DNA of 64,000 bases. It comes from a virus. Positions 1-64,000 of the stretch are shown piece by piece; positions within the stretch are counted from its first letter, which is position 1; the number at the start of each line of letters is the position of its first letter. Below the pieces are notes generated by a model. The model was not told the origin of the DNA. It saw nothing but the letters and a program-made list of their open reading frames with translations, and searched no databases. The DNA is taken from the IMG/VR virus record IMGVR_UViG_3300033156_000775, positions 1-64,000 of that record. The stretch is one strand, 5' to 3'. A program made the position numbers and the translations under genes.

Positions 1-1
1 A

Positions 2-388
2 GAGAAAGCTATAGCTGTTGTCACAGCTGATGGTGAGGTTCTGGAAGCTAAACGTACTGGATATGGAACAAACAATGAAGCTGAATATGAAGCCTGTATT
101 CGAGGACTTGAAATTGCTATTGATGAAGGATGGAAGGACATTGAAGTATGTTTGGACTCTCAAATAGTTATTTACCAGCTAATGGGCAAATGGAAAGCCC
201 AGGATAAGTTTCACCATTATATTGACCGGTTTAACGATCTGTCCAAGCAATTTGATAGTTTACAAATTACTTATGTCAGGAGTAGAGTTAATTTAGCTGA
301 TGCTGAGGTTAAGAAGCTCCTGGATATAAATGAGATTCCCATGTTTAAGATCACTAAGGAGGAATTGTCAAGTGGAAAGAATACTTGA
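2..388 (+). CDS. RNase HI-like protein, 5' truncated by window edge
   Basis: The open frame runs in from the left edge, so the true start is outside the window. The visible part carries an RNase H signature: T-N-N-E-A-E-Y (acidic residue 2), then L-D-S-Q (acidic residue 3) and a C-terminal A-D-A-E-V-K-K segment (acidic residue 4). The first catalytic Asp would lie upstream. The family cleaves RNA in RNA-DNA hybrids; in a virus this would suit replication primer removal, which is inference. The end overlaps the next gene by 17 bases, so the two are probably translationally coupled. Confidence 0.8.
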   Translation, partial: EKAIAVVTADGEVLEAKRTGYGTNNEAEYEACIRGLEIAIDEGWKDIEVCLDSQIVIYQLMGKWKAQDKFHHYIDRFNDLSKQFDSLQITYVRSRVNLADAEVKKLLDINEIPMFKITKEELSSGKNT

Positions 389-1400
389 AGAGTTTAAAAG
401 GAAATACTGGAGGAAGATAAGGAAAAAGCCTAATGTATCTGGATATTCAGGTATCCTACATCCCAGAATAAAGGATGGTAAGGAGATATCTGGAACTAAA
501 TGTATAAGGATCTATGTAGAGAGGAAAGTTCCATTATGCTCTTTATCGCCTAAAGAGAGGATTCCTAGACAGCTAGAGCTAAGTGGATCATCAATAGAGA
601 CAGATATAGTTGTCCTTCCAAAAATAAGGTTCATGGACGGTGTAGTCCGGACTACACCTGAGGATCATCAGAAACGTTACAGACCAGCTCCAGCTGGAGT
701 ATCATGTATCCATAAAGATGGGACAGCATGTACTCTCTCTTGGTTCTTTAAGAAGGACTGTAAGGTCTATGTTGCTCTCAATAACCATTGTGGGAGTTTA
801 GAAAATACTGCAAAGATTGAAGATGAGTGGCTACAGCCTAGTCCCGATGATGGAGGAGAGTTTCCAAGAGACATCATAGCTAAGCTAGCTTTCTATATCC
901 CTACAAAGTATAATGGATACAAATGTCCATACAGGAACTTTGCTTATAAGATCTATAAGGGGCTTTATTATTTGACACACTTCAAGCCATACGAAGCTAT
1001 AAATTATGTGGACATATCATTTGGAGAGCCTACTAACTTAGAGGACTTGTCATTCACAATCTATGGGATAGAAGGTAAAGTCGTAGGTAAAGGGGAACAC
1101 AGGAAGGGACTCAAGGTCTACAAGTCAGGTAGAACCACAGCTGTTACTGAAGGGACAATAGACGACCCCAGCTGGAACGGATATGTCTATGGTAGAAGGG
1201 GAACAGCATGGTATGAAGATTGCGTCCTAGTTAAGGGGAAATGTGCAGGTGGGGATAGTGGAAGTCCCATTGTCTCAATAGCTCATAATGGTTTGCTTTA
1301 TCATGGAGCTTTATTTGCTGGTAGCGATCAGGGAGTTTTCATCTACTGTAAGGTTGAGAATATAGAGAAGATAGCTGGTGTAGAGCTAGTAACAACTTAA
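372..1400 (+). CDS. trypsin-like serine protease
   Basis: The 342-residue product has a chymotrypsin-fold protease core: candidate triad H139 (N-N-H-C-G), D214 (Y-V-D-I-S) and S296 in G-D-S-G-S-P. GTG at 372 is chosen over upstream 330 because AAGGAGG at 356-362 lies 9 bases before it and the start overlaps the end of the RNase H gene. No signal peptide is visible, so it probably acts inside the infected cell or in the virion. It lies upstream of the portal gene; a role in virion maturation or host-protein cleavage is inference. Palindrome copy 642-655 is read in frame here as V-V-R-T-T. A different, more standard prohead protease is encoded at 15628-17670. Confidence 0.75.
   Translation: MERILEEFKRKYWRKIRKKPNVSGYSGILHPRIKDGKEISGTKCIRIYVERKVPLCSLSPKERIPRQLELSGSSIETDIVVLPKIRFMDGVVRTTPEDHQKRYRPAPAGVSCIHKDGTACTLSWFFKKDCKVYVALNNHCGSLENTAKIEDEWLQPSPDDGGEFPRDIIAKLAFYIPTKYNGYKCPYRNFAYKIYKGLYYLTHFKPYEAINYVDISFGEPTNLEDLSFTIYGIEGKVVGKGEHRKGLKVYKSGRTTAVTEGTIDDPSWNGYVYGRRGTAWYEDCVLVKGKCAGGDSGSPIVSIAHNGLLYHGALFAGSDQGVFIYCKVENIEKIAGVELVTT
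642..655. repeat. palindrome core, exact copy 1
   Basis: Exact GTAGTCCGGACTAC, 16 bp symmetric here (TGTAG...CTACA), inside the serine protease gene and translated V-V-R-T-T. Confidence 0.95.
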
Positions 1401-1437
1401 ATATCTCTTAATTTAAAGAATTAGAGGAGGGAAATGT

Positions 1438-1650
1438 ATGTCTGAGGAAGAGGAAATAGTGGAGAAGACTAAACTGGACATGATAGTGGAGGCACTGTCC
1501 AAGGCTACAGCTCCAATAGTGGTGTTCTTCCTGTTATTCTGTATCTTAGCTGGTTTGCTATATAGAGGGGCATTGTCAGCTCAGGATTTTAAGGAGCTTG
1601 TACTAGCTGATGGAATAGTGTCCGCTATACTTAAGCTGGTTAAAGAGTGA
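1438..1650 (+). CDS. small single-span membrane protein (holin-like position)
   Basis: A 70-residue protein with an acidic N-terminus and one strong hydrophobic segment at about residues 25-45 (V-V-F-F-L-L-F-C-I-L-A). The ribosome site GAGGAGG lies just upstream of ATG 1438. It sits between the protease and portal genes. Size and single span fit a holin or virion membrane peptide, but no family is recognised. Confidence 0.65.
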   Translation: MSEEEEIVEKTKLDMIVEALSKATAPIVVFFLLFCILAGLLYRGALSAQDFKELVLADGIVSAILKLVKE

Positions 1651-1655
1651 GATAA

Positions 1656-3041
1656 ATGAGGGTCATCAGGAGAAGGAGAGCTCCTCCTGTAGAGAAGGTC
1701 TCTATAGAGAGCCTAGCTGCTAGTCCTGAAGAAAGGACTCAAATGTGGTCTACCCTAGAAGAGAGAATAACCTCCACAGTAAGCAAGGAGCAGCTAGAGA
1801 AGCTCTACCACGTTGACGGTTTGATATTTGCTCAAGTGAATGACTACGTAATGTACATTGTTAGGCCAGGATTCTATTTCCTGTCTGACAATACGGACTT
1901 GGTAAGGGAATGCGAGAAGTGGGCTGAGGACGTTAACTTACTAGCCCTAATGGAGGAAGTTGTGAGAGACATATTTGTGACCGGGGCTGGCAATGCGTTC
2001 CTTGAGCTCGGATATACTGAGGATAGTAGAGACATTCTTAAGCTTAGGGTTATTAATCCTAAGACTGGAATAGGCTATATCAGGGATAAACGTACAAAAT
2101 CCGTTAAGCTAGATGAGAACTTTGAACCTCTAGGCTTCATACAGGAAAAGAACATGCTTGGACAGAAGGTGGAATGGTACAGGGACAGGATACTGGTGGA
2201 CGGTAAGAAGGTATGGAGCCCCAAGTACCCAGGGGACGATGGTAGAGACCGTATAGCACACTTCAAGCTATTCGGACTTGGAGAATCTATGCTTGGACAG
2301 AGTCCATTGGAGACAATATTCAAGCAGGCATTGATACGTCTTAACCTAGAAGACAATGTAGGGGAAGGTGGATTTAGATCTGGAGCTGTAATTGCCTATG
2401 TTGGGGAGTCAGGTAAGCCTCCAGTTAAGGATGCTGATGTTGAGAGCGTAGTTAACATCCTTAAGCGGATAACGGTAGACAGTATCTTTGGATTCAAGCA
2501 TAACGTACGTGTAGAGAGGTTTCCATCCCCAGACATAAAAGACAGAGACAGCCTGATAAGATACTTTGCTGATGTCCAGTCAGCTGGGATGGGTATCCCT
2601 CTAGCTAAGTACTTCACCAGTGGAGTGGGACAGAGACGTAGGGACCTTGAGCTCATGAATCTGGACTTTGAATATAGAGTTATAGCTCTACAGGATAGGT
2701 TAGCTGAGCAGATGAGGGAGAAGCTATTCTACAGAGTCCTGAAAGCCAGGGGAAGAGTGAAAAGGCTAAGTGAAGTTCCTAAGGTAGTGTTTAGGAGGAA
2801 GACTCCCATGATGCAGAGACAGCGTAGCTCGGACATCTCAAGGCTGTTCAGGAGGGACATACTAACATGGGACCCTGAGCTGGAGAAGCTCCTAAGAGAG
2901 GAGTTTGGGCTTCCAACATCATTTGTGGACAAGACACTTGGACTGTGGAGGAAGTACTGGAAGTCCAAGAAAAAGGAAAATGCTAGTCCAGAAGACATAG
3001 AGGACATTTTTAGAGAAGCACTGGAAGAGATGGGGGACTAA
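1656..3041 (+). CDS. phage portal protein
   Basis: The 461-residue product has features of tailed-virus portal proteins: an N-terminal wing, the segment D-I-F-V-T-G-A-G-N-A-F-L-E, then the stem/clip region G-E-S-M-L-G-Q-S-P-L-E followed by long helices and a basic C-terminus. Portals form the dodecameric ring at one capsid vertex through which DNA is packaged. It follows the small membrane gene by 5 bases. An unusual zinc-ribbon reading frame continues in the same frame directly after its TAA stop. Confidence 0.8.
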   Translation: MRVIRRRRAPPVEKVSIESLAASPEERTQMWSTLEERITSTVSKEQLEKLYHVDGLIFAQVNDYVMYIVRPGFYFLSDNTDLVRECEKWAEDVNLLALMEEVVRDIFVTGAGNAFLELGYTEDSRDILKLRVINPKTGIGYIRDKRTKSVKLDENFEPLGFIQEKNMLGQKVEWYRDRILVDGKKVWSPKYPGDDGRDRIAHFKLFGLGESMLGQSPLETIFKQALIRLNLEDNVGEGGFRSGAVIAYVGESGKPPVKDADVESVVNILKRITVDSIFGFKHNVRVERFPSPDIKDRDSLIRYFADVQSAGMGIPLAKYFTSGVGQRRRDLELMNLDFEYRVIALQDRLAEQMREKLFYRVLKARGRVKRLSEVPKVVFRRKTPMMQRQRSSDISRLFRRDILTWDPELEKLLREEFGLPTSFVDKTLGLWRKYWKSKKKENASPEDIEDIFREALEEMGD

Positions 3042-3248
3042 GCCTTAAAGAGGATAGAATGTGACAGATGTCACAGAAAGTTTAAAGAGTCCAAGCTATT
3101 TGACACTCTTGATGGAAGAAAGCTATGTGTAAGATGCTTTAGAAAAAGCAGTCCGGCTGTTAGTGTGTCGTTGAATAGGTCACTTAAAGTGTTTAATAGG
3201 AGGAATAAGAAATCAAATCTAAAGTCCAAGCATCTAAAGAGGAGCTAG
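3042..3248 (+). CDS. zinc-ribbon ORF in frame after portal stop
   Basis: The frame immediately after the portal TAA stays open for 68 codons and contains C-D-R-C-H followed 21 residues later by C-V-R-C-F, a four-cysteine zinc ribbon, then a basic tail rich in Lys, Arg and Ser. No ATG, GTG or TTG precedes the cysteines. It is either expressed by stop read-through as a portal extension, started at a non-standard codon, or a remnant. The intact Cys pairs argue against random sequence. Confidence 0.45.
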   Translation, partial: ALKRIECDRCHRKFKESKLFDTLDGRKLCVRCFRKSSPAVSVSLNRSLKVFNRRNKKSNLKSKHLKRS

Positions 3249-4372
3249 AAGACCTCTACTGGGATAGAGGGCTAAGTACTAAAGAGATAGGACAGAAATT
3301 TGGAGTGTCAGAGGCTGCTATTAGGAGGATAATGGACAAGTACGGGATTCCTAGACGTAGCAATTCAGATGCACATTTAAATTATTATAGGAGAACAACT
3401 AGGAATGATCCTGAACCCTCAATAGCTTCGTTAGAAGATCTATTAGCAAATCTACAAGCTGCTAGTCCAGTTGATTATGATCCTCCAAACAGAGAGAACC
3501 TGTCTATCCCAGTTCCTCTTAAATGTCTAGAGAAGAACAGGAAGCTGGATGCAACAGTCACATTAGTTTTGTCCGATCTACATCTTGGACACGAGAACCA
3601 TCTTCCTGACACCTATTGGAGCACCATCGGCAACCTGTGTAGGGTATTAAAGGCCATTACATGGATGTTCAACATCAAGAGAGCCTCTCTAGTGCTAAAT
3701 GGGGATATTGTGTCTGGAGTTGGAGTGTACCGTGGACAGGAATTCCAGAACATAGTTTCCAGGGGACACTGGCAGGTGTTTGTAGCTGAGGTTGTTATAG
3801 AGAGGACTATGAAGCGGATAGAAGAATATGTTGGTTTAGACAGGATCTACTTAGTCAAGGGGACACATGAATCTAGAGAAAGCAACTACATGCTCTACTT
3901 AAGGAAAATATTTCATCCATTGTCCGTTTATTCTAGTAAGTCTCTCATCCTCAATGTTGCTGATCCAATTGGAAAATATAACATATTGTTTACTCATGGT
4001 AGAGGTAGATCATCCTATTATCCAGTTTCCTATGAGCAGATTAGGAACATATGGAAGGCTGTTAGGCAGCTAGATGTTCCAGTAGAGAAGGTCTGTGTGG
4101 GCCACAGCCACTGGCTGACTCCTGAGCTAGACTTGGAAGGAGTATCTGTATGTGTTACTGGAGGATTCCAGAAATGGGAGTACACTGTCCCTCAGCGTCC
4201 ATGTGGCATGCTACTAATATTGTACTGTGACGGTGAGGCCAGTGTGGTTCCTGTTAGACCTGATCCCCAGATAGAAGCTAGAGAAAAGAATGAACCTGCA
4301 CTGGAATACAAGAACATGAGATACTATGCTGAGCTGCTTTCTGAACATATGAAGAATGAACCTGCTAATTAA
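3212..4372 (+). CDS. HTH plus calcineurin-like metallophosphoesterase (ATC start proposed)
   Basis: The catalytic part has the metallophosphoesterase motifs in order: S-D-L-H-L-G-H, N-G-D-I-V, G-T-H-E, T-H-G-R-G and G-H-S-H-W. Upstream of the first conventional start (GTG 3305) the same frame encodes a convincing helix-turn-helix: Y-W-D-R-G-L-S-T-K-E-I-G-Q-K-F-G-V-S. The GTG would cut this in half. The frame opens after a stop at 3206-3208, and the only initiator well placed after AGGAGG (3198-3203) is ATC at 3212, spacing 8. The product would be 386 residues. It may be a nuclease or phosphatase acting on DNA ends; the substrate is unknown. A second, shorter family member is at 62096. Confidence 0.75.
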   Translation: MKSKVQASKEELEDLYWDRGLSTKEIGQKFGVSEAAIRRIMDKYGIPRRSNSDAHLNYYRRTTRNDPEPSIASLEDLLANLQAASPVDYDPPNRENLSIPVPLKCLEKNRKLDATVTLVLSDLHLGHENHLPDTYWSTIGNLCRVLKAITWMFNIKRASLVLNGDIVSGVGVYRGQEFQNIVSRGHWQVFVAEVVIERTMKRIEEYVGLDRIYLVKGTHESRESNYMLYLRKIFHPLSVYSSKSLILNVADPIGKYNILFTHGRGRSSYYPVSYEQIRNIWKAVRQLDVPVEKVCVGHSHWLTPELDLEGVSVCVTGGFQKWEYTVPQRPCGMLLILYCDGEASVVPVRPDPQIEAREKNEPALEYKNMRYYAELLSEHMKNEPAN

Positions 4373-4384
4373 TGGTGAGTCGGT

Positions 4385-4678
4385 ATGAAGCGGAATAGTC
4401 TATTAGAGAAGCTACTGAATGAGGAATATGTCAGGAGCCTAAGTGAACGGAGATATAAAGAGCTTATGTTCTGTAAGGAGATACTATCAGAGGATGAACT
4501 TAGACAGTACAGCTCAATAAGTGTGGCGTACTCAGTAGCTAGGAACAAATTGATAGAGGAGATACTGCCAAAAATAGATGAGGAGCTAGCCTTCATAGCT
4601 AAACATAAGCATTTCAACACTATACATGCCTATGAATACTACAGGGACAAGATACAGAGCGTCCTAGATGAGATGTAG
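4385..4678 (+). CDS. small helical protein, unknown
   Basis: A 97-residue, highly charged, probably all-helical protein that follows the phosphoesterase gene by 12 bases. Its TAG stop is supplied by palindrome copy 4675-4688. No family recognised. Confidence 0.6.
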   Translation: MKRNSLLEKLLNEEYVRSLSERRYKELMFCKEILSEDELRQYSSISVAYSVARNKLIEEILPKIDEELAFIAKHKHFNTIHAYEYYRDKIQSVLDEM

Positions 4679-4688
4679 TCCGGACTAC
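4675..4688. repeat. palindrome core, exact copy 2
   Basis: Exact 14-bp core; the TAG at 4676-4678 is the stop codon of the upstream 97-residue ORF. Confidence 0.95.
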
Positions 4689-4735
4689 AAATGTTTTTCT
4701 AACTGACATTTGAGCTTCATTCCTTGGGAGCTCAA

Positions 4736-5950
4736 ATGTCCAGTGATCGTAGTAACTTCCTATTCTTATGGCATAGTGTTAGTGCTCAAATAAGATCTGG
4801 CTATGGCGGATGTACTAGACATATAGTAGGAAGGCTAGCTAAGAAGGGATTTAGATTTGTAACTACACATTACTATGGTATAGACCCTGGTGGAGTGCTA
4901 GTGCTAAATGGAGTTCCAGCTCTACCTGCCAAGACAGGTAGCTTTGGAGAGCTGTCTGTAAGACACTACGTTAACACATTAAAACCGAACATGGTGTGGT
5001 TGCATACTGACCCATGGGCCTTCCCTTGGATGGTGAGTTTACCATGCTTGACTGGTAGCTATGGACCCTTAGATCATATTCTTTATCCAGAGAATCTTCA
5101 GCAACTCATGAGGCAATATAATTATAGAGTGGCCCCTGCTAAGTTTACAGTAGAGGAGTGGGCTAAGTATGACCCTCCAGTGTACTTCGACTGGATACCT
5201 CATGGTGTAGAGACCTCTGTCTACAAACCAATGGACAAGGCTGAAGCTAAGCGATTCTATAAGATAGACCCAGAGTCATTTGTAATGGGAATGGTTGGTG
5301 CTAATAGTGATAAAGAGCCGAGAAAGGGATGGACATTGATGTTCAAGGCTATCAGGATGTTCCTAGATAACAATCCTGATGTAAGAAACTTTAAATGTGT
5401 AGTGTACACTAACCCTAAAGATCAAAGAGGAATAGATATTGAGCTGTTCCTTAAGAAGTATAAGCTAACAGACATTTCCGTTACACAGTCTCCATTCCTG
5501 TTTGAAACAGGGATCAAGGATGAGGAGATGGCTAGACTGTACAATGCATTTGATGTACTGCTACATGCATCGTACCGTGAAGGATTTGGGCTTTGCATGT
5601 ATGAGGCAATGAGCTGTGGAGTCCCAGTAATAGCCCATGACTTCAGCTCAATGACCGAGGCTGTTGTAGAGGAGAATGGCACTAGACATGGATGGCTTGC
5701 TAAGACAGCTGTCTATGTTGACACCCCTATAGGTGCTACCAGTGCCATCCCAGACGTCTACTCCATAGAGAAATGTATAGAGAAAGCATACTTTAGGGGA
5801 AAGACTAGACTTAGATATGCTAGGAATGCTAGGAAGTTTGCATTGAAGTTTGACTGGGACAGGATAGTCAATGAGATGTGGACTCCATACCTGGACAGAA
5901 TAATAGAGGAGAACCGGCCTAAGGATCTTAGCAAACGTAAGCTTGTGTAG
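4736..5950 (+). CDS. GT4-family glycosyltransferase
   Basis: A GT-B fold retaining glycosyltransferase. The C-terminal donor-binding region has H-G-V-E-T-S-V-Y-K, then R-E-G-F-G-L-C-M-Y-E-A-M-S-C-G-V-P-V-I-A, the E-x7-E motif of group 1 transferases. ATG 4736 (404 residues) is preferred to TTG 4724 because GGGAG lies about 6 bases before it. It is the first gene of the glycan module, bounded on both sides by palindrome copies. The sugar and acceptor are unknown; decorating virion proteins or the host envelope are both possible. Confidence 0.85.
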   Translation: MSSDRSNFLFLWHSVSAQIRSGYGGCTRHIVGRLAKKGFRFVTTHYYGIDPGGVLVLNGVPALPAKTGSFGELSVRHYVNTLKPNMVWLHTDPWAFPWMVSLPCLTGSYGPLDHILYPENLQQLMRQYNYRVAPAKFTVEEWAKYDPPVYFDWIPHGVETSVYKPMDKAEAKRFYKIDPESFVMGMVGANSDKEPRKGWTLMFKAIRMFLDNNPDVRNFKCVVYTNPKDQRGIDIELFLKKYKLTDISVTQSPFLFETGIKDEEMARLYNAFDVLLHASYREGFGLCMYEAMSCGVPVIAHDFSSMTEAVVEENGTRHGWLAKTAVYVDTPIGATSAIPDVYSIEKCIEKAYFRGKTRLRYARNARKFALKFDWDRIVNEMWTPYLDRIIEENRPKDLSKRKLV

Positions 5951-5960
5951 TCCGGACTAC
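5947..5960. repeat. palindrome core, exact copy 3
   Basis: Exact core, extended on the right to ...CTACACTTT. It supplies the TAG stop (5948-5950) of the GT4 gene. Confidence 0.95.
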
Positions 5961-5982
5961 ACTTTAAGGTGTGTAATTAGAT

Positions 5983-6039
5983 ATGGCTAGAAATAAGCTT
6001 CCAGACATCATGGCTGGCTGTATGGTTAAAAGTGTTTGA
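5983..6039 (+). other. 18-residue ORF overlapping the next gene in another frame
   Basis: ATG 5983 opens a frame reading M-A-R-N-K-L-P-D-I-M-A-G-C-M-V-K-S-V then TGA. It looks like the natural N-terminus of the following glycosyltransferase, which otherwise starts abruptly at GTG 6032. Joining the two would need a shift to the -1 frame near the A-run at 6028-6031. It may be a frameshift site, a sequence error or a leader peptide. Confidence 0.4.
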
Positions 6040-7825
6040 GTATGGCAAGAGCAGTGACAGGACTCTAGACCTAATCAAGGTCTTCAAGAAAGAGTCTGGC
6101 TTCAACGTTGAAGTGTATCAGGAGCCAAGTGACATCTACCTTAAAAAGTATGGTACACATGCATCTGGATGTGTACTTAGAGACTTCCAGTCCCTGATGA
6201 TGGACAATGAGGACTATTTTCTTATGCTGGACTCACATATAATGAGTGCTCCTAAGGATTATATTGAGAGGCTACTGTTCATAGACACTGATATTTCAGC
6301 TCCATATGTGTGGAATGAGGGACACACCCATTTCTATGACAGCTGGTGCTTCAGGATAGACAATAAAAGGTTCTCTCCATTCCATCCTCCAGACCAGCTA
6401 TACTGCTTCGAAGTTGACAGTGTAGGCACCACGTGGCTAGCTACTAGAGAGTCATTCCTAAACACATTTGTCTCCACCAACCCACTGAGCTTCTTCTACA
6501 ATGCAAGGACAATGGGATATGATGTTGTAGTAGACCCTAAGACACGTGTCGTACACTCAGACCTGACCAAATATGGGATAGTTAAGCTTCCTCCTCCACC
6601 TGAGCTTGGATACTATCCTAGTGAGGGGCTAGTTGACTCTTCCTTCCCAGTCACACCATACAAGAAGACAAGCAAGTCCATCTTCCATCGGACTTTGTAT
6701 GATAGCTTATGGTATTTCGTAGAGCTTAAAGCTCTTGAAGAGTGGTGTGTGAGCCCTATATACAAAAAAAGGACGTTGAGGACATGTAGAAGCTTTGTTG
6801 ACATGAACACGTTCTTCTGTACCAGAGATCCCTTCAAGATTAACGTAATGTACAAGGTTGAGATGTATCCTAGATATATAGAGGTAGAGCTGTCCAACAT
6901 TTGCCCCTTCAAGTGTATATGGTGTGAAAGGACATATCTTGAAGAAGAGCCTAGGCTGATGAGCTGGAAGGAATTCATGCTTATAATGAGCAACTTCCCT
7001 GACCTAGCTCAGATGTCGTTTACTGGTATAGGGGAGGCATGGACCAACCCTATTTTCCTAGATTGTATTAAGTATATAAAAGAGAGAGGAGTGTTCTTTG
7101 AGCAATATGACAACATGCAATTCATCACTAAAGAGAGAGCTGAAAAGCTAGTTAAGTATGGGGTTGAAAGAATAATTATCTCTCTAGATGCAGCTACTAA
7201 GAAGACTTATGAGAGAGTTAGAGTTGGACATAAATGGGATAAGATGCTGGATGGGCTTCGATATTTACAAAGAGCTAAGAAGAAGTTTAACGCTTACTAC
7301 CCAGTTATTGGGATTCACTTTGTTATTAACAAGGCTAATGTCCATGAAGCTCTAGACGTGTTAGATTTAGCTAAGCAGCTAGGAGTAGACTTTGTGTTCT
7401 ATAATAGGCTCCTACATAATTATCCAGAAATAAGTCACCTATACATGGAGATCCCTGAGTCCCTTAGAAGGGACATCATGGAGAGAGCTGGGGACCTGAG
7501 CATCAGGATCTCAATCAACCAGCCAGCTCAGGGAAAGCTACCTCCATTGAATGCATGTGTAGCACTGTTCCAGCCCTTCTTCCTAGTCAATGGAGATGTC
7601 ATCACTTGCTGTGCCCAACATGAGCATAATAAGCGTGACTGGGAAAAGGCAATGAAAATGGGCAACATATTTGAGGCTAGGGACTTCAGGAAGATATGGT
7701 ATGGCAAACGCTACAGACATCTGAGGAATCTCCTATACCAGAACAGACTTCCAGAGTACTGTATTGACTGTCCAGTATATGAGTGGAGAGGACACAAAGT
7801 ACACAAGGCAGTTGATTTAGAATGA
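6032..7825 (+). CDS. GT-A glycosyltransferase fused to radical-SAM/SPASM enzyme
   Basis: About the first 250 residues resemble a GT-A type transferase (Y-F-L-M-L-D-S-H-I, later a D-S-V-G-T-T-W segment). Residues from about 290 form a radical-SAM domain with C-P-F-K-C-I-W-C (CxxxCxxC), then G-I-G-E-A-W, and a C-terminal SPASM-like region (C-V-A-L-F-Q-P-F, I-T-C-C-A-Q, C-I-D-C-P). Together they suggest a glycan or peptide modification step that adds a sugar and does radical chemistry on it; this is inference. The start is uncertain (see the ORF at 5983). It overlaps the next gene by 4 bases (ATGA). Confidence 0.8.
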   Translation: MFEYGKSSDRTLDLIKVFKKESGFNVEVYQEPSDIYLKKYGTHASGCVLRDFQSLMMDNEDYFLMLDSHIMSAPKDYIERLLFIDTDISAPYVWNEGHTHFYDSWCFRIDNKRFSPFHPPDQLYCFEVDSVGTTWLATRESFLNTFVSTNPLSFFYNARTMGYDVVVDPKTRVVHSDLTKYGIVKLPPPPELGYYPSEGLVDSSFPVTPYKKTSKSIFHRTLYDSLWYFVELKALEEWCVSPIYKKRTLRTCRSFVDMNTFFCTRDPFKINVMYKVEMYPRYIEVELSNICPFKCIWCERTYLEEEPRLMSWKEFMLIMSNFPDLAQMSFTGIGEAWTNPIFLDCIKYIKERGVFFEQYDNMQFITKERAEKLVKYGVERIIISLDAATKKTYERVRVGHKWDKMLDGLRYLQRAKKKFNAYYPVIGIHFVINKANVHEALDVLDLAKQLGVDFVFYNRLLHNYPEISHLYMEIPESLRRDIMERAGDLSIRISINQPAQGKLPPLNACVALFQPFFLVNGDVITCCAQHEHNKRDWEKAMKMGNIFEARDFRKIWYGKRYRHLRNLLYQNRLPEYCIDCPVYEWRGHKVHKAVDLE

Positions 7826-8763
7826 GAATATTGATTCTTAACCCATCATTCAGAGTGTATGGTGGAGCTGAACTGGCCATCGTCAAGCTAGCTAATTATC
7901 TAAGAAACAGAGGAGACTCTGTTACAATCTATACTCTTGAAATGTCCAGTGAAGTAAAAAGAGATCTTGAAGGGACAAGTATTGAACTGTTTAAATCAAT
8001 TGAGGACTTAAGGAAACATCTCCATGGGACATATGACAGCTATGAGGTGATTAACTCTCACAACCATCCTATGGAGCTAATGCTTTATCCAATAAACTAT
8101 CCTCATATATGGTTCCACAATGAGCCTCCTGAGTATGTGCTGTATGGAAGGAGGCTTTCCCTATCAGAGAAGGCAATAGTCGTAAAGACAGTGGACAAGA
8201 TAGTATCAGCTACAATAGTTCCCTTTGGAGTTGACACCACGTTCTTTGACAGGGCTAAGGCTAATCCAGCTAGGGCTGAGATGAAGCTCGGACTACATGA
8301 ATCAGACTTTGTAGTGTTACATCCAGGATGGTTCAGCCCCTTCAAGAATCAATTTAGAACCCTATTAGCGTATACTGAGCTTCGGGACAAAGTCCCCAAC
8401 CTTAAGGTTGTGTTTCCAGGTATGACAAATACAGATTACTACAAGTACATTGCCAGAGCCATCAAGATCCATAGCCTAGATGGGATTGTTATTCCTGGAT
8501 TCATATCTAGAGAGCTTATGAGAGACCTCTATGCAAGATGCAATGTAGCTGTCTTTCCATACAGAGAGCAAGGTGGATTCCTAAGCATATTTGAAGCCCT
8601 AGCTATGGAGTGTAACGTCATAGTGTCTCCTGAATCTCCATGTATAGAATACATTGAAGAGAATGGTCTTTGCATAGTATCCAATAATCTGGAAGATGAG
8701 ATAATAAGGATTTATAAGGGCAAATACGGTTATCCGACAGCTAAAGCTAGGAAGTGGATTTGA
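7822..8763 (+). CDS. GT4-family glycosyltransferase
   Basis: A 313-residue group 1 glycosyltransferase: N-terminal Y-G-G-A-E-L-A, middle P-F-G-V-D-T-T-F-F, and the C-terminal donor-site segment G-G-F-L-S-I-F-E-A-L-A-M-E-C-N-V. It is somewhat short for the family (often 350-400). It overlaps both neighbours, so it is part of one translationally coupled operon from 6032 to about 9485. Confidence 0.85.
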   Translation: MRILILNPSFRVYGGAELAIVKLANYLRNRGDSVTIYTLEMSSEVKRDLEGTSIELFKSIEDLRKHLHGTYDSYEVINSHNHPMELMLYPINYPHIWFHNEPPEYVLYGRRLSLSEKAIVVKTVDKIVSATIVPFGVDTTFFDRAKANPARAEMKLGLHESDFVVLHPGWFSPFKNQFRTLLAYTELRDKVPNLKVVFPGMTNTDYYKYIARAIKIHSLDGIVIPGFISRELMRDLYARCNVAVFPYREQGGFLSIFEALAMECNVIVSPESPCIEYIEENGLCIVSNNLEDEIIRIYKGKYGYPTAKARKWI

Positions 8764-9485
8764 AGCATAGAGTTCCAGGATCCATAGAGCCAGGGATATG
8801 TGTAGCTAGCCTCTGCCATAATGAGATATCTATCCTTCCACTCTACTACAAATTTGTAAAGCAGTTTGCAGATACTTGGATTATACTTGATGATGGAAGC
8901 ACTGATGGCAGTGTAGAACACATTAAGAGGCTACAGGATCTTAGAGAGATCGATATAATGCTTGTCTCAAGGCCAGCTTTCCATGTTGCAAAGCATAGAG
9001 TCTATTGGGCTAATTGGAATTATATATTTAGGCTCTGTGACAGAAAATGGACCCTTCTAGGATACCTTGATGAAATAACTTATCCGAACCCAGCTGATTA
9101 TTTCAGGAGAATGATGAAGGAGCATGTAGTCTGGAAGATAGGAAGGGAAGAAATTGTATCCCTAAATCCTTTAAAGTCTCTTGGACGTGAAGGGCCATTT
9201 GTGAGGTTCTTTCCCACAGGATCTACATTCTTTGAAGCTAAAGCACAATCAGCACATGTTGAACATCCTATAACCAAATTACCAATCAAAGAAGCTCCAT
9301 TCAGATTCTTCCATATTGGTAGATGTAGAGAAATAAAGCATATCCAAGAGAAAGAGAGAGCATATGAAGCTTGTGGACCTAGTGCTCTTACCTCTCAATA
9401 TAACCAAGAAAGGAGACTAGAAGATATTAGGAATGCTCATCTTATACCTGACAATGGCTTTACTAACTGGCTGCTAGGAGGGTAG
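8754..9485 (+). CDS. GT2-like glycosyltransferase (GT-A fold)
   Basis: A 243-residue protein beginning with a GT2-like strand (I-C-V-A-S-L-C-H-N-E), then W-I-I-L-D-D-G-S-T-D-G-S, the nucleotide-sugar binding loop, and G-Y-L-D-E-I-T-Y-P as the DxD-like site. GTG 8754 overlaps the upstream gene by 10 bases; TTG 8760 is an alternative. The C-terminal half is not recognised. Confidence 0.75.
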   Translation: MDLKHRVPGSIEPGICVASLCHNEISILPLYYKFVKQFADTWIILDDGSTDGSVEHIKRLQDLREIDIMLVSRPAFHVAKHRVYWANWNYIFRLCDRKWTLLGYLDEITYPNPADYFRRMMKEHVVWKIGREEIVSLNPLKSLGREGPFVRFFPTGSTFFEAKAQSAHVEHPITKLPIKEAPFRFFHIGRCREIKHIQEKERAYEACGPSALTSQYNQERRLEDIRNAHLIPDNGFTNWLLGG

Positions 9486-9488
9486 CGT

Positions 9489-9502
9489 GTAGTCCGGACT
9501 AC
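9489..9502. repeat. palindrome core, exact copy 4
   Basis: Exact core with flanks GTGTAG...CTACACTTT in the 36-base gap between the GT2-like gene and the UbiA gene. Confidence 0.95.
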
Positions 9503-9521
9503 ACTTTGGGAGTAGAGGTAA

Positions 9522-10367
9522 ATGAGAGAATATGTTCAGCTCTTAAGGCCACGTCTATGGTACAGGAACATCCTATGCTTCATAGCTCTTGTGATTTCTG
9601 GAGCTCTACTAGATTTCTACAATTACCCAACTTTGCTGTTAAGATTTGTAGCTTTATGTCTAGCTTCAAGCTCAGGATATGTGCTTAATGACATCTTAGA
9701 TTATGAGTATGACAGAGCTAATCCTGAGAAAGCTAAGAGACCTATAGCTTCAGGAGCTATATCTTTAAAGAGAGCCTTCTGGGCAGGAGTGCTTCTAGCA
9801 GCATCTTCACTAGCAATGTCCATAAGTCTCAGGACAGTGTTTCCAGTAGCCCTACTAATAAACAACATTCTATATTCTGTGTACTTCAGGAACATAGGCT
9901 TCCTAGATATAGTATCTCTGTCCTCCAACTACCTATTCAGAACTCTAGAGGGATACTCAGCTCTCAATCTGTCCCCAGATCCATATCTCCTGCTATCCAT
10001 ATTCTTCTTTGCTATGCTCATGAGCCTGGGGAAAAGGATAGGTGAGATGAAGCTCCTAGAGGGAAATGTTACTAAGCATAGGAGAAGTCTTCTAGGAATA
10101 AGCTTCAGCTCACTTATAACCCTATCAGCAATATACGCAGCCCTGTTTCTCCTCTTTACCTGCCTCTTCCTAGCTAACAGGATAAGTATATGTGTTATTC
10201 CCCTAGTGGTCTTCCTCACTAGTAGATATATCTCATACCTTGAATCTAGCCCAGCTAAGGTTAGAGATCCAAATAGCCTCCTAAAAGACAAGGTGTTCCT
10301 AGCAGCCTTTGCTATAGGTCTAGCAATTATCCTTGTAGACTTTACATTCAACATCAAGCTCTGGTGA
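9522..10367 (+). CDS. UbiA-family prenyltransferase (DPPR synthase-like)
   Basis: A 281-residue polytopic membrane protein, about 8-9 hydrophobic spans. It has the first UbiA motif N-D-I-L-D-Y-E-Y-D followed by K-R-P-I-A-S-G, and the L-R-P-R-L-W-Y-R-N start typical of decaprenyl-phosphate phosphoribosyltransferase-like members. Those join phosphoribose from PRPP to polyprenyl phosphate. In the middle of a glycan module, making a lipid-linked pentose donor is the most economical reading, though other UbiA substrates are possible. It overlaps the next gene by 4 bases (GTGA). Confidence 0.8.
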   Translation: MREYVQLLRPRLWYRNILCFIALVISGALLDFYNYPTLLLRFVALCLASSSGYVLNDILDYEYDRANPEKAKRPIASGAISLKRAFWAGVLLAASSLAMSISLRTVFPVALLINNILYSVYFRNIGFLDIVSLSSNYLFRTLEGYSALNLSPDPYLLLSIFFFAMLMSLGKRIGEMKLLEGNVTKHRRSLLGISFSSLITLSAIYAALFLLFTCLFLANRISICVIPLVVFLTSRYISYLESSPAKVRDPNSLLKDKVFLAAFAIGLAIILVDFTFNIKLW

Positions 10368-11401
10368 TAAAGTTGATCTCTCTTGTGATTCCAGTTTATA
10401 ACGAGGATAGCTCTATTGGTGAAGTTATAGAGGACTTTATTAAATGTCCCCTAATATCAGAAATCATTGTAGTGGATGATGGATCTACCGATAGGACTCA
10501 GGAGGTACTGATGAAGTATCCTATAACCATAATTAGACATGAAAGGAACAGGGGATATCTGGAAGCTATAAAGTCCGGATGTAAGGTAGCTACTGGAGAC
10601 TACATTATGATTGTGGATGGAGATGGACAGTACAAGTGTAGTCCGGACTTCATAGCTATGAGAGGGGACTATTTACTTTCAGGAGCTAAGACTAACAGAG
10701 CTGACCCATTACCTAGAATATTTCTTTCTAGAATAATGAATCTGATAAGCAATTGTGGATACAAATTGTTTCCAAGAAGCCTAGTACCTATACTAATGGA
10801 AACTAGGACTCTAAGAAATATTCCACTAACTGAGTTCTGTATTAGAGCTTCTAGAATGGGCTTTGATATTAAAGAGGTAAGCATACCACACTACCCACGT
10901 AAGCATGGTAAGAGTAGAATATTCAGGAAATTAGCTAAGTCAGCCATTGAGTCCCTGGTTGGACTCCTAATATTATGGGCTAGGGAAGCTTATGACTTGA
11001 TATCTGGAGCTATAATTTCAAGAGCTAGAAATCTTCTAAATAGAAATTTCTCTCTAATTGACACAATCTATATTGGAGGACATAGACATGGAAAGTTTCC
11101 AGCTTCAGTTAACACTACATTCTTTGAAGAGGGCAAGTATGTTCATCCTCTCATACTAGATGGATATGTGGAAGTAGTAAATGCAAATCTTAGAGTGATT
11201 AGACCTCTAATAATTTATTGTAAGTATGGTAGAGGAAGATCTGTCCTTGTAGCATGTGCATACTTAATAAAATATAGAAATATTAGCTGGCTAGAAGCAT
11301 TTTATAAGGTAAAGCATAAACACTCAATAGCCTACTTGACTCCTGAGCAGTTTAAGGCTCTAAGGGATTACGAAAGGTATTTGGAGGGTAAATGGAAATG
11401 A
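10364..11401 (+). CDS. GT2 (dolichol-phosphate mannosyltransferase-like) fused to dual-specificity phosphatase
   Basis: The first ~200 residues are a GT2 domain: V-I-P-V-Y-N-E, V-V-D-D-G-S-T-D-R-T, and V-D-G-D-G-Q as the DxD site. Residues from about 240 form a dual-specificity phosphatase with the P-loop C-K-Y-G-R-G-R-S (Cx5R, Cys about residue 286) and an upstream general-acid region. Fusion of a polyprenyl-phosphate sugar transferase with a Cx5R phosphatase is unusual; beside UbiA it could remove the 5-phosphate from a lipid-linked phosphopentose (inference). A degenerate palindrome copy (10638-10651) encodes K-C-S-P-D right after the DxD motif. Confidence 0.8.
   Translation: MIKLISLVIPVYNEDSSIGEVIEDFIKCPLISEIIVVDDGSTDRTQEVLMKYPITIIRHERNRGYLEAIKSGCKVATGDYIMIVDGDGQYKCSPDFIAMRGDYLLSGAKTNRADPLPRIFLSRIMNLISNCGYKLFPRSLVPILMETRTLRNIPLTEFCIRASRMGFDIKEVSIPHYPRKHGKSRIFRKLAKSAIESLVGLLILWAREAYDLISGAIISRARNLLNRNFSLIDTIYIGGHRHGKFPASVNTTFFEEGKYVHPLILDGYVEVVNANLRVIRPLIIYCKYGRGRSVLVACAYLIKYRNISWLEAFYKVKHKHSIAYLTPEQFKALRDYERYLEGKWK
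10638..10651. repeat. palindrome core, two-mismatch copy in coding sequence
   Basis: GTAGTCCGGACTTC preceded by AAGT; encodes K-C-S-P-D-F inside the GT2 domain. Confidence 0.7.
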
Positions 11402-12366
11402 ACATTCTTGTTACTGGATATCCAGGATGGTTAGGGAGCAGACTTGTAGAGAGATTATTAAAAGAAAGTAGGCACAAACTTAGAGTTTTATGTCTAAGGA
11501 ACATCCCAGTTAGAGCTTCTAGTAATCTCCAGATAGTAAGAGGAGATGTTAGAGAGCTCTACACTTTAATTGAAGCTACCAGAGACATTGACCTAGTTAT
11601 TCATGCAGCTGGAATAATTCATGCTAGACCAAAGACACTAATAGAAGTGAATGCTCAGGGAACTTTAAATATGCTCAGAGCTTGTGAGCATAATAATGTT
11701 GACCGTATGATCTACATTTCTTCTAACTCAGCAGCTGGATATACTGAGGATAAAGTTCTAATGACTGAAGGGACATTAAGGAAGCCCTACATGGCATATG
11801 GAAAATCTAAATTCCTAGCAGAGGAATATGTTAATGGCTATTGTACAGATGGCAAGATAAGGGCCTTGACACTTAGGCCCTGTTGGTACTACTTCTCTAA
11901 TCAGCCTCCTAGACAGACTAGGCTTTTCAAGATGATCCAGAGTGGAAGGCCAATAATATTTGGAGATGGACTTAACATCAGATCCATGACGTACATTGAC
12001 AATCTAGTTGATGCTATCCTGCTAGCTATTGAGTCCCCATTCACTAACAGGACATATTGGATAGCTGATGAGAGGCCATACACTATTAACGAGATCTATG
12101 AGACAATAGCTGATCTTCTAAATGTAGAGGACTTTAATCCAATCCATATTCCAAAGATAGCTTCAGATTTAGCTAGGGTTGGAGATAAAGCTCTACAGAA
12201 GCTGGGTCTTTACTCAACATACTTGCATGTAGCTGGAGAGATGAGTCTTAATATAGCATGTAGCATAGAGAGAGCTAGGAGAGAGCTTGGATACGAACCT
12301 AGAGTATCGTTAAGAGAAGGAATGAAGCGTTCTATAGAGTGGTGTAGGAAGAAAGGATTGCTATGA
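11398..12366 (+). CDS. NAD-dependent epimerase/dehydratase (extended SDR)
   Basis: A 322-residue extended short-chain dehydrogenase: N-terminal V-T-G-Y-P-G-W-L-G (GxxGxxG Rossmann), A-A-G-I-I-H, active-site S-S-N-S and Y-x3-K (Y-G-K-S-K). It probably epimerises, reduces or dehydrates a nucleotide- or lipid-linked sugar. ATG 11398 overlaps the upstream stop; ATG 11392 is also possible. It is coupled to the next SDR gene by a 4-base overlap. Confidence 0.85.
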   Translation: MNILVTGYPGWLGSRLVERLLKESRHKLRVLCLRNIPVRASSNLQIVRGDVRELYTLIEATRDIDLVIHAAGIIHARPKTLIEVNAQGTLNMLRACEHNNVDRMIYISSNSAAGYTEDKVLMTEGTLRKPYMAYGKSKFLAEEYVNGYCTDGKIRALTLRPCWYYFSNQPPRQTRLFKMIQSGRPIIFGDGLNIRSMTYIDNLVDAILLAIESPFTNRTYWIADERPYTINEIYETIADLLNVEDFNPIHIPKIASDLARVGDKALQKLGLYSTYLHVAGEMSLNIACSIERARRELGYEPRVSLREGMKRSIEWCRKKGLL

Positions 12367-13349
12367 AGATTCTTATCACTGGTGGAAGTGGATTCATAGG
12401 GTCAGCTCTAGCTAGAGTGTTGTCCGGACTAAATTATGAAGTCTATACCGTGGACATCCTAGATCAGGCAGTAAACAATGTTTTCCATATAAAGTCGGAC
12501 TTTACTAAAGTTCCATTAGAAATCCTCAGGAAGATAGATGTGGTCTATCATTTAGCAGCTAAGCTTCCTATCCATAAGCTGTCATTCAGGGAGTATTTCC
12601 TAGAGAACACTTCTAAGACATTTGACTTGTTATGGAGATGTAAGGAAGCTAACATCAACAGATTCATCTATGTCTCATCATCTGCTGTGTATGGCTATCC
12701 AGAATGCCCATTAACCGAGGCCTCACCTAGAAAGGCAAGGGAGCCCTATGGCCATTCTAAGCTCCTAGCTGAGAAGGCCTGTGAATATTTCAGGGACACT
12801 TATGGTATGAACATCTCTATTGTCAGACCTAGAACCGTTATTGGCCATGGAAGACTTGGAATTCTTTACTTGCTGTTCTACTGGTTCAGCAACAACAAGA
12901 ATGTATACCTCTTAGGAGATGGGTCCAATAAATATCAGCTCCTGTCATTAACTGACTTGATAGATGCATTGGTTAGACTAGGCAGTTATGGTTCTTACCA
13001 GGATTTCAATCTAGGAGCTGAACAATATAGCTCTCTTAGAAATGACCTTTTTGAATTGATCTATAATGTCAATTCTAGATCTAGGATTGTATCTTTACCT
13101 TCCACTATTGGAAGAATATTTTGTAGGACTCTAGATAAATTGATTCCTCTAGCTCCATGGCATTATGAGTTTATAGATAAAGATTTCTATTTCGATATAA
13201 GTAAAGCTAAGACAGAGCTAGGATGGAAACCTAAATTCTCCAACTTGGAAATGCTGCTAGAGGCTTATAGATCATATTTAACGGGAGAATATGGGCTGTC
13301 TCCACATAAGTCTCCAGTCACACTGAAGCTTCTAAGATTGTTGCCATAA
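12363..13349 (+). CDS. NAD-dependent epimerase/dehydratase (extended SDR)
   Basis: A 328-residue protein starting M-K-I-L-I-T-G-G-S-G-F-I-G, with H-L-A-A-K, S-S-S-A-V-Y-G and Y-G-H-S-K (Tyr-x3-Lys), a standard nucleotide-sugar epimerase/dehydratase layout. It is the last gene of the glycan operon. Two different SDRs next to a UbiA protein recall two-step 2'-epimerisation schemes, but the chemistry cannot be read from sequence. A two-mismatch palindrome copy lies at 12419-12432, inside the start of the gene. Confidence 0.85.
   Translation: MKILITGGSGFIGSALARVLSGLNYEVYTVDILDQAVNNVFHIKSDFTKVPLEILRKIDVVYHLAAKLPIHKLSFREYFLENTSKTFDLLWRCKEANINRFIYVSSSAVYGYPECPLTEASPRKAREPYGHSKLLAEKACEYFRDTYGMNISIVRPRTVIGHGRLGILYLLFYWFSNNKNVYLLGDGSNKYQLLSLTDLIDALVRLGSYGSYQDFNLGAEQYSSLRNDLFELIYNVNSRSRIVSLPSTIGRIFCRTLDKLIPLAPWHYEFIDKDFYFDISKAKTELGWKPKFSNLEMLLEAYRSYLTGEYGLSPHKSPVTLKLLRLLP
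12419..12432. repeat. palindrome core, two-mismatch copy in coding sequence
   Basis: GTTGTCCGGACTAA, encoding L-S-G-L-N in the epimerase. Confidence 0.6.
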
Positions 13350-13390
13350 ACTTTTAAGAGCATCAAAGCTAATTCTAAGTTTGATTGATA

Positions 13391-13519
13391 ATGCCAACTA
13401 AGGAGGAAGTGTGGATAGACCTGCTCTGGACAGTTATATATGACCTAGAGCGTAACATCATTGTCCTAAGGAGACTTCTCAAGGACATTTCTAAGGAGAA
13501 TGTTAAGAGGCATGGATAG
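13391..13519 (+). CDS. small ORF, unknown
   Basis: A 42-residue ORF (M-P-T-K-E-E-V-W-I-D) with amphipathic helix character, lying between the glycan operon and the convergent minus-strand block and ending just before a palindrome copy. No clear ribosome site, so expression is uncertain. Confidence 0.4.
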   Translation: MPTKEEVWIDLLWTVIYDLERNIIVLRRLLKDISKENVKRHG

Positions 13520-13522
13520 AGT

Positions 13523-13536
13523 GTAGTCCGGACTAC
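13523..13536. repeat. palindrome core, exact copy 5
   Basis: Exact core with full 20-bp symmetry (AGTGTAG...CTACACT), in the convergent gap between plus-strand and minus-strand genes. Confidence 0.95.
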
Positions 13537-13548
13537 ACTTCTAGAAAC

Positions 13549-13914
13549 TTACAGGAGCTTGTACCTTATTAGATAGGTTATCTTACAATTGGGACTAGTG
13601 CTAGTCCAAATTATTTCGATTGGATCATCTATTTCTCCATCAATCTTTATTTCTGGAAGAGACAGCATGGTGTGGACAGCACAATAAAGCTTAGCAATCA
13701 GCTTGCCAGATGAGAACTTAGCTTCTATCTCTCCAGCTGTGCTATCTGTAAACATGTGGGCAGCTCTTGTACTTACTTTAAACCCAGATGGTGGAGTGTA
13801 AATAGTAACTGGAGAGGAATCAGCACCAGTATCTATCTCTCCAGATATCCCATCCTCAGAAGCTAACATGTCTGATTGGTTTACAGGCTTCTTTCTCTCA
13901 CAGTAGACACTCAA
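13549..13914 (-). CDS. small beta-rich protein, possible capsid decoration
   Basis: A 121-residue protein predicted mostly beta, with no membrane segment. It is the last gene of the minus-strand morphogenesis block, directly downstream of a major capsid gene, the usual place for a decoration or head-stabilising protein. That role is from position only; no family recognised. Confidence 0.55.
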   Translation of the reverse strand: MSVYCERKKPVNQSDMLASEDGISGEIDTGADSSPVTIYTPPSGFKVSTRAAHMFTDSTAGEIEAKFSSGKLIAKLYCAVHTMLSLPEIKIDGEIDDPIEIIWTSTSPNCKITYLIRYKLL

Positions 13915-13965
13915 TCCCTATGCCTCTAATAAACATCTAGAAGAACATAAATGTCTTCATTAACC

Positions 13966-15033
13966 TCACAGATCTGATGCACTGAAGCTCCCAGCCTTAG
14001 CATTCACAACAATCCCTATGGCATTGTCATCGGTAACTGCAAACTCCCTCTCAGTCCATAGATGGTACCATGTCCTGTCTAGCTCTGGTCTATCCTCTTT
14101 CTTAGCTTCTAACTCTCTCTTTATGACTTGGTATCCAAACCTACTAGAGTCAACCATGATAGCTGCTCCTTCCGGTACAAGTGGTGACTCCACTAGCTTT
14201 AGATCAGCTATCATCCCTATTTCACCGTTTATCAGGTCCTTGTTGTATAGCTTTGCATTTACATAGAGTGTTGGGACATCTGGGTCGTATAGGAGAGTTG
14301 TGATTTCATTGCTGTTCACTATAACTATGTCTGGACTGACACTGGCAGCTAGCAATGTGGATCTCAGCTTGAGGAGGTCCCATGTGGTTAGCTTTGACTT
14401 TTCACTTGCATCCACCACCAGACCAGACGACTTACATCTGTCTGAGTACAGAAATGTGACTGTGGCAGCTGGAACTGAGCTTGACAATAGGACCTTTCCA
14501 TCATAGTAGTCAACTGCACTAACCGTTGCTCCAGGTGACACTGAAGAGATCGAAACTATTGGGGTTAGTGTGGTGCTTCCAAGTGTCCCTCCAGTCCAGC
14601 TGGTTATTGTACCGGACTTGAGGTCTAAGGCTATGGTTTGGGCACGTAGATCTAGCTCTTCAGCTAGCTTTCTACCAGCTTCAAACAGAAAGTCTTTAAG
14701 GACATCCCTTACAGGTGTCTCAAGGGCTTCATTGTCTATTTCAAGTCTGATACCGAACTTAGACACTTCCACAGTGGTACCAGTATACGAGATTGTGCTG
14801 GAGGTGGAGACTGAGCTCCCCTCAGAGACAGACTCAACTGTTATGCTCTCAGTGACATTTGGGAGTACAATGGTCCTTCCCTTAGTCTTTTCAAGGTCTC
14901 TGTTCTCTCTGAATATCTGGGATACTACAGCTTTCTTTCTAGACACGGAGTCAACAGTCTTGGATATTATTTTAGGAGTTATTGATTGAATATCAGCTGT
15001 GCCTAGGCCTGCAAGCTCAGCTAACTCCCTCAT
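13966..15033 (-). CDS. major capsid protein A (HK97-fold type)
   Basis: A 355-residue protein with an N-terminal helical arm (R-E-L-A-E-L-A-G-L-G-T-A-D), then the extended E-loop region (V-L-P-N-V-T-E-S-I-T-V) and a later D-L-R-A-Q-T-I segment. It aligns along its length with the protein at 36682-37743 (G-T-A-D, F-x-x-N-R-D-L, E-A-L-E, R-D-V-x-K-D, A-Q-T-I, S-S-R-x-G-Y-x-V-I-K-R), so the two are paralogous capsid proteins. It follows protease/scaffold genes, the classic order. Confidence 0.75.
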   Translation of the reverse strand: MRELAELAGLGTADIQSITPKIISKTVDSVSRKKAVVSQIFRENRDLEKTKGRTIVLPNVTESITVESVSEGSSVSTSSTISYTGTTVEVSKFGIRLEIDNEALETPVRDVLKDFLFEAGRKLAEELDLRAQTIALDLKSGTITSWTGGTLGSTTLTPIVSISSVSPGATVSAVDYYDGKVLLSSSVPAATVTFLYSDRCKSSGLVVDASEKSKLTTWDLLKLRSTLLAASVSPDIVIVNSNEITTLLYDPDVPTLYVNAKLYNKDLINGEIGMIADLKLVESPLVPEGAAIMVDSSRFGYQVIKRELEAKKEDRPELDRTWYHLWTEREFAVTDDNAIGIVVNAKAGSFSASDL

Positions 15034-15035
15034 CC

Positions 15036-15338
15036 TTAACCACCTTTCCTTGGAGGTATAATCTTATAATGCTGTATGGCTAGCTCAGCTGCATCTTCCA
15101 GGGTGTACTTGCCTTTCTGAGTAGGCTTCTCGCTTCTTCCTTCCAATGCATTTGCTAGTTGAGTGGCAATTTCACTAGCCAGCTCAGAAACACCAGCATT
15201 TTCCTCTTTGTCGTTAAGCTTCTCTTTCAATGTCTCTATCTGTTCCTCTAGGCTCTTGACTTTTTCAGTTAGCTCCTGGACACTTTCAAGGTATTCTAGG
15301 AGCTTAAGTATTTTCTCACTATCCATTTTCATCTTCAC
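15036..15338 (-). CDS. coiled-coil scaffold-like protein 2
   Basis: A 100-residue protein with a long coiled coil (residues about 5-45) and a C-terminal motif D-A-A-E-L-A-I-Q-H-Y-K-I-I-P-P-R-K. The same C-terminal motif closes the next gene upstream and, weaker, the protease-scaffold protein, pointing to a shared scaffold-to-capsid contact. It lies between scaffold and MCP A, overlapping the former by 4 bases. Confidence 0.65.
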   Translation of the reverse strand: MKMKMDSEKILKLLEYLESVQELTEKVKSLEEQIETLKEKLNDKEENAGVSELASEIATQLANALEGRSEKPTQKGKYTLEDAAELAIQHYKIIPPRKGG

Positions 15339-15625
15339 TCCTTAACCACAGGGTTCCTTTTAGGAGGCACTTTACGGAAGTGGAGTATAGCTAGGTCAGC
15401 AGCCTTATCTAGCTTGGGCTCAGCCTTCTTCCTCTTCTCCTCTAGCTCCTTCTTAAGGGCATGGGCAGCTTCAGCCACTGACAGTGAATGGAACTCTACC
15501 TTAGGAGTAGAGCTGTCAGGGCCAGCACTGGACTTTTCTATCTTGTCCAGTCTCTTCTCTATACTGTCCAGCCTACTCAGTACCTCAAGCAGCCTAAGAG
15601 CTAGTTCTTCTAGTGTTTTACCCAA
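15335..15625 (-). CDS. coiled-coil scaffold-like protein 1
   Basis: A 96-residue paralogue of the neighbouring 100-residue protein: an N-terminal coiled coil, then a C-terminal K-A-A-D-L-A-I-L-H-F-R-K-V-P-P-K-R. It starts 2 bases after the protease-scaffold gene. Assembly scaffold is the likely role, from position and shape. Confidence 0.65.
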   Translation of the reverse strand: MGKTLEELALRLLEVLSRLDSIEKRLDKIEKSSAGPDSSTPKVEFHSLSVAEAAHALKKELEEKRKKAEPKLDKAADLAILHFRKVPPKRNPVVKE

Positions 15626-15627
15626 CT

Positions 15628-17670
15628 CTAGATCTTCCTCTTAGCTTTAGCATAGTAGTCCTCTATGAGGATGTCAGCTATAGTCCCAAATGCATCTTCA
15701 GACTTCACTATCTTGGATATAACTTCATGTGCAGTTGGAGTCTTAGGGGCTTCCTGCTCTCCACTAGGTGGAGCTTGCTTTCCCTCTTCCTTCTCAGCTC
15801 CCTCCTTAGAGGGTTCCTGCTTCTCTGTTTTTATCTTCTCTGTGTCAGATTCCTTTGGCTTTTCCTTAGATGTGTCAGTTGATTGACCTTTGCCTTCCTC
15901 TTTAGATTGTTCAGAACCTGCTTCAGATTCTACATTCCCTTTTTCCTCCTTAGTATCACCTTCATTGGACAACTCAGTGTTGTCCGGACTACACTCTGAG
16001 TTCTCAGCTTCACTCTGCTTCTCTGGATATTTACCCTCTCCATACTTACCATACTTCTCTGAGTGTTCCTTGTTGAAGTGCTCTATCATCTCCTCCTTAG
16101 AGTCAAACTCCTCTCCACATACTGGACACTTCACCTTCTTTAGTTCCTTTTCCTTTATCTTCTTAGACAGCTTCTCCATTATCATGTCAGCTATAGCTTC
16201 TAGGTTCAGGTTAGCTACAAAGTCCCTTGCTTCCTTCTCAGTGTCAAACTGCTTAACTATCTTCCATAGCCCCTTCTCAGAGGCCTTCATAACAATGAAC
16301 TTACCAGTCTTCTTGTTCTTAACTATCCTGTAGTCAGCTAGCTTGGAGATTTCCTCTAAGTCGGACTCATCTATTTTCTCTTTAGCTAGCTTACCTCCAG
16401 TGCCTCTAGGTGGAAGCAGCTTGTATGCTAGGTCTCCTATGAGCTCCAGTAGCTTCTCAGCTTTCTCTTTACCAAAGTGGGCTATTAGTCTTTCCTTCTC
16501 TGTCCTGGGCCCTGTCCCCTCTGAATAGGCATAGTATGGATGATAGTAATAGTATGGGACATAATATCCAGGATAGTAATAGTAGTAGTAACCAGTCTTA
16601 GTTTTCTTTTTTCTAGCTCTGCCCTTCCTAACTAATTCCTCTAGCTCATCCTCAGAAAGGTCAGGTAGCTCCTCAGAAAGTCCATGTCCATAGTAGGGAT
16701 AATAGTATGGGTAGCCATAGTATGGATAGTAATAGTAATATCCCTTCCTACGCTTAACAGTCTTCTTAGCAGCAGGATACTTACCAGGTGGATAATATTC
16801 ATAGATAACTCTTTTTCTCTTTAGCACTTGAGCTAGGTCTGATATTGGTACAAACTCAAGCTCAACTTCCTCTTCCTGATCTTCCAAGTCCTCTTCAGGT
16901 AGAAGGGCTACCATTGGTTCAGAAAGCTCAAAGTACTCTTCCTTCTCTCCAGATCCTTCTTGAGGCTCATTAGCCTCTTCACTTTCAGACATACTTTCAA
17001 CCTCCTCTCTACCTTTATTTTCATTACTTTTATCCTTTTCTACAGGGATAATTGTGAAACAACATGCTACCTGAGGCTCAGTACCCAAGTTAGAGCTTAA
17101 GGCTTCTTTGGAAACTATAACACAGCTCTTGCAAGCAGGCATAGAAGTAAGAGAGATATTAATAGGCTCGTAATCTGTACCAATCTCCCTTCCGTTAATG
17201 TTGACTCTCTTAACCTGTAGCTTCATGCTGGTAGCTGGGAATGTACCGTCCTTAACCATCTCTATGGCTTTGGGATCAGTGATGTAAGCCTCATACTTAA
17301 TAGCTCCAAGCATATCGTCCCATTCAGAACTAGCAGTCTCCCCTACTTTTCTAGACTTAAACTCTTCTGTCTTTTCATGCTCAACTGTTATTGGGAGCTT
17401 CCTTAGCTTGTCCTTGTATCTTTCATACATCTTCTTTATTTCTGACTTTACATATGGAAGGCCATTCCAGACTCCCTCAGCTAGCATTATGCCTGCTATC
17501 TTTAGCTTTTTGCCCTCCATACCCAAATTAGTAATGGAGGACAATGTGCTTACAAAGTCTACACTTAGCTCTTCAACATTTTGTTCCTTAAGCTTCTCTT
17601 TAAGAGTGCTAAGCTCTTTTCTGAGCTGTTCATTCTCAGCTAGAGCCTCCTCAAGAATACTAGCACTCAT
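15628..17670 (-). CDS. prohead protease-scaffold fusion with Tyr-rich tracts and C2H2 finger
   Basis: A 680-residue protein. After an N-terminal coiled coil, residues about 55-200 resemble prohead proteases (G-V-W-N-G-L-P-Y, L-P-I-T-V-E-H with candidate His, F-P-A-T-S-M-K-L with candidate Ser). Then come an acidic linker, two tyrosine-rich tracts around basic K-K-K/R clusters, a helical region, a C2H2 zinc finger (C-P-V-C ... H-F-N-K-E-H), a long Glu/Lys/Ser/Gln-rich low-complexity tail and a C-terminal I-A-D-I-L-I-E-D-Y-Y-A-K-A-K-R-K motif echoed in the next two genes. It should be both protease and scaffold. Confidence 0.75.
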   Translation of the reverse strand: MSASILEEALAENEQLRKELSTLKEKLKEQNVEELSVDFVSTLSSITNLGMEGKKLKIAGIMLAEGVWNGLPYVKSEIKKMYERYKDKLRKLPITVEHEKTEEFKSRKVGETASSEWDDMLGAIKYEAYITDPKAIEMVKDGTFPATSMKLQVKRVNINGREIGTDYEPINISLTSMPACKSCVIVSKEALSSNLGTEPQVACCFTIIPVEKDKSNENKGREEVESMSESEEANEPQEGSGEKEEYFELSEPMVALLPEEDLEDQEEEVELEFVPISDLAQVLKRKRVIYEYYPPGKYPAAKKTVKRRKGYYYYYPYYGYPYYYPYYGHGLSEELPDLSEDELEELVRKGRARKKKTKTGYYYYYYPGYYVPYYYYHPYYAYSEGTGPRTEKERLIAHFGKEKAEKLLELIGDLAYKLLPPRGTGGKLAKEKIDESDLEEISKLADYRIVKNKKTGKFIVMKASEKGLWKIVKQFDTEKEARDFVANLNLEAIADMIMEKLSKKIKEKELKKVKCPVCGEEFDSKEEMIEHFNKEHSEKYGKYGEGKYPEKQSEAENSECSPDNTELSNEGDTKEEKGNVESEAGSEQSKEEGKGQSTDTSKEKPKESDTEKIKTEKQEPSKEGAEKEEGKQAPPSGEQEAPKTPTAHEVISKIVKSEDAFGTIADILIEDYYAKAKRKI
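15979..15992. repeat. palindrome core, one-mismatch copy in coding sequence
   Basis: GTTGTCCGGACTAC, encoding E-C-S-P-D-N on the minus strand in the low-complexity tail of the protease-scaffold protein. Confidence 0.85.
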
Positions 17671-17717
17671 GTATAAGCACCTACCATTAATATCAAGACC
17701 TTATACTCTATTTAAAT

Positions 17718-17731
17718 GTTGTCCGGACTAC
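17718..17731. repeat. palindrome core, one-mismatch copy
   Basis: GTTGTCCGGACTAC in the gap between the protease-scaffold gene and the 102-residue gene upstream of it. Confidence 0.85.
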
Positions 17732-17734
17732 ACT

Positions 17735-18043
17735 CTATGGTAAGTCAGCTATCACCTTTATTGAAAATGTAGGAGTAATATACTTGAGTCCAGCATTATC
17801 GACTATTTCTAATTCACCTTGGTAGTCACCAGTAGGCAAGTCGTCCTGATACAGATATCTGCATTTCCCATTTGTAGGGTCATGGATCTCACATGACCCA
17901 TCTATCCTTAATGTTGATTCTCCATATTTCTTAACCTGGAGAGTGGCTGATGCTCCTGTGAGATTAAAGTAATTTCCATCAACATCCTTTATGGTGAACT
18001 CTAAGTAGACTGTCTGTCCAGTTATTATTTCTAAGTCAGCCAT
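17735..18043 (-). CDS. baseplate/receptor-binding N-domain-like protein
   Basis: A 102-residue all-beta protein: Y-L-E-F-T-I-K-D-V-D-G, N-L-T-G-A-S-A-T-L-Q-V, L-P-T-G-D-Y-Q-G-E-L-E. This pattern resembles the small immunoglobulin-like N-domain (BppU type) used to anchor fibres. It is directly downstream of the giant fibre gene, so an accessory or anchor for the fibre is plausible. Confidence 0.55.
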   Translation of the reverse strand: MADLEIITGQTVYLEFTIKDVDGNYFNLTGASATLQVKKYGESTLRIDGSCEIHDPTNGKCRYLYQDDLPTGDYQGELEIVDNAGLKYITPTFSIKVIADLP

Positions 18044-18047
18044 GTAT

Positions 18048-21000
18048 TTATCCCCTCTTAACTAATGTCCCAATAGTCTTTTTAACCTTTTTCAGTACAA
18101 GGGTTAGAGAGTACTTGAGCTTGGTGATTTCTTCCAGCTTCTTCAGTGTAAGGGTCAGATCGTAGCCTTTAAGCCTCAGAGAGAGCTGATATGGCTTAAG
18201 GGCTAATGTGACTATCTTCTTGATTATGAACCCAATATTAAATTTGGAAAGGAGTGAAATAGATACAAGTATGAAAGTATGATAGGAGGCTGAAAAACTA
18301 GTATAGATCTTGCCCAGTAGAGAATGCAACAGACCTAGTGTCTTCTGAAGCAAGCTCAGCAGATGATATTTGAATGTAAAACCTCTCTCCAATAATTCTC
18401 TACTGGAATACCTAAAAGAGAAGAATTTGGACTTTAAGATTTTCAAAATAAACTGGATGCTCAGTAAGCCTACGACTCGTGATATCAGAGCATAGCAAAC
18501 AATAGTTGTCCTTTGTACTAGATTTCTAATCTTAAATCTGAGATCGAGCTCTTTGTATACAAGATTTAATAGCCCATAAACTACATTCATGGATCTTGAG
18601 ACAACATTGATTATTGAATGTAGAATGTCAAGAGTCCTTGCTACTAAACTCTTTAATCCAAACTTTAACACTGTAGATCCTGTGACCAGATTTCTTATGT
18701 TAAGGATAATAGAAAACAGAGCAGGAACCAAGTTCCTTATGTTAAACTTAGAAGCTACAGCCTTAGAAACTATAGATCTTATGTTGTAGAGTAAGAGCAT
18801 CATCTTTGAAACAGGGATCGTTAAACAGTAGAGAAAGCCAGTAATTTTTGACACTAGATTTGTTAGATTATAGAGGCTTGTTAGAATCTTTGATGCTAAG
18901 GCCTTTAAGCTATATATTAAATCCAGACTGCCAGCTATGATGTTCTTTAATTTAAAATTAAGGACTGTAGTCCGGACTACACGTTCAGCTACTCTCCACA
19001 GTATAGATATGGATCTTCTTGCTAGGTTGAAGACTGAATATGAGATCGAGATACTTCTTGAAGCTAGACTTTTCAATGGATAGATAAGGATGAAAGCTTT
19101 GGAAAGCAGAGTACGAGAGTAGTAAATAATACTGAGTGTTCTGGATACTAGGCTGATAAGGCTGTATAGGATGTTAACGGACTTAGCAACAATCCTTCTA
19201 ACATTATATTTGGTAGATGTAGTCCGGACTGCTAGCTTTAAGGTGTCCCATACTTCTGAAATGGCCCTTGAAGCTATCTCTTTCAAGCCATATGCCAGGA
19301 TCGAAGCTCCTGAAACTAAACTTCTAATGTTAAATCTAGCTAAAACGGAGTTAGCTATTAGAATCAGGTCCTGATAAGTTAGAATAATTTCTTGAAACCT
19401 TAATTGGAGATTGTTCCATACCGTTCTTAAAGTCCTCCTGATTTTTCCAATGATGCTCCAAGTTCCATCTAGTATTCTGCTTGCCAGGTTTAGGGTCATG
19501 TACATCAGTGGTGTAGCTTGACCTACAAGATTCTTCAAGACAAAAACTATGGTGGTGGCCTTAGAAACTAAACTGTTAGCTGCGTATTTGACAACAGATT
19601 GATTTGAAACTAAGCTAAAGACATAGCTGGCGAATGCTAGGATCCTAGGAATAATGTTTCTAAGATTGAAGATAGAAGATAGTATTTTGGATAGTGTACT
19701 CCATGTAGTCCCAGTACCATAGACACTTGATAATGGAGACCATGTCCCAGCTGTTGATTTAGCTCTGACCTTATAGTATTTGGTTGTGTTTTCAGGAAGC
19801 CCAGTGTCATCAAATGGAGAAGCTGAGTCTAGCCCCTCACTGGTGCTATATGTCCCTGTCGGTATAGTGTCAGAAAATATCTCATACCCATTCGTAGTAG
19901 CTATAGAGTCGTCTCTGTATCCTCTATCGGAACTAGAATACTGGGTTGAAGCTCCATCGGCAGTTAAGCGGCATCTATAGTAGCGTCCTTCACCTTCGGT
20001 TACAGAGGCTCCAAACCAGTAGACCCTGATCACACTTGTACTTATCCCTTCAGCACTAACCGAAGTTGGTGGGTTAACAGTGTATGCTGGTGCCCCAGTG
20101 TCATTATAGGTTGGAGTTGTAGCTCCTGAAATGTCGGAGTAATTAGCGTCAGAGTCAGCTGTACTCCTCTGCCACTGGTAGTTTAATGGTCCTACACCCC
20201 GATATCCCCTATCACTTCCAGTAAAGCCTGGTGCTGCTCCCTCAGCAGTATGGTAGCATTTGTAGTATCTCCCAGCACCCACATTTGCCGACTGTCCTGA
20301 GAGACTAAGGGAGACATGTAAGGCACTGGTTCCATCAGAAGCAGATGCAGTTCCAGGAGTGATTGTAGGGGCAGGAGCACCAGTGTCATTAAAAGTAGAG
20401 CTTGTTGCCCCAGATAGAATAGAGTAGTTTGCATCACTGTCAGCTGCACTTCTATACCACTGGTAAGTCAAGACTCCAACACCACGGTATCCACGATCTA
20501 CTGTTGAATATTGAGATGCTGCTCCTTCAGCAGAAACAAGACACTTATAGTATCTTCCAGCCCCAGTGTTTGCTGATGCACCAGTATTTGTTAACACAAC
20601 CTTGTCTGTGTAAGTTCCCTTGCTTGCAGTTACTGACCCATGAGTGATTGTTGGAGCCGGAGCTTCAGTATCGTTGTAAGATTTGCCTGTTGCCCCATCA
20701 ATTGGGGAATAGTCATCGTCACTATCCCCTGAGCTTCTGTACCATTGGTAATTGAGGCTTCCTACTCCACGATAGCCACGATCAGGGGCTGAAACTTGCT
20801 GAGTGCAACCTGAAGCGTTAAGGACACATCTATAAAATCTACCTGCTCCTGGATTGGCAGACTCTCCTGTAAGGCTCAAGAGGACATAACCTGTGTAAGA
20901 TCCATCGGATGCTGAGGCCGTTCCTGGACTGACCGAGGGTGAAGGTGCAGCTGAATCATTATATGTTGCTGATGTTGCTCCAGCAATGTTAGAATAGTTA

Positions 21001-24000
21001 GCATCGGAATCCCCAGAGGATCGTTGCCACTGATAGTTCAGAGGCCCATGGCCACGATATCCTCTATCATGGTTAGTATCTTTAGAGCTAGCTCCAGAGG
21101 CTGCTAAACGACAGAAGTAATATCTTCCCTCACCATTATTCACTGAAGTTCCACTGAGAGAAAGAGCCACATGATCAGTATATGTCCCATCTGAAGCCAC
21201 AGCACTCCCAGGAGTTATAGTTGGGGCGGGAGCAGAACTGTCATTGTATGTTGCTGTAGTAGCTCCACTTATAGCTGAGAAGTTGCTGTCAGAATCTGCT
21301 GAGCTCCTGTACCATTGATACGAAAGTGAGCCTACTCCTCTATATCCCCTATCATGGTTAGTGTCCTTGGGAGAGGCATCGGGAGCTGTAAGGTGGCAAT
21401 AGTAATATCTACCTTCACCTACATTAGCTGACTCACCACTTATATTTAGCACTACTTTGTCAGTATATGTACCATCAGAGGCATTGGCTGTCCCAGGTGT
21501 GATTGTAGGAGCTGGAGCAGCTGTATCATTGTAGCTTGCTGAAGTTGCACCAGAAATAGCTGAGTAGTTGCTATCACTGTCAGCTGAGCTTCTGTACCAT
21601 TGGTAGCTTAGAGATCCTGCCCCTCTATATCCACGATCATGGTTAGTGTTCACAGGAGAGGCACCTTGAGCTGTGAGGTGACAGTAATAGTAACGGCCAG
21701 CTCCAGGATTAGAGGATTGTCCAGACAGGGAAAGAACTACTTTGTCCGTATATGTTCCATCAGTGGCAGTAGCTGTCCCAGCTGTAATAGTTGGAGCTGG
21801 TGCTGTGGTGTCATTGTGAGATGCTGAAGTAGCTCCAGAAAGAGCTGAATAGTTGGAGTCACTATCGGCTCCCGACCTGTACCACTGATAGCTCAGGCTT
21901 CCTACTCCTCGATATCCTCGATCATGATTTGTGTCTTTAGGTGAGGCACCTGTAGCTGTCAAGTGACAGTAATAATATCGGCCAGCACCTGGGTTTGCAG
22001 ACTGACCGGAAATAGAAAGGACTACCTTATCTGTGTATGTACCATCAGAAGCACTTGCTGTTCCAGGGGTTATTGTAGGTGCTGGAGCTGAGCTGTCATT
22101 GTAAGAGGCTGATGTTGCTCCTGAAATAGCTGAAAAGTTAGCATCACTATCCCCAGCAGACCTGTACCATTGATACGTTAATGTGCCTACTCCACGATAC
22201 CCTCGGTCAGGAGAGCTATATTTAGGAGTGCATCCTGCAGCTGTTAAATAGCACCTATAGTACCTCCCAGCTCCAACATTAGCTGATGCACCAGAAACAG
22301 TTAAAGCAACATATCCTGTGTGTGTCCCATCAGAAGCTGAAGCAGTCCCAGCTGTGATTGTAGGGGCTGGAGCTCCATTGTCATTATACGTTGAGCTAGT
22401 GGCTCCTGAAATGTTGGAGTAGCTAGCATCAGAATCACCTGCTGATCGTTGCCACTGGTATGAGAGCGTCCCTGGAGAACGATAGCCCCGATCTGGAGCT
22501 GAATATTTAGGGGTACATCCTGCTGCTGTGAGGTAGCATCTGTAATATCTACCTTCACCATTACTGGTTGCTGTCCCACTGAGGCTAAGGGCAACATAGC
22601 CTGTATGGGTTCCATCTGAAGCAACAGTGCTTCCAGGAGTGATCGTGGGAGCAGGGGCTCCAGTATCGTCATACGTTGAAGCAGTAGCTCCAGATATATT
22701 CGAATAGTTAGCATTGCTGTCTCCTGCTGAACGCTGCCACTGATAGCTTAAAGGGCCAGGAGCTCTGTAGCCAGTGTCCGTGTTGCTATCTGGGCTCTCA
22801 CCAACCTCATTCTTAGCCCTCACCTTGTAAGTATGAGTAGTCCCATTGTTCGTTCCAGTGCCACTAAGGCTAAGATGAACTTTGTCCGAATAAGTTCCAT
22901 CAGAAGCTACGGTGGATCCAGCAGTGATAGCTGGAGGATCAGCTCCAGTGTCGTCATAGGAGTCTACATCTCCAAGCCATCCTAAACCAACTCCATCCCG
23001 ATAGACCTGGTAGCTAGTAGCCCCAGCAGACTTTGTCCATGTGATTCTGACCTTATCTGAGTATGTTCCATCAGTAGCTTGAACATTAGTTGGAGCGGGG
23101 GGGATAGCTTCTTCGCTTCCCCAAGTACCATGACTAGGCTCAGGATCAACATATTTCCTTATATAAAAATCATCTATATAGAAATCATCTGTATAATCAT
23201 CATGCCCATATATCCATACCCTATCATACCCATCACCACTCGCCCTTACACCACCAGAACGTAACGTTCCATCCGTGATTAAATCGTGATCATTAGATTC
23301 GCATATAAATTCAAGTTTATTCCACGTATCTTCTGGATGAACCCACGACGGACTATAATTTCGAAATTCCGATCCGTTATACCATTGCTGATACCATTTA
23401 TCTGGACGTCTTGATCTTGAACTTATATATGATGCTTGATCGTCTTTATCCATAATGTCGATACGCCATTGATATGACCGTGTCGCCCAATACATATAAA
23501 ATCCTATTGCACAATTCAGCATCTGTGAAAAATCAAGTTGAAGAATTAATACGCTTCCCCCAGTCCCACCTTCTTTGTACCGTAACACTTTACCTGTTCT
23601 GCCTGTTGGTGCAGTTGCTATCTCGCAAATATCGCCTGTTGTTTTATTAAGAACACTCCATCCTCTTTCAGATTTAGGAGAATCTCCAATATTATATCCA
23701 GTATCAAAATCATCAAAAACTGGAAATGTATTAAATCCGTTACTCGTCGTGCTTGCAGATGAATTACCATAATAAACATAAATTGTTGTTGTGTTTGGGC
23801 TGGCTGGGATGCTTGGAACTTTAACCCAGAAAGTCGCTACTCCGCCGTCATAGCTCTCAAGCCAATAATCAAGAGGTGTGGTGCCGTCAGACTTCGTGAA
23901 CCTTATGTCGCCAAAATCAGCTCTGCATTTGGTTCCTACGTAAACGTCTTCGCCACTATCAGTTCCAGTTGTTCTATGAACTTTAATTCTAATTTGATAA

Positions 24001-24074
24001 TTTGTTTGAGCACCAGCAGTAGAGCCGTTTATTGTGTGAGCTTTTCGATAGTTCCAACCTGTTAGCCATGCCAT
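18048..24074 (-). CDS. giant adhesin/tail fibre, 2008 residues
   Basis: Four parts. Residues about 1-120 look like a DUF2341 domain (W-N-Y-R-K-A-H-T-I, I-Y-V-Y-Y-G-N), then a jellyroll/LamG-like region to about 320. A fibronectin/Ig-like region follows and then ten tandem ~91-residue repeats, each with Y-Q-W-(Q/Y)-R-S, N-Y/F-S-x-I-S-G-A-T, P-T-I-T-P-G, R-Y-Y-x-C and D-R-G-Y-R. The last ~490 residues are about 35 copies of a 14-residue repeat. No signal peptide, so assembled in the cell as a virion fibre. It probably binds host surface glycans. It contains palindrome copies 18967-18980 and 19219-19232. Confidence 0.75.
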   Translation of the reverse strand: MAWLTGWNYRKAHTINGSTAGAQTNYQIRIKVHRTTGTDSGEDVYVGTKCRADFGDIRFTKSDGTTPLDYWLESYDGGVATFWVKVPSIPASPNTTTIYVYYGNSSASTTSNGFNTFPVFDDFDTGYNIGDSPKSERGWSVLNKTTGDICEIATAPTGRTGKVLRYKEGGTGGSVLILQLDFSQMLNCAIGFYMYWATRSYQWRIDIMDKDDQASYISSRSRRPDKWYQQWYNGSEFRNYSPSWVHPEDTWNKLEFICESNDHDLITDGTLRSGGVRASGDGYDRVWIYGHDDYTDDFYIDDFYIRKYVDPEPSHGTWGSEEAIPPAPTNVQATDGTYSDKVRITWTKSAGATSYQVYRDGVGLGWLGDVDSYDDTGADPPAITAGSTVASDGTYSDKVHLSLSGTGTNNGTTHTYKVRAKNEVGESPDSNTDTGYRAPGPLSYQWQRSAGDSNANYSNISGATASTYDDTGAPAPTITPGSTVASDGTHTGYVALSLSGTATSNGEGRYYRCYLTAAGCTPKYSAPDRGYRSPGTLSYQWQRSAGDSDASYSNISGATSSTYNDNGAPAPTITAGTASASDGTHTGYVALTVSGASANVGAGRYYRCYLTAAGCTPKYSSPDRGYRGVGTLTYQWYRSAGDSDANFSAISGATSASYNDSSAPAPTITPGTASASDGTYTDKVVLSISGQSANPGAGRYYYCHLTATGASPKDTNHDRGYRGVGSLSYQWYRSGADSDSNYSALSGATSASHNDTTAPAPTITAGTATATDGTYTDKVVLSLSGQSSNPGAGRYYYCHLTAQGASPVNTNHDRGYRGAGSLSYQWYRSSADSDSNYSAISGATSASYNDTAAPAPTITPGTANASDGTYTDKVVLNISGESANVGEGRYYYCHLTAPDASPKDTNHDRGYRGVGSLSYQWYRSSADSDSNFSAISGATTATYNDSSAPAPTITPGSAVASDGTYTDHVALSLSGTSVNNGEGRYYFCRLAASGASSKDTNHDRGYRGHGPLNYQWQRSSGDSDANYSNIAGATSATYNDSAAPSPSVSPGTASASDGSYTGYVLLSLTGESANPGAGRFYRCVLNASGCTQQVSAPDRGYRGVGSLNYQWYRSSGDSDDDYSPIDGATGKSYNDTEAPAPTITHGSVTASKGTYTDKVVLTNTGASANTGAGRYYKCLVSAEGAASQYSTVDRGYRGVGVLTYQWYRSAADSDANYSILSGATSSTFNDTGAPAPTITPGTASASDGTSALHVSLSLSGQSANVGAGRYYKCYHTAEGAAPGFTGSDRGYRGVGPLNYQWQRSTADSDANYSDISGATTPTYNDTGAPAYTVNPPTSVSAEGISTSVIRVYWFGASVTEGEGRYYRCRLTADGASTQYSSSDRGYRDDSIATTNGYEIFSDTIPTGTYSTSEGLDSASPFDDTGLPENTTKYYKVRAKSTAGTWSPLSSVYGTGTTWSTLSKILSSIFNLRNIIPRILAFASYVFSLVSNQSVVKYAANSLVSKATTIVFVLKNLVGQATPLMYMTLNLASRILDGTWSIIGKIRRTLRTVWNNLQLRFQEIILTYQDLILIANSVLARFNIRSLVSGASILAYGLKEIASRAISEVWDTLKLAVRTTSTKYNVRRIVAKSVNILYSLISLVSRTLSIIYYSRTLLSKAFILIYPLKSLASRSISISYSVFNLARRSISILWRVAERVVRTTVLNFKLKNIIAGSLDLIYSLKALASKILTSLYNLTNLVSKITGFLYCLTIPVSKMMLLLYNIRSIVSKAVASKFNIRNLVPALFSIILNIRNLVTGSTVLKFGLKSLVARTLDILHSIINVVSRSMNVVYGLLNLVYKELDLRFKIRNLVQRTTIVCYALISRVVGLLSIQFILKILKSKFFSFRYSSRELLERGFTFKYHLLSLLQKTLGLLHSLLGKIYTSFSASYHTFILVSISLLSKFNIGFIIKKIVTLALKPYQLSLRLKGYDLTLTLKKLEEITKLKYSLTLVLKKVKKTIGTLVKRG
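18967..18980. repeat. palindrome core, exact copy 6
   Basis: Exact core inside the fibre gene, translated on the minus strand as R-V-V-R-T-T-V in phase with the 14-residue repeats. Confidence 0.95.
19219..19232. repeat. palindrome core, two-mismatch copy in coding sequence
   Basis: GTAGTCCGGACTGC, translated on the minus strand as L-A-V-R-T-T in the fibre repeats. Confidence 0.75.
19915..22760 (-). repeat. ten ~270-bp Ig-like tandem repeats in fibre gene
   Basis: Ten consecutive units start with (L)-(S/T/N)-Y-Q-W-(Q/Y)-R-S and end with R-G-Y-R. They are diverged at nucleotide level, so are old duplications rather than recent expansion. Boundaries approximate. Confidence 0.85.
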
Positions 24075-24078
24075 TTCA

Positions 24079-24510
24079 CTACACTACTTCATTTGTAGTT
24101 AATTTGCCCTGATCATCTAGATATACCAGAAACGTTTTCCTACTTACAGTCCCATCAGGGTTCTGGATAAAGCCTGTTACCAGAGCATATTTCTCATTAT
24201 TATCCACTGTAAAGGATTCTACTTTGATGAAGCCACATTTCTCTACTACTTTCTGTTTCACTTGCTCAATTGGAGAAGGAGTGGGTGGTCCAGTGAGTGG
24301 TTTGCTATCCTTGAAGTATGCAACCTCATTTTCAGCCCCTTCATTTTCAACAATTATACAAACAGCAAACTCCCTAACTAAATCCTCATCTTCTTCCGTC
24401 ATAATTCGATAGAAATGGTAGTAAGGTGGATGCTTCTCTATGAAGTCTATTCGTTTAACCTTTGGATTACTCTTTATCCTGTCAAGTAATTCCTTAAGCT
24501 TCATAATCAC
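24079..24510 (-). CDS. unknown protein upstream of fibre
   Basis: A 143-residue mixed alpha/beta soluble protein with no membrane span. It starts M-I-M-K; the second Met, two codons in, is an alternative start. It sits 4 bases upstream of the giant fibre gene, so a fibre chaperone or structural role is possible. No family recognised. Confidence 0.6.
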   Translation of the reverse strand: MIMKLKELLDRIKSNPKVKRIDFIEKHPPYYHFYRIMTEEDEDLVREFAVCIIVENEGAENEVAYFKDSKPLTGPPTPSPIEQVKQKVVEKCGFIKVESFTVDNNEKYALVTGFIQNPDGTVSRKTFLVYLDDQGKLTTNEVV

Positions 24511-24545
24511 TCACTTCCTCTCTTCTTTTAAAACTAGAAGTTTCC

Positions 24546-24947
24546 TTATATTTTTTTCCATTGACAGGGAAACTTACCCTGATTGTCTATGCTAGCAAGG
24601 CACTTGCCACAATTATGGAATCCAACACAGCTTCCTTTCCTACACCAGTTGCTTCCCTTATAGTTCATTACAACTAGGGCTTCATTGTCCCTAGAATATC
24701 CCCTAGCACTAATGATGATTAGGGTTTCCCTGGACTTGCCATAGACACATTTACCACAGGGCTTTAAGATCCCATAGCTAATGTTTAAGAAGCTTCTTCC
24801 AAGCTTGTCTAAAACCTTTAGTAGGATTAAGAGTACAAAGAAAACAATCAGGACTGTACCCTTAAGGAGGGAGAGAAATAGCTGCTTAGCTGATGCCCGG
24901 TTAACATCTGTCCCCATGATCTCTCTGAAGAGCTCACTGCTTCTCAA
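24546..24947 (-). CDS. membrane-anchored cysteine-rich protein
   Basis: A 133-residue protein with one strong hydrophobic span at about residues 30-48 (T-V-L-I-V-F-F-V-L-L-I-L-L). A C-terminal domain follows with seven cysteines (C-G-K-C, C-R-K-G-S-C, C-G-K-C, final C), spaced for disulfides or metal binding. It overlaps the preceding structural gene by 4 bases. Role unknown. Confidence 0.6.
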   Translation of the reverse strand: MRSSELFREIMGTDVNRASAKQLFLSLLKGTVLIVFFVLLILLKVLDKLGRSFLNISYGILKPCGKCVYGKSRETLIIISARGYSRDNEALVVMNYKGSNWCRKGSCVGFHNCGKCLASIDNQGKFPCQWKKI

Positions 24948-25594
24948 AGGACTTTTCCTTCCAAGTCCCCAAGTACCTTCTCAACTGTGAATAGACTGTC
25001 TGTCCAGTGAACTACAAAGACAGTTTCTACCTTATGTATTTCAGGGCTAGCTGAAGTTTCTCCCTGGACCTTTATAGTGCAGCTTCTATTGTTGAATGCT
25101 GAGGCTCCAGCTGGTACAACCCTTCTAAGCCATATTCCAGCCCAGTCATCAGGCCCTATGGAGCCAGTATAGTCCTTCCCCGATATCTGTACCCATGCTG
25201 AGGGAGATCCCTCTTCTGTCCATGAAATGCCACTTGGAGCTACTGTTTCAGAGGCTATGGTCTGTATAGTGCCTTCTGGATCGCCTCCTGTGCCCTGGGG
25301 CTTCTCTACTCCAAACGATATTGTGTCTGGAGTGACAGTGCTTCTGACATATCCCTCTACACGTATAGAAGTGTTCATCCAGACATGGGTAGGGTTGTTA
25401 TTATGGATACCTATAGCCCTGTACTCTGTCTTCCCTGAGGCAGACTCAGCTCCAGTGACATCATCAAAAATATTGTTAGCCACTCCTGAGGGAATAGTGT
25501 TAGTAGAGCATGTGCCTCCTAGGCTCAGCTCAGGATTGGCTGTAGATCCAGATCCAGTATACTTGAACAGGAGATCTGACTGAGTAATTGCCAA
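24944..25594 (-). CDS. virion structural protein, beta-rich
   Basis: A 216-residue Ser/Thr/Gly-rich beta protein (N-N-I-F-D-D-V-T-G-A, G-I-H-N-N-N-P-T). The TTG start at 25594 (M-A-I-T-Q-S-D-L-L-F) is preferred over GTG 25606 because AGGAGG at 25602-25607 would overlap the GTG but lies about 10 bases before the TTG. Likely a tail or base structural protein; no named family recognised. Confidence 0.6.
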   Translation of the reverse strand: MAITQSDLLFKYTGSGSTANPELSLGGTCSTNTIPSGVANNIFDDVTGAESASGKTEYRAIGIHNNNPTHVWMNTSIRVEGYVRSTVTPDTISFGVEKPQGTGGDPEGTIQTIASETVAPSGISWTEEGSPSAWVQISGKDYTGSIGPDDWAGIWLRRVVPAGASAFNNRSCTIKVQGETSASPEIHKVETVFVVHWTDSLFTVEKVLGDLEGKVL

Positions 25595-25645
25595 TGCTAA
25601 TTGCACCTCCTATTAATCTTAACTTGCTATGTATTTAAAGATTTA

Positions 25646-26119
25646 TCAGCTTTTCTTACGGATCTGTGTCCTTACAAATTGATCAAGCTTGTTTCTTCTG
25701 ATCCATGAAACAGCTTTATCATATGTCCACTTGTCAGCATCAAAGTCTACATATGCCACTCTAGCATGATGGATCTTACCAGGGACTGGGTATAGCCCTA
25801 TTCCTACTTTAACTCCCTCAGGGATGGTGAGCTCAGGTAAGTAGTCTTTTACCTTTTCATCTGGCTCTACCCTAGTGAACTTCCTAAGGTCATAGATATG
25901 AACAATAAAGTGGTCCCATCCCTTTTTCTGTTCTATGATAAAGTCCTTGTAGGGGACTCCAGCTCTAGGGTCTCCCTCCTTAGATAATTGATAATAGTAA
26001 GTGTAGTCCGGACTACACAATGGACTAGGCAGCTTGCTTTTCATGAAGCTCCACAGATGATTAGCACGTTTAGCGATATAGTATCCTTTAAGCTTCTTCC
26101 CTAATCTCAATGTCTCCAT
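25646..26119 (-). CDS. unknown protein linked to DNA-end repair genes
   Basis: A 157-residue basic soluble protein whose start overlaps the end of the phosphoesterase-like gene by 32 bases, so probably coupled to it. Palindrome copy 26003-26016 is translated C-S-P-D-Y-T near residue 35. No family recognised. Confidence 0.55.
   Translation of the reverse strand: METLRLGKKLKGYYIAKRANHLWSFMKSKLPSPLCSPDYTYYYQLSKEGDPRAGVPYKDFIIEQKKGWDHFIVHIYDLRKFTRVEPDEKVKDYLPELTIPEGVKVGIGLYPVPGKIHHARVAYVDFDADKWTYDKAVSWIRRNKLDQFVRTQIRKKS
26003..26016. repeat. palindrome core, exact copy 7
   Basis: Exact core with GTGTAG...CTACAC flanks; coding, read C-S-P-D-Y-T on the minus strand. Confidence 0.95.
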
Positions 26120-27596
26120 GATCTATAGTCTCTACAACAGACCATTTCCCATAAGCTTTCATTCTTGTCCCTTTAGGTTTAATCTTCATCCATTCTAAGT
26201 CCTCACACTTTTTCAATCTAGCTTTGACAGCTTTCTCTTCAGGATACTTCCATATCTCATCAGTGGTGAATAGGTTAAACTCCTGTAGAAAGTCCTGTCC
26301 AGAAACATGGAATCTAAGATCTAAGTGCTTCTTACCACTCTTCTCTGGGAACTCATGGATGTCTAGAACAAATTGCCCTGTAGCCAACTCTGATCCCTCT
26401 TCTTGGCTTAGCTTCTCAAATGTATAGACATCAGCTCCCTTCTCTTCCTGTCTTAGCTCCCATTCTCCCTTAAGCTTCTTTCCCTTAAACTTCAGAGTGA
26501 TGACTTCTTCTCCATCTACTCGTTTAGTCTCATAAGACGCTATTCCCTTATCTATGATTGTGTATTTCCCTACTAGCTCCTTGTTAGGGTTAAAGGGTGT
26601 ATCTGGCTTGGTAGATCCATCGTAGTCCAGCCATTTCCTAGGGACTCTGTCCATCTCATAAGCTCCCATAATCTCATCCTTTAATGGATAGCCATCTAGG
26701 AAGAACCTTCTAACTGACCCTTTACCCTTATCATCTAGCAACAAGTACCATCTGAACTGAGGCATCTGTCTACCAGTCTTTGCCCTTGCCCCGAACCATG
26801 ATGTCAGAGCTAGAGTAAACCTGATATTCTTGGAGAGCAGCTCATTCTTCTTCTTTACATATAACTTTTCCAGCTTGTCAATGTCCTCTTCATCGGACTT
26901 AGTGATCCACTGTAGCCATTTCCTATACTGATCGGTAAAGTTCTCTTTAGCCCAGTCCTTGGGAAATGGGAATGGACATTCCTTAGGTGGCTTCCAGTTC
27001 TCTTTCATGGCTCTATTTGATATTGTATATGGCTCCTGAGTCTTGGGTACCATGAACCTCCACATACGTTCATATTTACCTGGTATGGGCTTCTTAGTCT
27101 GAGGGTCTATCTTAGCTACTTTTATTCCCCTGATCACAATCCTAGTCCAATCCTTGAAATACTTCTTATCCTTAATAAAGTACTCATGGAAGTAAGGCTT
27201 CTGGGCTCCTGTCAGCAATTGTCCCTTAGTTAGGATCTTGAACTCTCCAGCTGCTTCTTCCCCAGCACCTATCTCACCAGGAGCTACCTTACCTTCTACC
27301 TTTAACCACACTAGAGGCTGACGAGCTTTGGTTTCTGCTCTGAAGCCTTTACCAATATTTTCTAGGAACTTCTGTGGAGTATGAGGATCATCCCTAGAAG
27401 CTCCCACTATGGACCACCCTTCGAGGTAGCCATTCACTTTAAACCTGAAGTCTACATGCTCAGAGTCTCCAATATAGTGAGCCTGCATTACAAATGGCTT
27501 AGGCTCAGTGACATACTCCATATACTTGGCTACTAATTCTAAAGCAATATGTTCAGGCACTGATAGCTCATCTAACATGTCTTTAGTAATCAACAA
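26088..27596 (-). CDS. LigD-type 3'-phosphoesterase-like protein, two repeats
   Basis: A 502-residue protein with two segments resembling the phosphoesterase domain of LigD (pattern F-V-x-x-x-H ... H-x-D-x-R-x-x-x-x-G). The first is near residues 35-65 (F-V-M-Q-A-H, H-V-D-F-R-F-K-V-N-G) and the second near 410-440 (F-V-L-D-I-H, H-L-D-L-R-F-H-V-S-G). That family trims ribonucleotides and phosphates from 3' ends before ligation. A DNA ligase lies in the next large gene of the same operon, supporting a break-repair role. The assignment rests on motif spacing only. Confidence 0.6.
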   Translation of the reverse strand: MLITKDMLDELSVPEHIALELVAKYMEYVTEPKPFVMQAHYIGDSEHVDFRFKVNGYLEGWSIVGASRDDPHTPQKFLENIGKGFRAETKARQPLVWLKVEGKVAPGEIGAGEEAAGEFKILTKGQLLTGAQKPYFHEYFIKDKKYFKDWTRIVIRGIKVAKIDPQTKKPIPGKYERMWRFMVPKTQEPYTISNRAMKENWKPPKECPFPFPKDWAKENFTDQYRKWLQWITKSDEEDIDKLEKLYVKKKNELLSKNIRFTLALTSWFGARAKTGRQMPQFRWYLLLDDKGKGSVRRFFLDGYPLKDEIMGAYEMDRVPRKWLDYDGSTKPDTPFNPNKELVGKYTIIDKGIASYETKRVDGEEVITLKFKGKKLKGEWELRQEEKGADVYTFEKLSQEEGSELATGQFVLDIHEFPEKSGKKHLDLRFHVSGQDFLQEFNLFTTDEIWKYPEEKAVKARLKKCEDLEWMKIKPKGTRMKAYGKWSVVETIDHGDIEIREEA

Positions 27597-27610
27597 GTCT
27601 CGAACCTCCT

Positions 27611-27931
27611 CTATGAGATGTAGTCCCTAGCCCTATCCACTTTAACTTTAGATAGCCTGCTACTCATCTCCTCACTCCATTTAATGTCGTACTCTAGGAA
27701 TCCAATTGTTACCTTCTTAAACTCATTGAAGATCTCTTCTAGCTCTTCTAGTTTAAAGTTCTCCATCAATGTAGGGTTGGTTAGCCATGCTTCCCATCCT
27801 GACACTGACCCTATAATTGCATTGGCACAGTGAACTATTGCAGAGATATAGTTTAGTCTGTCCTTGGGATCTAGATTGTTCAGGTAGTCTATCTCCCTGT
27901 TGATCTTGTCTATCCACTTCTTAATCTCCAT
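27611..27931 (-). CDS. small helical protein, unknown
   Basis: A 106-residue helical protein between the ligase gene (overlap 11 bases) and the phosphoesterase-like gene. Highly charged C-terminal half; no motif recognised. Confidence 0.55.
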   Translation of the reverse strand: MEIKKWIDKINREIDYLNNLDPKDRLNYISAIVHCANAIIGSVSGWEAWLTNPTLMENFKLEELEEIFNEFKKVTIGFLEYDIKWSEEMSSRLSKVKVDRARDYIS

Positions 27932-30900
27932 CTGTTTCTACCTCCTCTACAATGTAGTCCGGACTACACTTAGATAATGCTTCCCTCTTATATGACTTGT
28001 ATCCATAATAGTAGGACTTCAAGTACCTGCACCTACGTATGTTTGCTATTGGACATGCTACTGGGAATCGTAGATGCTCAATTTTAAGTAAGGTAAGCTC
28101 TTGATATCTAGGTCTGCCAAATATCTTAAGTAGTGGACAAATGGATTTGTCCTTCCAGAACTCACATAATGGAAGGTCTATAATTACTAGAGGTTCATAA
28201 GCTTCTAGCTCTTCCATAGATAGGGAATGAAGCTTCTCTCTGGATGGAGCAGGTCTAGTACCTAACCTAGCTATACGCTCCACAGTAGTCAAAGTGTCAG
28301 GCTCTTTCTTATCAGGCCTCTTCTCTTTGAAATAGGGGAACATCCAAGTGTACTTGATGCGTCCTCCCTTATCCTCATATTTCCTAATCCTGATTGGCAT
28401 GACTGTAATAATGTCTCCTCTCTTACACTTAACGTTAGTAGCATAGCTACGTCCAATTATAGCATAATGCTTTCCCTTGTATTCAACAATGTTAGATGGC
28501 TGAAACTCTTTAACTCTATTCTCTGGAACTAGATAGACTGAAACATACATGTAGTTCCCTAACGGCTCTCCTGTCTCTCTACGTTTCTTCTCTACCACAT
28601 TCCAGACCATGACATCTAGTTCCTTTAAGTTTTTCAACTTTGCCCATTCATCCACTCTGTTTTCTCCTTTAAACTTAACAGGATAAGTAGATGTAGCAGC
28701 TTTGGCTACTACTCCTTCTGATCCTGGAGCACTTCTCATCTTAGCTACTGCCCTCATAAATTCAGCAGGAGTCTTAGCAAATGTAGACCGGACTACGTCT
28801 AGGTACCTAGCATTTTTAGGTACAACTTTCTTTAGTAGCTTGAATCTTTCTGAGTATGGAAGATCCACTACTGGCTTACCATTATAGTACATGATGTCAT
28901 AGAACACATACACTATCTTATCCTCAAAGTCTGGTGATACTCTTCCTACTGTGATTTGGGCAGTATCTTCACGTTCCATCAAATCCATTTGACGTTTTAT
29001 CTTTGCTGACTTTATGACTTTATTAGGAGGTATCTTAAAAGCTAGCATCTCACCATCTAGGATACAACTGTCACAATTTAGCTTCTCCTTTATCTCCTTA
29101 ACTATATTGGGAAATTGACTAGCCCTATCTCTTTGCCTATCCTCAGTAATTATCTTTACTATGCCCTTGTCCTTGTCTACATGGAGCTGCATCCGTCTTC
29201 CATCGCATTTCTCCTGTACAAAGATCCCTTCATCCAGATAGTCCTTAGCCCATTCTAGATACATCTCCTTAGGATCAAAGAACTCATGTTTCCCAAACCC
29301 TGATTTGGGCTTGGCTCCTATCATAGGTTTACCTACTTTGATTTCTTGAGCTAGCTTCTCTAGTCTGTATGGTCCAAATCCCCTAATCATGAGCTCCTTA
29401 GGCAATGGGTTTAAGCTATATCCATGAATTGGAATGCTGTAACCAATTAATGGGCCATTAGGGTCCCATACGACATGAAGTCGTTTAGATAGCCACTTGG
29501 GATTTAAGCTTTTCAGAGCCACTACTAACCTAGGATCAGGCTTCTGTCTCAATAACAGATCGATGTCGTGATCTTTAGGTATCCTACCTTCATTGACTAA
29601 TCTACCAACTAAGTATGAAGCATAAGGTTCTCCCTTAGTTCTGATTGACCCTATACTCTGGAATGCTCTAATCACATCATCTAGAAGGATATATTCTCCT
29701 TCAGGCTCAGGTATATCTTCAGACATAAATAGCCCTTTAGGTGTTGGATACTCTGACACTTCTAATTCGATAGCTTTCTCCAGTATATTGTCTCCTCTAT
29801 GCTCTTCCCATAGTCCTCTCTTATAGAGCTCTATACCTACGAACACAGCTGCATTATGGATGTTTTCAGGTATTTTCTCAGGAGCGTCAGCTGAATGCTC
29901 AGCCATATTTACTAGCATCTTCCATAGCTCAATTAGATCTTCATCTGATAATCCTATGACATATTGAGGATCAATATCCTCTATCTTCATACCTTCTGGG
30001 AGCTTAAACTCTTCTTCTGTTGTTTCTTTCTCTCTAGCAGCAGGCCAGTGCCATTTAAAATCTTTGTATGGATTGTTCTTTAGAAGATCAGGATAGAAGC
30101 TAAGATGGCTTTCGACTATCATGGCAGCTGCATCATCAAGATACCAGCTGTTTCCAAGCTTGTAATGTGGAAGCTTTAGCCCCATAGCTGCTGTCCGTAG
30201 AGCAAACATTTCAAAGTAGTCCCTTCCAGTATCCACTGCTAACCATTTATATTTCCTAGCTAAGTCTTTAAGAGCTTCAGGTTGAAAGTCTCTTTTCTTC
30301 CATTCATAAATACAGTCTAAGACATTATCATCAAAAGTCGGACTCCCAAATACTCTTCCTAGAGTTTCTTCCTCAGTTATTCCTAGAAATTGAGATAGAT
30401 CTTTAAGCTTCTTAGCTTCGTCTTTCCAGGGTATTGGTTTACCATACTCCTTAATGGCTTTCCTGAAAGCTTCAGCTGCATATTTGGTGTATGTTTCAGG
30501 TCTATTGAACGTGAATCCTCTCTTAACCATTTCAGGTAACAGCTTATGAGCTATGAACCATACCATATCCTCTGGTTTCCAGTGTTCATACTTCTTTCCC
30601 TGTTTCATGTTGCTGTAGTGTCCAAGAGCTAGTCTAAAGTCATCTCCTAGCTGTCTGTCACTGGCCTTTTTAGGATCATATTTCTTGATGTCCATGAAAT
30701 TCCATGTTATAGCTCTATCACATGATGTCCGTTCTACATGTTCCAGTCCTCTAGAGAGCATTTCCATAGCTATTCTATAATGAGCCTTACAACACTCTGA
30801 AAGTAGCTCTCCACATGAATGGTAAACTAAATGGTAATATTCAAGATCCTGATTGCTCATTTCCTTCACAGATAGGAACTTTACATTCTTAGCATCAACG

Positions 30901-33236
30901 AAGACCTGAACTCCTCTGGGTATTTTAACTGGCTTAGGAGCTGGATACTTCTGGAACTTAAAAGCATAAGCGTATAATGGAAATGTCCATTTCCACTTCT
31001 TTACTTCCTCATCTGAAATTCTATGTTCATTTCTTAGCTTGTCAAATTCATCTTTGGATATTTCCCTAGGTTCATCTAGATATATGATTCCATAGCACAG
31101 CTTATCAGAAATAAGGTATAGTGGCTTACCTACATACTTAGTGAACTTCTTATGTTTAACAATTAAAGTCTTCTTTCCTTTCCATATTAATTCTCCATGA
31201 GGCATAGTGAGATAAAGAGCTGCCTCTGGAGGTTTAGCTATTGCCTTAGGAGTTATAGGCTCTACTTCCTCAGGCTTTACCTGTAGCAATTCTCTTTCAC
31301 TCTCAGTTATTAAGTCTTCAACATCATATAAATCTCCATCTCTAGCTACAACAATCTTAACATTGTATTTGTCCTCTAAGGTTTTCAGCTCATCTTGGAG
31401 CTTCTTATCTCCAAGCCTTATAGGCTCAGAATTTCCTGAAAACACCAGCTTGCCATTTCTTTCTACTAGTAGATTCGAGTTGTCTTCTACTTCCACGCAC
31501 CAGACCGTTCCGTGATAATCTTCAAGGTGTATTCCATTATTTTTTCTTGATACATAACCCTTCGCATGGCTGATGTTGTGGTCATAGTATATTTTTGAAT
31601 TTTCTTTAAAGTCAGTCCTTCTATTCACAGCATAACCTAACTTAAGTGTTACTTCCATTAAGTCTTCCGAAAGTTTTGGACAGATAGTCCCAAATGATCT
31701 ACTTTTTCGTTTTCTCCCATCTCCAAGGTAATATGCCTCAAAAAGAGCATGAAGATATTCTGAAGAGAGGTCTTTAATCCATTTTGGAATTTGCTTCCCT
31801 TCCTTTGAAGATCTACCGAATTGGGAAAGAAACGCAACTAAGCCTTGATCTGTAAGGAAAAAGTCACATCCTCGTTTAGAAATACTGTAGTTGATCTTAA
31901 GACGCTCTAATAAATCTTTAACTTCATTAAAAAATATCTTTTGAGTTATCCTGCTAAATTTTGGAACATCGTTTTTCCAATGAGAGGAACCCTCAGCAAG
32001 ATACCATCCAGCTAGCTTCAACGCATCGGCCAAAGGCATCGGAGGAGTATGCTTGCAATTAAAATGTGATTTTTTCCAGTAATCAGAAGTCCTAATCACT
32101 TTTTTCCCTGGTTGTTTCCCACTCCACTTCGCTCTAACTGGGAGATAGCAGTGAAATTTTTTGTAAAGATCTATAGCATAATAGTAATTCCAAGATTCTC
32201 GTTTTTTCTTTGTCACTGCATAGGGAACAGATCCTCGCTTCCATGCATATACTCTGCCTGGTGAGAGTCCAAGCTCTTTTGCTACTTTATAATCACTCAC
32301 TCCTTTCTTTAGCATAGCCATCGCCTTTTCATAGAGAGCTTCTATACTAGGATCTTGTTTAGTTGAAGATGGCAGCTTAGCTAGTACCCTATGATTGGGA
32401 GTTACAAGTAAATCAAGATATTCCGTTTTGAAATGAACCATCAACCCATCATAGCTATATCTAAATTTTCTTAAGATAGGCTTAGCTTCGAGTTCTTCAG
32501 TTTCTTTATTGAAAGACCAAACTAAGTCTCCTATTTTGACTTCGTTAAATGTCTTAATACCATTCGGAGTTACTAGTCGAGTATCTTCTGAGTAGCATCC
32601 TAGATGGGTGAATATGCAAACTCTAACATTAGCATCTCTACACCAAGCCAGCTGAGTACGGATATCAGCATGTCCAATAATAGTTCCTTCATCCTCCTTA
32701 GCTTTTCTTATCAGACCTCCCTTCTTATGTGTGCTTAAGTCTCCAATGTACACTTGGCATCCTTTCAAGTATTTCTCTCTATCATCCTTTCTAAAAGCAG
32801 CTACGTCACTAGCATAGCATATCTTTAGCTTCCCATCACTAATGATCAATGCTACATTTGGAGCTTTAACACTATGATAAATTGGGATTCCAATAGCTGA
32901 AAATGTCCCTAGCTTAAACTTCTTGTTTGGAGTAAATTCTTTCAAGCTTAAATGCTCATAGTCCTGAGATTTATAATACTCAGACTTTAGAGTAAGGCTG
33001 GACAAATATACTGGAACTTTGCTGTTCCTTACTTTCTTAAGTCCCCAGAGATGGTCCGGGTGACTGTGTGAGTTGATGACGTAGCTACATTTAGGGAACT
33101 TCTCAGGTTCATATAGATCTCCAAAGTCTATTAGGAGTCTCTCTCCGTTACTCTCAACTAGAAGAGACGATCTGTTCTTATGACTCTTAGAATAAGTTTC
33201 TACGTATCCTCGTGTCCCTAGGAAATTAAGCTTGAT
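27921..33236 (-). CDS. giant MBL-fold nuclease / nucleotidyltransferase / ATP-dependent DNA ligase with intein
   Basis: The frame extends 77 codons upstream of the first usual start (TTG 33005). It begins at ATC 33236-33234, 8 bases after AGGAGG, giving M-K-L-N-F-L-G-T-R-G and the metal site H-S-H-P-D-H (about residues 56-61) of metallo-beta-lactamase folds. An intein splits this domain after T-H-L-G. A long helical middle follows, then a polymerase-beta-like segment (H-D-I-D-L-L). The ligase domain has K1343 in E-K-C-D-G-R-R, then L-D-G-E-M, E-G-V-V-A-K and E-W-A-K-L-K, and a four-Cys C-terminus. MBL nuclease plus ligase recalls ligase-associated repair operons, here fused. Palindrome copies lie at 27954-27967 and 28793-28806. 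Confidence 0.8.
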   Translation of the reverse strand: MKLNFLGTRGYVETYSKSHKNRSSLLVESNGERLLIDFGDLYEPEKFPKCSYVINSHSHPDHLWGLKKVRNSKVPVYLSSLTLKSEYYKSQDYEHLSLKEFTPNKKFKLGTFSAIGIPIYHSVKAPNVALIISDGKLKICYASDVAAFRKDDREKYLKGCQVYIGDLSTHKKGGLIRKAKEDEGTIIGHADIRTQLAWCRDANVRVCIFTHLGCYSEDTRLVTPNGIKTFNEVKIGDLVWSFNKETEELEAKPILRKFRYSYDGLMVHFKTEYLDLLVTPNHRVLAKLPSSTKQDPSIEALYEKAMAMLKKGVSDYKVAKELGLSPGRVYAWKRGSVPYAVTKKKRESWNYYYAIDLYKKFHCYLPVRAKWSGKQPGKKVIRTSDYWKKSHFNCKHTPPMPLADALKLAGWYLAEGSSHWKNDVPKFSRITQKIFFNEVKDLLERLKINYSISKRGCDFFLTDQGLVAFLSQFGRSSKEGKQIPKWIKDLSSEYLHALFEAYYLGDGRKRKSRSFGTICPKLSEDLMEVTLKLGYAVNRRTDFKENSKIYYDHNISHAKGYVSRKNNGIHLEDYHGTVWCVEVEDNSNLLVERNGKLVFSGNSEPIRLGDKKLQDELKTLEDKYNVKIVVARDGDLYDVEDLITESERELLQVKPEEVEPITPKAIAKPPEAALYLTMPHGELIWKGKKTLIVKHKKFTKYVGKPLYLISDKLCYGIIYLDEPREISKDEFDKLRNEHRISDEEVKKWKWTFPLYAYAFKFQKYPAPKPVKIPRGVQVFVDAKNVKFLSVKEMSNQDLEYYHLVYHSCGELLSECCKAHYRIAMEMLSRGLEHVERTSCDRAITWNFMDIKKYDPKKASDRQLGDDFRLALGHYSNMKQGKKYEHWKPEDMVWFIAHKLLPEMVKRGFTFNRPETYTKYAAEAFRKAIKEYGKPIPWKDEAKKLKDLSQFLGITEEETLGRVFGSPTFDDNVLDCIYEWKKRDFQPEALKDLARKYKWLAVDTGRDYFEMFALRTAAMGLKLPHYKLGNSWYLDDAAAMIVESHLSFYPDLLKNNPYKDFKWHWPAAREKETTEEEFKLPEGMKIEDIDPQYVIGLSDEDLIELWKMLVNMAEHSADAPEKIPENIHNAAVFVGIELYKRGLWEEHRGDNILEKAIELEVSEYPTPKGLFMSEDIPEPEGEYILLDDVIRAFQSIGSIRTKGEPYASYLVGRLVNEGRIPKDHDIDLLLRQKPDPRLVVALKSLNPKWLSKRLHVVWDPNGPLIGYSIPIHGYSLNPLPKELMIRGFGPYRLEKLAQEIKVGKPMIGAKPKSGFGKHEFFDPKEMYLEWAKDYLDEGIFVQEKCDGRRMQLHVDKDKGIVKIITEDRQRDRASQFPNIVKEIKEKLNCDSCILDGEMLAFKIPPNKVIKSAKIKRQMDLMEREDTAQITVGRVSPDFEDKIVYVFYDIMYYNGKPVVDLPYSERFKLLKKVVPKNARYLDVVRSTFAKTPAEFMRAVAKMRSAPGSEGVVAKAATSTYPVKFKGENRVDEWAKLKNLKELDVMVWNVVEKKRRETGEPLGNYMYVSVYLVPENRVKEFQPSNIVEYKGKHYAIIGRSYATNVKCKRGDIITVMPIRIRKYEDKGGRIKYTWMFPYFKEKRPDKKEPDTLTTVERIARLGTRPAPSREKLHSLSMEELEAYEPLVIIDLPLCEFWKDKSICPLLKIFGRPRYQELTLLKIEHLRFPVACPIANIRRCRYLKSYYYGYKSYKREALSKCSPDYIVEEVETDGD
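27954..27967. repeat. palindrome core, exact copy 8
   Basis: Exact core with full flanks; encodes the K-C-S-P-D-Y near the C-terminus of the ligase protein. Confidence 0.95.
28793..28806. repeat. palindrome core, one-mismatch copy in coding sequence
   Basis: GTAGACCGGACTAC, encoding V-V-R-S-T in the ligase adenylation domain on the minus strand. Confidence 0.8.
31431..32597 (-). mobile_element. intein in MBL domain (389 residues, LAGLIDADG type)
   Basis: Starts C-Y-S-E-D-T-R-L-V (block A), ends V-F-S-G-N followed by extein Ser. Removing it joins F-T-H-L-G to S-E-P-I-R-L-G. It contains two LAGLIDADG-like helices (L-A-G-W-Y-L-A-E-G, Y-L-G-D-G) and an HTH-like segment. The usual penultimate His is Gly. 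Confidence 0.85.
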
Positions 33237-33258
33237 TGTTTATTCCTCCTAGCTATAT

Positions 33259-33272
33259 GTAGTCCGGACTAC
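33259..33272. repeat. palindrome core, exact copy 9
   Basis: Exact core with ATGTAG...CTACACTTT, in the gap between the neck gene and the ligase gene, just upstream of the latter's ribosome site. Confidence 0.95.
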
Positions 33273-33275
33273 ACT

Positions 33276-34184
33276 TTAATAGTCAGCTGACATCCTATAT
33301 TTAAAATTAAACCTTATAGCCCTTGAAAGCTTGTTTTCATCTATAACAGCTATAGGTGTGAATCTCCCAGGATCTAAAATCCTAATGTTAGATAGGCTTG
33401 TCCTAGAGCTGAATAGGACTCTGTCACATAGTGAGATTAGATCATCAAGCTCATCTTGATAGAGGCTATAGACCACTATAGCTCCCTGAAGGATATATTC
33501 TGAGTATGATCTGTCTATCCATCTAGAATCAACTCTAGGCCTATCAACAATATCAACTGCAATTCTTGGGTAATTGTGTAAACTCAAATCCATACGGGGG
33601 TACTCACTGTATATCCAACCCCTAACAGCAAAGTTAAAGTACAAATCTACATTCAATGGGCTCCATGTGCCACCTTCTTCCTTGTTATAAGCTGTCCCCA
33701 CAAGATAATGAGTATCTACCGAGTCTCTCCCTATAGAGAAATAATCCACAGTTGAAGCAGTGTTCTTAGGCTCAAATACCAGCCAGTATGAAGTTTTAGA
33801 CCCTAGCATACTTGAAATTTTCAAGCTAGTAGAAACTGTAGATAGGGAAGTTGGTATGCTAGCTGCTGGAATAGATGAACTAGCTAATGTAGATCCAGAT
33901 GGCTGTCCATTAGAATCTGTTTGTAGGCTCACTACGATACCTGTATCTGGGCTTCCATATTTCCTAGCTTTGAATGTTACTGGAATAGTGTAAGAGTATG
34001 GGCTTGCTTTAGAGTAGCATTTAGAGTATGGAGTTATAGATTCAGCAAATGAAACATTAATTGTACTTCCAGCTGAGATAGTGGACATACCTGCCTCTAC
34101 AGTTCCATAGAGACACCTAGAATACAAATGGTCTCTAAGCTCATCTCTAATGATATTCTTTAAGCTGTTAAGGTTAAATGGCAT
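33276..34184 (-). CDS. neck/tail terminator-like protein with inserted beta domain
   Basis: A 302-residue protein. The ends resemble a tail-terminator/neck protein (N-terminal L-K-N-I-I-R-D-E-L, C-terminal Y-P-R-I-A-V-D-I-V-D-R ... L-Q-G-A-I-V-V-Y-S). The middle (about residues 25-185) is a Ser/Thr-rich beta sandwich of the type seen in carbohydrate-binding modules. It is the fourth gene in the MCP-connector-neck series. The inserted sandwich would make a surface decoration at the neck. Confidence 0.6.
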   Translation of the reverse strand: MPFNLNSLKNIIRDELRDHLYSRCLYGTVEAGMSTISAGSTINVSFAESITPYSKCYSKASPYSYTIPVTFKARKYGSPDTGIVVSLQTDSNGQPSGSTLASSSIPAASIPTSLSTVSTSLKISSMLGSKTSYWLVFEPKNTASTVDYFSIGRDSVDTHYLVGTAYNKEEGGTWSPLNVDLYFNFAVRGWIYSEYPRMDLSLHNYPRIAVDIVDRPRVDSRWIDRSYSEYILQGAIVVYSLYQDELDDLISLCDRVLFSSRTSLSNIRILDPGRFTPIAVIDENKLSRAIRFNFKYRMSADY

Positions 34185-34186
34185 AG

Positions 34187-34522
34187 CTATATCCTCTCCA
34201 ATAACCTTAAGATGTTATCTACAATTAAGGACCTAACTTCCTCCTTACTTTCGTATGCTATCTCTTCAAAGATGGAGTATAAAGATACTGGTTTAACCCT
34301 CCTGCCATAAACCCTACCTTGCCTAGAGGATTCTCTGAGTGTTGTCCGTCTAGACCTGATTACACCTCTCCATGGACGTGTCCTACCCTTGACTTCGTGC
34401 CCTATAGTTACATAGTCTGGGCCTCTTCTAACAACCAGGTTTGCATATGGAGGAGCTCTTGCTTCTAGCTTAGGGACTATAATGTTGTTAGCTGCCTCTT
34501 CCATAGCTGTAATCCTAAACAT
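34187..34522 (-). CDS. neck/tail-completion protein
   Basis: A 111-residue very basic protein in the order capsid-connector-closure-this-terminator. That is the place of HK97 gp10-like neck proteins; sequence identity with that family is not evident. It starts 2 bases from the following gene and 4 from the preceding. Confidence 0.55.
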   Translation of the reverse strand: MFRITAMEEAANNIIVPKLEARAPPYANLVVRRGPDYVTIGHEVKGRTRPWRGVIRSRRTTLRESSRQGRVYGRRVKPVSLYSIFEEIAYESKEEVRSLIVDNILRLLERI

Positions 34523-34526
34523 TTCG

Positions 34527-34892
34527 TTACTCCCCTGACGAAATCTTGACTAAAATGGCTTCCCGAATGTCCACTGAATCTTTATGGTAGTGGTTAATTA
34601 TCTCTCTAACCTCAGTCTCAACATTGTCAGGGAGCACTACTCTGTCGTTGACACTTATAGTTACTGTACCAGAAAACAGTGCTGAGTAGTCTCCCTCTAG
34701 TCCTACTCCAAACATATTCCATACTTCACGCATTCCCCTAGTAGGAGTGACCCATGCCTTAGCTCTTAAAGTGTCAGAGTACGAGTCACTGGTAACGATC
34801 CCTTCAGAATCAGTGGACAATGATCTACGGTATATAGTGACATTCTGTCCAAACAGCTCTATCAGCTTCTCAGTTGGATATTGAAGACTCAT
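34527..34892 (-). CDS. head-closure/stopper protein
   Basis: A 121-residue beta-rich protein (V-T-I-Y-R-R-S, R-A-K-A-W-V-T-P, D-R-V-V-L-P-D) matching the small head-tail joining proteins of siphoviruses. It overlaps the connector gene by 4 bases. Confidence 0.65.
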   Translation of the reverse strand: MSLQYPTEKLIELFGQNVTIYRRSLSTDSEGIVTSDSYSDTLRAKAWVTPTRGMREVWNMFGVGLEGDYSALFSGTVTISVNDRVVLPDNVETEVREIINHYHKDSVDIREAILVKISSGE

Positions 34893-36571
34893 GTCATCAT
34901 ACTCCTTTCTAGAGTCATTTCCTCAGCTGTCTTTCTAACAGCTGATTTCTGCTTTACCAAGCTCATAATATGATAGTACTGGTCTAGATACTCTCTATAT
35001 GGCTTAACATCAAACCGTAATCTGATTGGTCCCCTAGCAATGGATATTGGAATAGCAGTGTACTTCTTAACATAGAACAAGAAAGCAGTTAGATAGGAAC
35101 ATGCTAGCTTAACCAGCTCCCAGTTGATGTTCTCTTCCCAGGTGTAGGAATAGTTACAAGTTATTTTTTCTATAGTTGAAGCTGGAGCTGAAGACAGCAC
35201 TATTTCCCCTAAGTCAGTATAGATTGTGGACACTGGAACCGTAGACCTTGTAGATGGATCTGAGCTGTCAGGCCACTGATAGACTGTGACATCAGATCCA
35301 GTTACAGCTTTGTCTCCATCTATATCAGCTATTGGGTAGTAAGCAGTAGTGAATGTGGTGTTAGTATTTCCACACCATACAGGCTTACCATTTCTAACGA
35401 TGTACATTATATGATTTGGGACAATAGCACAGTAAACTTTGCCTTTATAGTTTTCAATTGTAAACGATCTTGTGGAATTCCTCTTTCTTGGAAACCAATA
35501 AGGATAAAACCATTTGGTTCTAGGTATAATCTCCCAAGTTGTTTCAGTTGCGACAGTCGTACCTCTTGGAGTTCTAATTAAGTCCCCTTTCTTACTAGCA
35601 ATTCTGTAAGATGCAGATCTTCCTAACTTAAGATTTAATTCAATCATCTGGTCTCTTAATCGTCTGGAGCAGGTCCAGAAATGATTGTTAGATTTTTGTC
35701 CATCCCCTAAAATCAAAGCATCATGTAAAATCTGGAGTTGATCCTTATCTAATTGAAGAAATTCATTAGGAATAAAGCGTTCATTTTTTCTACCTAGTTT
35801 CTTAAGGTAATGGTGCAGAGCTTTAGATCTAACTGTAATCTCAAAGGATTCTGTAGCTGGGTTATAATATAGATAAGCCAGTTCCGGGAAACATCTCCTA
35901 GTATCCTCGTACATTTTCTTATATGATTCTTTCTTTTGAATTATTTTGACACTATAGTCATAAGTATTCTCTTCATAATCTAGAGTGCCATCAGTTATGT
36001 AGTACCCTAGAAACTTTAACCAGTCATTCATCGCTAGTTTTAAGTCACCTAATTTAAAGACTTCTATATGTTCACCTTTCCATTTTCCAGTTGTGATGAA
36101 TCTACATCTTTTGTCTTTCATATATTTAGCCTGAATTCGCCTATAGGAAGTGAAATAATCCTTGTTATTTTTCCTTTTTCTAATTTTAACATACATCCAA
36201 TGGTCAGGCGTGACGCATATATCAAGTGTTTTCGTCCTAAAGTGGTACATTTCGCCATTGTAATCTAGTTCTACTAGCTTTAATGGTTTTTGAAACTCTA
36301 TCTCTTGGGTTTCTGGGTTTAATGTGCAGATTTCGTCATCGTAATCAAGATCCTTAAAGAACTTTAATCCAGCCTTGGTTAATACCATAGTCTGGTCATC
36401 GTAGCATCCATCAATATTTCCACTTAGCTGCTCATCATGGACAGATATTGTTAGATCTTCTATAATCATTTGGGTGCTAAGGTCGATAAGGTCGCTAAGA
36501 TCCGAGTCATCAATGTCTGAAGCTGTAATGTCTGTTAACGCCCTAACATCAGGAACTGTACAATATCCCAA
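34889..36571 (-). CDS. head-tail connector (adaptor) with intein
   Basis: The spliced product would be about 213 residues: V-P-D-V-R-A-L-T-D-I followed by L-S-G-N-I-D-G joined to T-N-T-T-F-T-T-A-Y-Y-P-I, a phrase common in phage connector proteins, then a helical C-terminus. Connectors of the gp6/gp15 type dock below the portal. The start is TTG 36571. The intein sits inside the most conserved loop, as homing predicts. A palindrome copy lies just upstream. Confidence 0.75.
   Translation of the reverse strand: MGYCTVPDVRALTDITASDIDDSDLSDLIDLSTQMIIEDLTISVHDEQLSGNIDGCYDDQTMVLTKAGLKFFKDLDYDDEICTLNPETQEIEFQKPLKLVELDYNGEMYHFRTKTLDICVTPDHWMYVKIRKRKNNKDYFTSYRRIQAKYMKDKRCRFITTGKWKGEHIEVFKLGDLKLAMNDWLKFLGYYITDGTLDYEENTYDYSVKIIQKKESYKKMYEDTRRCFPELAYLYYNPATESFEITVRSKALHHYLKKLGRKNERFIPNEFLQLDKDQLQILHDALILGDGQKSNNHFWTCSRRLRDQMIELNLKLGRSASYRIASKKGDLIRTPRGTTVATETTWEIIPRTKWFYPYWFPRKRNSTRSFTIENYKGKVYCAIVPNHIMYIVRNGKPVWCGNTNTTFTTAYYPIADIDGDKAVTGSDVTVYQWPDSSDPSTRSTVPVSTIYTDLGEIVLSSAPASTIEKITCNYSYTWEENINWELVKLACSYLTAFLFYVKKYTAIPISIARGPIRLRFDVKPYREYLDQYYHIMSLVKQKSAVRKTAEEMTLERSMMT
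35366..36406 (-). mobile_element. intein in connector (347 residues, LAGLIDADG type)
   Basis: Starts C-Y-D-D-Q-T-M-V-L, ends P-V-W-C-G-N followed by extein Thr. Two LAGLIDADG-like motifs (F-L-G-Y-Y-I-T-D-G, L-I-L-G-D-G). Penultimate residue Gly, not His. Confidence 0.85.
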
Positions 36572-36589
36572 TTTTATGCACCTTCTAGT

Positions 36590-36603
36590 GTAGTCCGGAC
36601 TAC
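36590..36603. repeat. palindrome core, exact copy 10
   Basis: Exact core with AGTGTAG...CTACACC flanks, in the gap between MCP B and the connector gene. Confidence 0.95.
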
Positions 36604-36681
36604 ACCTTGTAAAGAATGAACTTAGCCTCCTACTTGTAGAGGAGACTAGTTCAAGACTACTTATCCTTTAAACTAGGAGCC

Positions 36682-37743
36682 CTAAGCAGCTGGATATGTA
36701 GAGTCACTTGAAGCTGCATTCACAACCAGTGCAACTGCAAGTGTGTCAGCAACACCAAAGTTTCTCTCAGCCCAGAAGTTGTACCAGACTGAGTCGTACT
36801 CAGGCTTGTCCTGCCTGTGTCCCTCAAGGTCTCTCTTGATGACATCGTATCCAAGTCTAGATGAGTCCACAACTATGGCTGCTCCCTCAGGAGCTCTGGT
36901 GCTAAGCAGGACCTTCATACCAAAGATCTTCCCTATCTCACCATTCAGGATGGCTTCCCTGTCCCCATAGGCTGAGGCATCTACAAACTTCAAGTTGGTG
37001 TCAAAGAGCAATGTAGCTAGGTCAACAGGGTTAAGAATAACTATATCTGGGTTTCTCTTTTGTCCAACTACCTTAGCTCTGGCCCTCATAAGATCCTTAG
37101 CTGACAGTGAACCAGCATTGGTAGCAGCAACCCACATGGTGTTCCCTTTCTGCATGTTGGGATACTCAGTCACTACAGTGGCAGCTGCAACTGAACCAGT
37201 TAAGGTAATAGTCCCTGTGTCATACTGAACATTTGCAATGGTAGCTCCACTAACAGATATGATTCTAAGGATTGGGACATTGGTAGCTGCATCAACCGAG
37301 TCATTTGAAATAGCTACAGTTTCTCTCTTCAGGTCCATCATTATGGTCTGAGCCTGGTCATCAACAGCCTCAGCATACTCCAATCCAGCTTCGTAGATGT
37401 GGTCTTTGATCACATCTCTCAAAGCCTGCTCTAGAGCTTCATTAGTGAATTCAAGCTTGATACCTACTTTCTCAACACTTACTGTGACAGCGTCATATGC
37501 AAATGAAGAAGCTGACACTGTGCTCCCTGGAGATACTCCCCAGGTAACAGATATGCCAGTACCCTTCTTTGGGAACTGTATCTGTCTAGGCTTACCAGCT
37601 CCTACAAGGTCTCTGTTAGGCTTGAATAGCTGGGCAAACACACAGGCTCCCCTAGCTACCTCTTCAATAGAGTCTGCAATAGCCTTGCCAGTAATAGCTG
37701 CAACATCAGCAGTTCCTACTCCTAGTTCTTCTAATGTTTTAAT
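36682..37743 (-). CDS. major capsid protein B (HK97-fold type)
   Basis: Paralogue of MCP A: shared G-T-A-D, N-R-D-L, N-E-A-L-E, R-D-V-I-K-D, A-Q-T-I, and P-E-G-A-A-I-(M/V)-V-D-S-S-R near the C-terminus. The frame is open to TTG 37767. Alignment with MCP A (M-R-E-L-A-E-L-A-G-L-G-T-A-D) places the start at ATT 37743 (K-T-L-E-E-L-G-V-G-T-A-D), 10 bases after AGGAG. A TATA box (37783-37793) fits a transcript starting near 37763. First gene of the long minus-strand operon. A virion could use both proteins, or one alternative form. Confidence 0.75.
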   Translation of the reverse strand: MKTLEELGVGTADVAAITGKAIADSIEEVARGACVFAQLFKPNRDLVGAGKPRQIQFPKKGTGISVTWGVSPGSTVSASSFAYDAVTVSVEKVGIKLEFTNEALEQALRDVIKDHIYEAGLEYAEAVDDQAQTIMMDLKRETVAISNDSVDAATNVPILRIISVSGATIANVQYDTGTITLTGSVAAATVVTEYPNMQKGNTMWVAATNAGSLSAKDLMRARAKVVGQKRNPDIVILNPVDLATLLFDTNLKFVDASAYGDREAILNGEIGKIFGMKVLLSTRAPEGAAIVVDSSRLGYDVIKRDLEGHRQDKPEYDSVWYNFWAERNFGVADTLAVALVVNAASSDSTYPAA

Positions 37744-37782
37744 CGCATTCACTCTCCTACAGCTCAATATTCAAGGTAGAAG

Positions 37783-37793
37783 GATTATATAAA
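37783..37793 (-). promoter_or_regulatory. archaeal TATA promoter for MCP B operon
   Basis: On the minus strand CTTTATATAATC reads as a TATA box about 25 bases before the expected transcript start and about 40-50 before ATT 37743. Confidence 0.6.
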
Positions 37794-37812
37794 GCTATAT
37801 CTGCACTACAGT

Positions 37813-37826
37813 GTAGTCCGGACTAC
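37813..37826. repeat. palindrome core, exact copy 11
   Basis: Exact core with full 20-bp symmetry in the divergent region between MCP B (-) and tail tube (+). Confidence 0.95.
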
Positions 37827-37935
37827 ACTTCTCAATGAATAAGCTTATTAACTTCCACCTTACATTCTATAGCTTGACATCCAAGAGGGATGGATGTTCT
37901 GTATTAAAACCTCAAGAGGAGGTTAGGATAAGAGA

Positions 37936-38886
37936 ATGAGCTACTATACAGACCGCTATGTGAAGTTTGGACAGGAAACTTCATGGGCTACTGCTGTCAC
38001 TCCAGACACATTTAGCAATTACCTGCTTAGGTTTGAAGGTGGATGGACAGATAATAGAGTAGATGAACCTGTAATTGCAGGGGAAAGGGATGCTAAGTCT
38101 AGGACCTATGTCCATAGAGAAGTAGCAGCTGTAATGCAGGTTCAGCCAGTGTCAGCCAGATGGTTTGAGCACTGTCTAGGAAGCCTAGATACTGCTGCTG
38201 GTAACTCTTTACCAGCTACCTTGACTCCTGGGTCTACACTGCCATCTATCACAGCTCAGAGAGTCTATAATCCAGTTCCAGGGGCTGAAGAGAATGCTCT
38301 TAAGCTTTGGGGCTTGAAAGTGGACACTTGGGAGCTTACAATAGAGCAGAGTGAAGACATAGTGCTAGAAATGAACTATGCTGGACATGACGGTACAATT
38401 GAAACTGTATCTTACTCAGCTCCATCAATAGACTATACTATCCCAGCTATGGCCTTCCACAATGCAGTTCTCAAATACAATGGAGACCCAATTAGGTTTA
38501 GGAGACTAGTAATTTCAGGGGACAACAATCTGGAGGCTAGATTCGAATCTGGAGGGACTCTTGGGAACACATTCTGCTGTCAGGAGCTAAGGGAAGGTGG
38601 ATGTGACATTAGTGGAAGGTTACAGCTAGACACTTCCCTAAGTACATACGCAGCTAATGTCCTCTCTAGAAGCGAAGGTACACTTGAATGTTCAATACAG
38701 ACATCAGCAGCTACAGTGGTTATTACATTGAGTAATGTAGCATTTGATGAATATAGAGAACCAATTACAGGGCTAGACGTCATAGAAGTTGAGATTCCAT
38801 TTAGCTGTAGAAGAGTAGATGCTAACACTCCAGCAATCCAGATGGTACAGAAGGGAACTGGACTCTGGACGGCTCTGAAGTACTAG
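37936..38886 (+). CDS. major tail (tube) protein
   Basis: A 316-residue protein opening Y-V-K-F-G-Q-E-T-S-W-A-T-A-V-T-P, the typical start of siphovirus tail-tube proteins, with a beta-rich body. A leader with GAGGAGG precedes ATG 37936. It is the first gene of the rightward tail operon, followed by the chaperone and tape measure in the canonical order. Confidence 0.8.
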   Translation: MSYYTDRYVKFGQETSWATAVTPDTFSNYLLRFEGGWTDNRVDEPVIAGERDAKSRTYVHREVAAVMQVQPVSARWFEHCLGSLDTAAGNSLPATLTPGSTLPSITAQRVYNPVPGAEENALKLWGLKVDTWELTIEQSEDIVLEMNYAGHDGTIETVSYSAPSIDYTIPAMAFHNAVLKYNGDPIRFRRLVISGDNNLEARFESGGTLGNTFCCQELREGGCDISGRLQLDTSLSTYAANVLSRSEGTLECSIQTSAATVVITLSNVAFDEYREPITGLDVIEVEIPFSCRRVDANTPAIQMVQKGTGLWTALKY

Positions 38887-38905
38887 AATAAAGAGGTGTC
38901 TAAGC

Positions 38906-39495
38906 GTGAACAGCAAATCGAAATATAGGATCAAGCTAGAGGATGTGCTCTTTAACGAGCCATGGGAGGTAGAGGTCCCTGGAGTTGGGACTGTCCTGGT
39001 TAGAGACCCAACTGAAAGGGACAGGATAGAAGCTAGGAAGGCAGCTAGGAAGCATCCTCTATGGGATGAACTGAATGATGTAGAGAAATCAGCTGAGATT
39101 CAGAAGCACCTAGCTAGGATCATGCTGGTTGAACCTAAGATATCTGAGGAGGACTATTTCAAGGCTAACTCAAATGTCATGAATGCTATACTTGACACTG
39201 TCTCCATGGTCTATGTTAAGAAGGTCAATGAGCTAACCAAGAAACGTCAGGAGCTCATAAGGGATTTTTTAGGAGCCCTGAAGGAAGGAAATCTATTGAG
39301 TTCTGGGAGCTAGTTAAAGCCATGAACTATGACTTCAAGAGGGCTAGGGAGGTGTTCCTTGAGCTCACAGATGTCCAGAGACAGTGGATAGGTATGATGG
39401 TGAAGATAGATCAGATAAGGGCTAAGGATATAGAGGCTAAGCACAAAGTAGAAGCTACAATGAGTAAGGTGTTCAGGAGAGGTAGGTATGTCTGA
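38906..39495 (+). CDS. tail-assembly chaperones: short form 38906-39313 and -1 frameshift fusion to 39495
   Basis: The short 135-residue form ends in frame 0 at 39313. A -1 shift at T-TTT-TTA (39265-39271) continues through F-F-R-S-P-E-G-R-K-S-I-E-F-W-E and a helical 75-residue extension to TGA 39493-39495 (about 196 residues in all), overlapping the tape-measure start. This matches the lambda G/GT arrangement in which both forms chaperone the tape measure. The position directly between tube and tape measure genes supports it. Confidence 0.8.
39265..39271 (+). promoter_or_regulatory. -1 ribosomal frameshift slippery heptamer TTTTTTA
   Basis: Codons GAT TTT TTA allow both tRNAs to re-pair in the -1 frame, the canonical X-XXY-YYZ form. 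Confidence 0.8.
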
Positions 39496-40810
39496 GATCC
39501 CTATTAAGATACAGCTCCAGCTTGAGGAGACTCCTAGTGACATAGAGGCTAGGCTAGCAGCTATAGACAAGGAGCTGGAGAAGAAGCCTGGAGCTCTCAA
39601 GCAAATGGGTACTGCAACCCGGACTACATCCAGCCTCTTAAAATCATATTCAATAAATGTTGAAGGAGCTATTGAAAGCCAAGCCAAGCTTGGAGATGTC
39701 CTTGCAGATTTCAGAACTAAACAGATTGAGAACATAGCCCTGATGAACAAGTATGCGAGTGGACAGAAGCTGACTAGAAGTGAAATGAAGAAGCTCAATA
39801 GAGTAGTAACAGAAATGGCTAGGGGCCATGTGGCACTTTCTAATATTAATAGGAGAATAGGCCAGGAACTCTTCTGGTTAGGATTAGGAAGCATGTTCAT
39901 TGTAATGTCATATGCTAGATGGAGACGATCATCCCTAACTATAGAGAGTGCCCAGCTTTCTCTACGCAGGGCAGTTATGAGTATGGAGGAAGCTCAGAGA
40001 AGGGCTAGTGAAACCATACGGATGTATGGAGCTAGGAGTAGGGAGGCTAGAGCTGCAATACTGGATGCTGAGGAAGCAGAGCTGTCATATAAGCTAGCTG
40101 TTGATCGGGTTAGAAGCAGCATTGAGCAGCAGAACTATGCTCTCTGGACGTTTATCCTGGGTGCTGTACCAACCGTGATTAGGGCAGTGTTCAGCCTCAC
40201 TAACCTGTATCTTGAGCACTATGCAGCTCAGATTCAAGCTGGAACTGGAATGACCTCACTGTATATAAAGTCCATGCTAGAGACTAAGGGATACTTGATT
40301 AAGATTCCAATTCTAAACCTTACAATCAAGTCCTATTGGGGCATGGTAGCGGCTATGGGGGCAGCTACACTTGGATTGACATTGGTTCTCTCAGCATTAT
40401 CTTACTTCCTAACTGAGATACTAATTGTGAATCCAGCTATGGAGAAAATGAAAAGCAATCTAGAAGGTATAGAGGACTCACTAGTTGGGCATTCCCTAGT
40501 GAACGCTTTAAGAGCTACTAGAGCTGAGACTTCAGAGCTACGTAGAAGCTTTGTAGATCTGGGGCAGGAGGCTTCTAGGCTTCCCTTTAAGACTGGTTCT
40601 CCTCTTGAGGTACGTACAACCTATGGATGGGCAGAGCTAGCTCCTATGGAAAGGCTTGAGCTCCCTAGAGCACAACCAAGTGTGTCTCAGGTGAACATCA
40701 ACATTCAGGGTCCATTCTACATTAGAGAGGAAGCTGACATTTCCAAGTTGGCAGCTAAGATAGGTAGGCTTCAAATGTCCAGGGTTATACGTATGAGGGG
40801 AAGGACATAG
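39488..40810 (+). CDS. tape measure protein (short)
   Basis: A 440-residue protein: a helical N-terminal half, three hydrophobic segments (about residues 130-150, 218-240, 280-315) and a beta C-terminus. It follows the chaperone gene directly, as tape measures do. At about 0.15 nm per residue the tail would be near 65 nm, i.e. a short tail. Palindrome copy 40814-40827 starts 3 bases after its stop. Confidence 0.75.
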   Translation: MSEIPIKIQLQLEETPSDIEARLAAIDKELEKKPGALKQMGTATRTTSSLLKSYSINVEGAIESQAKLGDVLADFRTKQIENIALMNKYASGQKLTRSEMKKLNRVVTEMARGHVALSNINRRIGQELFWLGLGSMFIVMSYARWRRSSLTIESAQLSLRRAVMSMEEAQRRASETIRMYGARSREARAAILDAEEAELSYKLAVDRVRSSIEQQNYALWTFILGAVPTVIRAVFSLTNLYLEHYAAQIQAGTGMTSLYIKSMLETKGYLIKIPILNLTIKSYWGMVAAMGAATLGLTLVLSALSYFLTEILIVNPAMEKMKSNLEGIEDSLVGHSLVNALRATRAETSELRRSFVDLGQEASRLPFKTGSPLEVRTTYGWAELAPMERLELPRAQPSVSQVNINIQGPFYIREEADISKLAAKIGRLQMSRVIRMRGRT

Positions 40811-40813
40811 AAT

Positions 40814-40827
40814 GTAGTCCGGACTAC
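40814..40827. repeat. palindrome core, exact copy 12
   Basis: Exact core with ATGTAG...CTACACG, in the 40-base gap between tape measure and tail-tip genes. Confidence 0.95.
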
Positions 40828-40850
40828 ACGCAGTGTAGAGGTGAATTGAG

Positions 40851-43520
40851 ATGGCGTATGAGGGAGCTATGGAAGTTAGGTCTCTAGTAGAAGTGTTTAG
40901 AGGAGTAGCCTACAATAACGATGGTATGAGACCCTACGTAGCTGATACTGTACCGTATGGATGGAAGAATCTCACTTCAGGAGCAAACTGGTCTAGTGAT
41001 GGGGACATAGGAAGCGTCTCCTTTACTGCTCTATCTACATTTTCAGCTGTAGCTACAATAACTTCTACATTCTCTACTGATGTTTACTCATATTTGGTAG
41101 CTAGAGGAAGAGGGATAAATGGAGGATCATGGGCTGTAGGCTTCAAGGACCTAGCTGATAACATTTATTGGTCTCCATGGTATGGCAACAGCACTTTTGA
41201 AACTAAAGTGTATTCTCTCCCTTCTGGACACTCAATATCTGAGTATTATCTTAGAGGGACAGGTACATTCCAGGTTGACTATGTAGTCCTGTCATCTATA
41301 AGCCCACTTACAATCACACCAATCAACATGACAGTCAACAGGAACATTACTGGAGAGCTGACTGTTACAAGCTTCCATAAGGTCTTCACTGGAATTGTTG
41401 ATAGAGTAGAGAAGAACATCAGAGGCCATGAACCTAGAAGAATCACATTGAATGCTAGTGACTATGGACAGTACCTTCAACGCAGGAAGGTCAAGAGAGG
41501 ACGAATTTACGATGACTACTTTGACAATGTTGTTGCCCAGATAGTTGACTCACTTGTAGAAAATGGTGAGCTAACCATAGCCAATATTGACACTACAAAC
41601 CTACATTACTCTGTTAGGAAGGAGATCCAGAATGACACTTCAGGCTTTGATCTTCTGTTAAACCTAGCTGAGGAGCAGGATGCTGACTTCTATGTTGACT
41701 TTGGTAAGGACTTACACTACTTTAAACGTGGGACTAGAGAGAGTGGACTGAATATTGCTGCTACTGAAACAACTGAGTTTCCATTTGAAGAGGACATTAC
41801 TTCAATAATAAATGTACAGGAAGTGATAGGGGCTGATGGAGATAGCATTGGAAGTGACACTGAATGGACTGAGAGTTTAAGCAACTGGACTGGGAGTGGA
41901 AGCTTATCACTAGATTCTAATGTATATGATACTGACTCTGAGGGAGCATACTCTATAAAAAATAGAAACGCTACTGGAGGCACAGTCTGGTTTGCTAGGG
42001 ATATGGGTACACTTGACTTGAGCTTAGGAGGAGTGCTATGCTATTCTCTACAGCTAAGAGCTGTGAAAAGCTATACTGGGGGCAGGGCTGAGAAGCTGAT
42101 TACAAGGAACTATTTCATTGGGCCTAATGGAACTTTCTGGGTGGACATTGAAGCTTCAGGTGGCATTGAGTCCAGTCGTTCTCTAAGTAGATATGACGCT
42201 TCACCTTATCCTGAATATACAGAGGGCTATGCATTCTACTATTATCCTATGAGCAAGTTTGAAGTTCCCTTCAACTATAAAGCGAACTACAAGCTAGAGT
42301 CTTCGTTATCTGGTGAGCTAAGCTGGGATCAGATCAATACTATCAAGGTTGAAATTCTCAATCCAATTGTTACTGGATCGGAAGCCATAGCCTGGATAGA
42401 CAATATGCGTATAGAGCAAGTCCACTACTCTGGGACTATAGAAGATGCTGTGTCAATAAGCAAGTATGGTAGGAGAGAGGGGATACCTAGAGGACCGGAC
42501 TACTCACTGGACTCTAAGGAGAAATGTGAGAATATGGCTTCAATAATGGTTGCAGTGTACAAGGACCCTGTGAGAGTAATATCTGATGTAGAGACCATAC
42601 GTAACTTCACCTATGAGCCTGGACACGAATACACCATATCTGTAGAAGAGATGAGCAGTATACCTGTGATTCTAAGGAATATTAGACATGAAGTTGAAGG
42701 GCTAGACCTACATACATACCTGTCATTTTCAGAAAGGTGGATACCTAAGCCAGAGAAGCTGTTTACAACCTTGAAGAACCAGCTTGAGGCTTATGGATGG
42801 AACATAGAGGCATGGAAGAAAGCTAAGCTCCCATCAGCTGTGATACCTACAAGATCTGAGCAGATAGAGTTCTGGGAGTCAGCTATTGAATTTCCAAGGT
42901 ATGTGTTGTTTGACCAGAGATTTGTTACAGCTGTTACCCCCGACCAGAGCCAATATGATATTTCATACTCGTCTGGAGGATCAGGGTCAGTGACATTTGG
43001 ACCTACGTTTCACTTGTTCACTGGGGATGGAGCATTAAAGACAGTTAAGATTATTCCTAAAGCTTCCTCTGGGAAGTTGAAATATGACATTAACTCAGGG
43101 TTCAGAGCTAGAATAATTATTAACGCTGATACAATAGGACCTGATGTTGGAGCTGAGTTCCAAATATCCATTGGAAGTATGAATGTGTCATCTTACTCTT
43201 CTAACTATTATGGGTTCAGATTGAAGGAAGATGGCACTATAAACATTGAGGTAGGGAGCTCAACTGAGAAGTGGTACAATTCAGTAGCTATGGGTACATA
43301 TGCTGTTAACGATACAATAGACCTGTGGGCCATCTACGACAAGGAAAGTTACAAGATGTACTTCTTCAAGGATGGAATTATGAAGTTCATGTTTAGTGAA
43401 GTCACATTGGATACTAACATGTTACCCTTCTATTTATATGCTGTTACAGGAAGCAGTGCCACTGGAGGAATGAGCATAGCTGTTGAGGGACTAAACATCA
43501 TCCAGGGGTGGAAAGCATGA
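40851..43520 (+). CDS. tail tip/distal tail protein with carbohydrate-binding domains
   Basis: An 889-residue protein. A hub-like domain (residues about 165-320, R-K-V-K-R-G-R-I-Y-D-D-Y, Y-V-D-F-G-K-D-L-H-Y-F-K-R) follows an N-terminal beta sandwich. A second sandwich lies near 330-530, and a C-terminal LamG-like domain near 690-880. The position after the tape measure is that of the lambda gpJ/distal-tail class. Likely the hub that carries the fibres. Confidence 0.65.
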   Translation: MAYEGAMEVRSLVEVFRGVAYNNDGMRPYVADTVPYGWKNLTSGANWSSDGDIGSVSFTALSTFSAVATITSTFSTDVYSYLVARGRGINGGSWAVGFKDLADNIYWSPWYGNSTFETKVYSLPSGHSISEYYLRGTGTFQVDYVVLSSISPLTITPINMTVNRNITGELTVTSFHKVFTGIVDRVEKNIRGHEPRRITLNASDYGQYLQRRKVKRGRIYDDYFDNVVAQIVDSLVENGELTIANIDTTNLHYSVRKEIQNDTSGFDLLLNLAEEQDADFYVDFGKDLHYFKRGTRESGLNIAATETTEFPFEEDITSIINVQEVIGADGDSIGSDTEWTESLSNWTGSGSLSLDSNVYDTDSEGAYSIKNRNATGGTVWFARDMGTLDLSLGGVLCYSLQLRAVKSYTGGRAEKLITRNYFIGPNGTFWVDIEASGGIESSRSLSRYDASPYPEYTEGYAFYYYPMSKFEVPFNYKANYKLESSLSGELSWDQINTIKVEILNPIVTGSEAIAWIDNMRIEQVHYSGTIEDAVSISKYGRREGIPRGPDYSLDSKEKCENMASIMVAVYKDPVRVISDVETIRNFTYEPGHEYTISVEEMSSIPVILRNIRHEVEGLDLHTYLSFSERWIPKPEKLFTTLKNQLEAYGWNIEAWKKAKLPSAVIPTRSEQIEFWESAIEFPRYVLFDQRFVTAVTPDQSQYDISYSSGGSGSVTFGPTFHLFTGDGALKTVKIIPKASSGKLKYDINSGFRARIIINADTIGPDVGAEFQISIGSMNVSSYSSNYYGFRLKEDGTINIEVGSSTEKWYNSVAMGTYAVNDTIDLWAIYDKESYKMYFFKDGIMKFMFSEVTLDTNMLPFYLYAVTGSSATGGMSIAVEGLNIIQGWKA

Positions 43521-43726
43521 AAATAACAATTGAAAGGGTTGATCCTGAGGAAATAATTAGGGAGATAGTAGGGAGTATCCCATATCATGTCAGGAAGTCA
43601 GGTAATAGGATAGAGATCAAAATTGAAGATGCTGACGCTAGAACACTAAGTGTTGTCCGGACTACACTTAGAGACAGGATTAAGAGGAAGCTCCCTAGAG
43701 GATGGAAAGTGAGGATTGATGGGTAA
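43517..43726 (+). CDS. small protein in tail cluster
   Basis: A 69-residue alpha/beta protein; ATG 43517 overlaps the preceding stop (ATGA), and GTG 43508 is an alternative. A one-mismatch palindrome copy (43652-43665) is read V-V-R-T-T-L. Role unknown. Confidence 0.55.
   Translation: MKITIERVDPEEIIREIVGSIPYHVRKSGNRIEIKIEDADARTLSVVRTTLRDRIKRKLPRGWKVRIDG
43652..43665. repeat. palindrome core, one-mismatch copy in coding sequence
   Basis: GTTGTCCGGACTAC with AAGT...ACACTTA flanks; encodes V-V-R-T-T-L. Confidence 0.85.
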
Positions 43727-43881
43727 TGCCTATAACTTCCCCAGTTAGAGTAGTAAACTTTGAAATGCTATTGCTATTATCATCCCTAAATATAGAAGAA
43801 GGGTTCCCTAGCCTGAGTGTTTCAAGCAGGAATATAACTAATCATCAGATACAAACTTTTGGGGAGGTCAATATTGAATGA
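43726..43881 (+). CDS. small ORF between tail genes, unknown
   Basis: A 51-residue ORF (M-P-I-T-S-P-V-R-V-V-N-F) that overlaps its neighbours by TAATG at the left and ATGA at the right. The tight coupling on both sides supports expression. Function unknown. Confidence 0.5.
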   Translation: MPITSPVRVVNFEMLLLLSSLNIEEGFPSLSVSSRNITNHQIQTFGEVNIE

Positions 43882-46800
43882 TTGAACTGATACGAAAGCA
43901 TCTTTCTAGTTTCTTAAGACCAATTGTAGAGGAGATTATAACTGAGGGGATTCAAATTGGTACACATACGATTTATTTAAGACCAACCTACATTGACATG
44001 CAAAATAATGCTTTAAAGAAAATTGGAACCTTGACTTTTGGTACTGGTGAAGATACTAATCTTTACAGGTCAGGAGTAGATACACTGAAAACAGATGATA
44101 CCTTCGAGGTAGCTGGAACAATCAAGACTGATATTATTCAGAACTATTCATCTGGTGATATTCTCCTCAAGGCGTTAACATCAGCAGATCTTAGAGTCCA
44201 GAATATGGGAGTAGTACTAGATAACATAGTGTCTATTGGATGGTATAACAATGCGGGTACCAAGATAGAACGTATTATTAGTTTGGATGAATACGACTCA
44301 TTTGTTATCAGAGGAGGATCTCCTGGAATCAGTGACAACTCTGTTAGATATGTTTCATTTGACATGTTAGGGAACACTACCTGGAACCAAATATGGCGTA
44401 TTTGGGATGAGACTCCAGCTGATACAGATTATTCAGATCCAGGAGCTAGTAGTGACTTACCTAGTGCTGGAGCTTCTTATGCAACTGACATAGTTAATAT
44501 CTATAGAGATTATAAGAGAGAAGGAGGAGACTTCTCTACATACATTAAGCTGTTTCCAGCTAAAGCAGAGTCTAAGACATCAGCTCAGATAAGAAAGTCC
44601 CCTCTATTGGTATTTATATCTAGATACTGGGATGGATATCAGAGTCAAGATGCAGAAGCTAAGATGCAATTTGAAGTAACGACTACTAGCCCATTAGCTG
44701 CTAATTTCTATTTGTCTCTATTAGGTACTACTGTTCTAAACATCAATTCAGCTGGTAATCTTACTCCTGGAACTCCTGATTCACAGGATATGGGTAATGA
44801 TGCCAGTAGATGGAGAGACCTATATCTGTCTAGAACTCTGGATATTGAATTAGATAGTTCCATAGGTGACGGAGATGACTATATAAGAGTAAAACGTAAT
44901 GACTTAGCTTCTGATGAGCCTGTGTTCTGGTTACATGAAGAGCAGAAGTCTGGAGGAGGAACTACTGATCAGATAACTCATCTACAGGTAAGAGGTCCGT
45001 TACATGCCTATGTAGCTAAGGATGTATCAGCTGATAGCTTCTTTACTCCGTATATAGATTTAGCTGATGTTAATTGGTCATGGGCTTTGGGACTAGGTGC
45101 TAGTGGTAATACAAGTGGAGATACTACATGGCTATATTTCTCATGGGTATATGGTACTGGTAGCTATCAAGAAATAGCTAGGATAGATAATGCTGGTTTT
45201 CTACAGATACGGAGTGGTATAACGACTCTGTTAGGAGGAACTACTTATGTTCCTACAGATCAAGTGCCATTGTATATAGCAGTTCAGTCTTCTCATGCAG
45301 CTAATTTAGCTGAATTCTGGACTGGTAGTAACAAAGTCTTCTATGTAGCTAACGATGGTAATCCTACGATAAATCATGCATCATCTCCATCTTTGATAAT
45401 GCAAGTAGGTGGGACTGATAAATTTAGACTAACATTTAATGGTACAGATACGCTTCTAGATGCTGTGACTGGAAATATCTATGCTAATGCAAACTTACTC
45501 CCTTATGGTTCTTATAGCTTAGGTTCTTTATCTAGTAAATGGCTTAACGCCTTTCTCAGCGGATACGCTGACATAGGATCTCTAAGAATAAGTGGAACCG
45601 AGGTTTTAACAAGTGGAAGAGTTCTTCAGAACGTTTCTGCTGATGCTGGAATAATTACAAGTGGACTTTTTAATGTAGCAAGGATACCTGACCTAGATGC
45701 TTCAAAGATAGTTTCAGGAGTCTTCGATGTTGATAGAATTCCAAATTTAGATGCTTCTAAGATTACTTCAGGGGTTTTTGACCTAGTTAGGATTCCTTCT
45801 ATCGACTGGACAAGGATGCCTTTCGATGATTGGAATGAATTGCTGGCACAATTAGGCAATACTGTCGGAGACTACTTGAGCCTAAGCTATCTTCAGATAA
45901 ACGGTTCAACTGTTTTAACCAGCGGTAGAGTATTACAGAATATCGCTTCAATAGCTCAGAGTTTACTTTCAGATGGGGATAATACGAGAGATTTGGGCAG
46001 TTTAAGCTATAGATGGCGAAATCTCTACATCGGAACAGATATTTACTTAGGTGGTGATATTCGTGGAGATGGTCAAAATGCTATTATTGATCAAGTAGAT
46101 GGTTCAAATGCCTACTTCCACTTTAGAAGCTATACTGGTTCTGGTAGCTACGTTAATGCAGCTTACTTAAATGCTGGAAAATTTGTCATAGCTGCTTCAG
46201 GAAACATACTTCCAGCTTCAACCCGAACACATAATATTGGGACTCCAGACTTGAGATACTATGATCTGTTTCTAGGTCATTCACTAAACATAGAGCTCAC
46301 AGGATCGATAGGAAATGGTAACAACTACATATCTGTAATAAGATCAGACTTAGCAGCTGATGAACCAGTATTCTGGTTACATGAAGAATCCATAGAAGCT
46401 GGATCTACAGACCAAATCACTCACTTACAAGTAAGAGGACCAGTTCACGCATATATCAACAAGGATGTTAGTGTCAATATTAGCTACACTCCGTATATAG
46501 ATGTAGCAGATGCTAACTGGAGCTGGACAGCTGGTCTAGGAGCTTCAGGTCCATCATCTTCAGATGATACATGGTTGTACTTTAGCTGGGTATACGGTAC
46601 TGGATCATACACTGAAGTAGCTAGATTCGATAAAGATGGATTCTTACAAGTAAAGAGTGGAATAACAACAGTACTTGGTGGTTCAGTAAGTGTACCAACT
46701 AGTGTAGTCCCATTGGATATAGAAGTTCAATCCAGTCATGCAGCTGATATCATGAAAGTAGTTAGAGGAACAAGTACAGTTTTTGAAATAGGTCAGTATG

Positions 46801-47153
46801 GTCATATAATAATGAACACTACGAGTACTTCAGTAATTCCAATCAATGTTAATGCTCCCTCTGGACAGGCAGCTGACTTACTGAAGTTATCAATAAACAA
46901 TGCTCCTATGTTCCAGGTTAGTAAAGCTGGTGACATTACAGTACAGGGACAAATATATGTTCCTAACATGGCTACATCAGACATATTTGATGACATTGAA
47001 ATAATTAAGAACATAAGATCAAAACCAGATGGTACTATAGATCCTGAGTCACTACCAGAGTTCTATAGAACTGGGAATGGAGTTAATCTTGTAAGGCTGG
47101 TAGGTTTATTACTTGGTGCTATTAAACAATTATTGGGGAAGATAGATGTCTGA
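43878..47153 (+). CDS. long tail fibre protein, 1091 residues
   Basis: An N-terminal helical attachment is followed by beta-rich fibre. Repeats such as D-A-S-K-I-V-S-G-V-F-D-V-D-R-I-P occur three times near residues 595-640, a repeat common in trimeric phage fibres. Two paralogous modules (about 44760-45250 and 46210-46720) share S-S-I-G-x-G, D-E-P-V-F-W-L-H-E-E, T-D-Q-I-T-H-L-Q-V-R-G-P and W-L-Y-F-S-W-V-Y-G-T-G-S-Y. The C-terminus has a short helix that could be an assembly foot. Probably the receptor-binding fibre of the tail tip. Confidence 0.75.
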   Translation: MIELIRKHLSSFLRPIVEEIITEGIQIGTHTIYLRPTYIDMQNNALKKIGTLTFGTGEDTNLYRSGVDTLKTDDTFEVAGTIKTDIIQNYSSGDILLKALTSADLRVQNMGVVLDNIVSIGWYNNAGTKIERIISLDEYDSFVIRGGSPGISDNSVRYVSFDMLGNTTWNQIWRIWDETPADTDYSDPGASSDLPSAGASYATDIVNIYRDYKREGGDFSTYIKLFPAKAESKTSAQIRKSPLLVFISRYWDGYQSQDAEAKMQFEVTTTSPLAANFYLSLLGTTVLNINSAGNLTPGTPDSQDMGNDASRWRDLYLSRTLDIELDSSIGDGDDYIRVKRNDLASDEPVFWLHEEQKSGGGTTDQITHLQVRGPLHAYVAKDVSADSFFTPYIDLADVNWSWALGLGASGNTSGDTTWLYFSWVYGTGSYQEIARIDNAGFLQIRSGITTLLGGTTYVPTDQVPLYIAVQSSHAANLAEFWTGSNKVFYVANDGNPTINHASSPSLIMQVGGTDKFRLTFNGTDTLLDAVTGNIYANANLLPYGSYSLGSLSSKWLNAFLSGYADIGSLRISGTEVLTSGRVLQNVSADAGIITSGLFNVARIPDLDASKIVSGVFDVDRIPNLDASKITSGVFDLVRIPSIDWTRMPFDDWNELLAQLGNTVGDYLSLSYLQINGSTVLTSGRVLQNIASIAQSLLSDGDNTRDLGSLSYRWRNLYIGTDIYLGGDIRGDGQNAIIDQVDGSNAYFHFRSYTGSGSYVNAAYLNAGKFVIAASGNILPASTRTHNIGTPDLRYYDLFLGHSLNIELTGSIGNGNNYISVIRSDLAADEPVFWLHEESIEAGSTDQITHLQVRGPVHAYINKDVSVNISYTPYIDVADANWSWTAGLGASGPSSSDDTWLYFSWVYGTGSYTEVARFDKDGFLQVKSGITTVLGGSVSVPTSVVPLDIEVQSSHAADIMKVVRGTSTVFEIGQYGHIIMNTTSTSVIPINVNAPSGQAADLLKLSINNAPMFQVSKAGDITVQGQIYVPNMATSDIFDDIEIIKNIRSKPDGTIDPESLPEFYRTGNGVNLVRLVGLLLGAIKQLLGKIDV

Positions 47154-47724
47154 TACTGAAGTTTATTATTACGTAGCTCAGACAAAATTCATGCAAGTAG
47201 ATCTACTTAAGAATGGTTCTTTCTCAGATGGTACTTTTAACAACTGGGATTACCATAGTAAGTTGGATATCGTTAGTCCTGGTTATGATGACGACTATTG
47301 TGTTGCCAGACAATGGGATTCGTACTATCATTATTACAGATCGTTTCTTATTTATCAATATGTTTCTTATCCTCCTGGTAGCGTATCACAAGTCAAGGTA
47401 AGAACTATTAGGATGAATGCTTGCTATTTCAGAGTATTTTACGAAGATGGTTCTGGAGATCAAGTGACGGTAGGACTTACGAGCTATTGGTCTACAAATA
47501 GTATTGCACCGAATCCAAATAAGAGAATAACGAGAATAGAGCTTTATGGCTATACGAATTCAGATTATCAAGGAAAAGCGGACTTGTTTGAAGTTGTATT
47601 GGAACCTACTGTAATGAAACGGGTACGATGGGCAACTTCTGACTACCACTTATTTTATGCTGATAGTGGAGGAAAATCAGTATCTTACAATGTTAGTGAC
47701 TATCATTTATACAGAGAACCTTAA
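47146..47724 (+). CDS. carbohydrate-binding-like protein, fibre-associated
   Basis: A 192-residue aromatic-rich beta protein: N-G-S-F-S-D-G-T-F-N-N-W-D resembles the start of CBM-type sandwich domains. It overlaps the fibre gene by 8 bases. Probably a fibre tip or fibre accessory. Confidence 0.65.
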   Translation: MSDTEVYYYVAQTKFMQVDLLKNGSFSDGTFNNWDYHSKLDIVSPGYDDDYCVARQWDSYYHYYRSFLIYQYVSYPPGSVSQVKVRTIRMNACYFRVFYEDGSGDQVTVGLTSYWSTNSIAPNPNKRITRIELYGYTNSDYQGKADLFEVVLEPTVMKRVRWATSDYHLFYADSGGKSVSYNVSDYHLYREP

Positions 47725-47758
47725 AATAGGAATTTCCTTTATTCTGAAAAGGAGGTGT

Positions 47759-47986
47759 ATGAATATGAGTAGAAGAATACCTCAGGTACGGGTAAATCCC
47801 AACTCAATAGAGTATTGGAAGGAGAAAGTACTTACAAGATCAGTGTCTCTGGACTTAGCTATTAGAGAGTTCTTTGAGGCTCTGAACTCATACATGAGAA
47901 TGGTAGAGGAAGAGCTCACTAAGCTAAAATCTGAAAACATTGAACTAAAGAATAAGCTTAAGGAAAAGGGAAAGAAATCTAGGTAA
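47759..47986 (+). CDS. small coiled-coil protein upstream of terminase
   Basis: A 75-residue basic helical protein; a very strong AAAGGAGGTG precedes ATG 47759. Its place just before the terminase genes suggests a packaging accessory, but no motif confirms this. Confidence 0.55.
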   Translation: MNMSRRIPQVRVNPNSIEYWKEKVLTRSVSLDLAIREFFEALNSYMRMVEEELTKLKSENIELKNKLKEKGKKSR

Positions 47987-47996
47987 GTGAGTGCTG

Positions 47997-48539
47997 ATGG
48001 GAAGGCAATGCAAAGTCTGCTATTCGTTGCATAGGAAGGAGTATGAGGAGCTACGCTTCCAGAAGTACCTGAAGCTGAAGGAGATCCAGGAGTACGCATG
48101 GAACAAGTATAGGGAGAAGCTGTCCATTGGGACTCTTTCTAGACACTTCAGGTTCCATGTTGAAGAGATACTGCATGCTCAGATAGAAGCTTCTAGGCTT
48201 AGGGCTGATGTTCTAAGAGAAGAGATACACAAGGACATTAGAGTGGCTAGGGCACTGAGGGAGAACCTAGAGATTCTAAATGAGCAGCTTAGCAGGGTAA
48301 GTGAGCTTGACAGTCCAGACCAACGTAACGAGGCTAGACAGATCATAGCTAAGATAAACGACACTATTGAGCTGCTTCTAAAGTTCTCTGACAAGATAAA
48401 GCTTGAAGAAGCAGGACCTAGTGAGGATGAGATCTTTGATAGAGTGGTGTATGCATTGGAGCCTCTACCTAATGAATATGTTATAGAGTTTAAAAAGAGA
48501 TGGGACGAATACCCAAAAGTTAAAGGGAAGAAGCAATGA
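47997..48539 (+). CDS. terminase small subunit (candidate)
   Basis: A 180-residue protein with an N-terminal C-K-V-C, a likely DNA-binding helical part (I-G-T-L-S-R-H-F), and a long helical oligomerisation region. It overlaps the large terminase gene by 4 bases, the usual arrangement. GTG 47991 is an alternative start. Confidence 0.65.
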   Translation: MGRQCKVCYSLHRKEYEELRFQKYLKLKEIQEYAWNKYREKLSIGTLSRHFRFHVEEILHAQIEASRLRADVLREEIHKDIRVARALRENLEILNEQLSRVSELDSPDQRNEARQIIAKINDTIELLLKFSDKIKLEEAGPSEDEIFDRVVYALEPLPNEYVIEFKKRWDEYPKVKGKKQ

Positions 48540-49090
48540 AAGATGTAGTCCGGACTATATATGAAGTCCCGGGTAGTGTTAAGTTCCAGCTGTTCTTATG
48601 GTACAAGGACCCAGTGCTCTTCTTCAGAGAAGTCTTCAATGTAGAGCCATACAGCTACCAGAAGAGAATCCTCAAGGAGTTTGTGAACTTAAAACGGATG
48701 ATGATCTCAGCTGCCTCAGACACTGGTAAGACACTTCTGCTAAGTGCACTAGCGTTATGGTCAGCTCTGGTAAAGTCCTTCATAGAGGACATCAAGTATC
48801 AAGTTGTGATTCTAAGTGGCTCCAGAGAGCAAGCTGAACGGCTATATCAATACACCAGGGAAGCGTTGATGTCTAGTGAGGTGCTCTACCCACTTGTGGT
48901 TAAGGAAAGAGGTAAGCCTAAGATCCTCAAGAGCTACGTTGAGTTCATCAATGGATCATGGATAAAGACATTTGCCAGGGCACTGACATCAATCCAGGGT
49001 GTACACGCACAGATGGTGATTGTTGATGAGGCAGCTCTTAAGGAGCTGGACTTCTTCATCAAGGATACTCTGAGAATATCCAGAATATGA
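48536..49090 (+). CDS. terminase large subunit, ATPase part (frame interrupted)
   Basis: Carries Walker A (S-A-A-S-D-T-G-K-T), Walker B with catalytic acid (M-V-I-V-D-E-A-A), and F-F-I-K-D-T-L-R, then runs to a stop at 49088-49090. In an intact terminase a coupling motif (a T/S-G-T-P-like strand) and about 25-35 residues should follow before the nuclease. They are absent at the break. The rest of the protein continues in a different frame from 49074. A palindrome copy with one mismatch (48545-48558) lies at the very start and encodes V-V-R-T-I. Confidence 0.75.
   Translation: MKDVVRTIYEVPGSVKFQLFLWYKDPVLFFREVFNVEPYSYQKRILKEFVNLKRMMISAASDTGKTLLLSALALWSALVKSFIEDIKYQVVILSGSREQAERLYQYTREALMSSEVLYPLVVKERGKPKILKSYVEFINGSWIKTFARALTSIQGVHAQMVIVDEAALKELDFFIKDTLRISRI
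48545..48558. repeat. palindrome core, one-mismatch copy in coding sequence
   Basis: GTAGTCCGGACTAT at the start of the terminase gene. Confidence 0.75.
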
Positions 49091-50840
49091 CCCTAAGAAA
49101 TGTCCAGATGGATGGAGGAGATATCACTGGAGTGCCGATGAATGTCCTAGGACCAAGAAAAAGCTAGAAGAGGCTAAGACACTGGATGAGGAGACATTCT
49201 CAATATACTATGAGGGGAAGCCATACAGCAAGGACCCAAACAAGGTTGTACCTATACATCTAATCAGAAGACAGTCTGAAGGTATCAAAAGATTCAAAGT
49301 AGATCCAGCTAACAGAGCTGGACTAATCATCTTCGGGGTCGACTACGGATCATGCTTTTCAGAAGACACTCAAGTCCTGACTAATCATGGATGGAAATAT
49401 TTCTATGAACTAAACCCATCCGACCTAGTTCTAACTTTGAATACTAAAACATTAAAAGCAGAATATCAGAAACCAAAGAAGATTCATTCTAGATTCTATT
49501 CTGGAGAAATGATATGGATTCATTCTAAGAATCTTGACATACTAGTGACTCCACATCATCCTATTCCCTTTCTTGATAGAAACAAGAAGAGACTCCATTG
49601 GCACTTGGCTTTCGAACGGACTACACATGATTATCTAATTAGGAAAGCTCGGTTTTCAGGATATAAACCAGATTTTTGGGAGATTCCTGAATATTATAAT
49701 GAATACTGGTGTGGACATTACCATTCAAGTCATAGAGAATATTTCAAGCCAAAGCTAAAAGTTCCAATTGAAGATTTCCTTAGGTTACTAGGCTGGTATC
49801 TATCAGAAGGTAATATTTTCAAAGAAGGATTTTACATCTCCCAGTCTAAGCTGAAACACCCAAAATATTGTGCTGAAATCAGTGCCTTACTCTCTCGACT
49901 TGGGCTAAATGTTGATTATAATTTCAACAACACTACTAAAGGCGGATACTTCAGAGTTTTCTCGATGCAGTGGAGACAATATTTTGCTCAGTTTGGAGAA
50001 AGTGAAGAACGATTCATCCCAGAAGACATTAAAAATCTAGATGGTTCTCTCCTAGAAATCCTTCTTGAGACCTTGATGAAGGGAGATGGTGCCAAAACTG
50101 GTTTTTACTACTGGACGGATTCAAAACAATTAGCAGATGACCTGCAGGAGATAGCTTTAAAGACTGGTAGATACATCCCTTGGATAAGCTCCAGGATCCG
50201 TAATGGGAAAGTAGAATACTCTGTACATATGAAGCAGACAGACTCTAGCCCTAACAAGAAACATTACGATGAAGTCAAATATTCTGGTAAGATTTGGTAC
50301 ATAGAAACTGAAAATCAAACATTATGTGTACGAAGAAACACTAAACCAGTATTTCTACATAATACAGCTGGGACGATGCTAGCTATTTTGCATAAAGTCG
50401 GTAAAGAATACCATCTCATAGATTTGCTAGAATGGAAAATGCAGAAGTACGATGACGTACAGGACTGGATAGAGTCTGTAACTGAGCTCTATAAACCGGA
50501 CTACATATTTGTAGATGCACTGCCTAAGGGAGAGTCTGAACGCACAGTTGACAGGCTTGGACAGAAGGGGTACACTGTGACTCCAGTGTTCTTCTCTCAA
50601 GAGAAGTCTAGGTACCAGACTAGGATGAGAAGTCTATTTAGCCTTGGACAAATATGGATTCCAGAATCGTTTGTAGACCTTCTAGAAGAGTTAAGAGCGT
50701 ATGAGTGGACTACCAAGAGAGGAGATGATAGAGTAGTAGCTTTGATGCTAGCCCTGATTGACCCTGAACCTTCAGAATCACAGTCGGTATTTGGGATAGC
50801 TGCAAGACCAATCTCCAGACCACTCTCCCATCGACTGTGA
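49074..50840 (+). CDS. terminase large subunit, nuclease part with intein
   Basis: The frame is open from 49074 (after TGA 49071-49073). It reads R-R-Y-H-W-S-A-D-E-C-P, then I-I-F-G-V-D-Y-G-S as the first catalytic strand of the RNase H-like nuclease. Spliced, it joins D-Y-G-S to T-A-G-T-M-L-A-I-L. Later acidic motifs are P-D-Y-I-F-V-D-A and T-K-R-G-D-D-R-V-V-A. With no start codon before 49437 it cannot be made alone as a full nuclease, so a frameshift, deletion or sequence error separates it from the ATPase part. Confidence 0.75.
   Translation, partial: EYPEYDPKKCPDGWRRYHWSADECPRTKKKLEEAKTLDEETFSIYYEGKPYSKDPNKVVPIHLIRRQSEGIKRFKVDPANRAGLIIFGVDYGSCFSEDTQVLTNHGWKYFYELNPSDLVLTLNTKTLKAEYQKPKKIHSRFYSGEMIWIHSKNLDILVTPHHPIPFLDRNKKRLHWHLAFERTTHDYLIRKARFSGYKPDFWEIPEYYNEYWCGHYHSSHREYFKPKLKVPIEDFLRLLGWYLSEGNIFKEGFYISQSKLKHPKYCAEISALLSRLGLNVDYNFNNTTKGGYFRVFSMQWRQYFAQFGESEERFIPEDIKNLDGSLLEILLETLMKGDGAKTGFYYWTDSKQLADDLQEIALKTGRYIPWISSRIRNGKVEYSVHMKQTDSSPNKKHYDEVKYSGKIWYIETENQTLCVRRNTKPVFLHNTAGTMLAILHKVGKEYHLIDLLEWKMQKYDDVQDWIESVTELYKPDYIFVDALPKGESERTVDRLGQKGYTVTPVFFSQEKSRYQTRMRSLFSLGQIWIPESFVDLLEELRAYEWTTKRGDDRVVALMLALIDPEPSESQSVFGIAARPISRPLSHRL
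49353..50363 (+). mobile_element. intein in terminase nuclease (337 residues, LAGLIDADG type)
   Basis: Starts C-F-S-E-D-T-Q-V-L, ends P-V-F-L-H-N followed by extein Thr. LAGLIDADG-like helices L-L-G-W-Y-L-S-E-G and L-M-K-G-D-G. Unlike the other two inteins it keeps the penultimate His. Inserted in the catalytic D-Y-G-(S) site. Confidence 0.85.
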
Positions 50841-50852
50841 TGCCCGGACTAC
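50839..50852. repeat. palindrome core, two-mismatch copy
   Basis: GATGCCCGGACTAC with ACACTT on the right; overlaps the terminase TGA stop. Confidence 0.6.
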
Positions 50853-50990
50853 ACTTCAGCATCTCCACCCCCTTCCTTTACGATACACCAAACATTCCAA
50901 CCCCAATAGAAACTAAACACCATTCATATAATAAGAAGAGAAGGGAGAGAATTCTATTCGTTTAAAAAAAAAGATATGGAGATCCTAAGG
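50853..50990. other. gap after terminase
   Basis: About 138 bases, C-rich then A-rich, with an A9 run near 50965-50975 on the plus strand (a T-run for the minus strand). It probably holds the terminator for the minus-strand genes entering from the right. No ORF seen. Confidence 0.4.
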
Positions 50991-51404
50991 TTATTCCTTT
51001 TCCCTCCATACATGGATATAGCCGATTAGCTGAGGGTATTCATATAGATCGTTATCGTCAAGCTCTATATCTTCAATGAAGAACTTATCGTTATCCTTAA
51101 TGTCCTTAGGCATCAATGCCTTTAATGCTTCTCTAATGTTATCGTCAGTTAATAGATCAGCTATCTGGTCTTTATCCTGAAGGGTCAAGCTATCATCAAG
51201 CCACTCTATAGGACTCATGCAGTTGTTTATGTCCTCAATGATCAAATCGATAATGTCCCTAACTGTTTCTCTATAGGTCACTGAGACACCGAACCTTATG
51301 CATGCAACCACATTAGGATCTACAAAGCTATGCCCATGGCCACTGTAGAAGTCAGCATATCCCACATAATCGATAACTGCCTCCAAGCTATATCTTCCTC
51401 CCAT
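50991..51404 (-). CDS. unknown acidic protein
   Basis: A 137-residue acidic soluble protein with a good AGGAGGTGG ribosome site. It starts inside the end of a zinc-finger ORF upstream. No family recognised. Confidence 0.6.
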   Translation of the reverse strand: MGGRYSLEAVIDYVGYADFYSGHGHSFVDPNVVACIRFGVSVTYRETVRDIIDLIIEDINNCMSPIEWLDDSLTLQDKDQIADLLTDDNIREALKALMPKDIKDNDKFFIEDIELDDNDLYEYPQLIGYIHVWREKE

Positions 51405-51507
51405 ATTTCCACCTCCTTATACATTTTATATGAGCCTGTCTACCACCCTTAAGGTTTACACTATCATCAAAATGTGTAGGCTTCCCACAAATCACACACC
51501 TAGCCAA
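51388..51507 (-). CDS. 39-residue zinc-knuckle protein
   Basis: Starts TTG 51507 after AAGGAGG. The sequence C-V-I-C-G ... H-F ... H-I-K-C can bind one zinc ion; the rest is basic (R-R-W-K-Y-G-R-K). It lies between the integrase-like gene and the 137-residue gene, overlapping the latter. Small zinc proteins of this kind in viruses are often DNA-binding regulators (inference). Confidence 0.55.
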   Translation of the reverse strand: MARCVICGKPTHFDDSVNLKGGRQAHIKCIRRWKYGRKI

Positions 51508-51511
51508 TCCC

Positions 51512-52252
51512 CTAATCCTCCTTTATGGTTGATTCTAAGATGAGCTTCTCATGCTGAAGCTCATCTATAACTCTAAGGATCAGCTTAGGGTTATGGTTAT
51601 AATACACTTCACAGACACCTTTAATCAGCTCTAGAACTTCAGAATTATCCAAGCTCATTATTAGATCTAAATTGCAGTACACCCATTTTTTAATGTTCAC
51701 AAATGTCTGTTCAGCTCTAGTGTTATATGGTCTTTTCTGGTTTTTAGGATATACGACTAGAGTTATTCCTATCCTCTCAAGGGCCTTAGCAACCTTCATT
51801 AAAACCCTATCTGAACGTAGATACTTGATATTTTCCCCAGCATCTAGAGCTTTTTGAACCAAGAATAACACTTTAAAGCTATTTTCAACTCTACCGATCC
51901 ATAAATGATACACTACCCGATTAGTCTTAATGTTTCTAATTGTGCCTAAAATTATGCCCTTTAAGACTTTTCTAGAATGATGTTTATCAGCTATCGAACC
52001 GTTAGTTATCGGTCTGGTGAAGTCTAAGACATGAGTTATTTTCTCAATAGGGACATGATCATTCAGCTTCTGTTTCTGATGTGGATTATGCTTATCAAAG
52101 TCTCTTTTAGCTTCATAAGATTCAGCTTTAAGCAACCAATTCTTAATTGTCTGATGTGACACATTGTAACACTTAGCTATAGCCGTTAATCCAAAGTTGA
52201 GCTCATGAAGCATTTTTATCTCATTGATCTTTTCCATTTTTCCAACCCTCAT
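51512..52252 (-). CDS. HTH plus DDE-type integrase/transposase-like protein
   Basis: A 246-residue protein with an N-terminal HTH (G-L-T-A-I-A-K-C-Y-N-V-S-H-Q-T-I-K) and an rve-like core: L-D-F-T-R-P (first Asp), Y-L-R-S-D-R (second Asp), and R-A-E-Q-T-F-V-N-I-K-K-W (catalytic Glu). This is the spacing of IS6/IS481-like recombinases. No terminal repeats bounding it were found, so it may be an integrated element's gene or a viral regulator. An 8-bp inverted repeat lies just upstream of its start. Confidence 0.65.
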   Translation of the reverse strand: MRVGKMEKINEIKMLHELNFGLTAIAKCYNVSHQTIKNWLLKAESYEAKRDFDKHNPHQKQKLNDHVPIEKITHVLDFTRPITNGSIADKHHSRKVLKGIILGTIRNIKTNRVVYHLWIGRVENSFKVLFLVQKALDAGENIKYLRSDRVLMKVAKALERIGITLVVYPKNQKRPYNTRAEQTFVNIKKWVYCNLDLIMSLDNSEVLELIKGVCEVYYNHNPKLILRVIDELQHEKLILESTIKED

Positions 52253-52257
52253 TTTTT

Positions 52258-52280
52258 GGTTATTCTATAGAGGAATAACC
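52258..52280. promoter_or_regulatory. inverted repeat GGTTATTC-n7-GAATAACC upstream of integrase-like gene
   Basis: Perfect 8-bp arms 5 bases upstream of the minus-strand start at 52252; placed as an operator or a recombinase site. Confidence 0.55.
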
Positions 52281-52359
52281 TAATAAGACTTTATATTATG
52301 CACATATTAGGAAGCTAATATTTTATAACCAACTGGAATATTTCCACATGAGATTATGG

Positions 52360-52387
52360 CTTTAAGGCTTTACACAAAGCCTTAAAG
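52360..52387. repeat. perfect 12-bp hairpin with ACAC loop
   Basis: CTTTAAGGCTTT-ACAC-AAAGCCTTAAAG. No T-run follows, so it is not an obvious terminator. Confidence 0.75.
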
Positions 52388-52478
52388 TATGGGGAGAGCT
52401 CAAGCCCAACCCCCAGCCCCACCTCAAGCTCAAAGCTCTTAAAGAAAAGGAAAAAGTAAACCGCACTACATCCAAAAT

Positions 52479-52487
52479 CTTATATAC
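52479..52487 (+). promoter_or_regulatory. archaeal TATA box for 52540-53184 genes
   Basis: CTTATATAC about 55 bases before ATG 52540; a ribosome site AAGGAGG precedes that ATG. Confidence 0.55.
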
Positions 52488-52539
52488 ACCATACGCACAT
52501 AACTAAAAACCACAAAAGAAAAGGAGGAATGAAACAGAA

Positions 52540-52737
52540 ATGGTTTATAAATCGAGAAATCCCCTGTTTAGAGACTTAACCGATGAGGAGGAGAAGGAGT
52601 TTAGAGAATCCGCTGAAAGCTTCTGTCAACATGGCTTTTCGCTGTATAGTGAAGTATTGAAGGCAATTCATCCAGTGGTACGGAAAGAGATCATTAGGGT
52701 TCTGGAAGAGAGTCTTAGAGAGCAAGGGGAATTTTAG
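52540..52737 (+). CDS. small protein, unknown
   Basis: A 65-residue acidic helical protein. AAAGGAGGAATG lies about 12 bases upstream of ATG 52540. First of three small genes behind a common TATA promoter. Confidence 0.55.
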   Translation: MVYKSRNPLFRDLTDEEEKEFRESAESFCQHGFSLYSEVLKAIHPVVRKEIIRVLEESLREQGEF

Positions 52738-52756
52738 GAAGTAAGGAGAAACAGAA

Positions 52757-52981
52757 ATGAACCGTAGAGAAATTAAGGAACGTATAGAGAGGATAAAGGG
52801 GAACATTGAATACCTAGAGAAGAACCGTATCTGTGAAGAAATGAAGAGGCACAACAGAGAACTTTATGAAACATCAGAGGAATTTAGAAACATGGTTAAA
52901 GGGCAAAAACACCTAGAGGATAACGCACTCAAAACCTGGGATTTAGAGATCGAGAGATTAACGGAGATGCTGAAGAAATGA
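52757..52981 (+). CDS. small coiled-coil protein
   Basis: A 74-residue, highly charged helical protein, overlapped by the next gene (ATGA at 52978-52981). Function unknown. Confidence 0.5.
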   Translation: MNRREIKERIERIKGNIEYLEKNRICEEMKRHNRELYETSEEFRNMVKGQKHLEDNALKTWDLEIERLTEMLKK

Positions 52982-53184
52982 GGAAGCTGGTTAAAGGGAT
53001 ATATCTGATCTCAAACTCCAACAATGAAACGATTATAACTTTGATACCTGAGAATCCCTTTAGCTATGAGAACACCAAGAAGATTCTAGACATGAATAAT
53101 GAGACTTCAATTATTCTCCAACACCACCGTAAAGGCGGTTTACTCTACGAGTACACAAACACAGAACATAAAACCACACCATAG
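52978..53184 (+). CDS. small alpha/beta protein, unknown
   Basis: A 68-residue protein translationally coupled to the previous gene; T7 run at 53213-53219 follows and may end the transcript. Confidence 0.5.
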   Translation: MRKLVKGIYLISNSNNETIITLIPENPFSYENTKKILDMNNETSIILQHHRKGGLLYEYTNTEHKTTP

Positions 53185-53348
53185 AGAACCTAAGCTTTAT
53201 ACCATATCCCTATTTTTTTCTGTTTACTGTTAGTGTGTGGTTGTGTTGGATGCACTACAGCTTTATTATCAGATTTATAGAAAAACCCTTATGCATCCCA
53301 TATTCCAAAATGTAAAATAAGGGAAAATAACGATAATTAAGGAAAATA

Positions 53349-53356
53349 TTTATATA
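53349..53356 (+). promoter_or_regulatory. strong TATA box (TTTATATA)
   Basis: Consensus archaeal TATA about 41 bases before ATG 53397, leaving a short leader with GGGGAGAA. Confidence 0.7.
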
Positions 53357-53396
53357 CCCCCATGCCTTTTTCTTTGAGTCAGAGGATCGGGGAGAA

Positions 53397-53771
53397 ATGA
53401 GCGGAAAATTACCGATTCTTATAAACGGTCAAGAACTTGAGTCCCAAGAGGCTCAAGAGACTGTTAGGCTGGAGATCCCCCTTAGCGTACTAGAGAAGTT
53501 TTACAACGATGTTCTTCATATGGAGATGCCTGTCAAACGAGCTACTAACTCAAGAGGCAACACCTATATAACGAATAGGAAAAGCCTCTTAGCACCGTTT
53601 CAAAGCTGGTTATTTGCCACTATTGAAGTGTGGTCTGAAAAGGGAAAAGTAACATTAGCCGTCAGGTCCCCAAAGAAACAAGCTAAACAACCTAAAGAAT
53701 CTAAACAACCTAAACAAGCTGAAGAAGCTGAACAAGCTGAAGAAGCTGAACAGTCCGAATCTAATCAATAA
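53397..53771 (+). CDS. unknown protein with acidic repeat tail (SSB-like layout)
   Basis: A 124-residue protein with a compact beta-rich N-terminal domain of about 95 residues and a flexible tail of K-Q-P and then A-E-Q/A-E-E repeats. A small beta domain with an acidic tail is the layout of single-stranded DNA-binding proteins, but no OB signature could be confirmed. It has its own strong promoter and a T12 terminator, so probably highly expressed. Confidence 0.6.
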   Translation: MSGKLPILINGQELESQEAQETVRLEIPLSVLEKFYNDVLHMEMPVKRATNSRGNTYITNRKSLLAPFQSWLFATIEVWSEKGKVTLAVRSPKKQAKQPKESKQPKQAEEAEQAEEAEQSESNQ

Positions 53772-53779
53772 ATCCCCTC

Positions 53780-53791
53780 TTTTTTTTTTTT
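53780..53791 (+). terminator. oligo-T terminator
   Basis: Twelve T after the 124-residue gene; archaeal RNA polymerase ends at such runs. Confidence 0.7.
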
Positions 53792-53814
53792 ATCCTCTAA
53801 AGTTGTGATGGTTT

Positions 53815-54384
53815 ATGAGCATAATCATTGATGGTAAGGAAGCTGAGTTTATCAAGATGGATAAGGACAAGGTTATGCTCATAATTAAGAAGGATGAAGA
53901 AACAGCCTTAGCCTTTCACTCAACCTTTAAGCGTTTTGACTGTTACAAGTATAAGGACATTTCTGATGTGTTCACTGATGAAGGGTATAGAGCTGGAGCT
54001 ATTCGGATTAAGGTCTTAAGTATGTATCCCTTTATGTGTAAGCTCTACGTTAAGAAGCTCGTAGTTGAGCTTAACCAGTATGATCTTATCAACTTCACAT
54101 ATCACAAGAATAAGAACCTTAACCATGAGTCTATCAAAGTCTTAAACACATTGAGGAATAGACTGGTTGAATATCTTAAACAGGTTAAGGCTCATATAGA
54201 TGTCAAGCCTTTAAGGTTCAAGTATGACCATAAGGATAAGAAACCAGTCTTAACGGTCTATTGTGACAGAGAGGTGTCTTATGTCCCTATTACTAAATGC
54301 CTGTTTTGTGAATATAACCGTAATAGACGCACATCAGTTAGGGATAAGTCTTATGATCCGTTAAAGATCAAGTGTGTCTATTAG
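53815..54384 (+). CDS. unknown basic protein
   Basis: A 189-residue protein rich in Lys and Tyr with a C-terminal C-L-F-C-E-Y and final C, so possible metal binding. ATG 53815 chosen. Located in the palindrome-free module; no family recognised. Confidence 0.55.
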   Translation: MSIIIDGKEAEFIKMDKDKVMLIIKKDEETALAFHSTFKRFDCYKYKDISDVFTDEGYRAGAIRIKVLSMYPFMCKLYVKKLVVELNQYDLINFTYHKNKNLNHESIKVLNTLRNRLVEYLKQVKAHIDVKPLRFKYDHKDKKPVLTVYCDREVSYVPITKCLFCEYNRNRRTSVRDKSYDPLKIKCVY

Positions 54385-54438
54385 GATAAGCTTATTTTGA
54401 TTCTAAGCCTGTTTCTAACTCTTTAGGAGGTGACTCTT

Positions 54439-54579
54439 TTGATTAGAGAAGAGTTTTTCAGGGTACTAGATCAATTCTACAAACTAGTTGGGGAATTTCT
54501 AGAAAAAGGTTATAATGAGAAGGAAGCTGTTAGGAAAGCTGAGCTCGTCCTCTTTAAAGGTTCAAAGTCTAAGGATTAA
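54439..54579 (+). CDS. small protein, paralogue of next
   Basis: A 46-residue protein (TTG after AGGAGGTGACTC). Its L-V-G-E-F-L-E-K-G-Y-N-E-K-E-A-V-R-K-A-E motif is repeated in the next gene, so they are duplicated small genes. It resembles a UBA/CUE-like helical turn in size, not confirmed. Confidence 0.5.
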   Translation: MIREEFFRVLDQFYKLVGEFLEKGYNEKEAVRKAELVLFKGSKSKD

Positions 54580-54600
54580 TCTCTTAGAGGCTTTGTTATT

Positions 54601-54816
54601 TTGGGTAAGCTTATTTTCTTATTTAGGGAAATTCTAAGAAATGTAGAGTTAGGTCTCTTAGCTGAGGAGCTTATTAAGCAAGGCTACCCAGTTAAAGAAG
54701 CTCTTAGGAAAGCCCAGCTTATGGTCACCCAACCAGCTCGTGCCAACAGAGGAGCTACCCCAGAGGAAAGGGAAACAGCTCAAGGTTGGATAGGGAGGAA
54801 AAGGGTGACAAGCTAA
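54601..54816 (+). CDS. small protein, paralogue of previous
   Basis: A 71-residue protein with the same L-A-E-E-L-I-K-Q-G-Y-P-V-K-E-A-L-R-K-A-Q motif as the 46-residue protein plus a basic C-terminus. Starts TTG 54601; ribosome site weak. Confidence 0.5.
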   Translation: MGKLIFLFREILRNVELGLLAEELIKQGYPVKEALRKAQLMVTQPARANRGATPEERETAQGWIGRKRVTS

Positions 54817-54841
54817 AAATAATTTCTCTATTCCTCCCTAT

Positions 54842-54855
54842 GTAGTCCGGACAAC
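54842..54855. repeat. palindrome core, one-mismatch copy
   Basis: GTAGTCCGGACAAC with ACTTT on the right, before the 43-residue Cys-rich gene; the first copy after the 4-kb gap. Confidence 0.85.
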
Positions 54856-54874
54856 ACTTTAAGGAGAAACTAAT

Positions 54875-55006
54875 TTGTCCTCTAGAAAAGATTTATTCCT
54901 CTTGTGTAGAAGGTTAGGAACAGAAAGATGCAAGTACAGAAATTCTTATTGCTGTCTTGTTGGGTATAAGCCAAAGGGAAAGTGTCCAGCTGAAAATGAT
55001 GTGTAG
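54875..55006 (+). CDS. 43-residue cysteine-rich protein
   Basis: TTG 54875 after AAGGAG. Six cysteines (C-R-R ... R-C-K-Y ... Y-C-C ... K-C-P) suggest metal binding or disulfides. Its TAG stop lies in palindrome copy 55003-55016. Confidence 0.5.
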   Translation: MSSRKDLFLLCRRLGTERCKYRNSYCCLVGYKPKGKCPAENDV

Positions 55007-55016
55007 TCCGGACTAC
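55003..55016. repeat. palindrome core, exact copy 13
   Basis: Exact core with ATGTGTAG...CTACACT; it holds the stop codon of the Cys-rich ORF. Confidence 0.95.
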
Positions 55017-55081
55017 ACTCTCATGGGTCTAGTCTATCTATATCCTAGATAGACAGATAAACCATGAAAGGAGAAATAAAG

Positions 55082-55240
55082 ATGAAAATTGAACCATACG
55101 TGCTTGATGAGATTGAGAACAGAATAATGCAAGTGATTGAGTCCTTAACTGAGAAGCTTGATGCTGATGATGCTGATATTACTGAGCTTCGTATTTTAAT
55201 AGAACACATCCATGTCTTGAAAAGACATCTTCAGGCTTAA
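55082..55240 (+). CDS. small helical protein, unknown
   Basis: A 52-residue acidic amphipathic helical protein with a good AAAGGAGA site; no family. Confidence 0.45.
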   Translation: MKIEPYVLDEIENRIMQVIESLTEKLDADDADITELRILIEHIHVLKRHLQA

Positions 55241-55255
55241 CGGGAAGGATGTAGG

Positions 55256-55432
55256 TTGTCAATTGAGATAAGTGAGGAGGACATATGTAGATTCCTAAAG
55301 CTGAAGATGGGAAGAAGACCGTCCCCTTCAGAAGTCAAGTCCTTCATCAGCTATCTGGAAATAGACATGCCAGAATGGCTGAATGACAACTTCAGAAGCT
55401 GGGAAAAGTGTAGTCCGGACAACACTTGTTAG
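55256..55432 (+). CDS. small protein ending in palindrome-encoded residues
   Basis: A 58-residue ORF from TTG 55256 whose last residues, E-K-C-S-P-D-N-T-C, are encoded by palindrome copy 55410-55423. Function unknown. Confidence 0.45.
   Translation: MSIEISEEDICRFLKLKMGRRPSPSEVKSFISYLEIDMPEWLNDNFRSWEKCSPDNTC
55410..55423. repeat. palindrome core, one-mismatch copy in coding sequence
   Basis: GTAGTCCGGACAAC, encodes C-S-P-D-N at the end of the 58-residue ORF. Confidence 0.8.
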
Positions 55433-55443
55433 GGATGAAAATT

Positions 55444-55596
55444 ATGAGTAAAGCTAAGAGAGTAAAGGTTTATCTTGAAATAACTGATAAGAGCTACACA
55501 GCTCTCTACACAGCTTCAGACATAGCTGACATCCTAGAAAAAGCACTATATGAAAATCTGATTGAATACTACATTATTAGAGTAGTGGAAATTTAA
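55444..55596 (+). CDS. small protein, unknown
   Basis: A 50-residue basic alpha/beta protein; ATG 55444 is chosen after AGGGATG, ATG 55435 is possible. No family. Confidence 0.4.
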   Translation: MSKAKRVKVYLEITDKSYTALYTASDIADILEKALYENLIEYYIIRVVEI

Positions 55597-55631
55597 AGTT
55601 GTTAGTCTCTTGACAAGAGCTGATGTTTATC

Positions 55632-55724
55632 TTGTCAATTATAGATCATTTCTTCATAGGATATTTCCTTTCATGCTTCTTCTGGATTGGATACTTGTTA
55701 TATAAATCTAGAAAGAAGAAATAA
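55632..55724 (+). CDS. 30-residue membrane peptide
   Basis: TTG 55632 opens M-S-I-I-D-H-F-F-I-G-Y-F-L-S-C-F-F-W-I-G then a basic K-S-R-K-K-K end: one membrane span with a cytoplasmic basic tail. Small membrane peptides of this kind are common in archaeal viruses; expression is unproven. Confidence 0.4.
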   Translation: MSIIDHFFIGYFLSCFFWIGYLLYKSRKKK

Positions 55725-55732
55725 GCCCTAGA

Positions 55733-55846
55733 CCACAGCTGATATGTAGCTAAGCTGGAAAATGCCAATCTAGAGAGTCTATTACAAAATTGATTGTCTA
55801 CAGGACAACATTCCAGCTTAGCATTCTCCCTGCATGTCAGCTGTGG
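55733..55846 (+). ncRNA. structured non-coding element A
   Basis: No ORF. Nested perfect arms: 10 bp CCACAGCTGA (55733-55742) with TCAGCTGTGG (55837-55846); 12 bp GCTAAGCTGGAA (55749-55760) with TTCCAGCTTAGC (55811-55822); and inner CAATC/GATTG (55766-55770, 55792-55796). It lies in the 282-base gap before the 190-residue gene and shares AGCTGA/TCAGCT at its base with element B. It could be a small RNA or leader. Confidence 0.65.
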
Positions 55847-55878
55847 AGGGAGACTTAAAATAAAGGAGGAAAATAAGA

Positions 55879-56451
55879 GTGAGAATTCTAGAATTGGATG
55901 ACAACACCATATACATCGATGACCCCAGCTTCACATGTGAGCTGGACGATGGCAAGAAGGTCTATCTAGGTCTAGTGTGTGAAGCTTTTGACCTAAGGGA
56001 AATAGACGATAGACATGATGACGATCCCTACCCGGTGGTAGTGGAAACTCAAGTAACAGTGGCCCCTAGATCCTTAGACAGCAGCTACCTCAAAGTAGCT
56101 AATGAAGGAGAAGGTCTTGATCTTAACAATGATGGGATTAAAGTCTATGTGTCCTACCGTTATTCTGGAGGAGTCCCTGTAAACATGGAGTCTATCAAGG
56201 GATCTGTAAAGTCTAGTGTAGACTCTGAGGTTAGGACAATCAATCATAGGCTGTATGGAGAAATAAAGACTAGACATTTTAGAACTGTAGAGGATGCCTT
56301 ATCCTATGCTAGGAAAGTCTATGCCCATAACTGTAAAGCTCTATTTGGGCTGATAGGGTTCTACTTAGACAGGACACTGAACTTAGCTGGTACAACTGGA
56401 TGGGACATCATACAGCTCCAAGCCTTGAACAAGGACTACAAAGTTTTCTAG
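55879..56451 (+). CDS. unknown protein after structured element A
   Basis: A 190-residue acidic alpha/beta protein; GTG 55879 follows AAGGAGG. The C-terminal half has a helix-rich segment. It stands directly after the structured element, which might regulate it. No family recognised. Confidence 0.55.
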   Translation: MRILELDDNTIYIDDPSFTCELDDGKKVYLGLVCEAFDLREIDDRHDDDPYPVVVETQVTVAPRSLDSSYLKVANEGEGLDLNNDGIKVYVSYRYSGGVPVNMESIKGSVKSSVDSEVRTINHRLYGEIKTRHFRTVEDALSYARKVYAHNCKALFGLIGFYLDRTLNLAGTTGWDIIQLQALNKDYKVF

Positions 56452-56463
56452 GATTGTGAAGCA

Positions 56464-56628
56464 ATGTCCATAAAGTGGAAAGTGTATGATTCACTAGGAA
56501 ACCTAGTAGGCTACTTCTATAAGGAAAATGATAAAGTAGCTCTTGAGGACTTATCTGGAAAAGTCCAACATGTAAGGAAAGATCTGACATTAAAGCAAGC
56601 TGTAAGGATTCTTCTTAGCGAAGAATAG
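56464..56628 (+). CDS. small protein, unknown
   Basis: A 54-residue alpha/beta protein, ATG 56464. Close behind the 190-residue gene. Confidence 0.45.
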   Translation: MSIKWKVYDSLGNLVGYFYKENDKVALEDLSGKVQHVRKDLTLKQAVRILLSEE

Positions 56629-56657
56629 ATCTTAAGCTAAATAGAGGAACGAAAAGA

Positions 56658-56864
56658 ATGAAGCAGCTAACATTCTATGACTTTGAAGGGTTTAGAGAGC
56701 TATGTCACTTCTTTGATGAAGTGCATGAGGAGCTAGCTGACATGTATGAGGCATTGAAGAAACCTAGAGCATATATCAAGGTTGAGCTGACAGGATACAC
56801 TGGAGATAAAAGAGATGTTCTGGAGATCAAGATCCCTAATAGTGTAGTCCGGACTACACTCTAG
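56658..56864 (+). CDS. small protein ending in palindrome-encoded residues
   Basis: A 68-residue acidic protein; its C-terminus S-V-V-R-T-T-L is encoded by palindrome copy 56844-56857. Confidence 0.5.
   Translation: MKQLTFYDFEGFRELCHFFDEVHEELADMYEALKKPRAYIKVELTGYTGDKRDVLEIKIPNSVVRTTL
56844..56857. repeat. palindrome core, exact copy 14
   Basis: Exact core with AGTGTAG...CTACACT (20-bp symmetry); coding, V-V-R-T-T-L. Confidence 0.95.
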
Positions 56865-56876
56865 GAAAGGTCTAAA

Positions 56877-57071
56877 ATGAATAGTGGAAAAGCTAAAGTC
56901 CATTTTAGAGATGTCTACTCTCTAGAGAGACACAGAACTAGGCTGATAAGGATAGGGATAGATCCTAGAGAGCTAGAGGTAAAGTATGACGTAACAACTG
57001 GGAAGCTATTCCTACTTGTTCCCTCAACAGTCCCTGTACGCCTTAAAGCTCAGATTACAATGAAGAAGTAG
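56877..57071 (+). CDS. small basic protein, unknown
   Basis: A 64-residue basic protein directly upstream of structured element B and the ubiquitin-like cassette. ATG 56877. No family. Confidence 0.5.
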   Translation: MNSGKAKVHFRDVYSLERHRTRLIRIGIDPRELEVKYDVTTGKLFLLVPSTVPVRLKAQITMKK

Positions 57072-57099
57072 CCCCTGAAATCCTTCTATTTTTTAGGAA

Positions 57100-57166
57100 G
57101 CCAGCTGAAGCAATAGAAGCGTCTAAGTCCTGGCTTCTACCTACATTTGTAGGCTCAGCTGGAGGC
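57100..57166 (+). ncRNA. structured non-coding element B (leader of ubiquitin-like cassette)
   Basis: A three-way junction shape in the 122-base gap before the ubiquitin-like gene. Base GCCAGCTGA (57100-57108) pairs with TCAGCTGGAGGC (57155-57166) around a bulged A. Hairpin TAGAAGC/GCTTCTA (57114-57120 with 57133-57139). Hairpin CCTAC-ATTT-GTAGG (57140-57153). A T6 run precedes it. It could control cassette expression or be a separate RNA. Confidence 0.6.
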
Positions 57167-57193
57167 ATCTAGACTGAAAGAGGTATGTGAACA

Positions 57194-57451
57194 ATGTCTG
57201 ATGAAGGAAACGTTTGGACCACTCCAGAGCCTAAGGTGCCTCCTACCATACAGGTAGGGGACAAAGAATTCAAGGTTGAGCTAGAGAGTGACTTTGTGTC
57301 CACTATACTTGGGATCGTAAGATCCCTAGGTATAGGTAGGTTCCTAGTGAAGTACAATGGCTCAGTGATCACACCAGCTGAAGCACCAGACACATTCGAG
57401 GACTATGCTGGAAAAACAATCGTAATAGAGCCAGTTGATGAAGCTGGATAA
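57194..57451 (+). CDS. ubiquitin-like protein (beta-grasp)
   Basis: An 85-residue protein with a beta-grasp layout: I-Q-V-G-D-K-E-F-K-V-E-L strand pair, helix (residues about 32-45), F-L-V-K-Y-N-G-S-V strand, a loop, and a final strand I-V-I-E-P-V-D ending in D-E-A-G. The C-terminal Gly is what an E1 enzyme would activate; no processing residues follow it. It heads a four-gene cassette with E2, E1 and JAMM proteins. The single Gly instead of Gly-Gly is like several archaeal modifiers. Confidence 0.75.
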   Translation: MSDEGNVWTTPEPKVPPTIQVGDKEFKVELESDFVSTILGIVRSLGIGRFLVKYNGSVITPAEAPDTFEDYAGKTIVIEPVDEAG

Positions 57452-57473
57452 GAGCTTCTACACACTGGCTCAC

Positions 57474-57482
57474 TTTTTTTTT
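57474..57482 (+). terminator. T9 run after ubiquitin-like gene
   Basis: Nine T between the ubiquitin-like gene and the E2 gene. Could end part of the transcripts, raising modifier level over the enzymes. Confidence 0.5.
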
Positions 57483-57498
57483 CATGGAGGATGTTTAT

Positions 57499-58635
57499 AT
57501 GAGGCTTGTTTTCAAGAAGGATGGTGAAAGGCCTCCCAACTTCTATATTGAAATTTCCTATGAAGAGAAAGACCTGATTAACAATTATATCTATGAGAGT
57601 GGAGTTTACTATATCAGTGACAAGATCTACCTGACCAATGCCACTGTGGCTAGAGCTCTAGGTCTCTCATCCAGATATTTGGACTATCATCCATTTATGA
57701 GTAGTTTTACTTCTAGGGAGCTCTTAAGTGCAGCCAAGATAGACATTGAAGATCCTGATGAAAGACAAAAGCTCATCTCTTCAGTGTACAAATACCTGAA
57801 AAACAGGCTTGAGATAGCCATGTCCAAGACTGTTAGGGATGAACGTTCTATTCCCCTAGACATATCTCCATCCCTAGGAGAAATGAATGTAAGCCTAGAG
57901 GAAGTAGGAAAGATAGGGACACCTTTCCTCATCTCTATCGGGGACAAGGTGTTTGAGGCTAAGCTAGTAAAGGAGATTGACAGCTTCAGAGACTACATGC
58001 AGAGAAGGCTGAAGCAGATAGTGGGGGCATATAGAAACCACATTACAGCTACTCTCAGTGCCCTACGTGACGAGTATGATAGGAAACTAGAGGAAATAGA
58101 AAAAACCAGGGAAACAATGATCCCAATGCCTAACATCACTCTTAGTGACTTAGCTACTGGCATGAGAATATGTAGGAACAACCAGTACCTAGAGGTTTAT
58201 CTGCCAGTGAAGGTAGAGATCAAAAGAGTCTTTTACAACAAGAAATCTTTTACATTGAAAAAGGAGTACTGGTGTACTCTCAGAGGACTAGCTGGACTAG
58301 CACTGGATCGTGATCTTACAATAGTGTCAACCAAGTTTGTGAGGTCTAAGAGGGCAAGTAGGGGAGTTAGGCATCCTAACGTGAATGATGATGGAATGGT
58401 GTGTCTTGGCTATACTAGACAGATCCTAGGTAGGAGGCTAAACGACATACATGATGCTTACACATGGATATATTCAGTGGTTGATTTGCTGTCCGTACCT
58501 AACTTCGATGATGCATACGATGTCCATGTTTCACAATGGGCTAGGGAGGTCTTTGATGCTCTGGAAAGTGGCCACTCAAGTGAGGTAGTAGAGGAAGTGG
58601 CTACTCTTCCTTCAGAAGTAGTGTGGAGGACATAA
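57499..58635 (+). CDS. E2-like conjugating enzyme with N-terminal extension
   Basis: A 378-residue protein. The C-terminal part carries the E2 signature H-P-N-V-N-D-D-G-M-V-C-L-G; the Cys (codon 58402-58404, residue 302) fits the thioester cysteine and H-P-N the conserved E2 turn. The N-terminal ~240 residues are a separate helical domain with a coiled coil near 165-210 and no recognised family. ATG 57499 is chosen because GGAGG at 57487-57491 is 7 bases upstream; ATG 57484 is the alternative. The fold match is strongest to E2 proteins of mobile-element cassettes. Confidence 0.75.
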   Translation: MRLVFKKDGERPPNFYIEISYEEKDLINNYIYESGVYYISDKIYLTNATVARALGLSSRYLDYHPFMSSFTSRELLSAAKIDIEDPDERQKLISSVYKYLKNRLEIAMSKTVRDERSIPLDISPSLGEMNVSLEEVGKIGTPFLISIGDKVFEAKLVKEIDSFRDYMQRRLKQIVGAYRNHITATLSALRDEYDRKLEEIEKTRETMIPMPNITLSDLATGMRICRNNQYLEVYLPVKVEIKRVFYNKKSFTLKKEYWCTLRGLAGLALDRDLTIVSTKFVRSKRASRGVRHPNVNDDGMVCLGYTRQILGRRLNDIHDAYTWIYSVVDLLSVPNFDDAYDVHVSQWAREVFDALESGHSSEVVEEVATLPSEVVWRT

Positions 58636-58638
58636 CTA

Positions 58639-59277
58639 TTGTACGCTAGGCAGTCTAGTTTAAATCTCCATATTCCAAGTGACATTGGGATCATCGGGTG
58701 TGGAGGCATAGGCTCATGGGTAGCCATCTACTCTGCTATGGGAGGAGTAAGGACAATCAGCTTGTTTGACCCTGACATCCTAGAGATCCATAACCTGAAT
58801 AGACTTCCATATCCTGAGAGTGCTGTGGGCATGAAGAAAGTAGATGTCCTTAGAGAATACCTAGTCCACATTAGGCCTCAGAGTGAGGTATTTGCCTACG
58901 ATAGACGTATTTCAAGGGACAATGCAACCCTACTTCACAAGTGTAAAATAGTCTTTGACTGTACAGATAGCACCAGAGCCCATAGGTTGATAGAGGGCTT
59001 ATGGGTCAAGAAGAGCTTTACTGATCTGATTAGAGCCTCATATGATGGTGACCATTACACCTTGTCCAAGAACCTTCGTTTAGAGAGCATGTCTTGGGGA
59101 AATGAAACCTCTGGGTACCAGATTGTCCCCAGCTGGGTCATCCCAGCATCGTTCATAGCCCAGATTGCATGTTGGTTGGCATATGCTGAGGATGCCCCTG
59201 AAAGATACTTTCTTTCTAACAGTTTAAGGAATACTGTTAACCGTTTCATTTATGGAGGTAAGACCACAATTGACTAG
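58639..59277 (+). CDS. E1/ThiF-like activating enzyme
   Basis: A 212-residue protein. ATP-binding G-C-G-G-I-G-S (residues 20-26), F-D-P-D (43-46), N-L-N-R (52-55), G-M-K-K (64-67) and F-D-C-T-D (106-110) are the motif order of E1/ThiF/MoeB enzymes. It is short, about the Rossmann part only, and has no clear catalytic-cysteine domain or zinc ribbon. TTG 58639 follows GGAGG at 58625-58629 by 9 bases. It would adenylate the ubiquitin-like C-terminus and could hand it directly to the E2. Confidence 0.8.
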   Translation: MYARQSSLNLHIPSDIGIIGCGGIGSWVAIYSAMGGVRTISLFDPDILEIHNLNRLPYPESAVGMKKVDVLREYLVHIRPQSEVFAYDRRISRDNATLLHKCKIVFDCTDSTRAHRLIEGLWVKKSFTDLIRASYDGDHYTLSKNLRLESMSWGNETSGYQIVPSWVIPASFIAQIACWLAYAEDAPERYFLSNSLRNTVNRFIYGGKTTID

Positions 59278-59383
59278 AAGGAGGAGAAAAAAGAAGAGGA
59301 AAGCTACAGAGGAAACAGGTGGCATACTAGTAGTAGTGGATGATAGGGATAGGAGCAGTGAATTGTCATACCATATCCGTTGA
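59270..59383 (+). CDS. 37-residue basic peptide between E1 and JAMM genes
   Basis: TTG 59270 overlaps the end of the E1 gene and its TGA overlaps the JAMM start (TTGA). The sequence starts M-T-R-R-R-R-K-K-K-R-K. A candidate substrate or regulator, or merely a coupling frame. Confidence 0.35.
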   Translation: MTRRRRKKKRKATEETGGILVVVDDRDRSSELSYHIR

Positions 59384-59907
59384 TTGCCAGGATCTCCAGC
59401 CTAGTTTCTAGACTTCATACTGAGTGGCTAGGTTACTTGGACTATGAACAGGTTGAGGACAATGGTAGACTTGTGTACAGAGCTACAGAGATTACTATCC
59501 CAGATCAGGAGGTCACATACTCATCGGTAAACGTTAACGATCCTGCTATAGGGATAGGTAAAGGAGTCATCCACTGTCATCCCTGGAAGGGATATTCATC
59601 TCATTCTAACACTGATGAGGACTACGTTGATAGGAATCATCCCTTCAGCATAGTTGTAAACAAGGACTTGGACTTCTCTGTAAAAGCTGTAGTAGACGTC
59701 CCATGTGGGTCTAGGATACTAGTAGATGGGGAAGTAGAAATTGAATATCCAGATGTGGATACCAAGTCCTTCCTAGAGGAGGCTAAGAGCAAAATCAAGG
59801 AGAAGAAGTATGTCTACAGATACTCTGCATCTAGGAAAAAGTCATCAGGGATAACTGCTATGGAGTATGGGTACCTAGATCCATACTCATATTCCTGGAT
59901 GCCGTAG
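59380..59907 (+). CDS. JAMM/JAB-type isopeptidase
   Basis: A 175-residue protein with JAMM metal-site residues: catalytic Glu (T-E-W-L-G, E15), H-C-H (65-67) and S-N-T-D (76-79). The H-to-S distance is one residue longer than the usual H-x-H-x7-S-x2-D. Such enzymes remove ubiquitin-like proteins or trim their tails. It completes the Ubl-E2-E1-JAMM order. Starts TTG 59380. A one-mismatch palindrome (59904-59917) follows its end. Confidence 0.75.
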   Translation: MIARISSLVSRLHTEWLGYLDYEQVEDNGRLVYRATEITIPDQEVTYSSVNVNDPAIGIGKGVIHCHPWKGYSSHSNTDEDYVDRNHPFSIVVNKDLDFSVKAVVDVPCGSRILVDGEVEIEYPDVDTKSFLEEAKSKIKEKKYVYRYSASRKKSSGITAMEYGYLDPYSYSWMP

Positions 59908-59917
59908 TCCGGTCTAC
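59904..59917. repeat. palindrome core, one-mismatch copy
   Basis: GTAGTCCGGTCTAC; holds the TAG stop of the JAMM gene (59905-59907) and marks the right end of the cassette. Confidence 0.8.
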
Positions 59918-59936
59918 ATCTAGAGAATGATAGACT

Positions 59937-60065
59937 ATGCCTCTAGCTCTTCTAATCATATCGTTAGTTGTATGGATAGTTGACTTTATACGTAGACCTA
60001 ATCTATGGGAGCATTTACCCCTATCTGAGCGTTACAGACAGAAGTTTATACGGGACTGTCCATGA
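59937..60065 (+). CDS. 42-residue membrane peptide
   Basis: M-P-L-A-L-L-I-I-S-L-V-V-W-I-V gives one membrane span, then a basic, aromatic tail. Its end overlaps the next ATG by ATGA. Confidence 0.5.
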   Translation: MPLALLIISLVVWIVDFIRRPNLWEHLPLSERYRQKFIRDCP

Positions 60066-60358
60066 CCCAGTATAGAGATCTCCCTAACCTATTGCCAGAT
60101 CCTTTGAAAAGAGTCCAGCATAGGTTGGTTATGGCTAAGCTTGTGCTTGCCATTCAGTCCTTGTCCAATGACACATTCACTATACATGACCTGATACCTC
60201 TTGTTAGGATTGGAAACAGACGCTTACTCTCCAAATACCTTCTATACCTCTATAGAGAGGGCTATCTGTCCCTTGTTGGAAAGGCAAATTACAGGAGACT
60301 GTCTGTTTACTCTAGAGAGGAAAAGATCTTCACTGTCTTTGATACTGGGATGAAATGA
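60062..60358 (+). CDS. small winged-helix-like protein
   Basis: A 98-residue basic protein with a winged-helix-like pattern (I-H-D-L-I-P-L-V ... L-L-S-K-Y-L-L-Y-L-Y-R-E-G-Y-L). A DNA-binding regulator is plausible. Coupled to neighbours by 4-base overlaps. Confidence 0.55.
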   Translation: MTQYRDLPNLLPDPLKRVQHRLVMAKLVLAIQSLSNDTFTIHDLIPLVRIGNRRLLSKYLLYLYREGYLSLVGKANYRRLSVYSREEKIFTVFDTGMK

Positions 60359-60594
60359 TGAGAGCTAAGAGGTTAACATGTAAGATGGCAGATAAGGTAG
60401 TTACAATTTGGGAAATCGTTATCTATAGAGATGGATGGGAAAGGACAGGGATAATAGCACTTGACTCATATCCACATACAGCTTCTCATGCATGTAAAGA
60501 GGCAGGACTACTAGCTGACAGGTTTGGGATCTTTAAAGAGATTTATAGTTATCCTTACACAGCAACATGGCTGAGGACAATTAAACTTGAATAG
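60355..60594 (+). CDS. small protein, unknown
   Basis: A 79-residue alpha/beta protein with coupled start (ATGATG at the previous stop). No family. Confidence 0.5.
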   Translation: MMRAKRLTCKMADKVVTIWEIVIYRDGWERTGIIALDSYPHTASHACKEAGLLADRFGIFKEIYSYPYTATWLRTIKLE

Positions 60595-60605
60595 GAGATA
60601 GGTCT

Positions 60606-61841
60606 ATGGAAAGCTCTATGGAATGGATACCATCTGAAATACTGTCATCAATTAGAGAGGAGCTCAAGGGAGCTAGAAGTATCCAGGATATCAGGAGTAT
60701 TGTAGTCCAAGCTACAAGATGTAAGCCTGGTGACATTAAAGATTTCCATTACAAGCTTGGAGGACATGACTGGAAAGGGGTGATCTATACTAAACGGAAC
60801 ACTCTTATGGGATCAGTATTCTCACTGTTTGACAGTAAACCCTTTGTAGTTAGAGGCTATCCTAAGATCAGATATGCATTAGATTCTAAACTCTTAGGAA
60901 AGGAAGTAACTGTACAGATGAAGTATGACGGGACTAACATTGGACTTTTCCTCCTACCTAATGGAGAGATCATGGGAAAGACTAGGCTGATGCCTAGATG
61001 GGATGTCCAGTCTTTACAGGCTATGAAGAGACAGGTTTCTCATTGGAAAGAGCTCTTTACGAAGATAGATGATGGCTATCTCCTTAAGCAAGTCAAGTAT
61101 CTAGCTGAAGATGACTACATGATATTTGGAGAGCTCTATGGATATCTAAATCCTGGAGAATTCATTAAATATTCAATTCCAATAGCCTTCAAAGCTTTCG
61201 ATATAGTTGACACTAGGACACTAAAGTTTCTTAGCTCTAAAGACATGGAGGATCTATGCTATGAGCTGGACATTCCATATGTAGAGGAGCTATGGCATGG
61301 TATCCTAACTAGGAAAGAGGTTGAACGAATAGAGTACGAAGCTAAACAGTATGTAAGAGAGGATGGCTATGAGGGATTTGTAGCTAAGCATTTCTCCCCT
61401 ATAGATAACGACATGCACTTCTGCAAGCTTAAATGTGAAGAGATAAAGGAGAAAGCCTGGAAGCTTAGACCTACTGGAATCCCAATTTCTATTATTCGTA
61501 AAGCCATACGAAAGGCTATGGAAAGCTACCCATACTATGACAAAGTAGATCAGCTATATCCAGTAGTTAGAGAGGAGCTCCTAGAAGAAGTAGAGCCCTC
61601 ATTGGTAGATGAATCAGAGAACAAGATAAGATCTGTTATTAGAAGAGTACTGTCTCCTACACCTGAGGAGCTAAAGAAGTCCATAAGGGAAATTATGCTT
61701 GAGCTTAGGGAGAGAGGTATGGACTTGAACAAGAAGGGAGAAGTGCTCCCAGCTCTAGCTCATCGTCTAGGAGACATATCAGGAAAAATGCTTTACAGAC
61801 TTTACACTCAAGTCTTATTTGAGATGGAAAGTGAAGTGTAG
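60606..61841 (+). CDS. ATP-dependent RNA ligase
   Basis: A 411-residue protein with nucleotidyltransferase motifs: I K-Y-D-G-T-N (Lys nucleophile), IIIa I-F-G-E-L-Y-G, IV E-G-F-V-A-K-H, V C-K-L-K-C. A C-terminal helical domain of about 130 residues follows. Size and order fit the archaeal Rnl3-like RNA ligases. It seals RNA or nicked RNA-DNA. It is one of two ligase-fold enzymes in the window; the other is at 27921-33236. A degenerate palindrome (60702-60715) lies inside, and an exact copy supplies its TAG stop. Confidence 0.75.
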   Translation: MESSMEWIPSEILSSIREELKGARSIQDIRSIVVQATRCKPGDIKDFHYKLGGHDWKGVIYTKRNTLMGSVFSLFDSKPFVVRGYPKIRYALDSKLLGKEVTVQMKYDGTNIGLFLLPNGEIMGKTRLMPRWDVQSLQAMKRQVSHWKELFTKIDDGYLLKQVKYLAEDDYMIFGELYGYLNPGEFIKYSIPIAFKAFDIVDTRTLKFLSSKDMEDLCYELDIPYVEELWHGILTRKEVERIEYEAKQYVREDGYEGFVAKHFSPIDNDMHFCKLKCEEIKEKAWKLRPTGIPISIIRKAIRKAMESYPYYDKVDQLYPVVREELLEEVEPSLVDESENKIRSVIRRVLSPTPEELKKSIREIMLELRERGMDLNKKGEVLPALAHRLGDISGKMLYRLYTQVLFEMESEV

Positions 61842-61851
61842 TCCGGACTAC
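61838..61851. repeat. palindrome core, exact copy 15
   Basis: Exact core; its TAG (61839-61841) is the stop of the RNA ligase gene. Confidence 0.95.
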
Positions 61852-61872
61852 ATTCTTAAGGAGAGTTTCCTA

Positions 61873-62091
61873 ATGAGAGAAGAATGTATAAAGGAAATTC
61901 TAAAGTCCTACTATAAGTGGAAAGCTGTAGGTGTAGCTGGTATCTGGATAGGAGCTGGAGTGGCCTGTTTATCCTCTACAGGAGATATCCCAGCATTAAT
62001 CATATTCCTAGCTATGTTCTCATCTCTGCTCTATACTATGATAGGTGCTCCTGACTTCTATGCTAAGTGGATAAGGAAGAAAGGAGACTAG
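61873..62091 (+). CDS. small two-span membrane protein
   Basis: A 72-residue protein with two hydrophobic spans (about 17-34 and 39-57). ATG 61873 follows AAGGAG. Upstream in-frame reading through the palindrome is not needed. Confidence 0.55.
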   Translation: MREECIKEILKSYYKWKAVGVAGIWIGAGVACLSSTGDIPALIIFLAMFSSLLYTMIGAPDFYAKWIRKKGD

Positions 62092-62095
62092 CTCA

Positions 62096-62635
62096 GTGAA
62101 AACGTGGTTTACAGCTGACACTCACTTTGGACATTCTAATATTATCAAGTACTGTAACAGACCATTCAAGTCAGTAGATCATATGGATATGAGGCTTATC
62201 CAGCTATGGAACTCTAGGGTTAAGAAGCATGACATAGTTATCCATCTAGGGGACTTTATGTTTAAGGACATCAATAAGAGGGAATACTATCTAGACCAGC
62301 TTAATGGACACATTACCTTCATAAGGGGAAACCATGACCATAGCAATTCTCTCAATACCAAGATTAGCTACCTAGTGGTTCACATATCCAACATGGATGT
62401 TTACTGTACTCATAGACCTGAGGACTTTAATTCCTCCTATCCTATCAACCTTGTAGGTCATGTCCATGAGAAATGGAAGGTAAAGAAGATCTACAACACT
62501 TATCTGGTCAATGTGGGAGTGGATGTCTGGAACTATCATCCTGTAGATATCAATGAGATCCTAAAGGCTATTAATGATTACAAGCTCTTCTGGGAGAAGA
62601 TAGGGAAGACAGGCCAGGTAGGTTTAACTGAATGA
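62096..62635 (+). CDS. calcineurin-like metallophosphoesterase (short)
   Basis: A 179-residue protein with A-D-T-H-F-G-H, H-L-G-D-F, R-G-N-H-D-H, C-T-H-R-P and V-G-H-V-H motifs. Half the size of the HTH-fused one at 3212. GTG 62096 start. The ATGA overlap at 62632-62635 couples it to the DUF4326 fragment. Confidence 0.8.
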   Translation: MKTWFTADTHFGHSNIIKYCNRPFKSVDHMDMRLIQLWNSRVKKHDIVIHLGDFMFKDINKREYYLDQLNGHITFIRGNHDHSNSLNTKISYLVVHISNMDVYCTHRPEDFNSSYPINLVGHVHEKWKVKKIYNTYLVNVGVDVWNYHPVDINEILKAINDYKLFWEKIGKTGQVGLTE

Positions 62636-62727
62636 AGAGACTTCAAAGAAAGAGGACTAAAGGCTGGAGAATGCCTCCTAACACTTATATAGGAATGCTC
62701 CGAATTATAGTGTATGCCCTGGTCTAA
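62632..62727 (+). pseudogene. 5' fragment of a DUF4326 gene
   Basis: A 31-residue ORF starting M-K-R-L-Q-R-K-R-T-K-G-W-R-M-P-P-N-T. This aligns with R-V-Q-R-K-R-T-K-G-F-R-L at the start of the complete DUF4326 gene at 63159. The frame then leaves homology and enters the HNH gene, so the HNH gene appears to have landed in or beside a duplicated DUF4326 gene. Confidence 0.55.
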
Positions 62728-63184
62728 AAGAGTTTCGAAAACAAAAGTTGTCTGCCTTTCTTGCGGTCGTAGTATCTATCTTAAGCCTTTACCGAGCTGT
62801 GCTGAACCTGCTCACTTGGCATATTATGAAAAAAGAAAGAAACGAAATAATGAATACAGGAGAAAACGCCGTGAGGAAGCTAGAAGACGAGGTGAAGTGT
62901 ATCGTTCTGAAAGACCTGAAACAAGAAGAGCAAGAGAAAGGAGGAAATACAGAAAGGTTAGAGAGGCTTTGCTCCAAAAATTGGGAGGAAAATGTGTGCG
63001 ATGTGGTTTCTCAGATATTAGGGCATTGCATATCCATCATATAAATGGAGATGGAGGGAAAGAACGTAAAAAACTTGGATGGAAATATCTTAAGATTCTC
63101 TCAGAAATGCCAGAAAAAGAACTTAGAGAACAATATGAAGTCCTCTGTGCGAATTGCCATGAAATCCTCCATCACACCAGTTAG
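62714..63184 (+). CDS. HNH endonuclease
   Basis: A 156-residue protein: a C-L-S-C-G N-terminal zinc pair, long basic helix, then C-V-R-C-G, H-I-H-H-I-N-G-D-G, and C-A-N-C-H-E-I-L-H, a full HNH with a zinc knuckle. Free-standing HNH genes in viruses are typically homing endonucleases. It sits between a DUF4326 fragment and a full copy. Confidence 0.8.
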   Translation: MPWSKRVSKTKVVCLSCGRSIYLKPLPSCAEPAHLAYYEKRKKRNNEYRRKRREEARRRGEVYRSERPETRRARERRKYRKVREALLQKLGGKCVRCGFSDIRALHIHHINGDGGKERKKLGWKYLKILSEMPEKELREQYEVLCANCHEILHHTS

Positions 63185-63479
63185 GGTTCAGAGAAAGAGA
63201 ACTAAAGGTTTCAGACTTCAAGATGCTAGTCCTAACGGGCTTCCTGTAGTCTATGTTGGACGTCCATCTAAATGGGCAAACCCATTTAGAATAGGTATTG
63301 ACGGAGACAGGGAAGCTGTAGTTAGGAAATTTAGAGAATATGCTATGAAAAAGTTGAAAGAAGATCCTAACTGGCTAGAACCTTTAAGAGGTAAGGATCT
63401 GGCATGCTGGTGTCCTCTAGATAAGCCTTGTCATGCTGATGTCTTGATAGAGCTTCTAAGAAAGGAGGCTGGTAAATGA
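63159..63479 (+). CDS. DUF4326-family protein
   Basis: A 106-residue protein: V-Y-V-G-R-P-S-K-W-A-N-P-F, then D-L-A-C-W-C-P-L-D-K-P-C-H-A-D, the family signature. Function not established for the family. ATG 63159 overlaps the HNH end by 26 bases. Confidence 0.75.
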   Translation: MKSSITPVRVQRKRTKGFRLQDASPNGLPVVYVGRPSKWANPFRIGIDGDREAVVRKFREYAMKKLKEDPNWLEPLRGKDLACWCPLDKPCHADVLIELLRKEAGK

Positions 63480-63637
63480 TAAGGATTGACAACATACATG
63501 CATGTAAAATTAAGCTAACAGAGGATGGTTGGAAATTCTATTTCTTCAGTAGAGAATGTGACTTTGAGGTAACTGTCCTTAGGGACCATAGCCTACGAAT
63601 TAGACAGGAAAAGCCATTAGTATCAGAGGACAAATGA
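63476..63637 (+). CDS. small protein, unknown
   Basis: A 53-residue alpha/beta protein with 4-base overlaps to both neighbours (ATGA), so probably expressed. No family. Confidence 0.5.
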   Translation: MIRIDNIHACKIKLTEDGWKFYFFSRECDFEVTVLRDHSLRIRQEKPLVSEDK

Positions 63638-64000
63638 CAATGGATCTACTTATAGAGCCCGATCTAAAAGAGTTTATCAGTCGTTTACCAGATATTAGTC
63701 TTGACCCTCCAAGCGTCCATCTAGTTATGCTAGCTATAAGAAGTAGGAAGGCTAAGCAGATCCTAGGGATAAAGATCAAGGACTTGGTTGTAGAGAGAAG
63801 GATTATTAGGCCTTCTAAATGGAGAGAGAAATACTTCAAGACTGTGTATAACCTAGCTCTCCTACAGCATCATGGACTCTACTACTATAAGGGGTTAGAG
63901 ATACCTCTACAAGCTAAAGCCATCTACGCTACGTTGACTCCAAGAAATGTATATCATGCCATAGCTGACCTGATGAAGGAGAACATATCCTATCTATTTC
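63634..64000 (+). CDS. unknown protein, truncated at right edge
   Basis: The frame is open from ATG 63634 (M-T-M-D-L-L-I-E-P-D) to the window end, 122 codons visible. Basic alpha/beta sequence; M-L-A-I-R-S-R-K-A-K and K-D-L-V-V-E-R-R-I-I-R are distinctive. A primase-type replication protein is possible but not supported enough to name. Confidence 0.6.
   Translation, partial: MTMDLLIEPDLKEFISRLPDISLDPPSVHLVMLAIRSRKAKQILGIKIKDLVVERRIIRPSKWREKYFKTVYNLALLQHHGLYYYKGLEIPLQAKAIYATLTPRNVYHAIADLMKENISYLF

What the first reader, a model, noticed from the sequence alone, without database searches (positions are those of the whole stretch)
3198..37743. ATC and ATT appear to act as start codons
AGGAGG then 8 bases then ATC occurs at 3212 (metallophosphoesterase, where only this start keeps the HTH whole) and at 33236 (ligase, giving M-K-L-N-F-L-G-T-R-G plus the metal site). 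MCP B aligns with MCP A only if it begins at ATT 37743, behind AGGAG. In the first two no ATG, GTG or TTG precedes the conserved domain.
Basis: partly seen in the sequence, partly recalled or inferred. Interest (0 to 1): 0.75.

Follow-up and report, generated by a model that had tools for sequence, protein, structure and literature searches.

The report
Viral genes starting at non-AUG codons
Several genes of this probably archaeal virus, and of its relatives, appear to begin at codons one letter away from AUG (AUC, AUU, AUA, CUG, ACG) behind a strong ribosome-binding site, and one of them, a DNA-ligase fusion gene, has kept its non-AUG start across four viruses, so start rules used by gene finders miss real gene beginnings here.

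Summary
AGGAGG + 8 nt + ATC stands exactly at 3212 (metallophosphoesterase) and 33236 (metallo-beta-lactamase/ligase); in both an in-frame TAA lies two codons upstream and no ATG/GTG/TTG precedes conserved residues. Relatives carry it further. The ligase gene starts at the same alignment column with ATC (G003), ATT (G006) and ATT (G009), each behind GGAGG at 7-8 nt, and with ATG in sister G008; the four non-AUG genes form one supported clade. Other genes show the same: ATA, CTG, ATC and ACG behind GGAGG/GAGGTGA, several aligning with ATG/GTG/TTG of orthologues. Behind AGGAGG at 7-9 nt there are 6 such genes against 0.44 expected. No such case appeared in small bacterial or haloarchaeal phage controls. 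Best reading: ordinary Met-initiator initiation at near-cognate codons, enabled by a near-maximal Shine-Dalgarno; in the ligase gene probably kept to limit expression. The kind is known (infC/pcnB AUU; an inferred ATT in an Asgard tubulin); recurrence in about 2% of conserved genes and clade-wide retention are new here. No protein evidence; host unknown.

The parts
3198..3203 (+). Shine-Dalgarno AGGAGG of the metallophosphoesterase gene
   Evidence: sequence; 8 nt before ATC
3212..3214 (+). ATC start codon, metallophosphoesterase
   Evidence: TAA two codons upstream; conserved HTH begins before the first GTG
3212..4372 (+). HTH + metallophosphoesterase gene, 386 codons; relatives start with TTG, ATG, ATG
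33245..33250 (-). Shine-Dalgarno AGGAGG of the MBL-ligase gene
33234..33236 (-). ATC start codon of the MBL-ligase gene; ATC, ATT, ATT, ATG at this column in G003, G006, G009, G008
27921..33236 (-). metallo-beta-lactamase / intein / ATP-dependent ligase gene, 1771 codons
   Evidence: Pfam Lactamase_B_2, LAGLIDADG_3, DNA_ligase_A_M
37754..37758 (-). Shine-Dalgarno AGGAG of MCP B (10 nt before ATT, 1 nt before GTG)
37741..37743 (-). probable ATT start codon of MCP B
   Evidence: aligns with ATG of six orthologues
37750..37752 (-). alternative in-frame GTG start of MCP B, only 1 nt from AGGAG
   Evidence: sequence; canonical AGGAG spacings peak at 8-10
37765..37767 (-). alternative in-frame TTG of MCP B; lies upstream of the SD and near or before the TSS expected from the TATA-like element
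   Evidence: sequence; TSS position inferred from archaeal consensus spacing
37785..37793 (-). TATA-like element TTTATATAA of MCP B
   Evidence: sequence; such motifs peak 40-49 nt before starts
36682..37743 (-). MCP B gene (353 codons from ATT)
   Evidence: PHROG and Pfam head proteins, alignment
13966..15033 (-). MCP A, paralogue used for comparison, ATG start

Best explanation
The codons are translation starts read by the ordinary Met initiator tRNA despite one mismatch to AUG. A near-perfect Shine-Dalgarno (AGGAGG or GGAGG) at the modal spacing holds the small subunit over the codon and compensates for weak codon-anticodon pairing, so the protein begins with Met at AUC, AUU, AUA, CUG or ACG. 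Shown here: the position, the SD and spacing, the lack of canonical alternatives, alignment with canonical starts of orthologues, and clade-wide retention in the ligase gene. Inferred: that Met is inserted, that initiation is weaker than at AUG, and that in the ligase gene the weak start is kept because it limits or regulates synthesis.
For: Ligase: ATC, ATC, ATT, ATT at one column in four viruses (G003 and G006 are 72% and 60% identical to the window protein), each with GGAGG 7-8 nt upstream, no canonical codon possible in the window, G006 and G009, and ATG at that column in G008; the four non-AUG genes form one supported group (98/99), so the trait persisted. Genes found by scans not tied to the finding: ATA (G007 56008), CTG (G004 43069, G010 40540, G012 15007), ATC (G011 5082, G012 31251), ACG (G012 16306, G009 20774); most align with ATG/GTG/TTG of orthologues. 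Excess over internal windows P about 1e-6 to 7e-6. In the first four-virus scan the near-cognate codons behind AGGAGG sat at spacing 8 in all five genes, while canonical starts spread over 4-13. Every codon is one base from AUG, at any of the three positions, which fits Met-tRNAi mispairing and not an isoleucine initiator. The contigs are separate IMG/VR records from different metagenomes, so a base-call error is unlikely to recur.
Against: No proteomics or ribosome profiling; host and its initiation factors unknown. G003 ligase has an in-frame GTG two codons upstream (2 nt from AGGAGG), G004 43069 a GTG 13 codons downstream without SD, MCP B a GTG 3 codons upstream. A weak start on a capsid gene is odd. 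Control phages gave 0 of 191 tested genes, but the strict rule finds only about 1% here, so that contrast alone is not significant.
Confidence: 0.85

Rival explanations
1. The true starts are the downstream GTG (3305) and TTG (33005), giving shorter proteins.
For: They are the first canonical codons.
Against: They would remove residues conserved in relatives: the first HTH helix with E10, L12, LYW, and FLGTRG plus the HSHPDH metal motif. The AGGAGG sits at the ATC codons instead.
Confidence: 0.04
2. The codons are ATG in reality and were misread or mis-assembled; the record does contain two frame breaks (terminase near 49074, methyltransferase near 75518).
For: Frame breaks in conserved genes. 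No near-identical contig could be found to confirm the bases.
Against: Three hits on start codons would imply a substitution rate that breaks dozens of ORFs, which is not seen; the ligase non-AUG start recurs in G003, G006 and G009 from other metagenomes.
Confidence: 0.05
3. MCP B starts at GTG 37752, giving M-N-A-I-K-T; only the two ATC cases are non-canonical in this genome. (Compatible with the best explanation for the other two genes.)
For: GTG is a standard start, in frame, three codons upstream; a capsid protein needs strong expression.
Against: GTG is 1 nt from AGGAG, far closer than the usual canonical spacing of 8-10, while ATT is at 10; ATT aligns with ATG in six orthologues; the three upstream codons are not conserved.
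Confidence: 0.3
4. The reading frames are entered from upstream genes by frameshifting, stop-codon readthrough or reinitiation rather than by a new start.
For: The virus group does use a likely frameshift in the tail-chaperone gene.
Against: In-frame TAA stops stand two codons before the ATC in both window genes, a full SD lies at start spacing, and the gene upstream of the ligase ends about 40 nt before.
Confidence: 0.03
5. A special initiator tRNA with an isoleucine-type anticodon reads AUH as a start.
For: AUC/AUU/AUA are all Ile codons.
Against: No such tRNA in the eight viruses searched (only one tRNA-Ser in the window's record); CTG and ACG starts are not explained.
Confidence: 0.02

Closest known systems
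AUU start codons of E. coli infC (IF3) and pcnB
   Same: near-cognate AUU start behind a Shine-Dalgarno; PMC9410913 calls them the only two E. coli genes with AUU
   Different: infC is bacterial and encodes the factor that rejects AUU, giving autoregulation; the viral genes encode no initiation factor (no SUI1 domain) and the group uses five different near-cognate codons
ATT start inferred for Asgard tubulin AtubA (Kariarchaeaceae), PMC13394414
   Same: ATT start in an archaeal gene inferred from homology and a ribosome-binding site at plausible distance
   Different: a single host gene; here many viral genes and several codons
Canonical archaeal SD-led initiation (aIF1, aIF1A, aIF2; PMC7531240, PMC6237735)
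   Same: GGAGG/GAGGTGA complementary to the archaeal 16S 3' end; TATA-like elements at the expected distance
   Different: the passages read name only AUG, GUG and UUG as archaeal starts; [quoted passage not shown]

Membership tests
near-cognate (non-AUG/GUG/UUG) start codons | codon differs from AUG by one base | tested here: met
   ATC, ATT, ATA, CTG, ACG in 14 candidate genes
near-cognate (non-AUG/GUG/UUG) start codons | no canonical start can give the conserved N-terminus | tested here: met
   both window ATC genes; inconclusive for MCP B, G003 ligase and G004 43069
near-cognate (non-AUG/GUG/UUG) start codons | orthologues start with a canonical codon at the same position | tested here: met
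   ligase G008 ATG; MCP B six ATG; G010 40540, G012 15007, G012 31251, G009 20774. Not shown for the metallophosphoesterase, whose N-termini align with gaps
near-cognate (non-AUG/GUG/UUG) start codons | protein begins with Met made at that codon | not testable with these tools
   needs N-terminal peptides or initiation profiling
infC-type autoregulated AUU start | gene product is an initiation factor that discriminates against its own start | tested here: not met
   products are an MBL-ligase, a phosphoesterase and a capsid protein; no SUI1 domain in eight viruses
infC-type autoregulated AUU start | non-AUG start retained across species | tested here: met
   MBL-ligase clade of four viruses, 98/99 support
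archaeal virus | archaeal promoters and replication genes | tested here: inconclusive
   TATA-like peak at -40..-49, PolB best covered by haloarchaeal tailed viruses at about 21-23% identity; host not identified

The most novel reading that the evidence does not exclude
The clade-conserved AUC/AUU start of the MBL-ligase gene is a translational control element: ligase synthesis is set by the stringency of host start-codon selection (aIF1/aIF2), and these probably archaeal viruses use near-cognate starts plus maximal Shine-Dalgarno sequences as a general means of tuning gene expression.
Probability: 0.3. Interest if true: 0.72.

Novelty: new variant of a known kind. Interest (0 to 1): 0.55.

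Why it matters
Standard gene finders accept only ATG, GTG and TTG and would truncate or lose these genes, including a ligase whose metal site lies in the lost part. AUU starts are documented in only two E. coli genes (PMC9410913) and CUG is reported for 0.024% of ORFs in 69 bacterial genomes (PMC9845219), so about 2% of conserved genes in one virus group is unusual. It offers natural test cases for how archaeal ribosomes choose starts and whether a strong Shine-Dalgarno rescues near-cognate codons, including one gene in which the weak start has been kept through the divergence of four viruses.

Tried and rejected
Near-identical contigs to confirm the bases: none found. Single-protein searches for the MBL domain found nothing in viral contigs; the three-sequence alignment found the informative relatives. 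One of those single queries was partly typed rather than taken from the sequence and its null result should be ignored. Host search: the one genome-collection scan gave only a weak bacterial hit, so the host stays unknown. A viral initiator tRNA or SUI1-type factor: none. Some flagged genes were discarded: SD codons (GAGG and the like) that merely aligned by chance, the NrdD case at record 83965-85773 (internal alignment), the tail-chaperone frame (frameshift), terminase and methyltransferase frame breaks, and shadow ORFs on the opposite strand.

Full report
What was checked. The window is bases 1-64000 of a 107,029-base virus record. Both ATC sites are exactly as described: AGGAGG, 8 bases, ATC at 3212 on + and at 33236 on -. 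In both, an in-frame TAA stands two codons before the ATC (TAA GAA ATC and TAA ACA ATC), and the first ATG/GTG/TTG comes at codon 32 or 78 of the stop-to-stop ORF. The pattern AGGAGG-N4..10-ATC occurs nine times in the record; only these two open a gene.

The proteins. The 3212 gene encodes an HTH plus metallophosphoesterase; the alignment with three relatives shows conserved residues (E10, L12, LYW) from codon 10 on, before the first GTG. Those relatives start with TTG, ATG and ATG. The 33236 gene encodes a metallo-beta-lactamase domain, an intein with a LAGLIDADG domain, and an ATP-dependent ligase; the metal motif HSHPDH lies at residues 57-62, so the TTG at 33005 would delete it.

Ligase orthologues. 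At the column of the ATC, G003 has ATC and G006 has ATT, both with AGGAGG 8 nt upstream; in G006 no canonical start exists between the stop and the conserved FLGTRG. A search with the three-sequence alignment added G009, with ATT 7 nt behind GGAGG and again no canonical codon, and G008, with ATG at that column. In G010-G012 and L054 the domain is fused in frame to an upstream domain, in L052 a D12-class methyltransferase, so no start is needed there. On a tree the four non-AUG genes group together with 98/99 support and G008 falls with the fused forms: the non-AUG start is a retained trait, although one substitution would restore AUG. G003 has an in-frame GTG two codons earlier, but only 2 nt from the SD.

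MCP B. ATT 37743 aligns with the start of MCP A and with ATG in six orthologues (L012, L013, L014, G004, G006, G009). The frame is open upstream through GTG 37752 and TTG 37767. AGGAG is 10 nt before ATT, a common spacing among canonical starts, but 1 nt before GTG; the tabulated canonical spacings start at 2 nt (one case) and peak at 8-10. A TATA-like TTTATATAA at 37793-37785 would place the transcript start near or after the TTG (inference from archaeal spacing; one search shows the motif peak at -40..-49). ATT is favoured at roughly two to one or better.

Is it general? I compared all stop-to-stop ORFs of G000, G004, G006, G007, G009-G012 and fragments. Genes with no canonical start before conserved residues and an SD-placed near-cognate codon are: G007 57003-56008 (ATA, AGGAGG-8), G004 42281-43069 (CTG, AGGAGG-8), G010 40133-40540 (CTG, AGGAGG-9, aligned with ATG in G011 and G012), G012 12959-15007 (CTG, GGAGG-9, aligned with ATG and GTG), G012 30763-31251 and G011 5597-5082 (ATC, GGAGG-9, aligned with ATG of G010), G012 15620-16306 (ACG in the same leader that reads ATG in G010 and G011), and G009 20133-20774 (ACG, AAGGAGGT-8, aligned with ATG/TTG of three orthologues). 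With the four ligases, the phosphoesterase and MCP B this makes 14 candidates in nine viruses, about 2% of conserved genes in the larger records.

Statistics and controls. In the first four-virus scan near-cognate codons behind AGGAGG at ORF 5' ends occurred at spacing 8 in five genes and nowhere else (apart from a second ATA in one of the same genes, at 14), while canonical starts behind AGGAGG spread over 4-13. Against internal windows of the same 595 genes the excess is 6 versus 0.44 (AGGAGG, spacing 7-9, P about 7e-6) and 10 versus 1.3 (GGAGG, P about 1e-6). These P values carry some freedom of choice: the spacing range and codon set were fixed after the first cases were seen, and orthologous genes are not independent. 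An orthologue-anchored test that looks at any codon found four convincing SD-backed cases in 450 genes, all near-cognate, and none in 113 genes of Bacillus/Aeribacillus phages or 78 genes of haloarchaeal tailed viruses; this contrast is suggestive only.

How it works. All codons differ from AUG by one base, at any of the three positions. That is what mispairing by the normal Met initiator predicts and not what an isoleucine initiator predicts; the viruses carry no such tRNA and no SUI1-type factor. The strong SD at a nearly fixed distance is the likely compensation. That the ligase start is kept non-AUG suggests low or regulated synthesis, as with infC, but without infC's feedback loop; this step is inference.

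Known context. AUU is described for two E. coli genes, infC and pcnB (PMC9410913); CUG for 0.024% of ORFs in 69 bacterial genomes (PMC9845219); an ATT start was inferred for an Asgard tubulin (PMC13394414). In the passages read, a review of archaeal initiation names AUG, GUG and UUG (PMC7531240), and aIF1 is said to favour discrimination against non-canonical starts (PMC6237735). My literature searches found no report for archaeal tailed viruses, within an open-access library only.

Limits. Everything here is sequence inference. The host is unknown: archaeal origin rests on TATA-like elements and on haloarchaeal tailed viruses being the best-covering DNA polymerase matches. No second assembly of this virus could be found to confirm the bases.

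Noticed in passing
window 641, 4674, 5946, 9488, 13522, 18966, 26002, 27953, 33258, 36589, 37812, 40813, 55002, 56843, 61837 and others: An exact 16-bp palindrome TGTAGTCCGGACTACA occurs 29 times in the 107-kb record and not once in G004, G006, G007 or G009; variants sit at the same promoter in L012-L014. It recalls phage stoperator or repressor sites.
   Followed up: partly
window 39261-39273: Likely -1 frameshift site GGGATTTTTTAGG joining the two tail-assembly-chaperone frames (38906-39313 and 39232-39495); the TTTTTT motif recurs in the relatives.
   Followed up: partly
window 48536-50840, break near 49074: Terminase large subunit is split by a frame change; the second part contains an intein-like insertion. 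Either an assembly indel or a real recoding site.
   Followed up: no
L009 12380-13039 (record about 75380-76039): A DNA methyltransferase gene is split by a frame change near L009:12520.
   Followed up: no
L024 about 7090-7629 (G004) and G009 38543-39067: A phosphoesterase that is one frame in the window (62096-62635) needs a +1 shift at CAC TTT C|GG in both G004 and G009, with the 0-frame stopping soon after: possible conserved +1 frameshift at UUU C.
   Followed up: partly
window 3042-3248: A 68-codon CxxC...CxxC ORF follows the TAA of the 1656-3041 gene in the same frame, has no ATG/GTG/TTG before its first cysteine, and overlaps the ATC start at 3212; no homologue in the relatives compared.
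   Followed up: no
window 26088-33236: MBL, ligase and a LigD-type 3'-phosphoesterase-like gene lie together, like a viral end-joining or repair set; in G010 the MBL is instead fused to a D12-class methyltransferase, and G011, G012 and L054 have a similar upstream fusion.
   Followed up: partly
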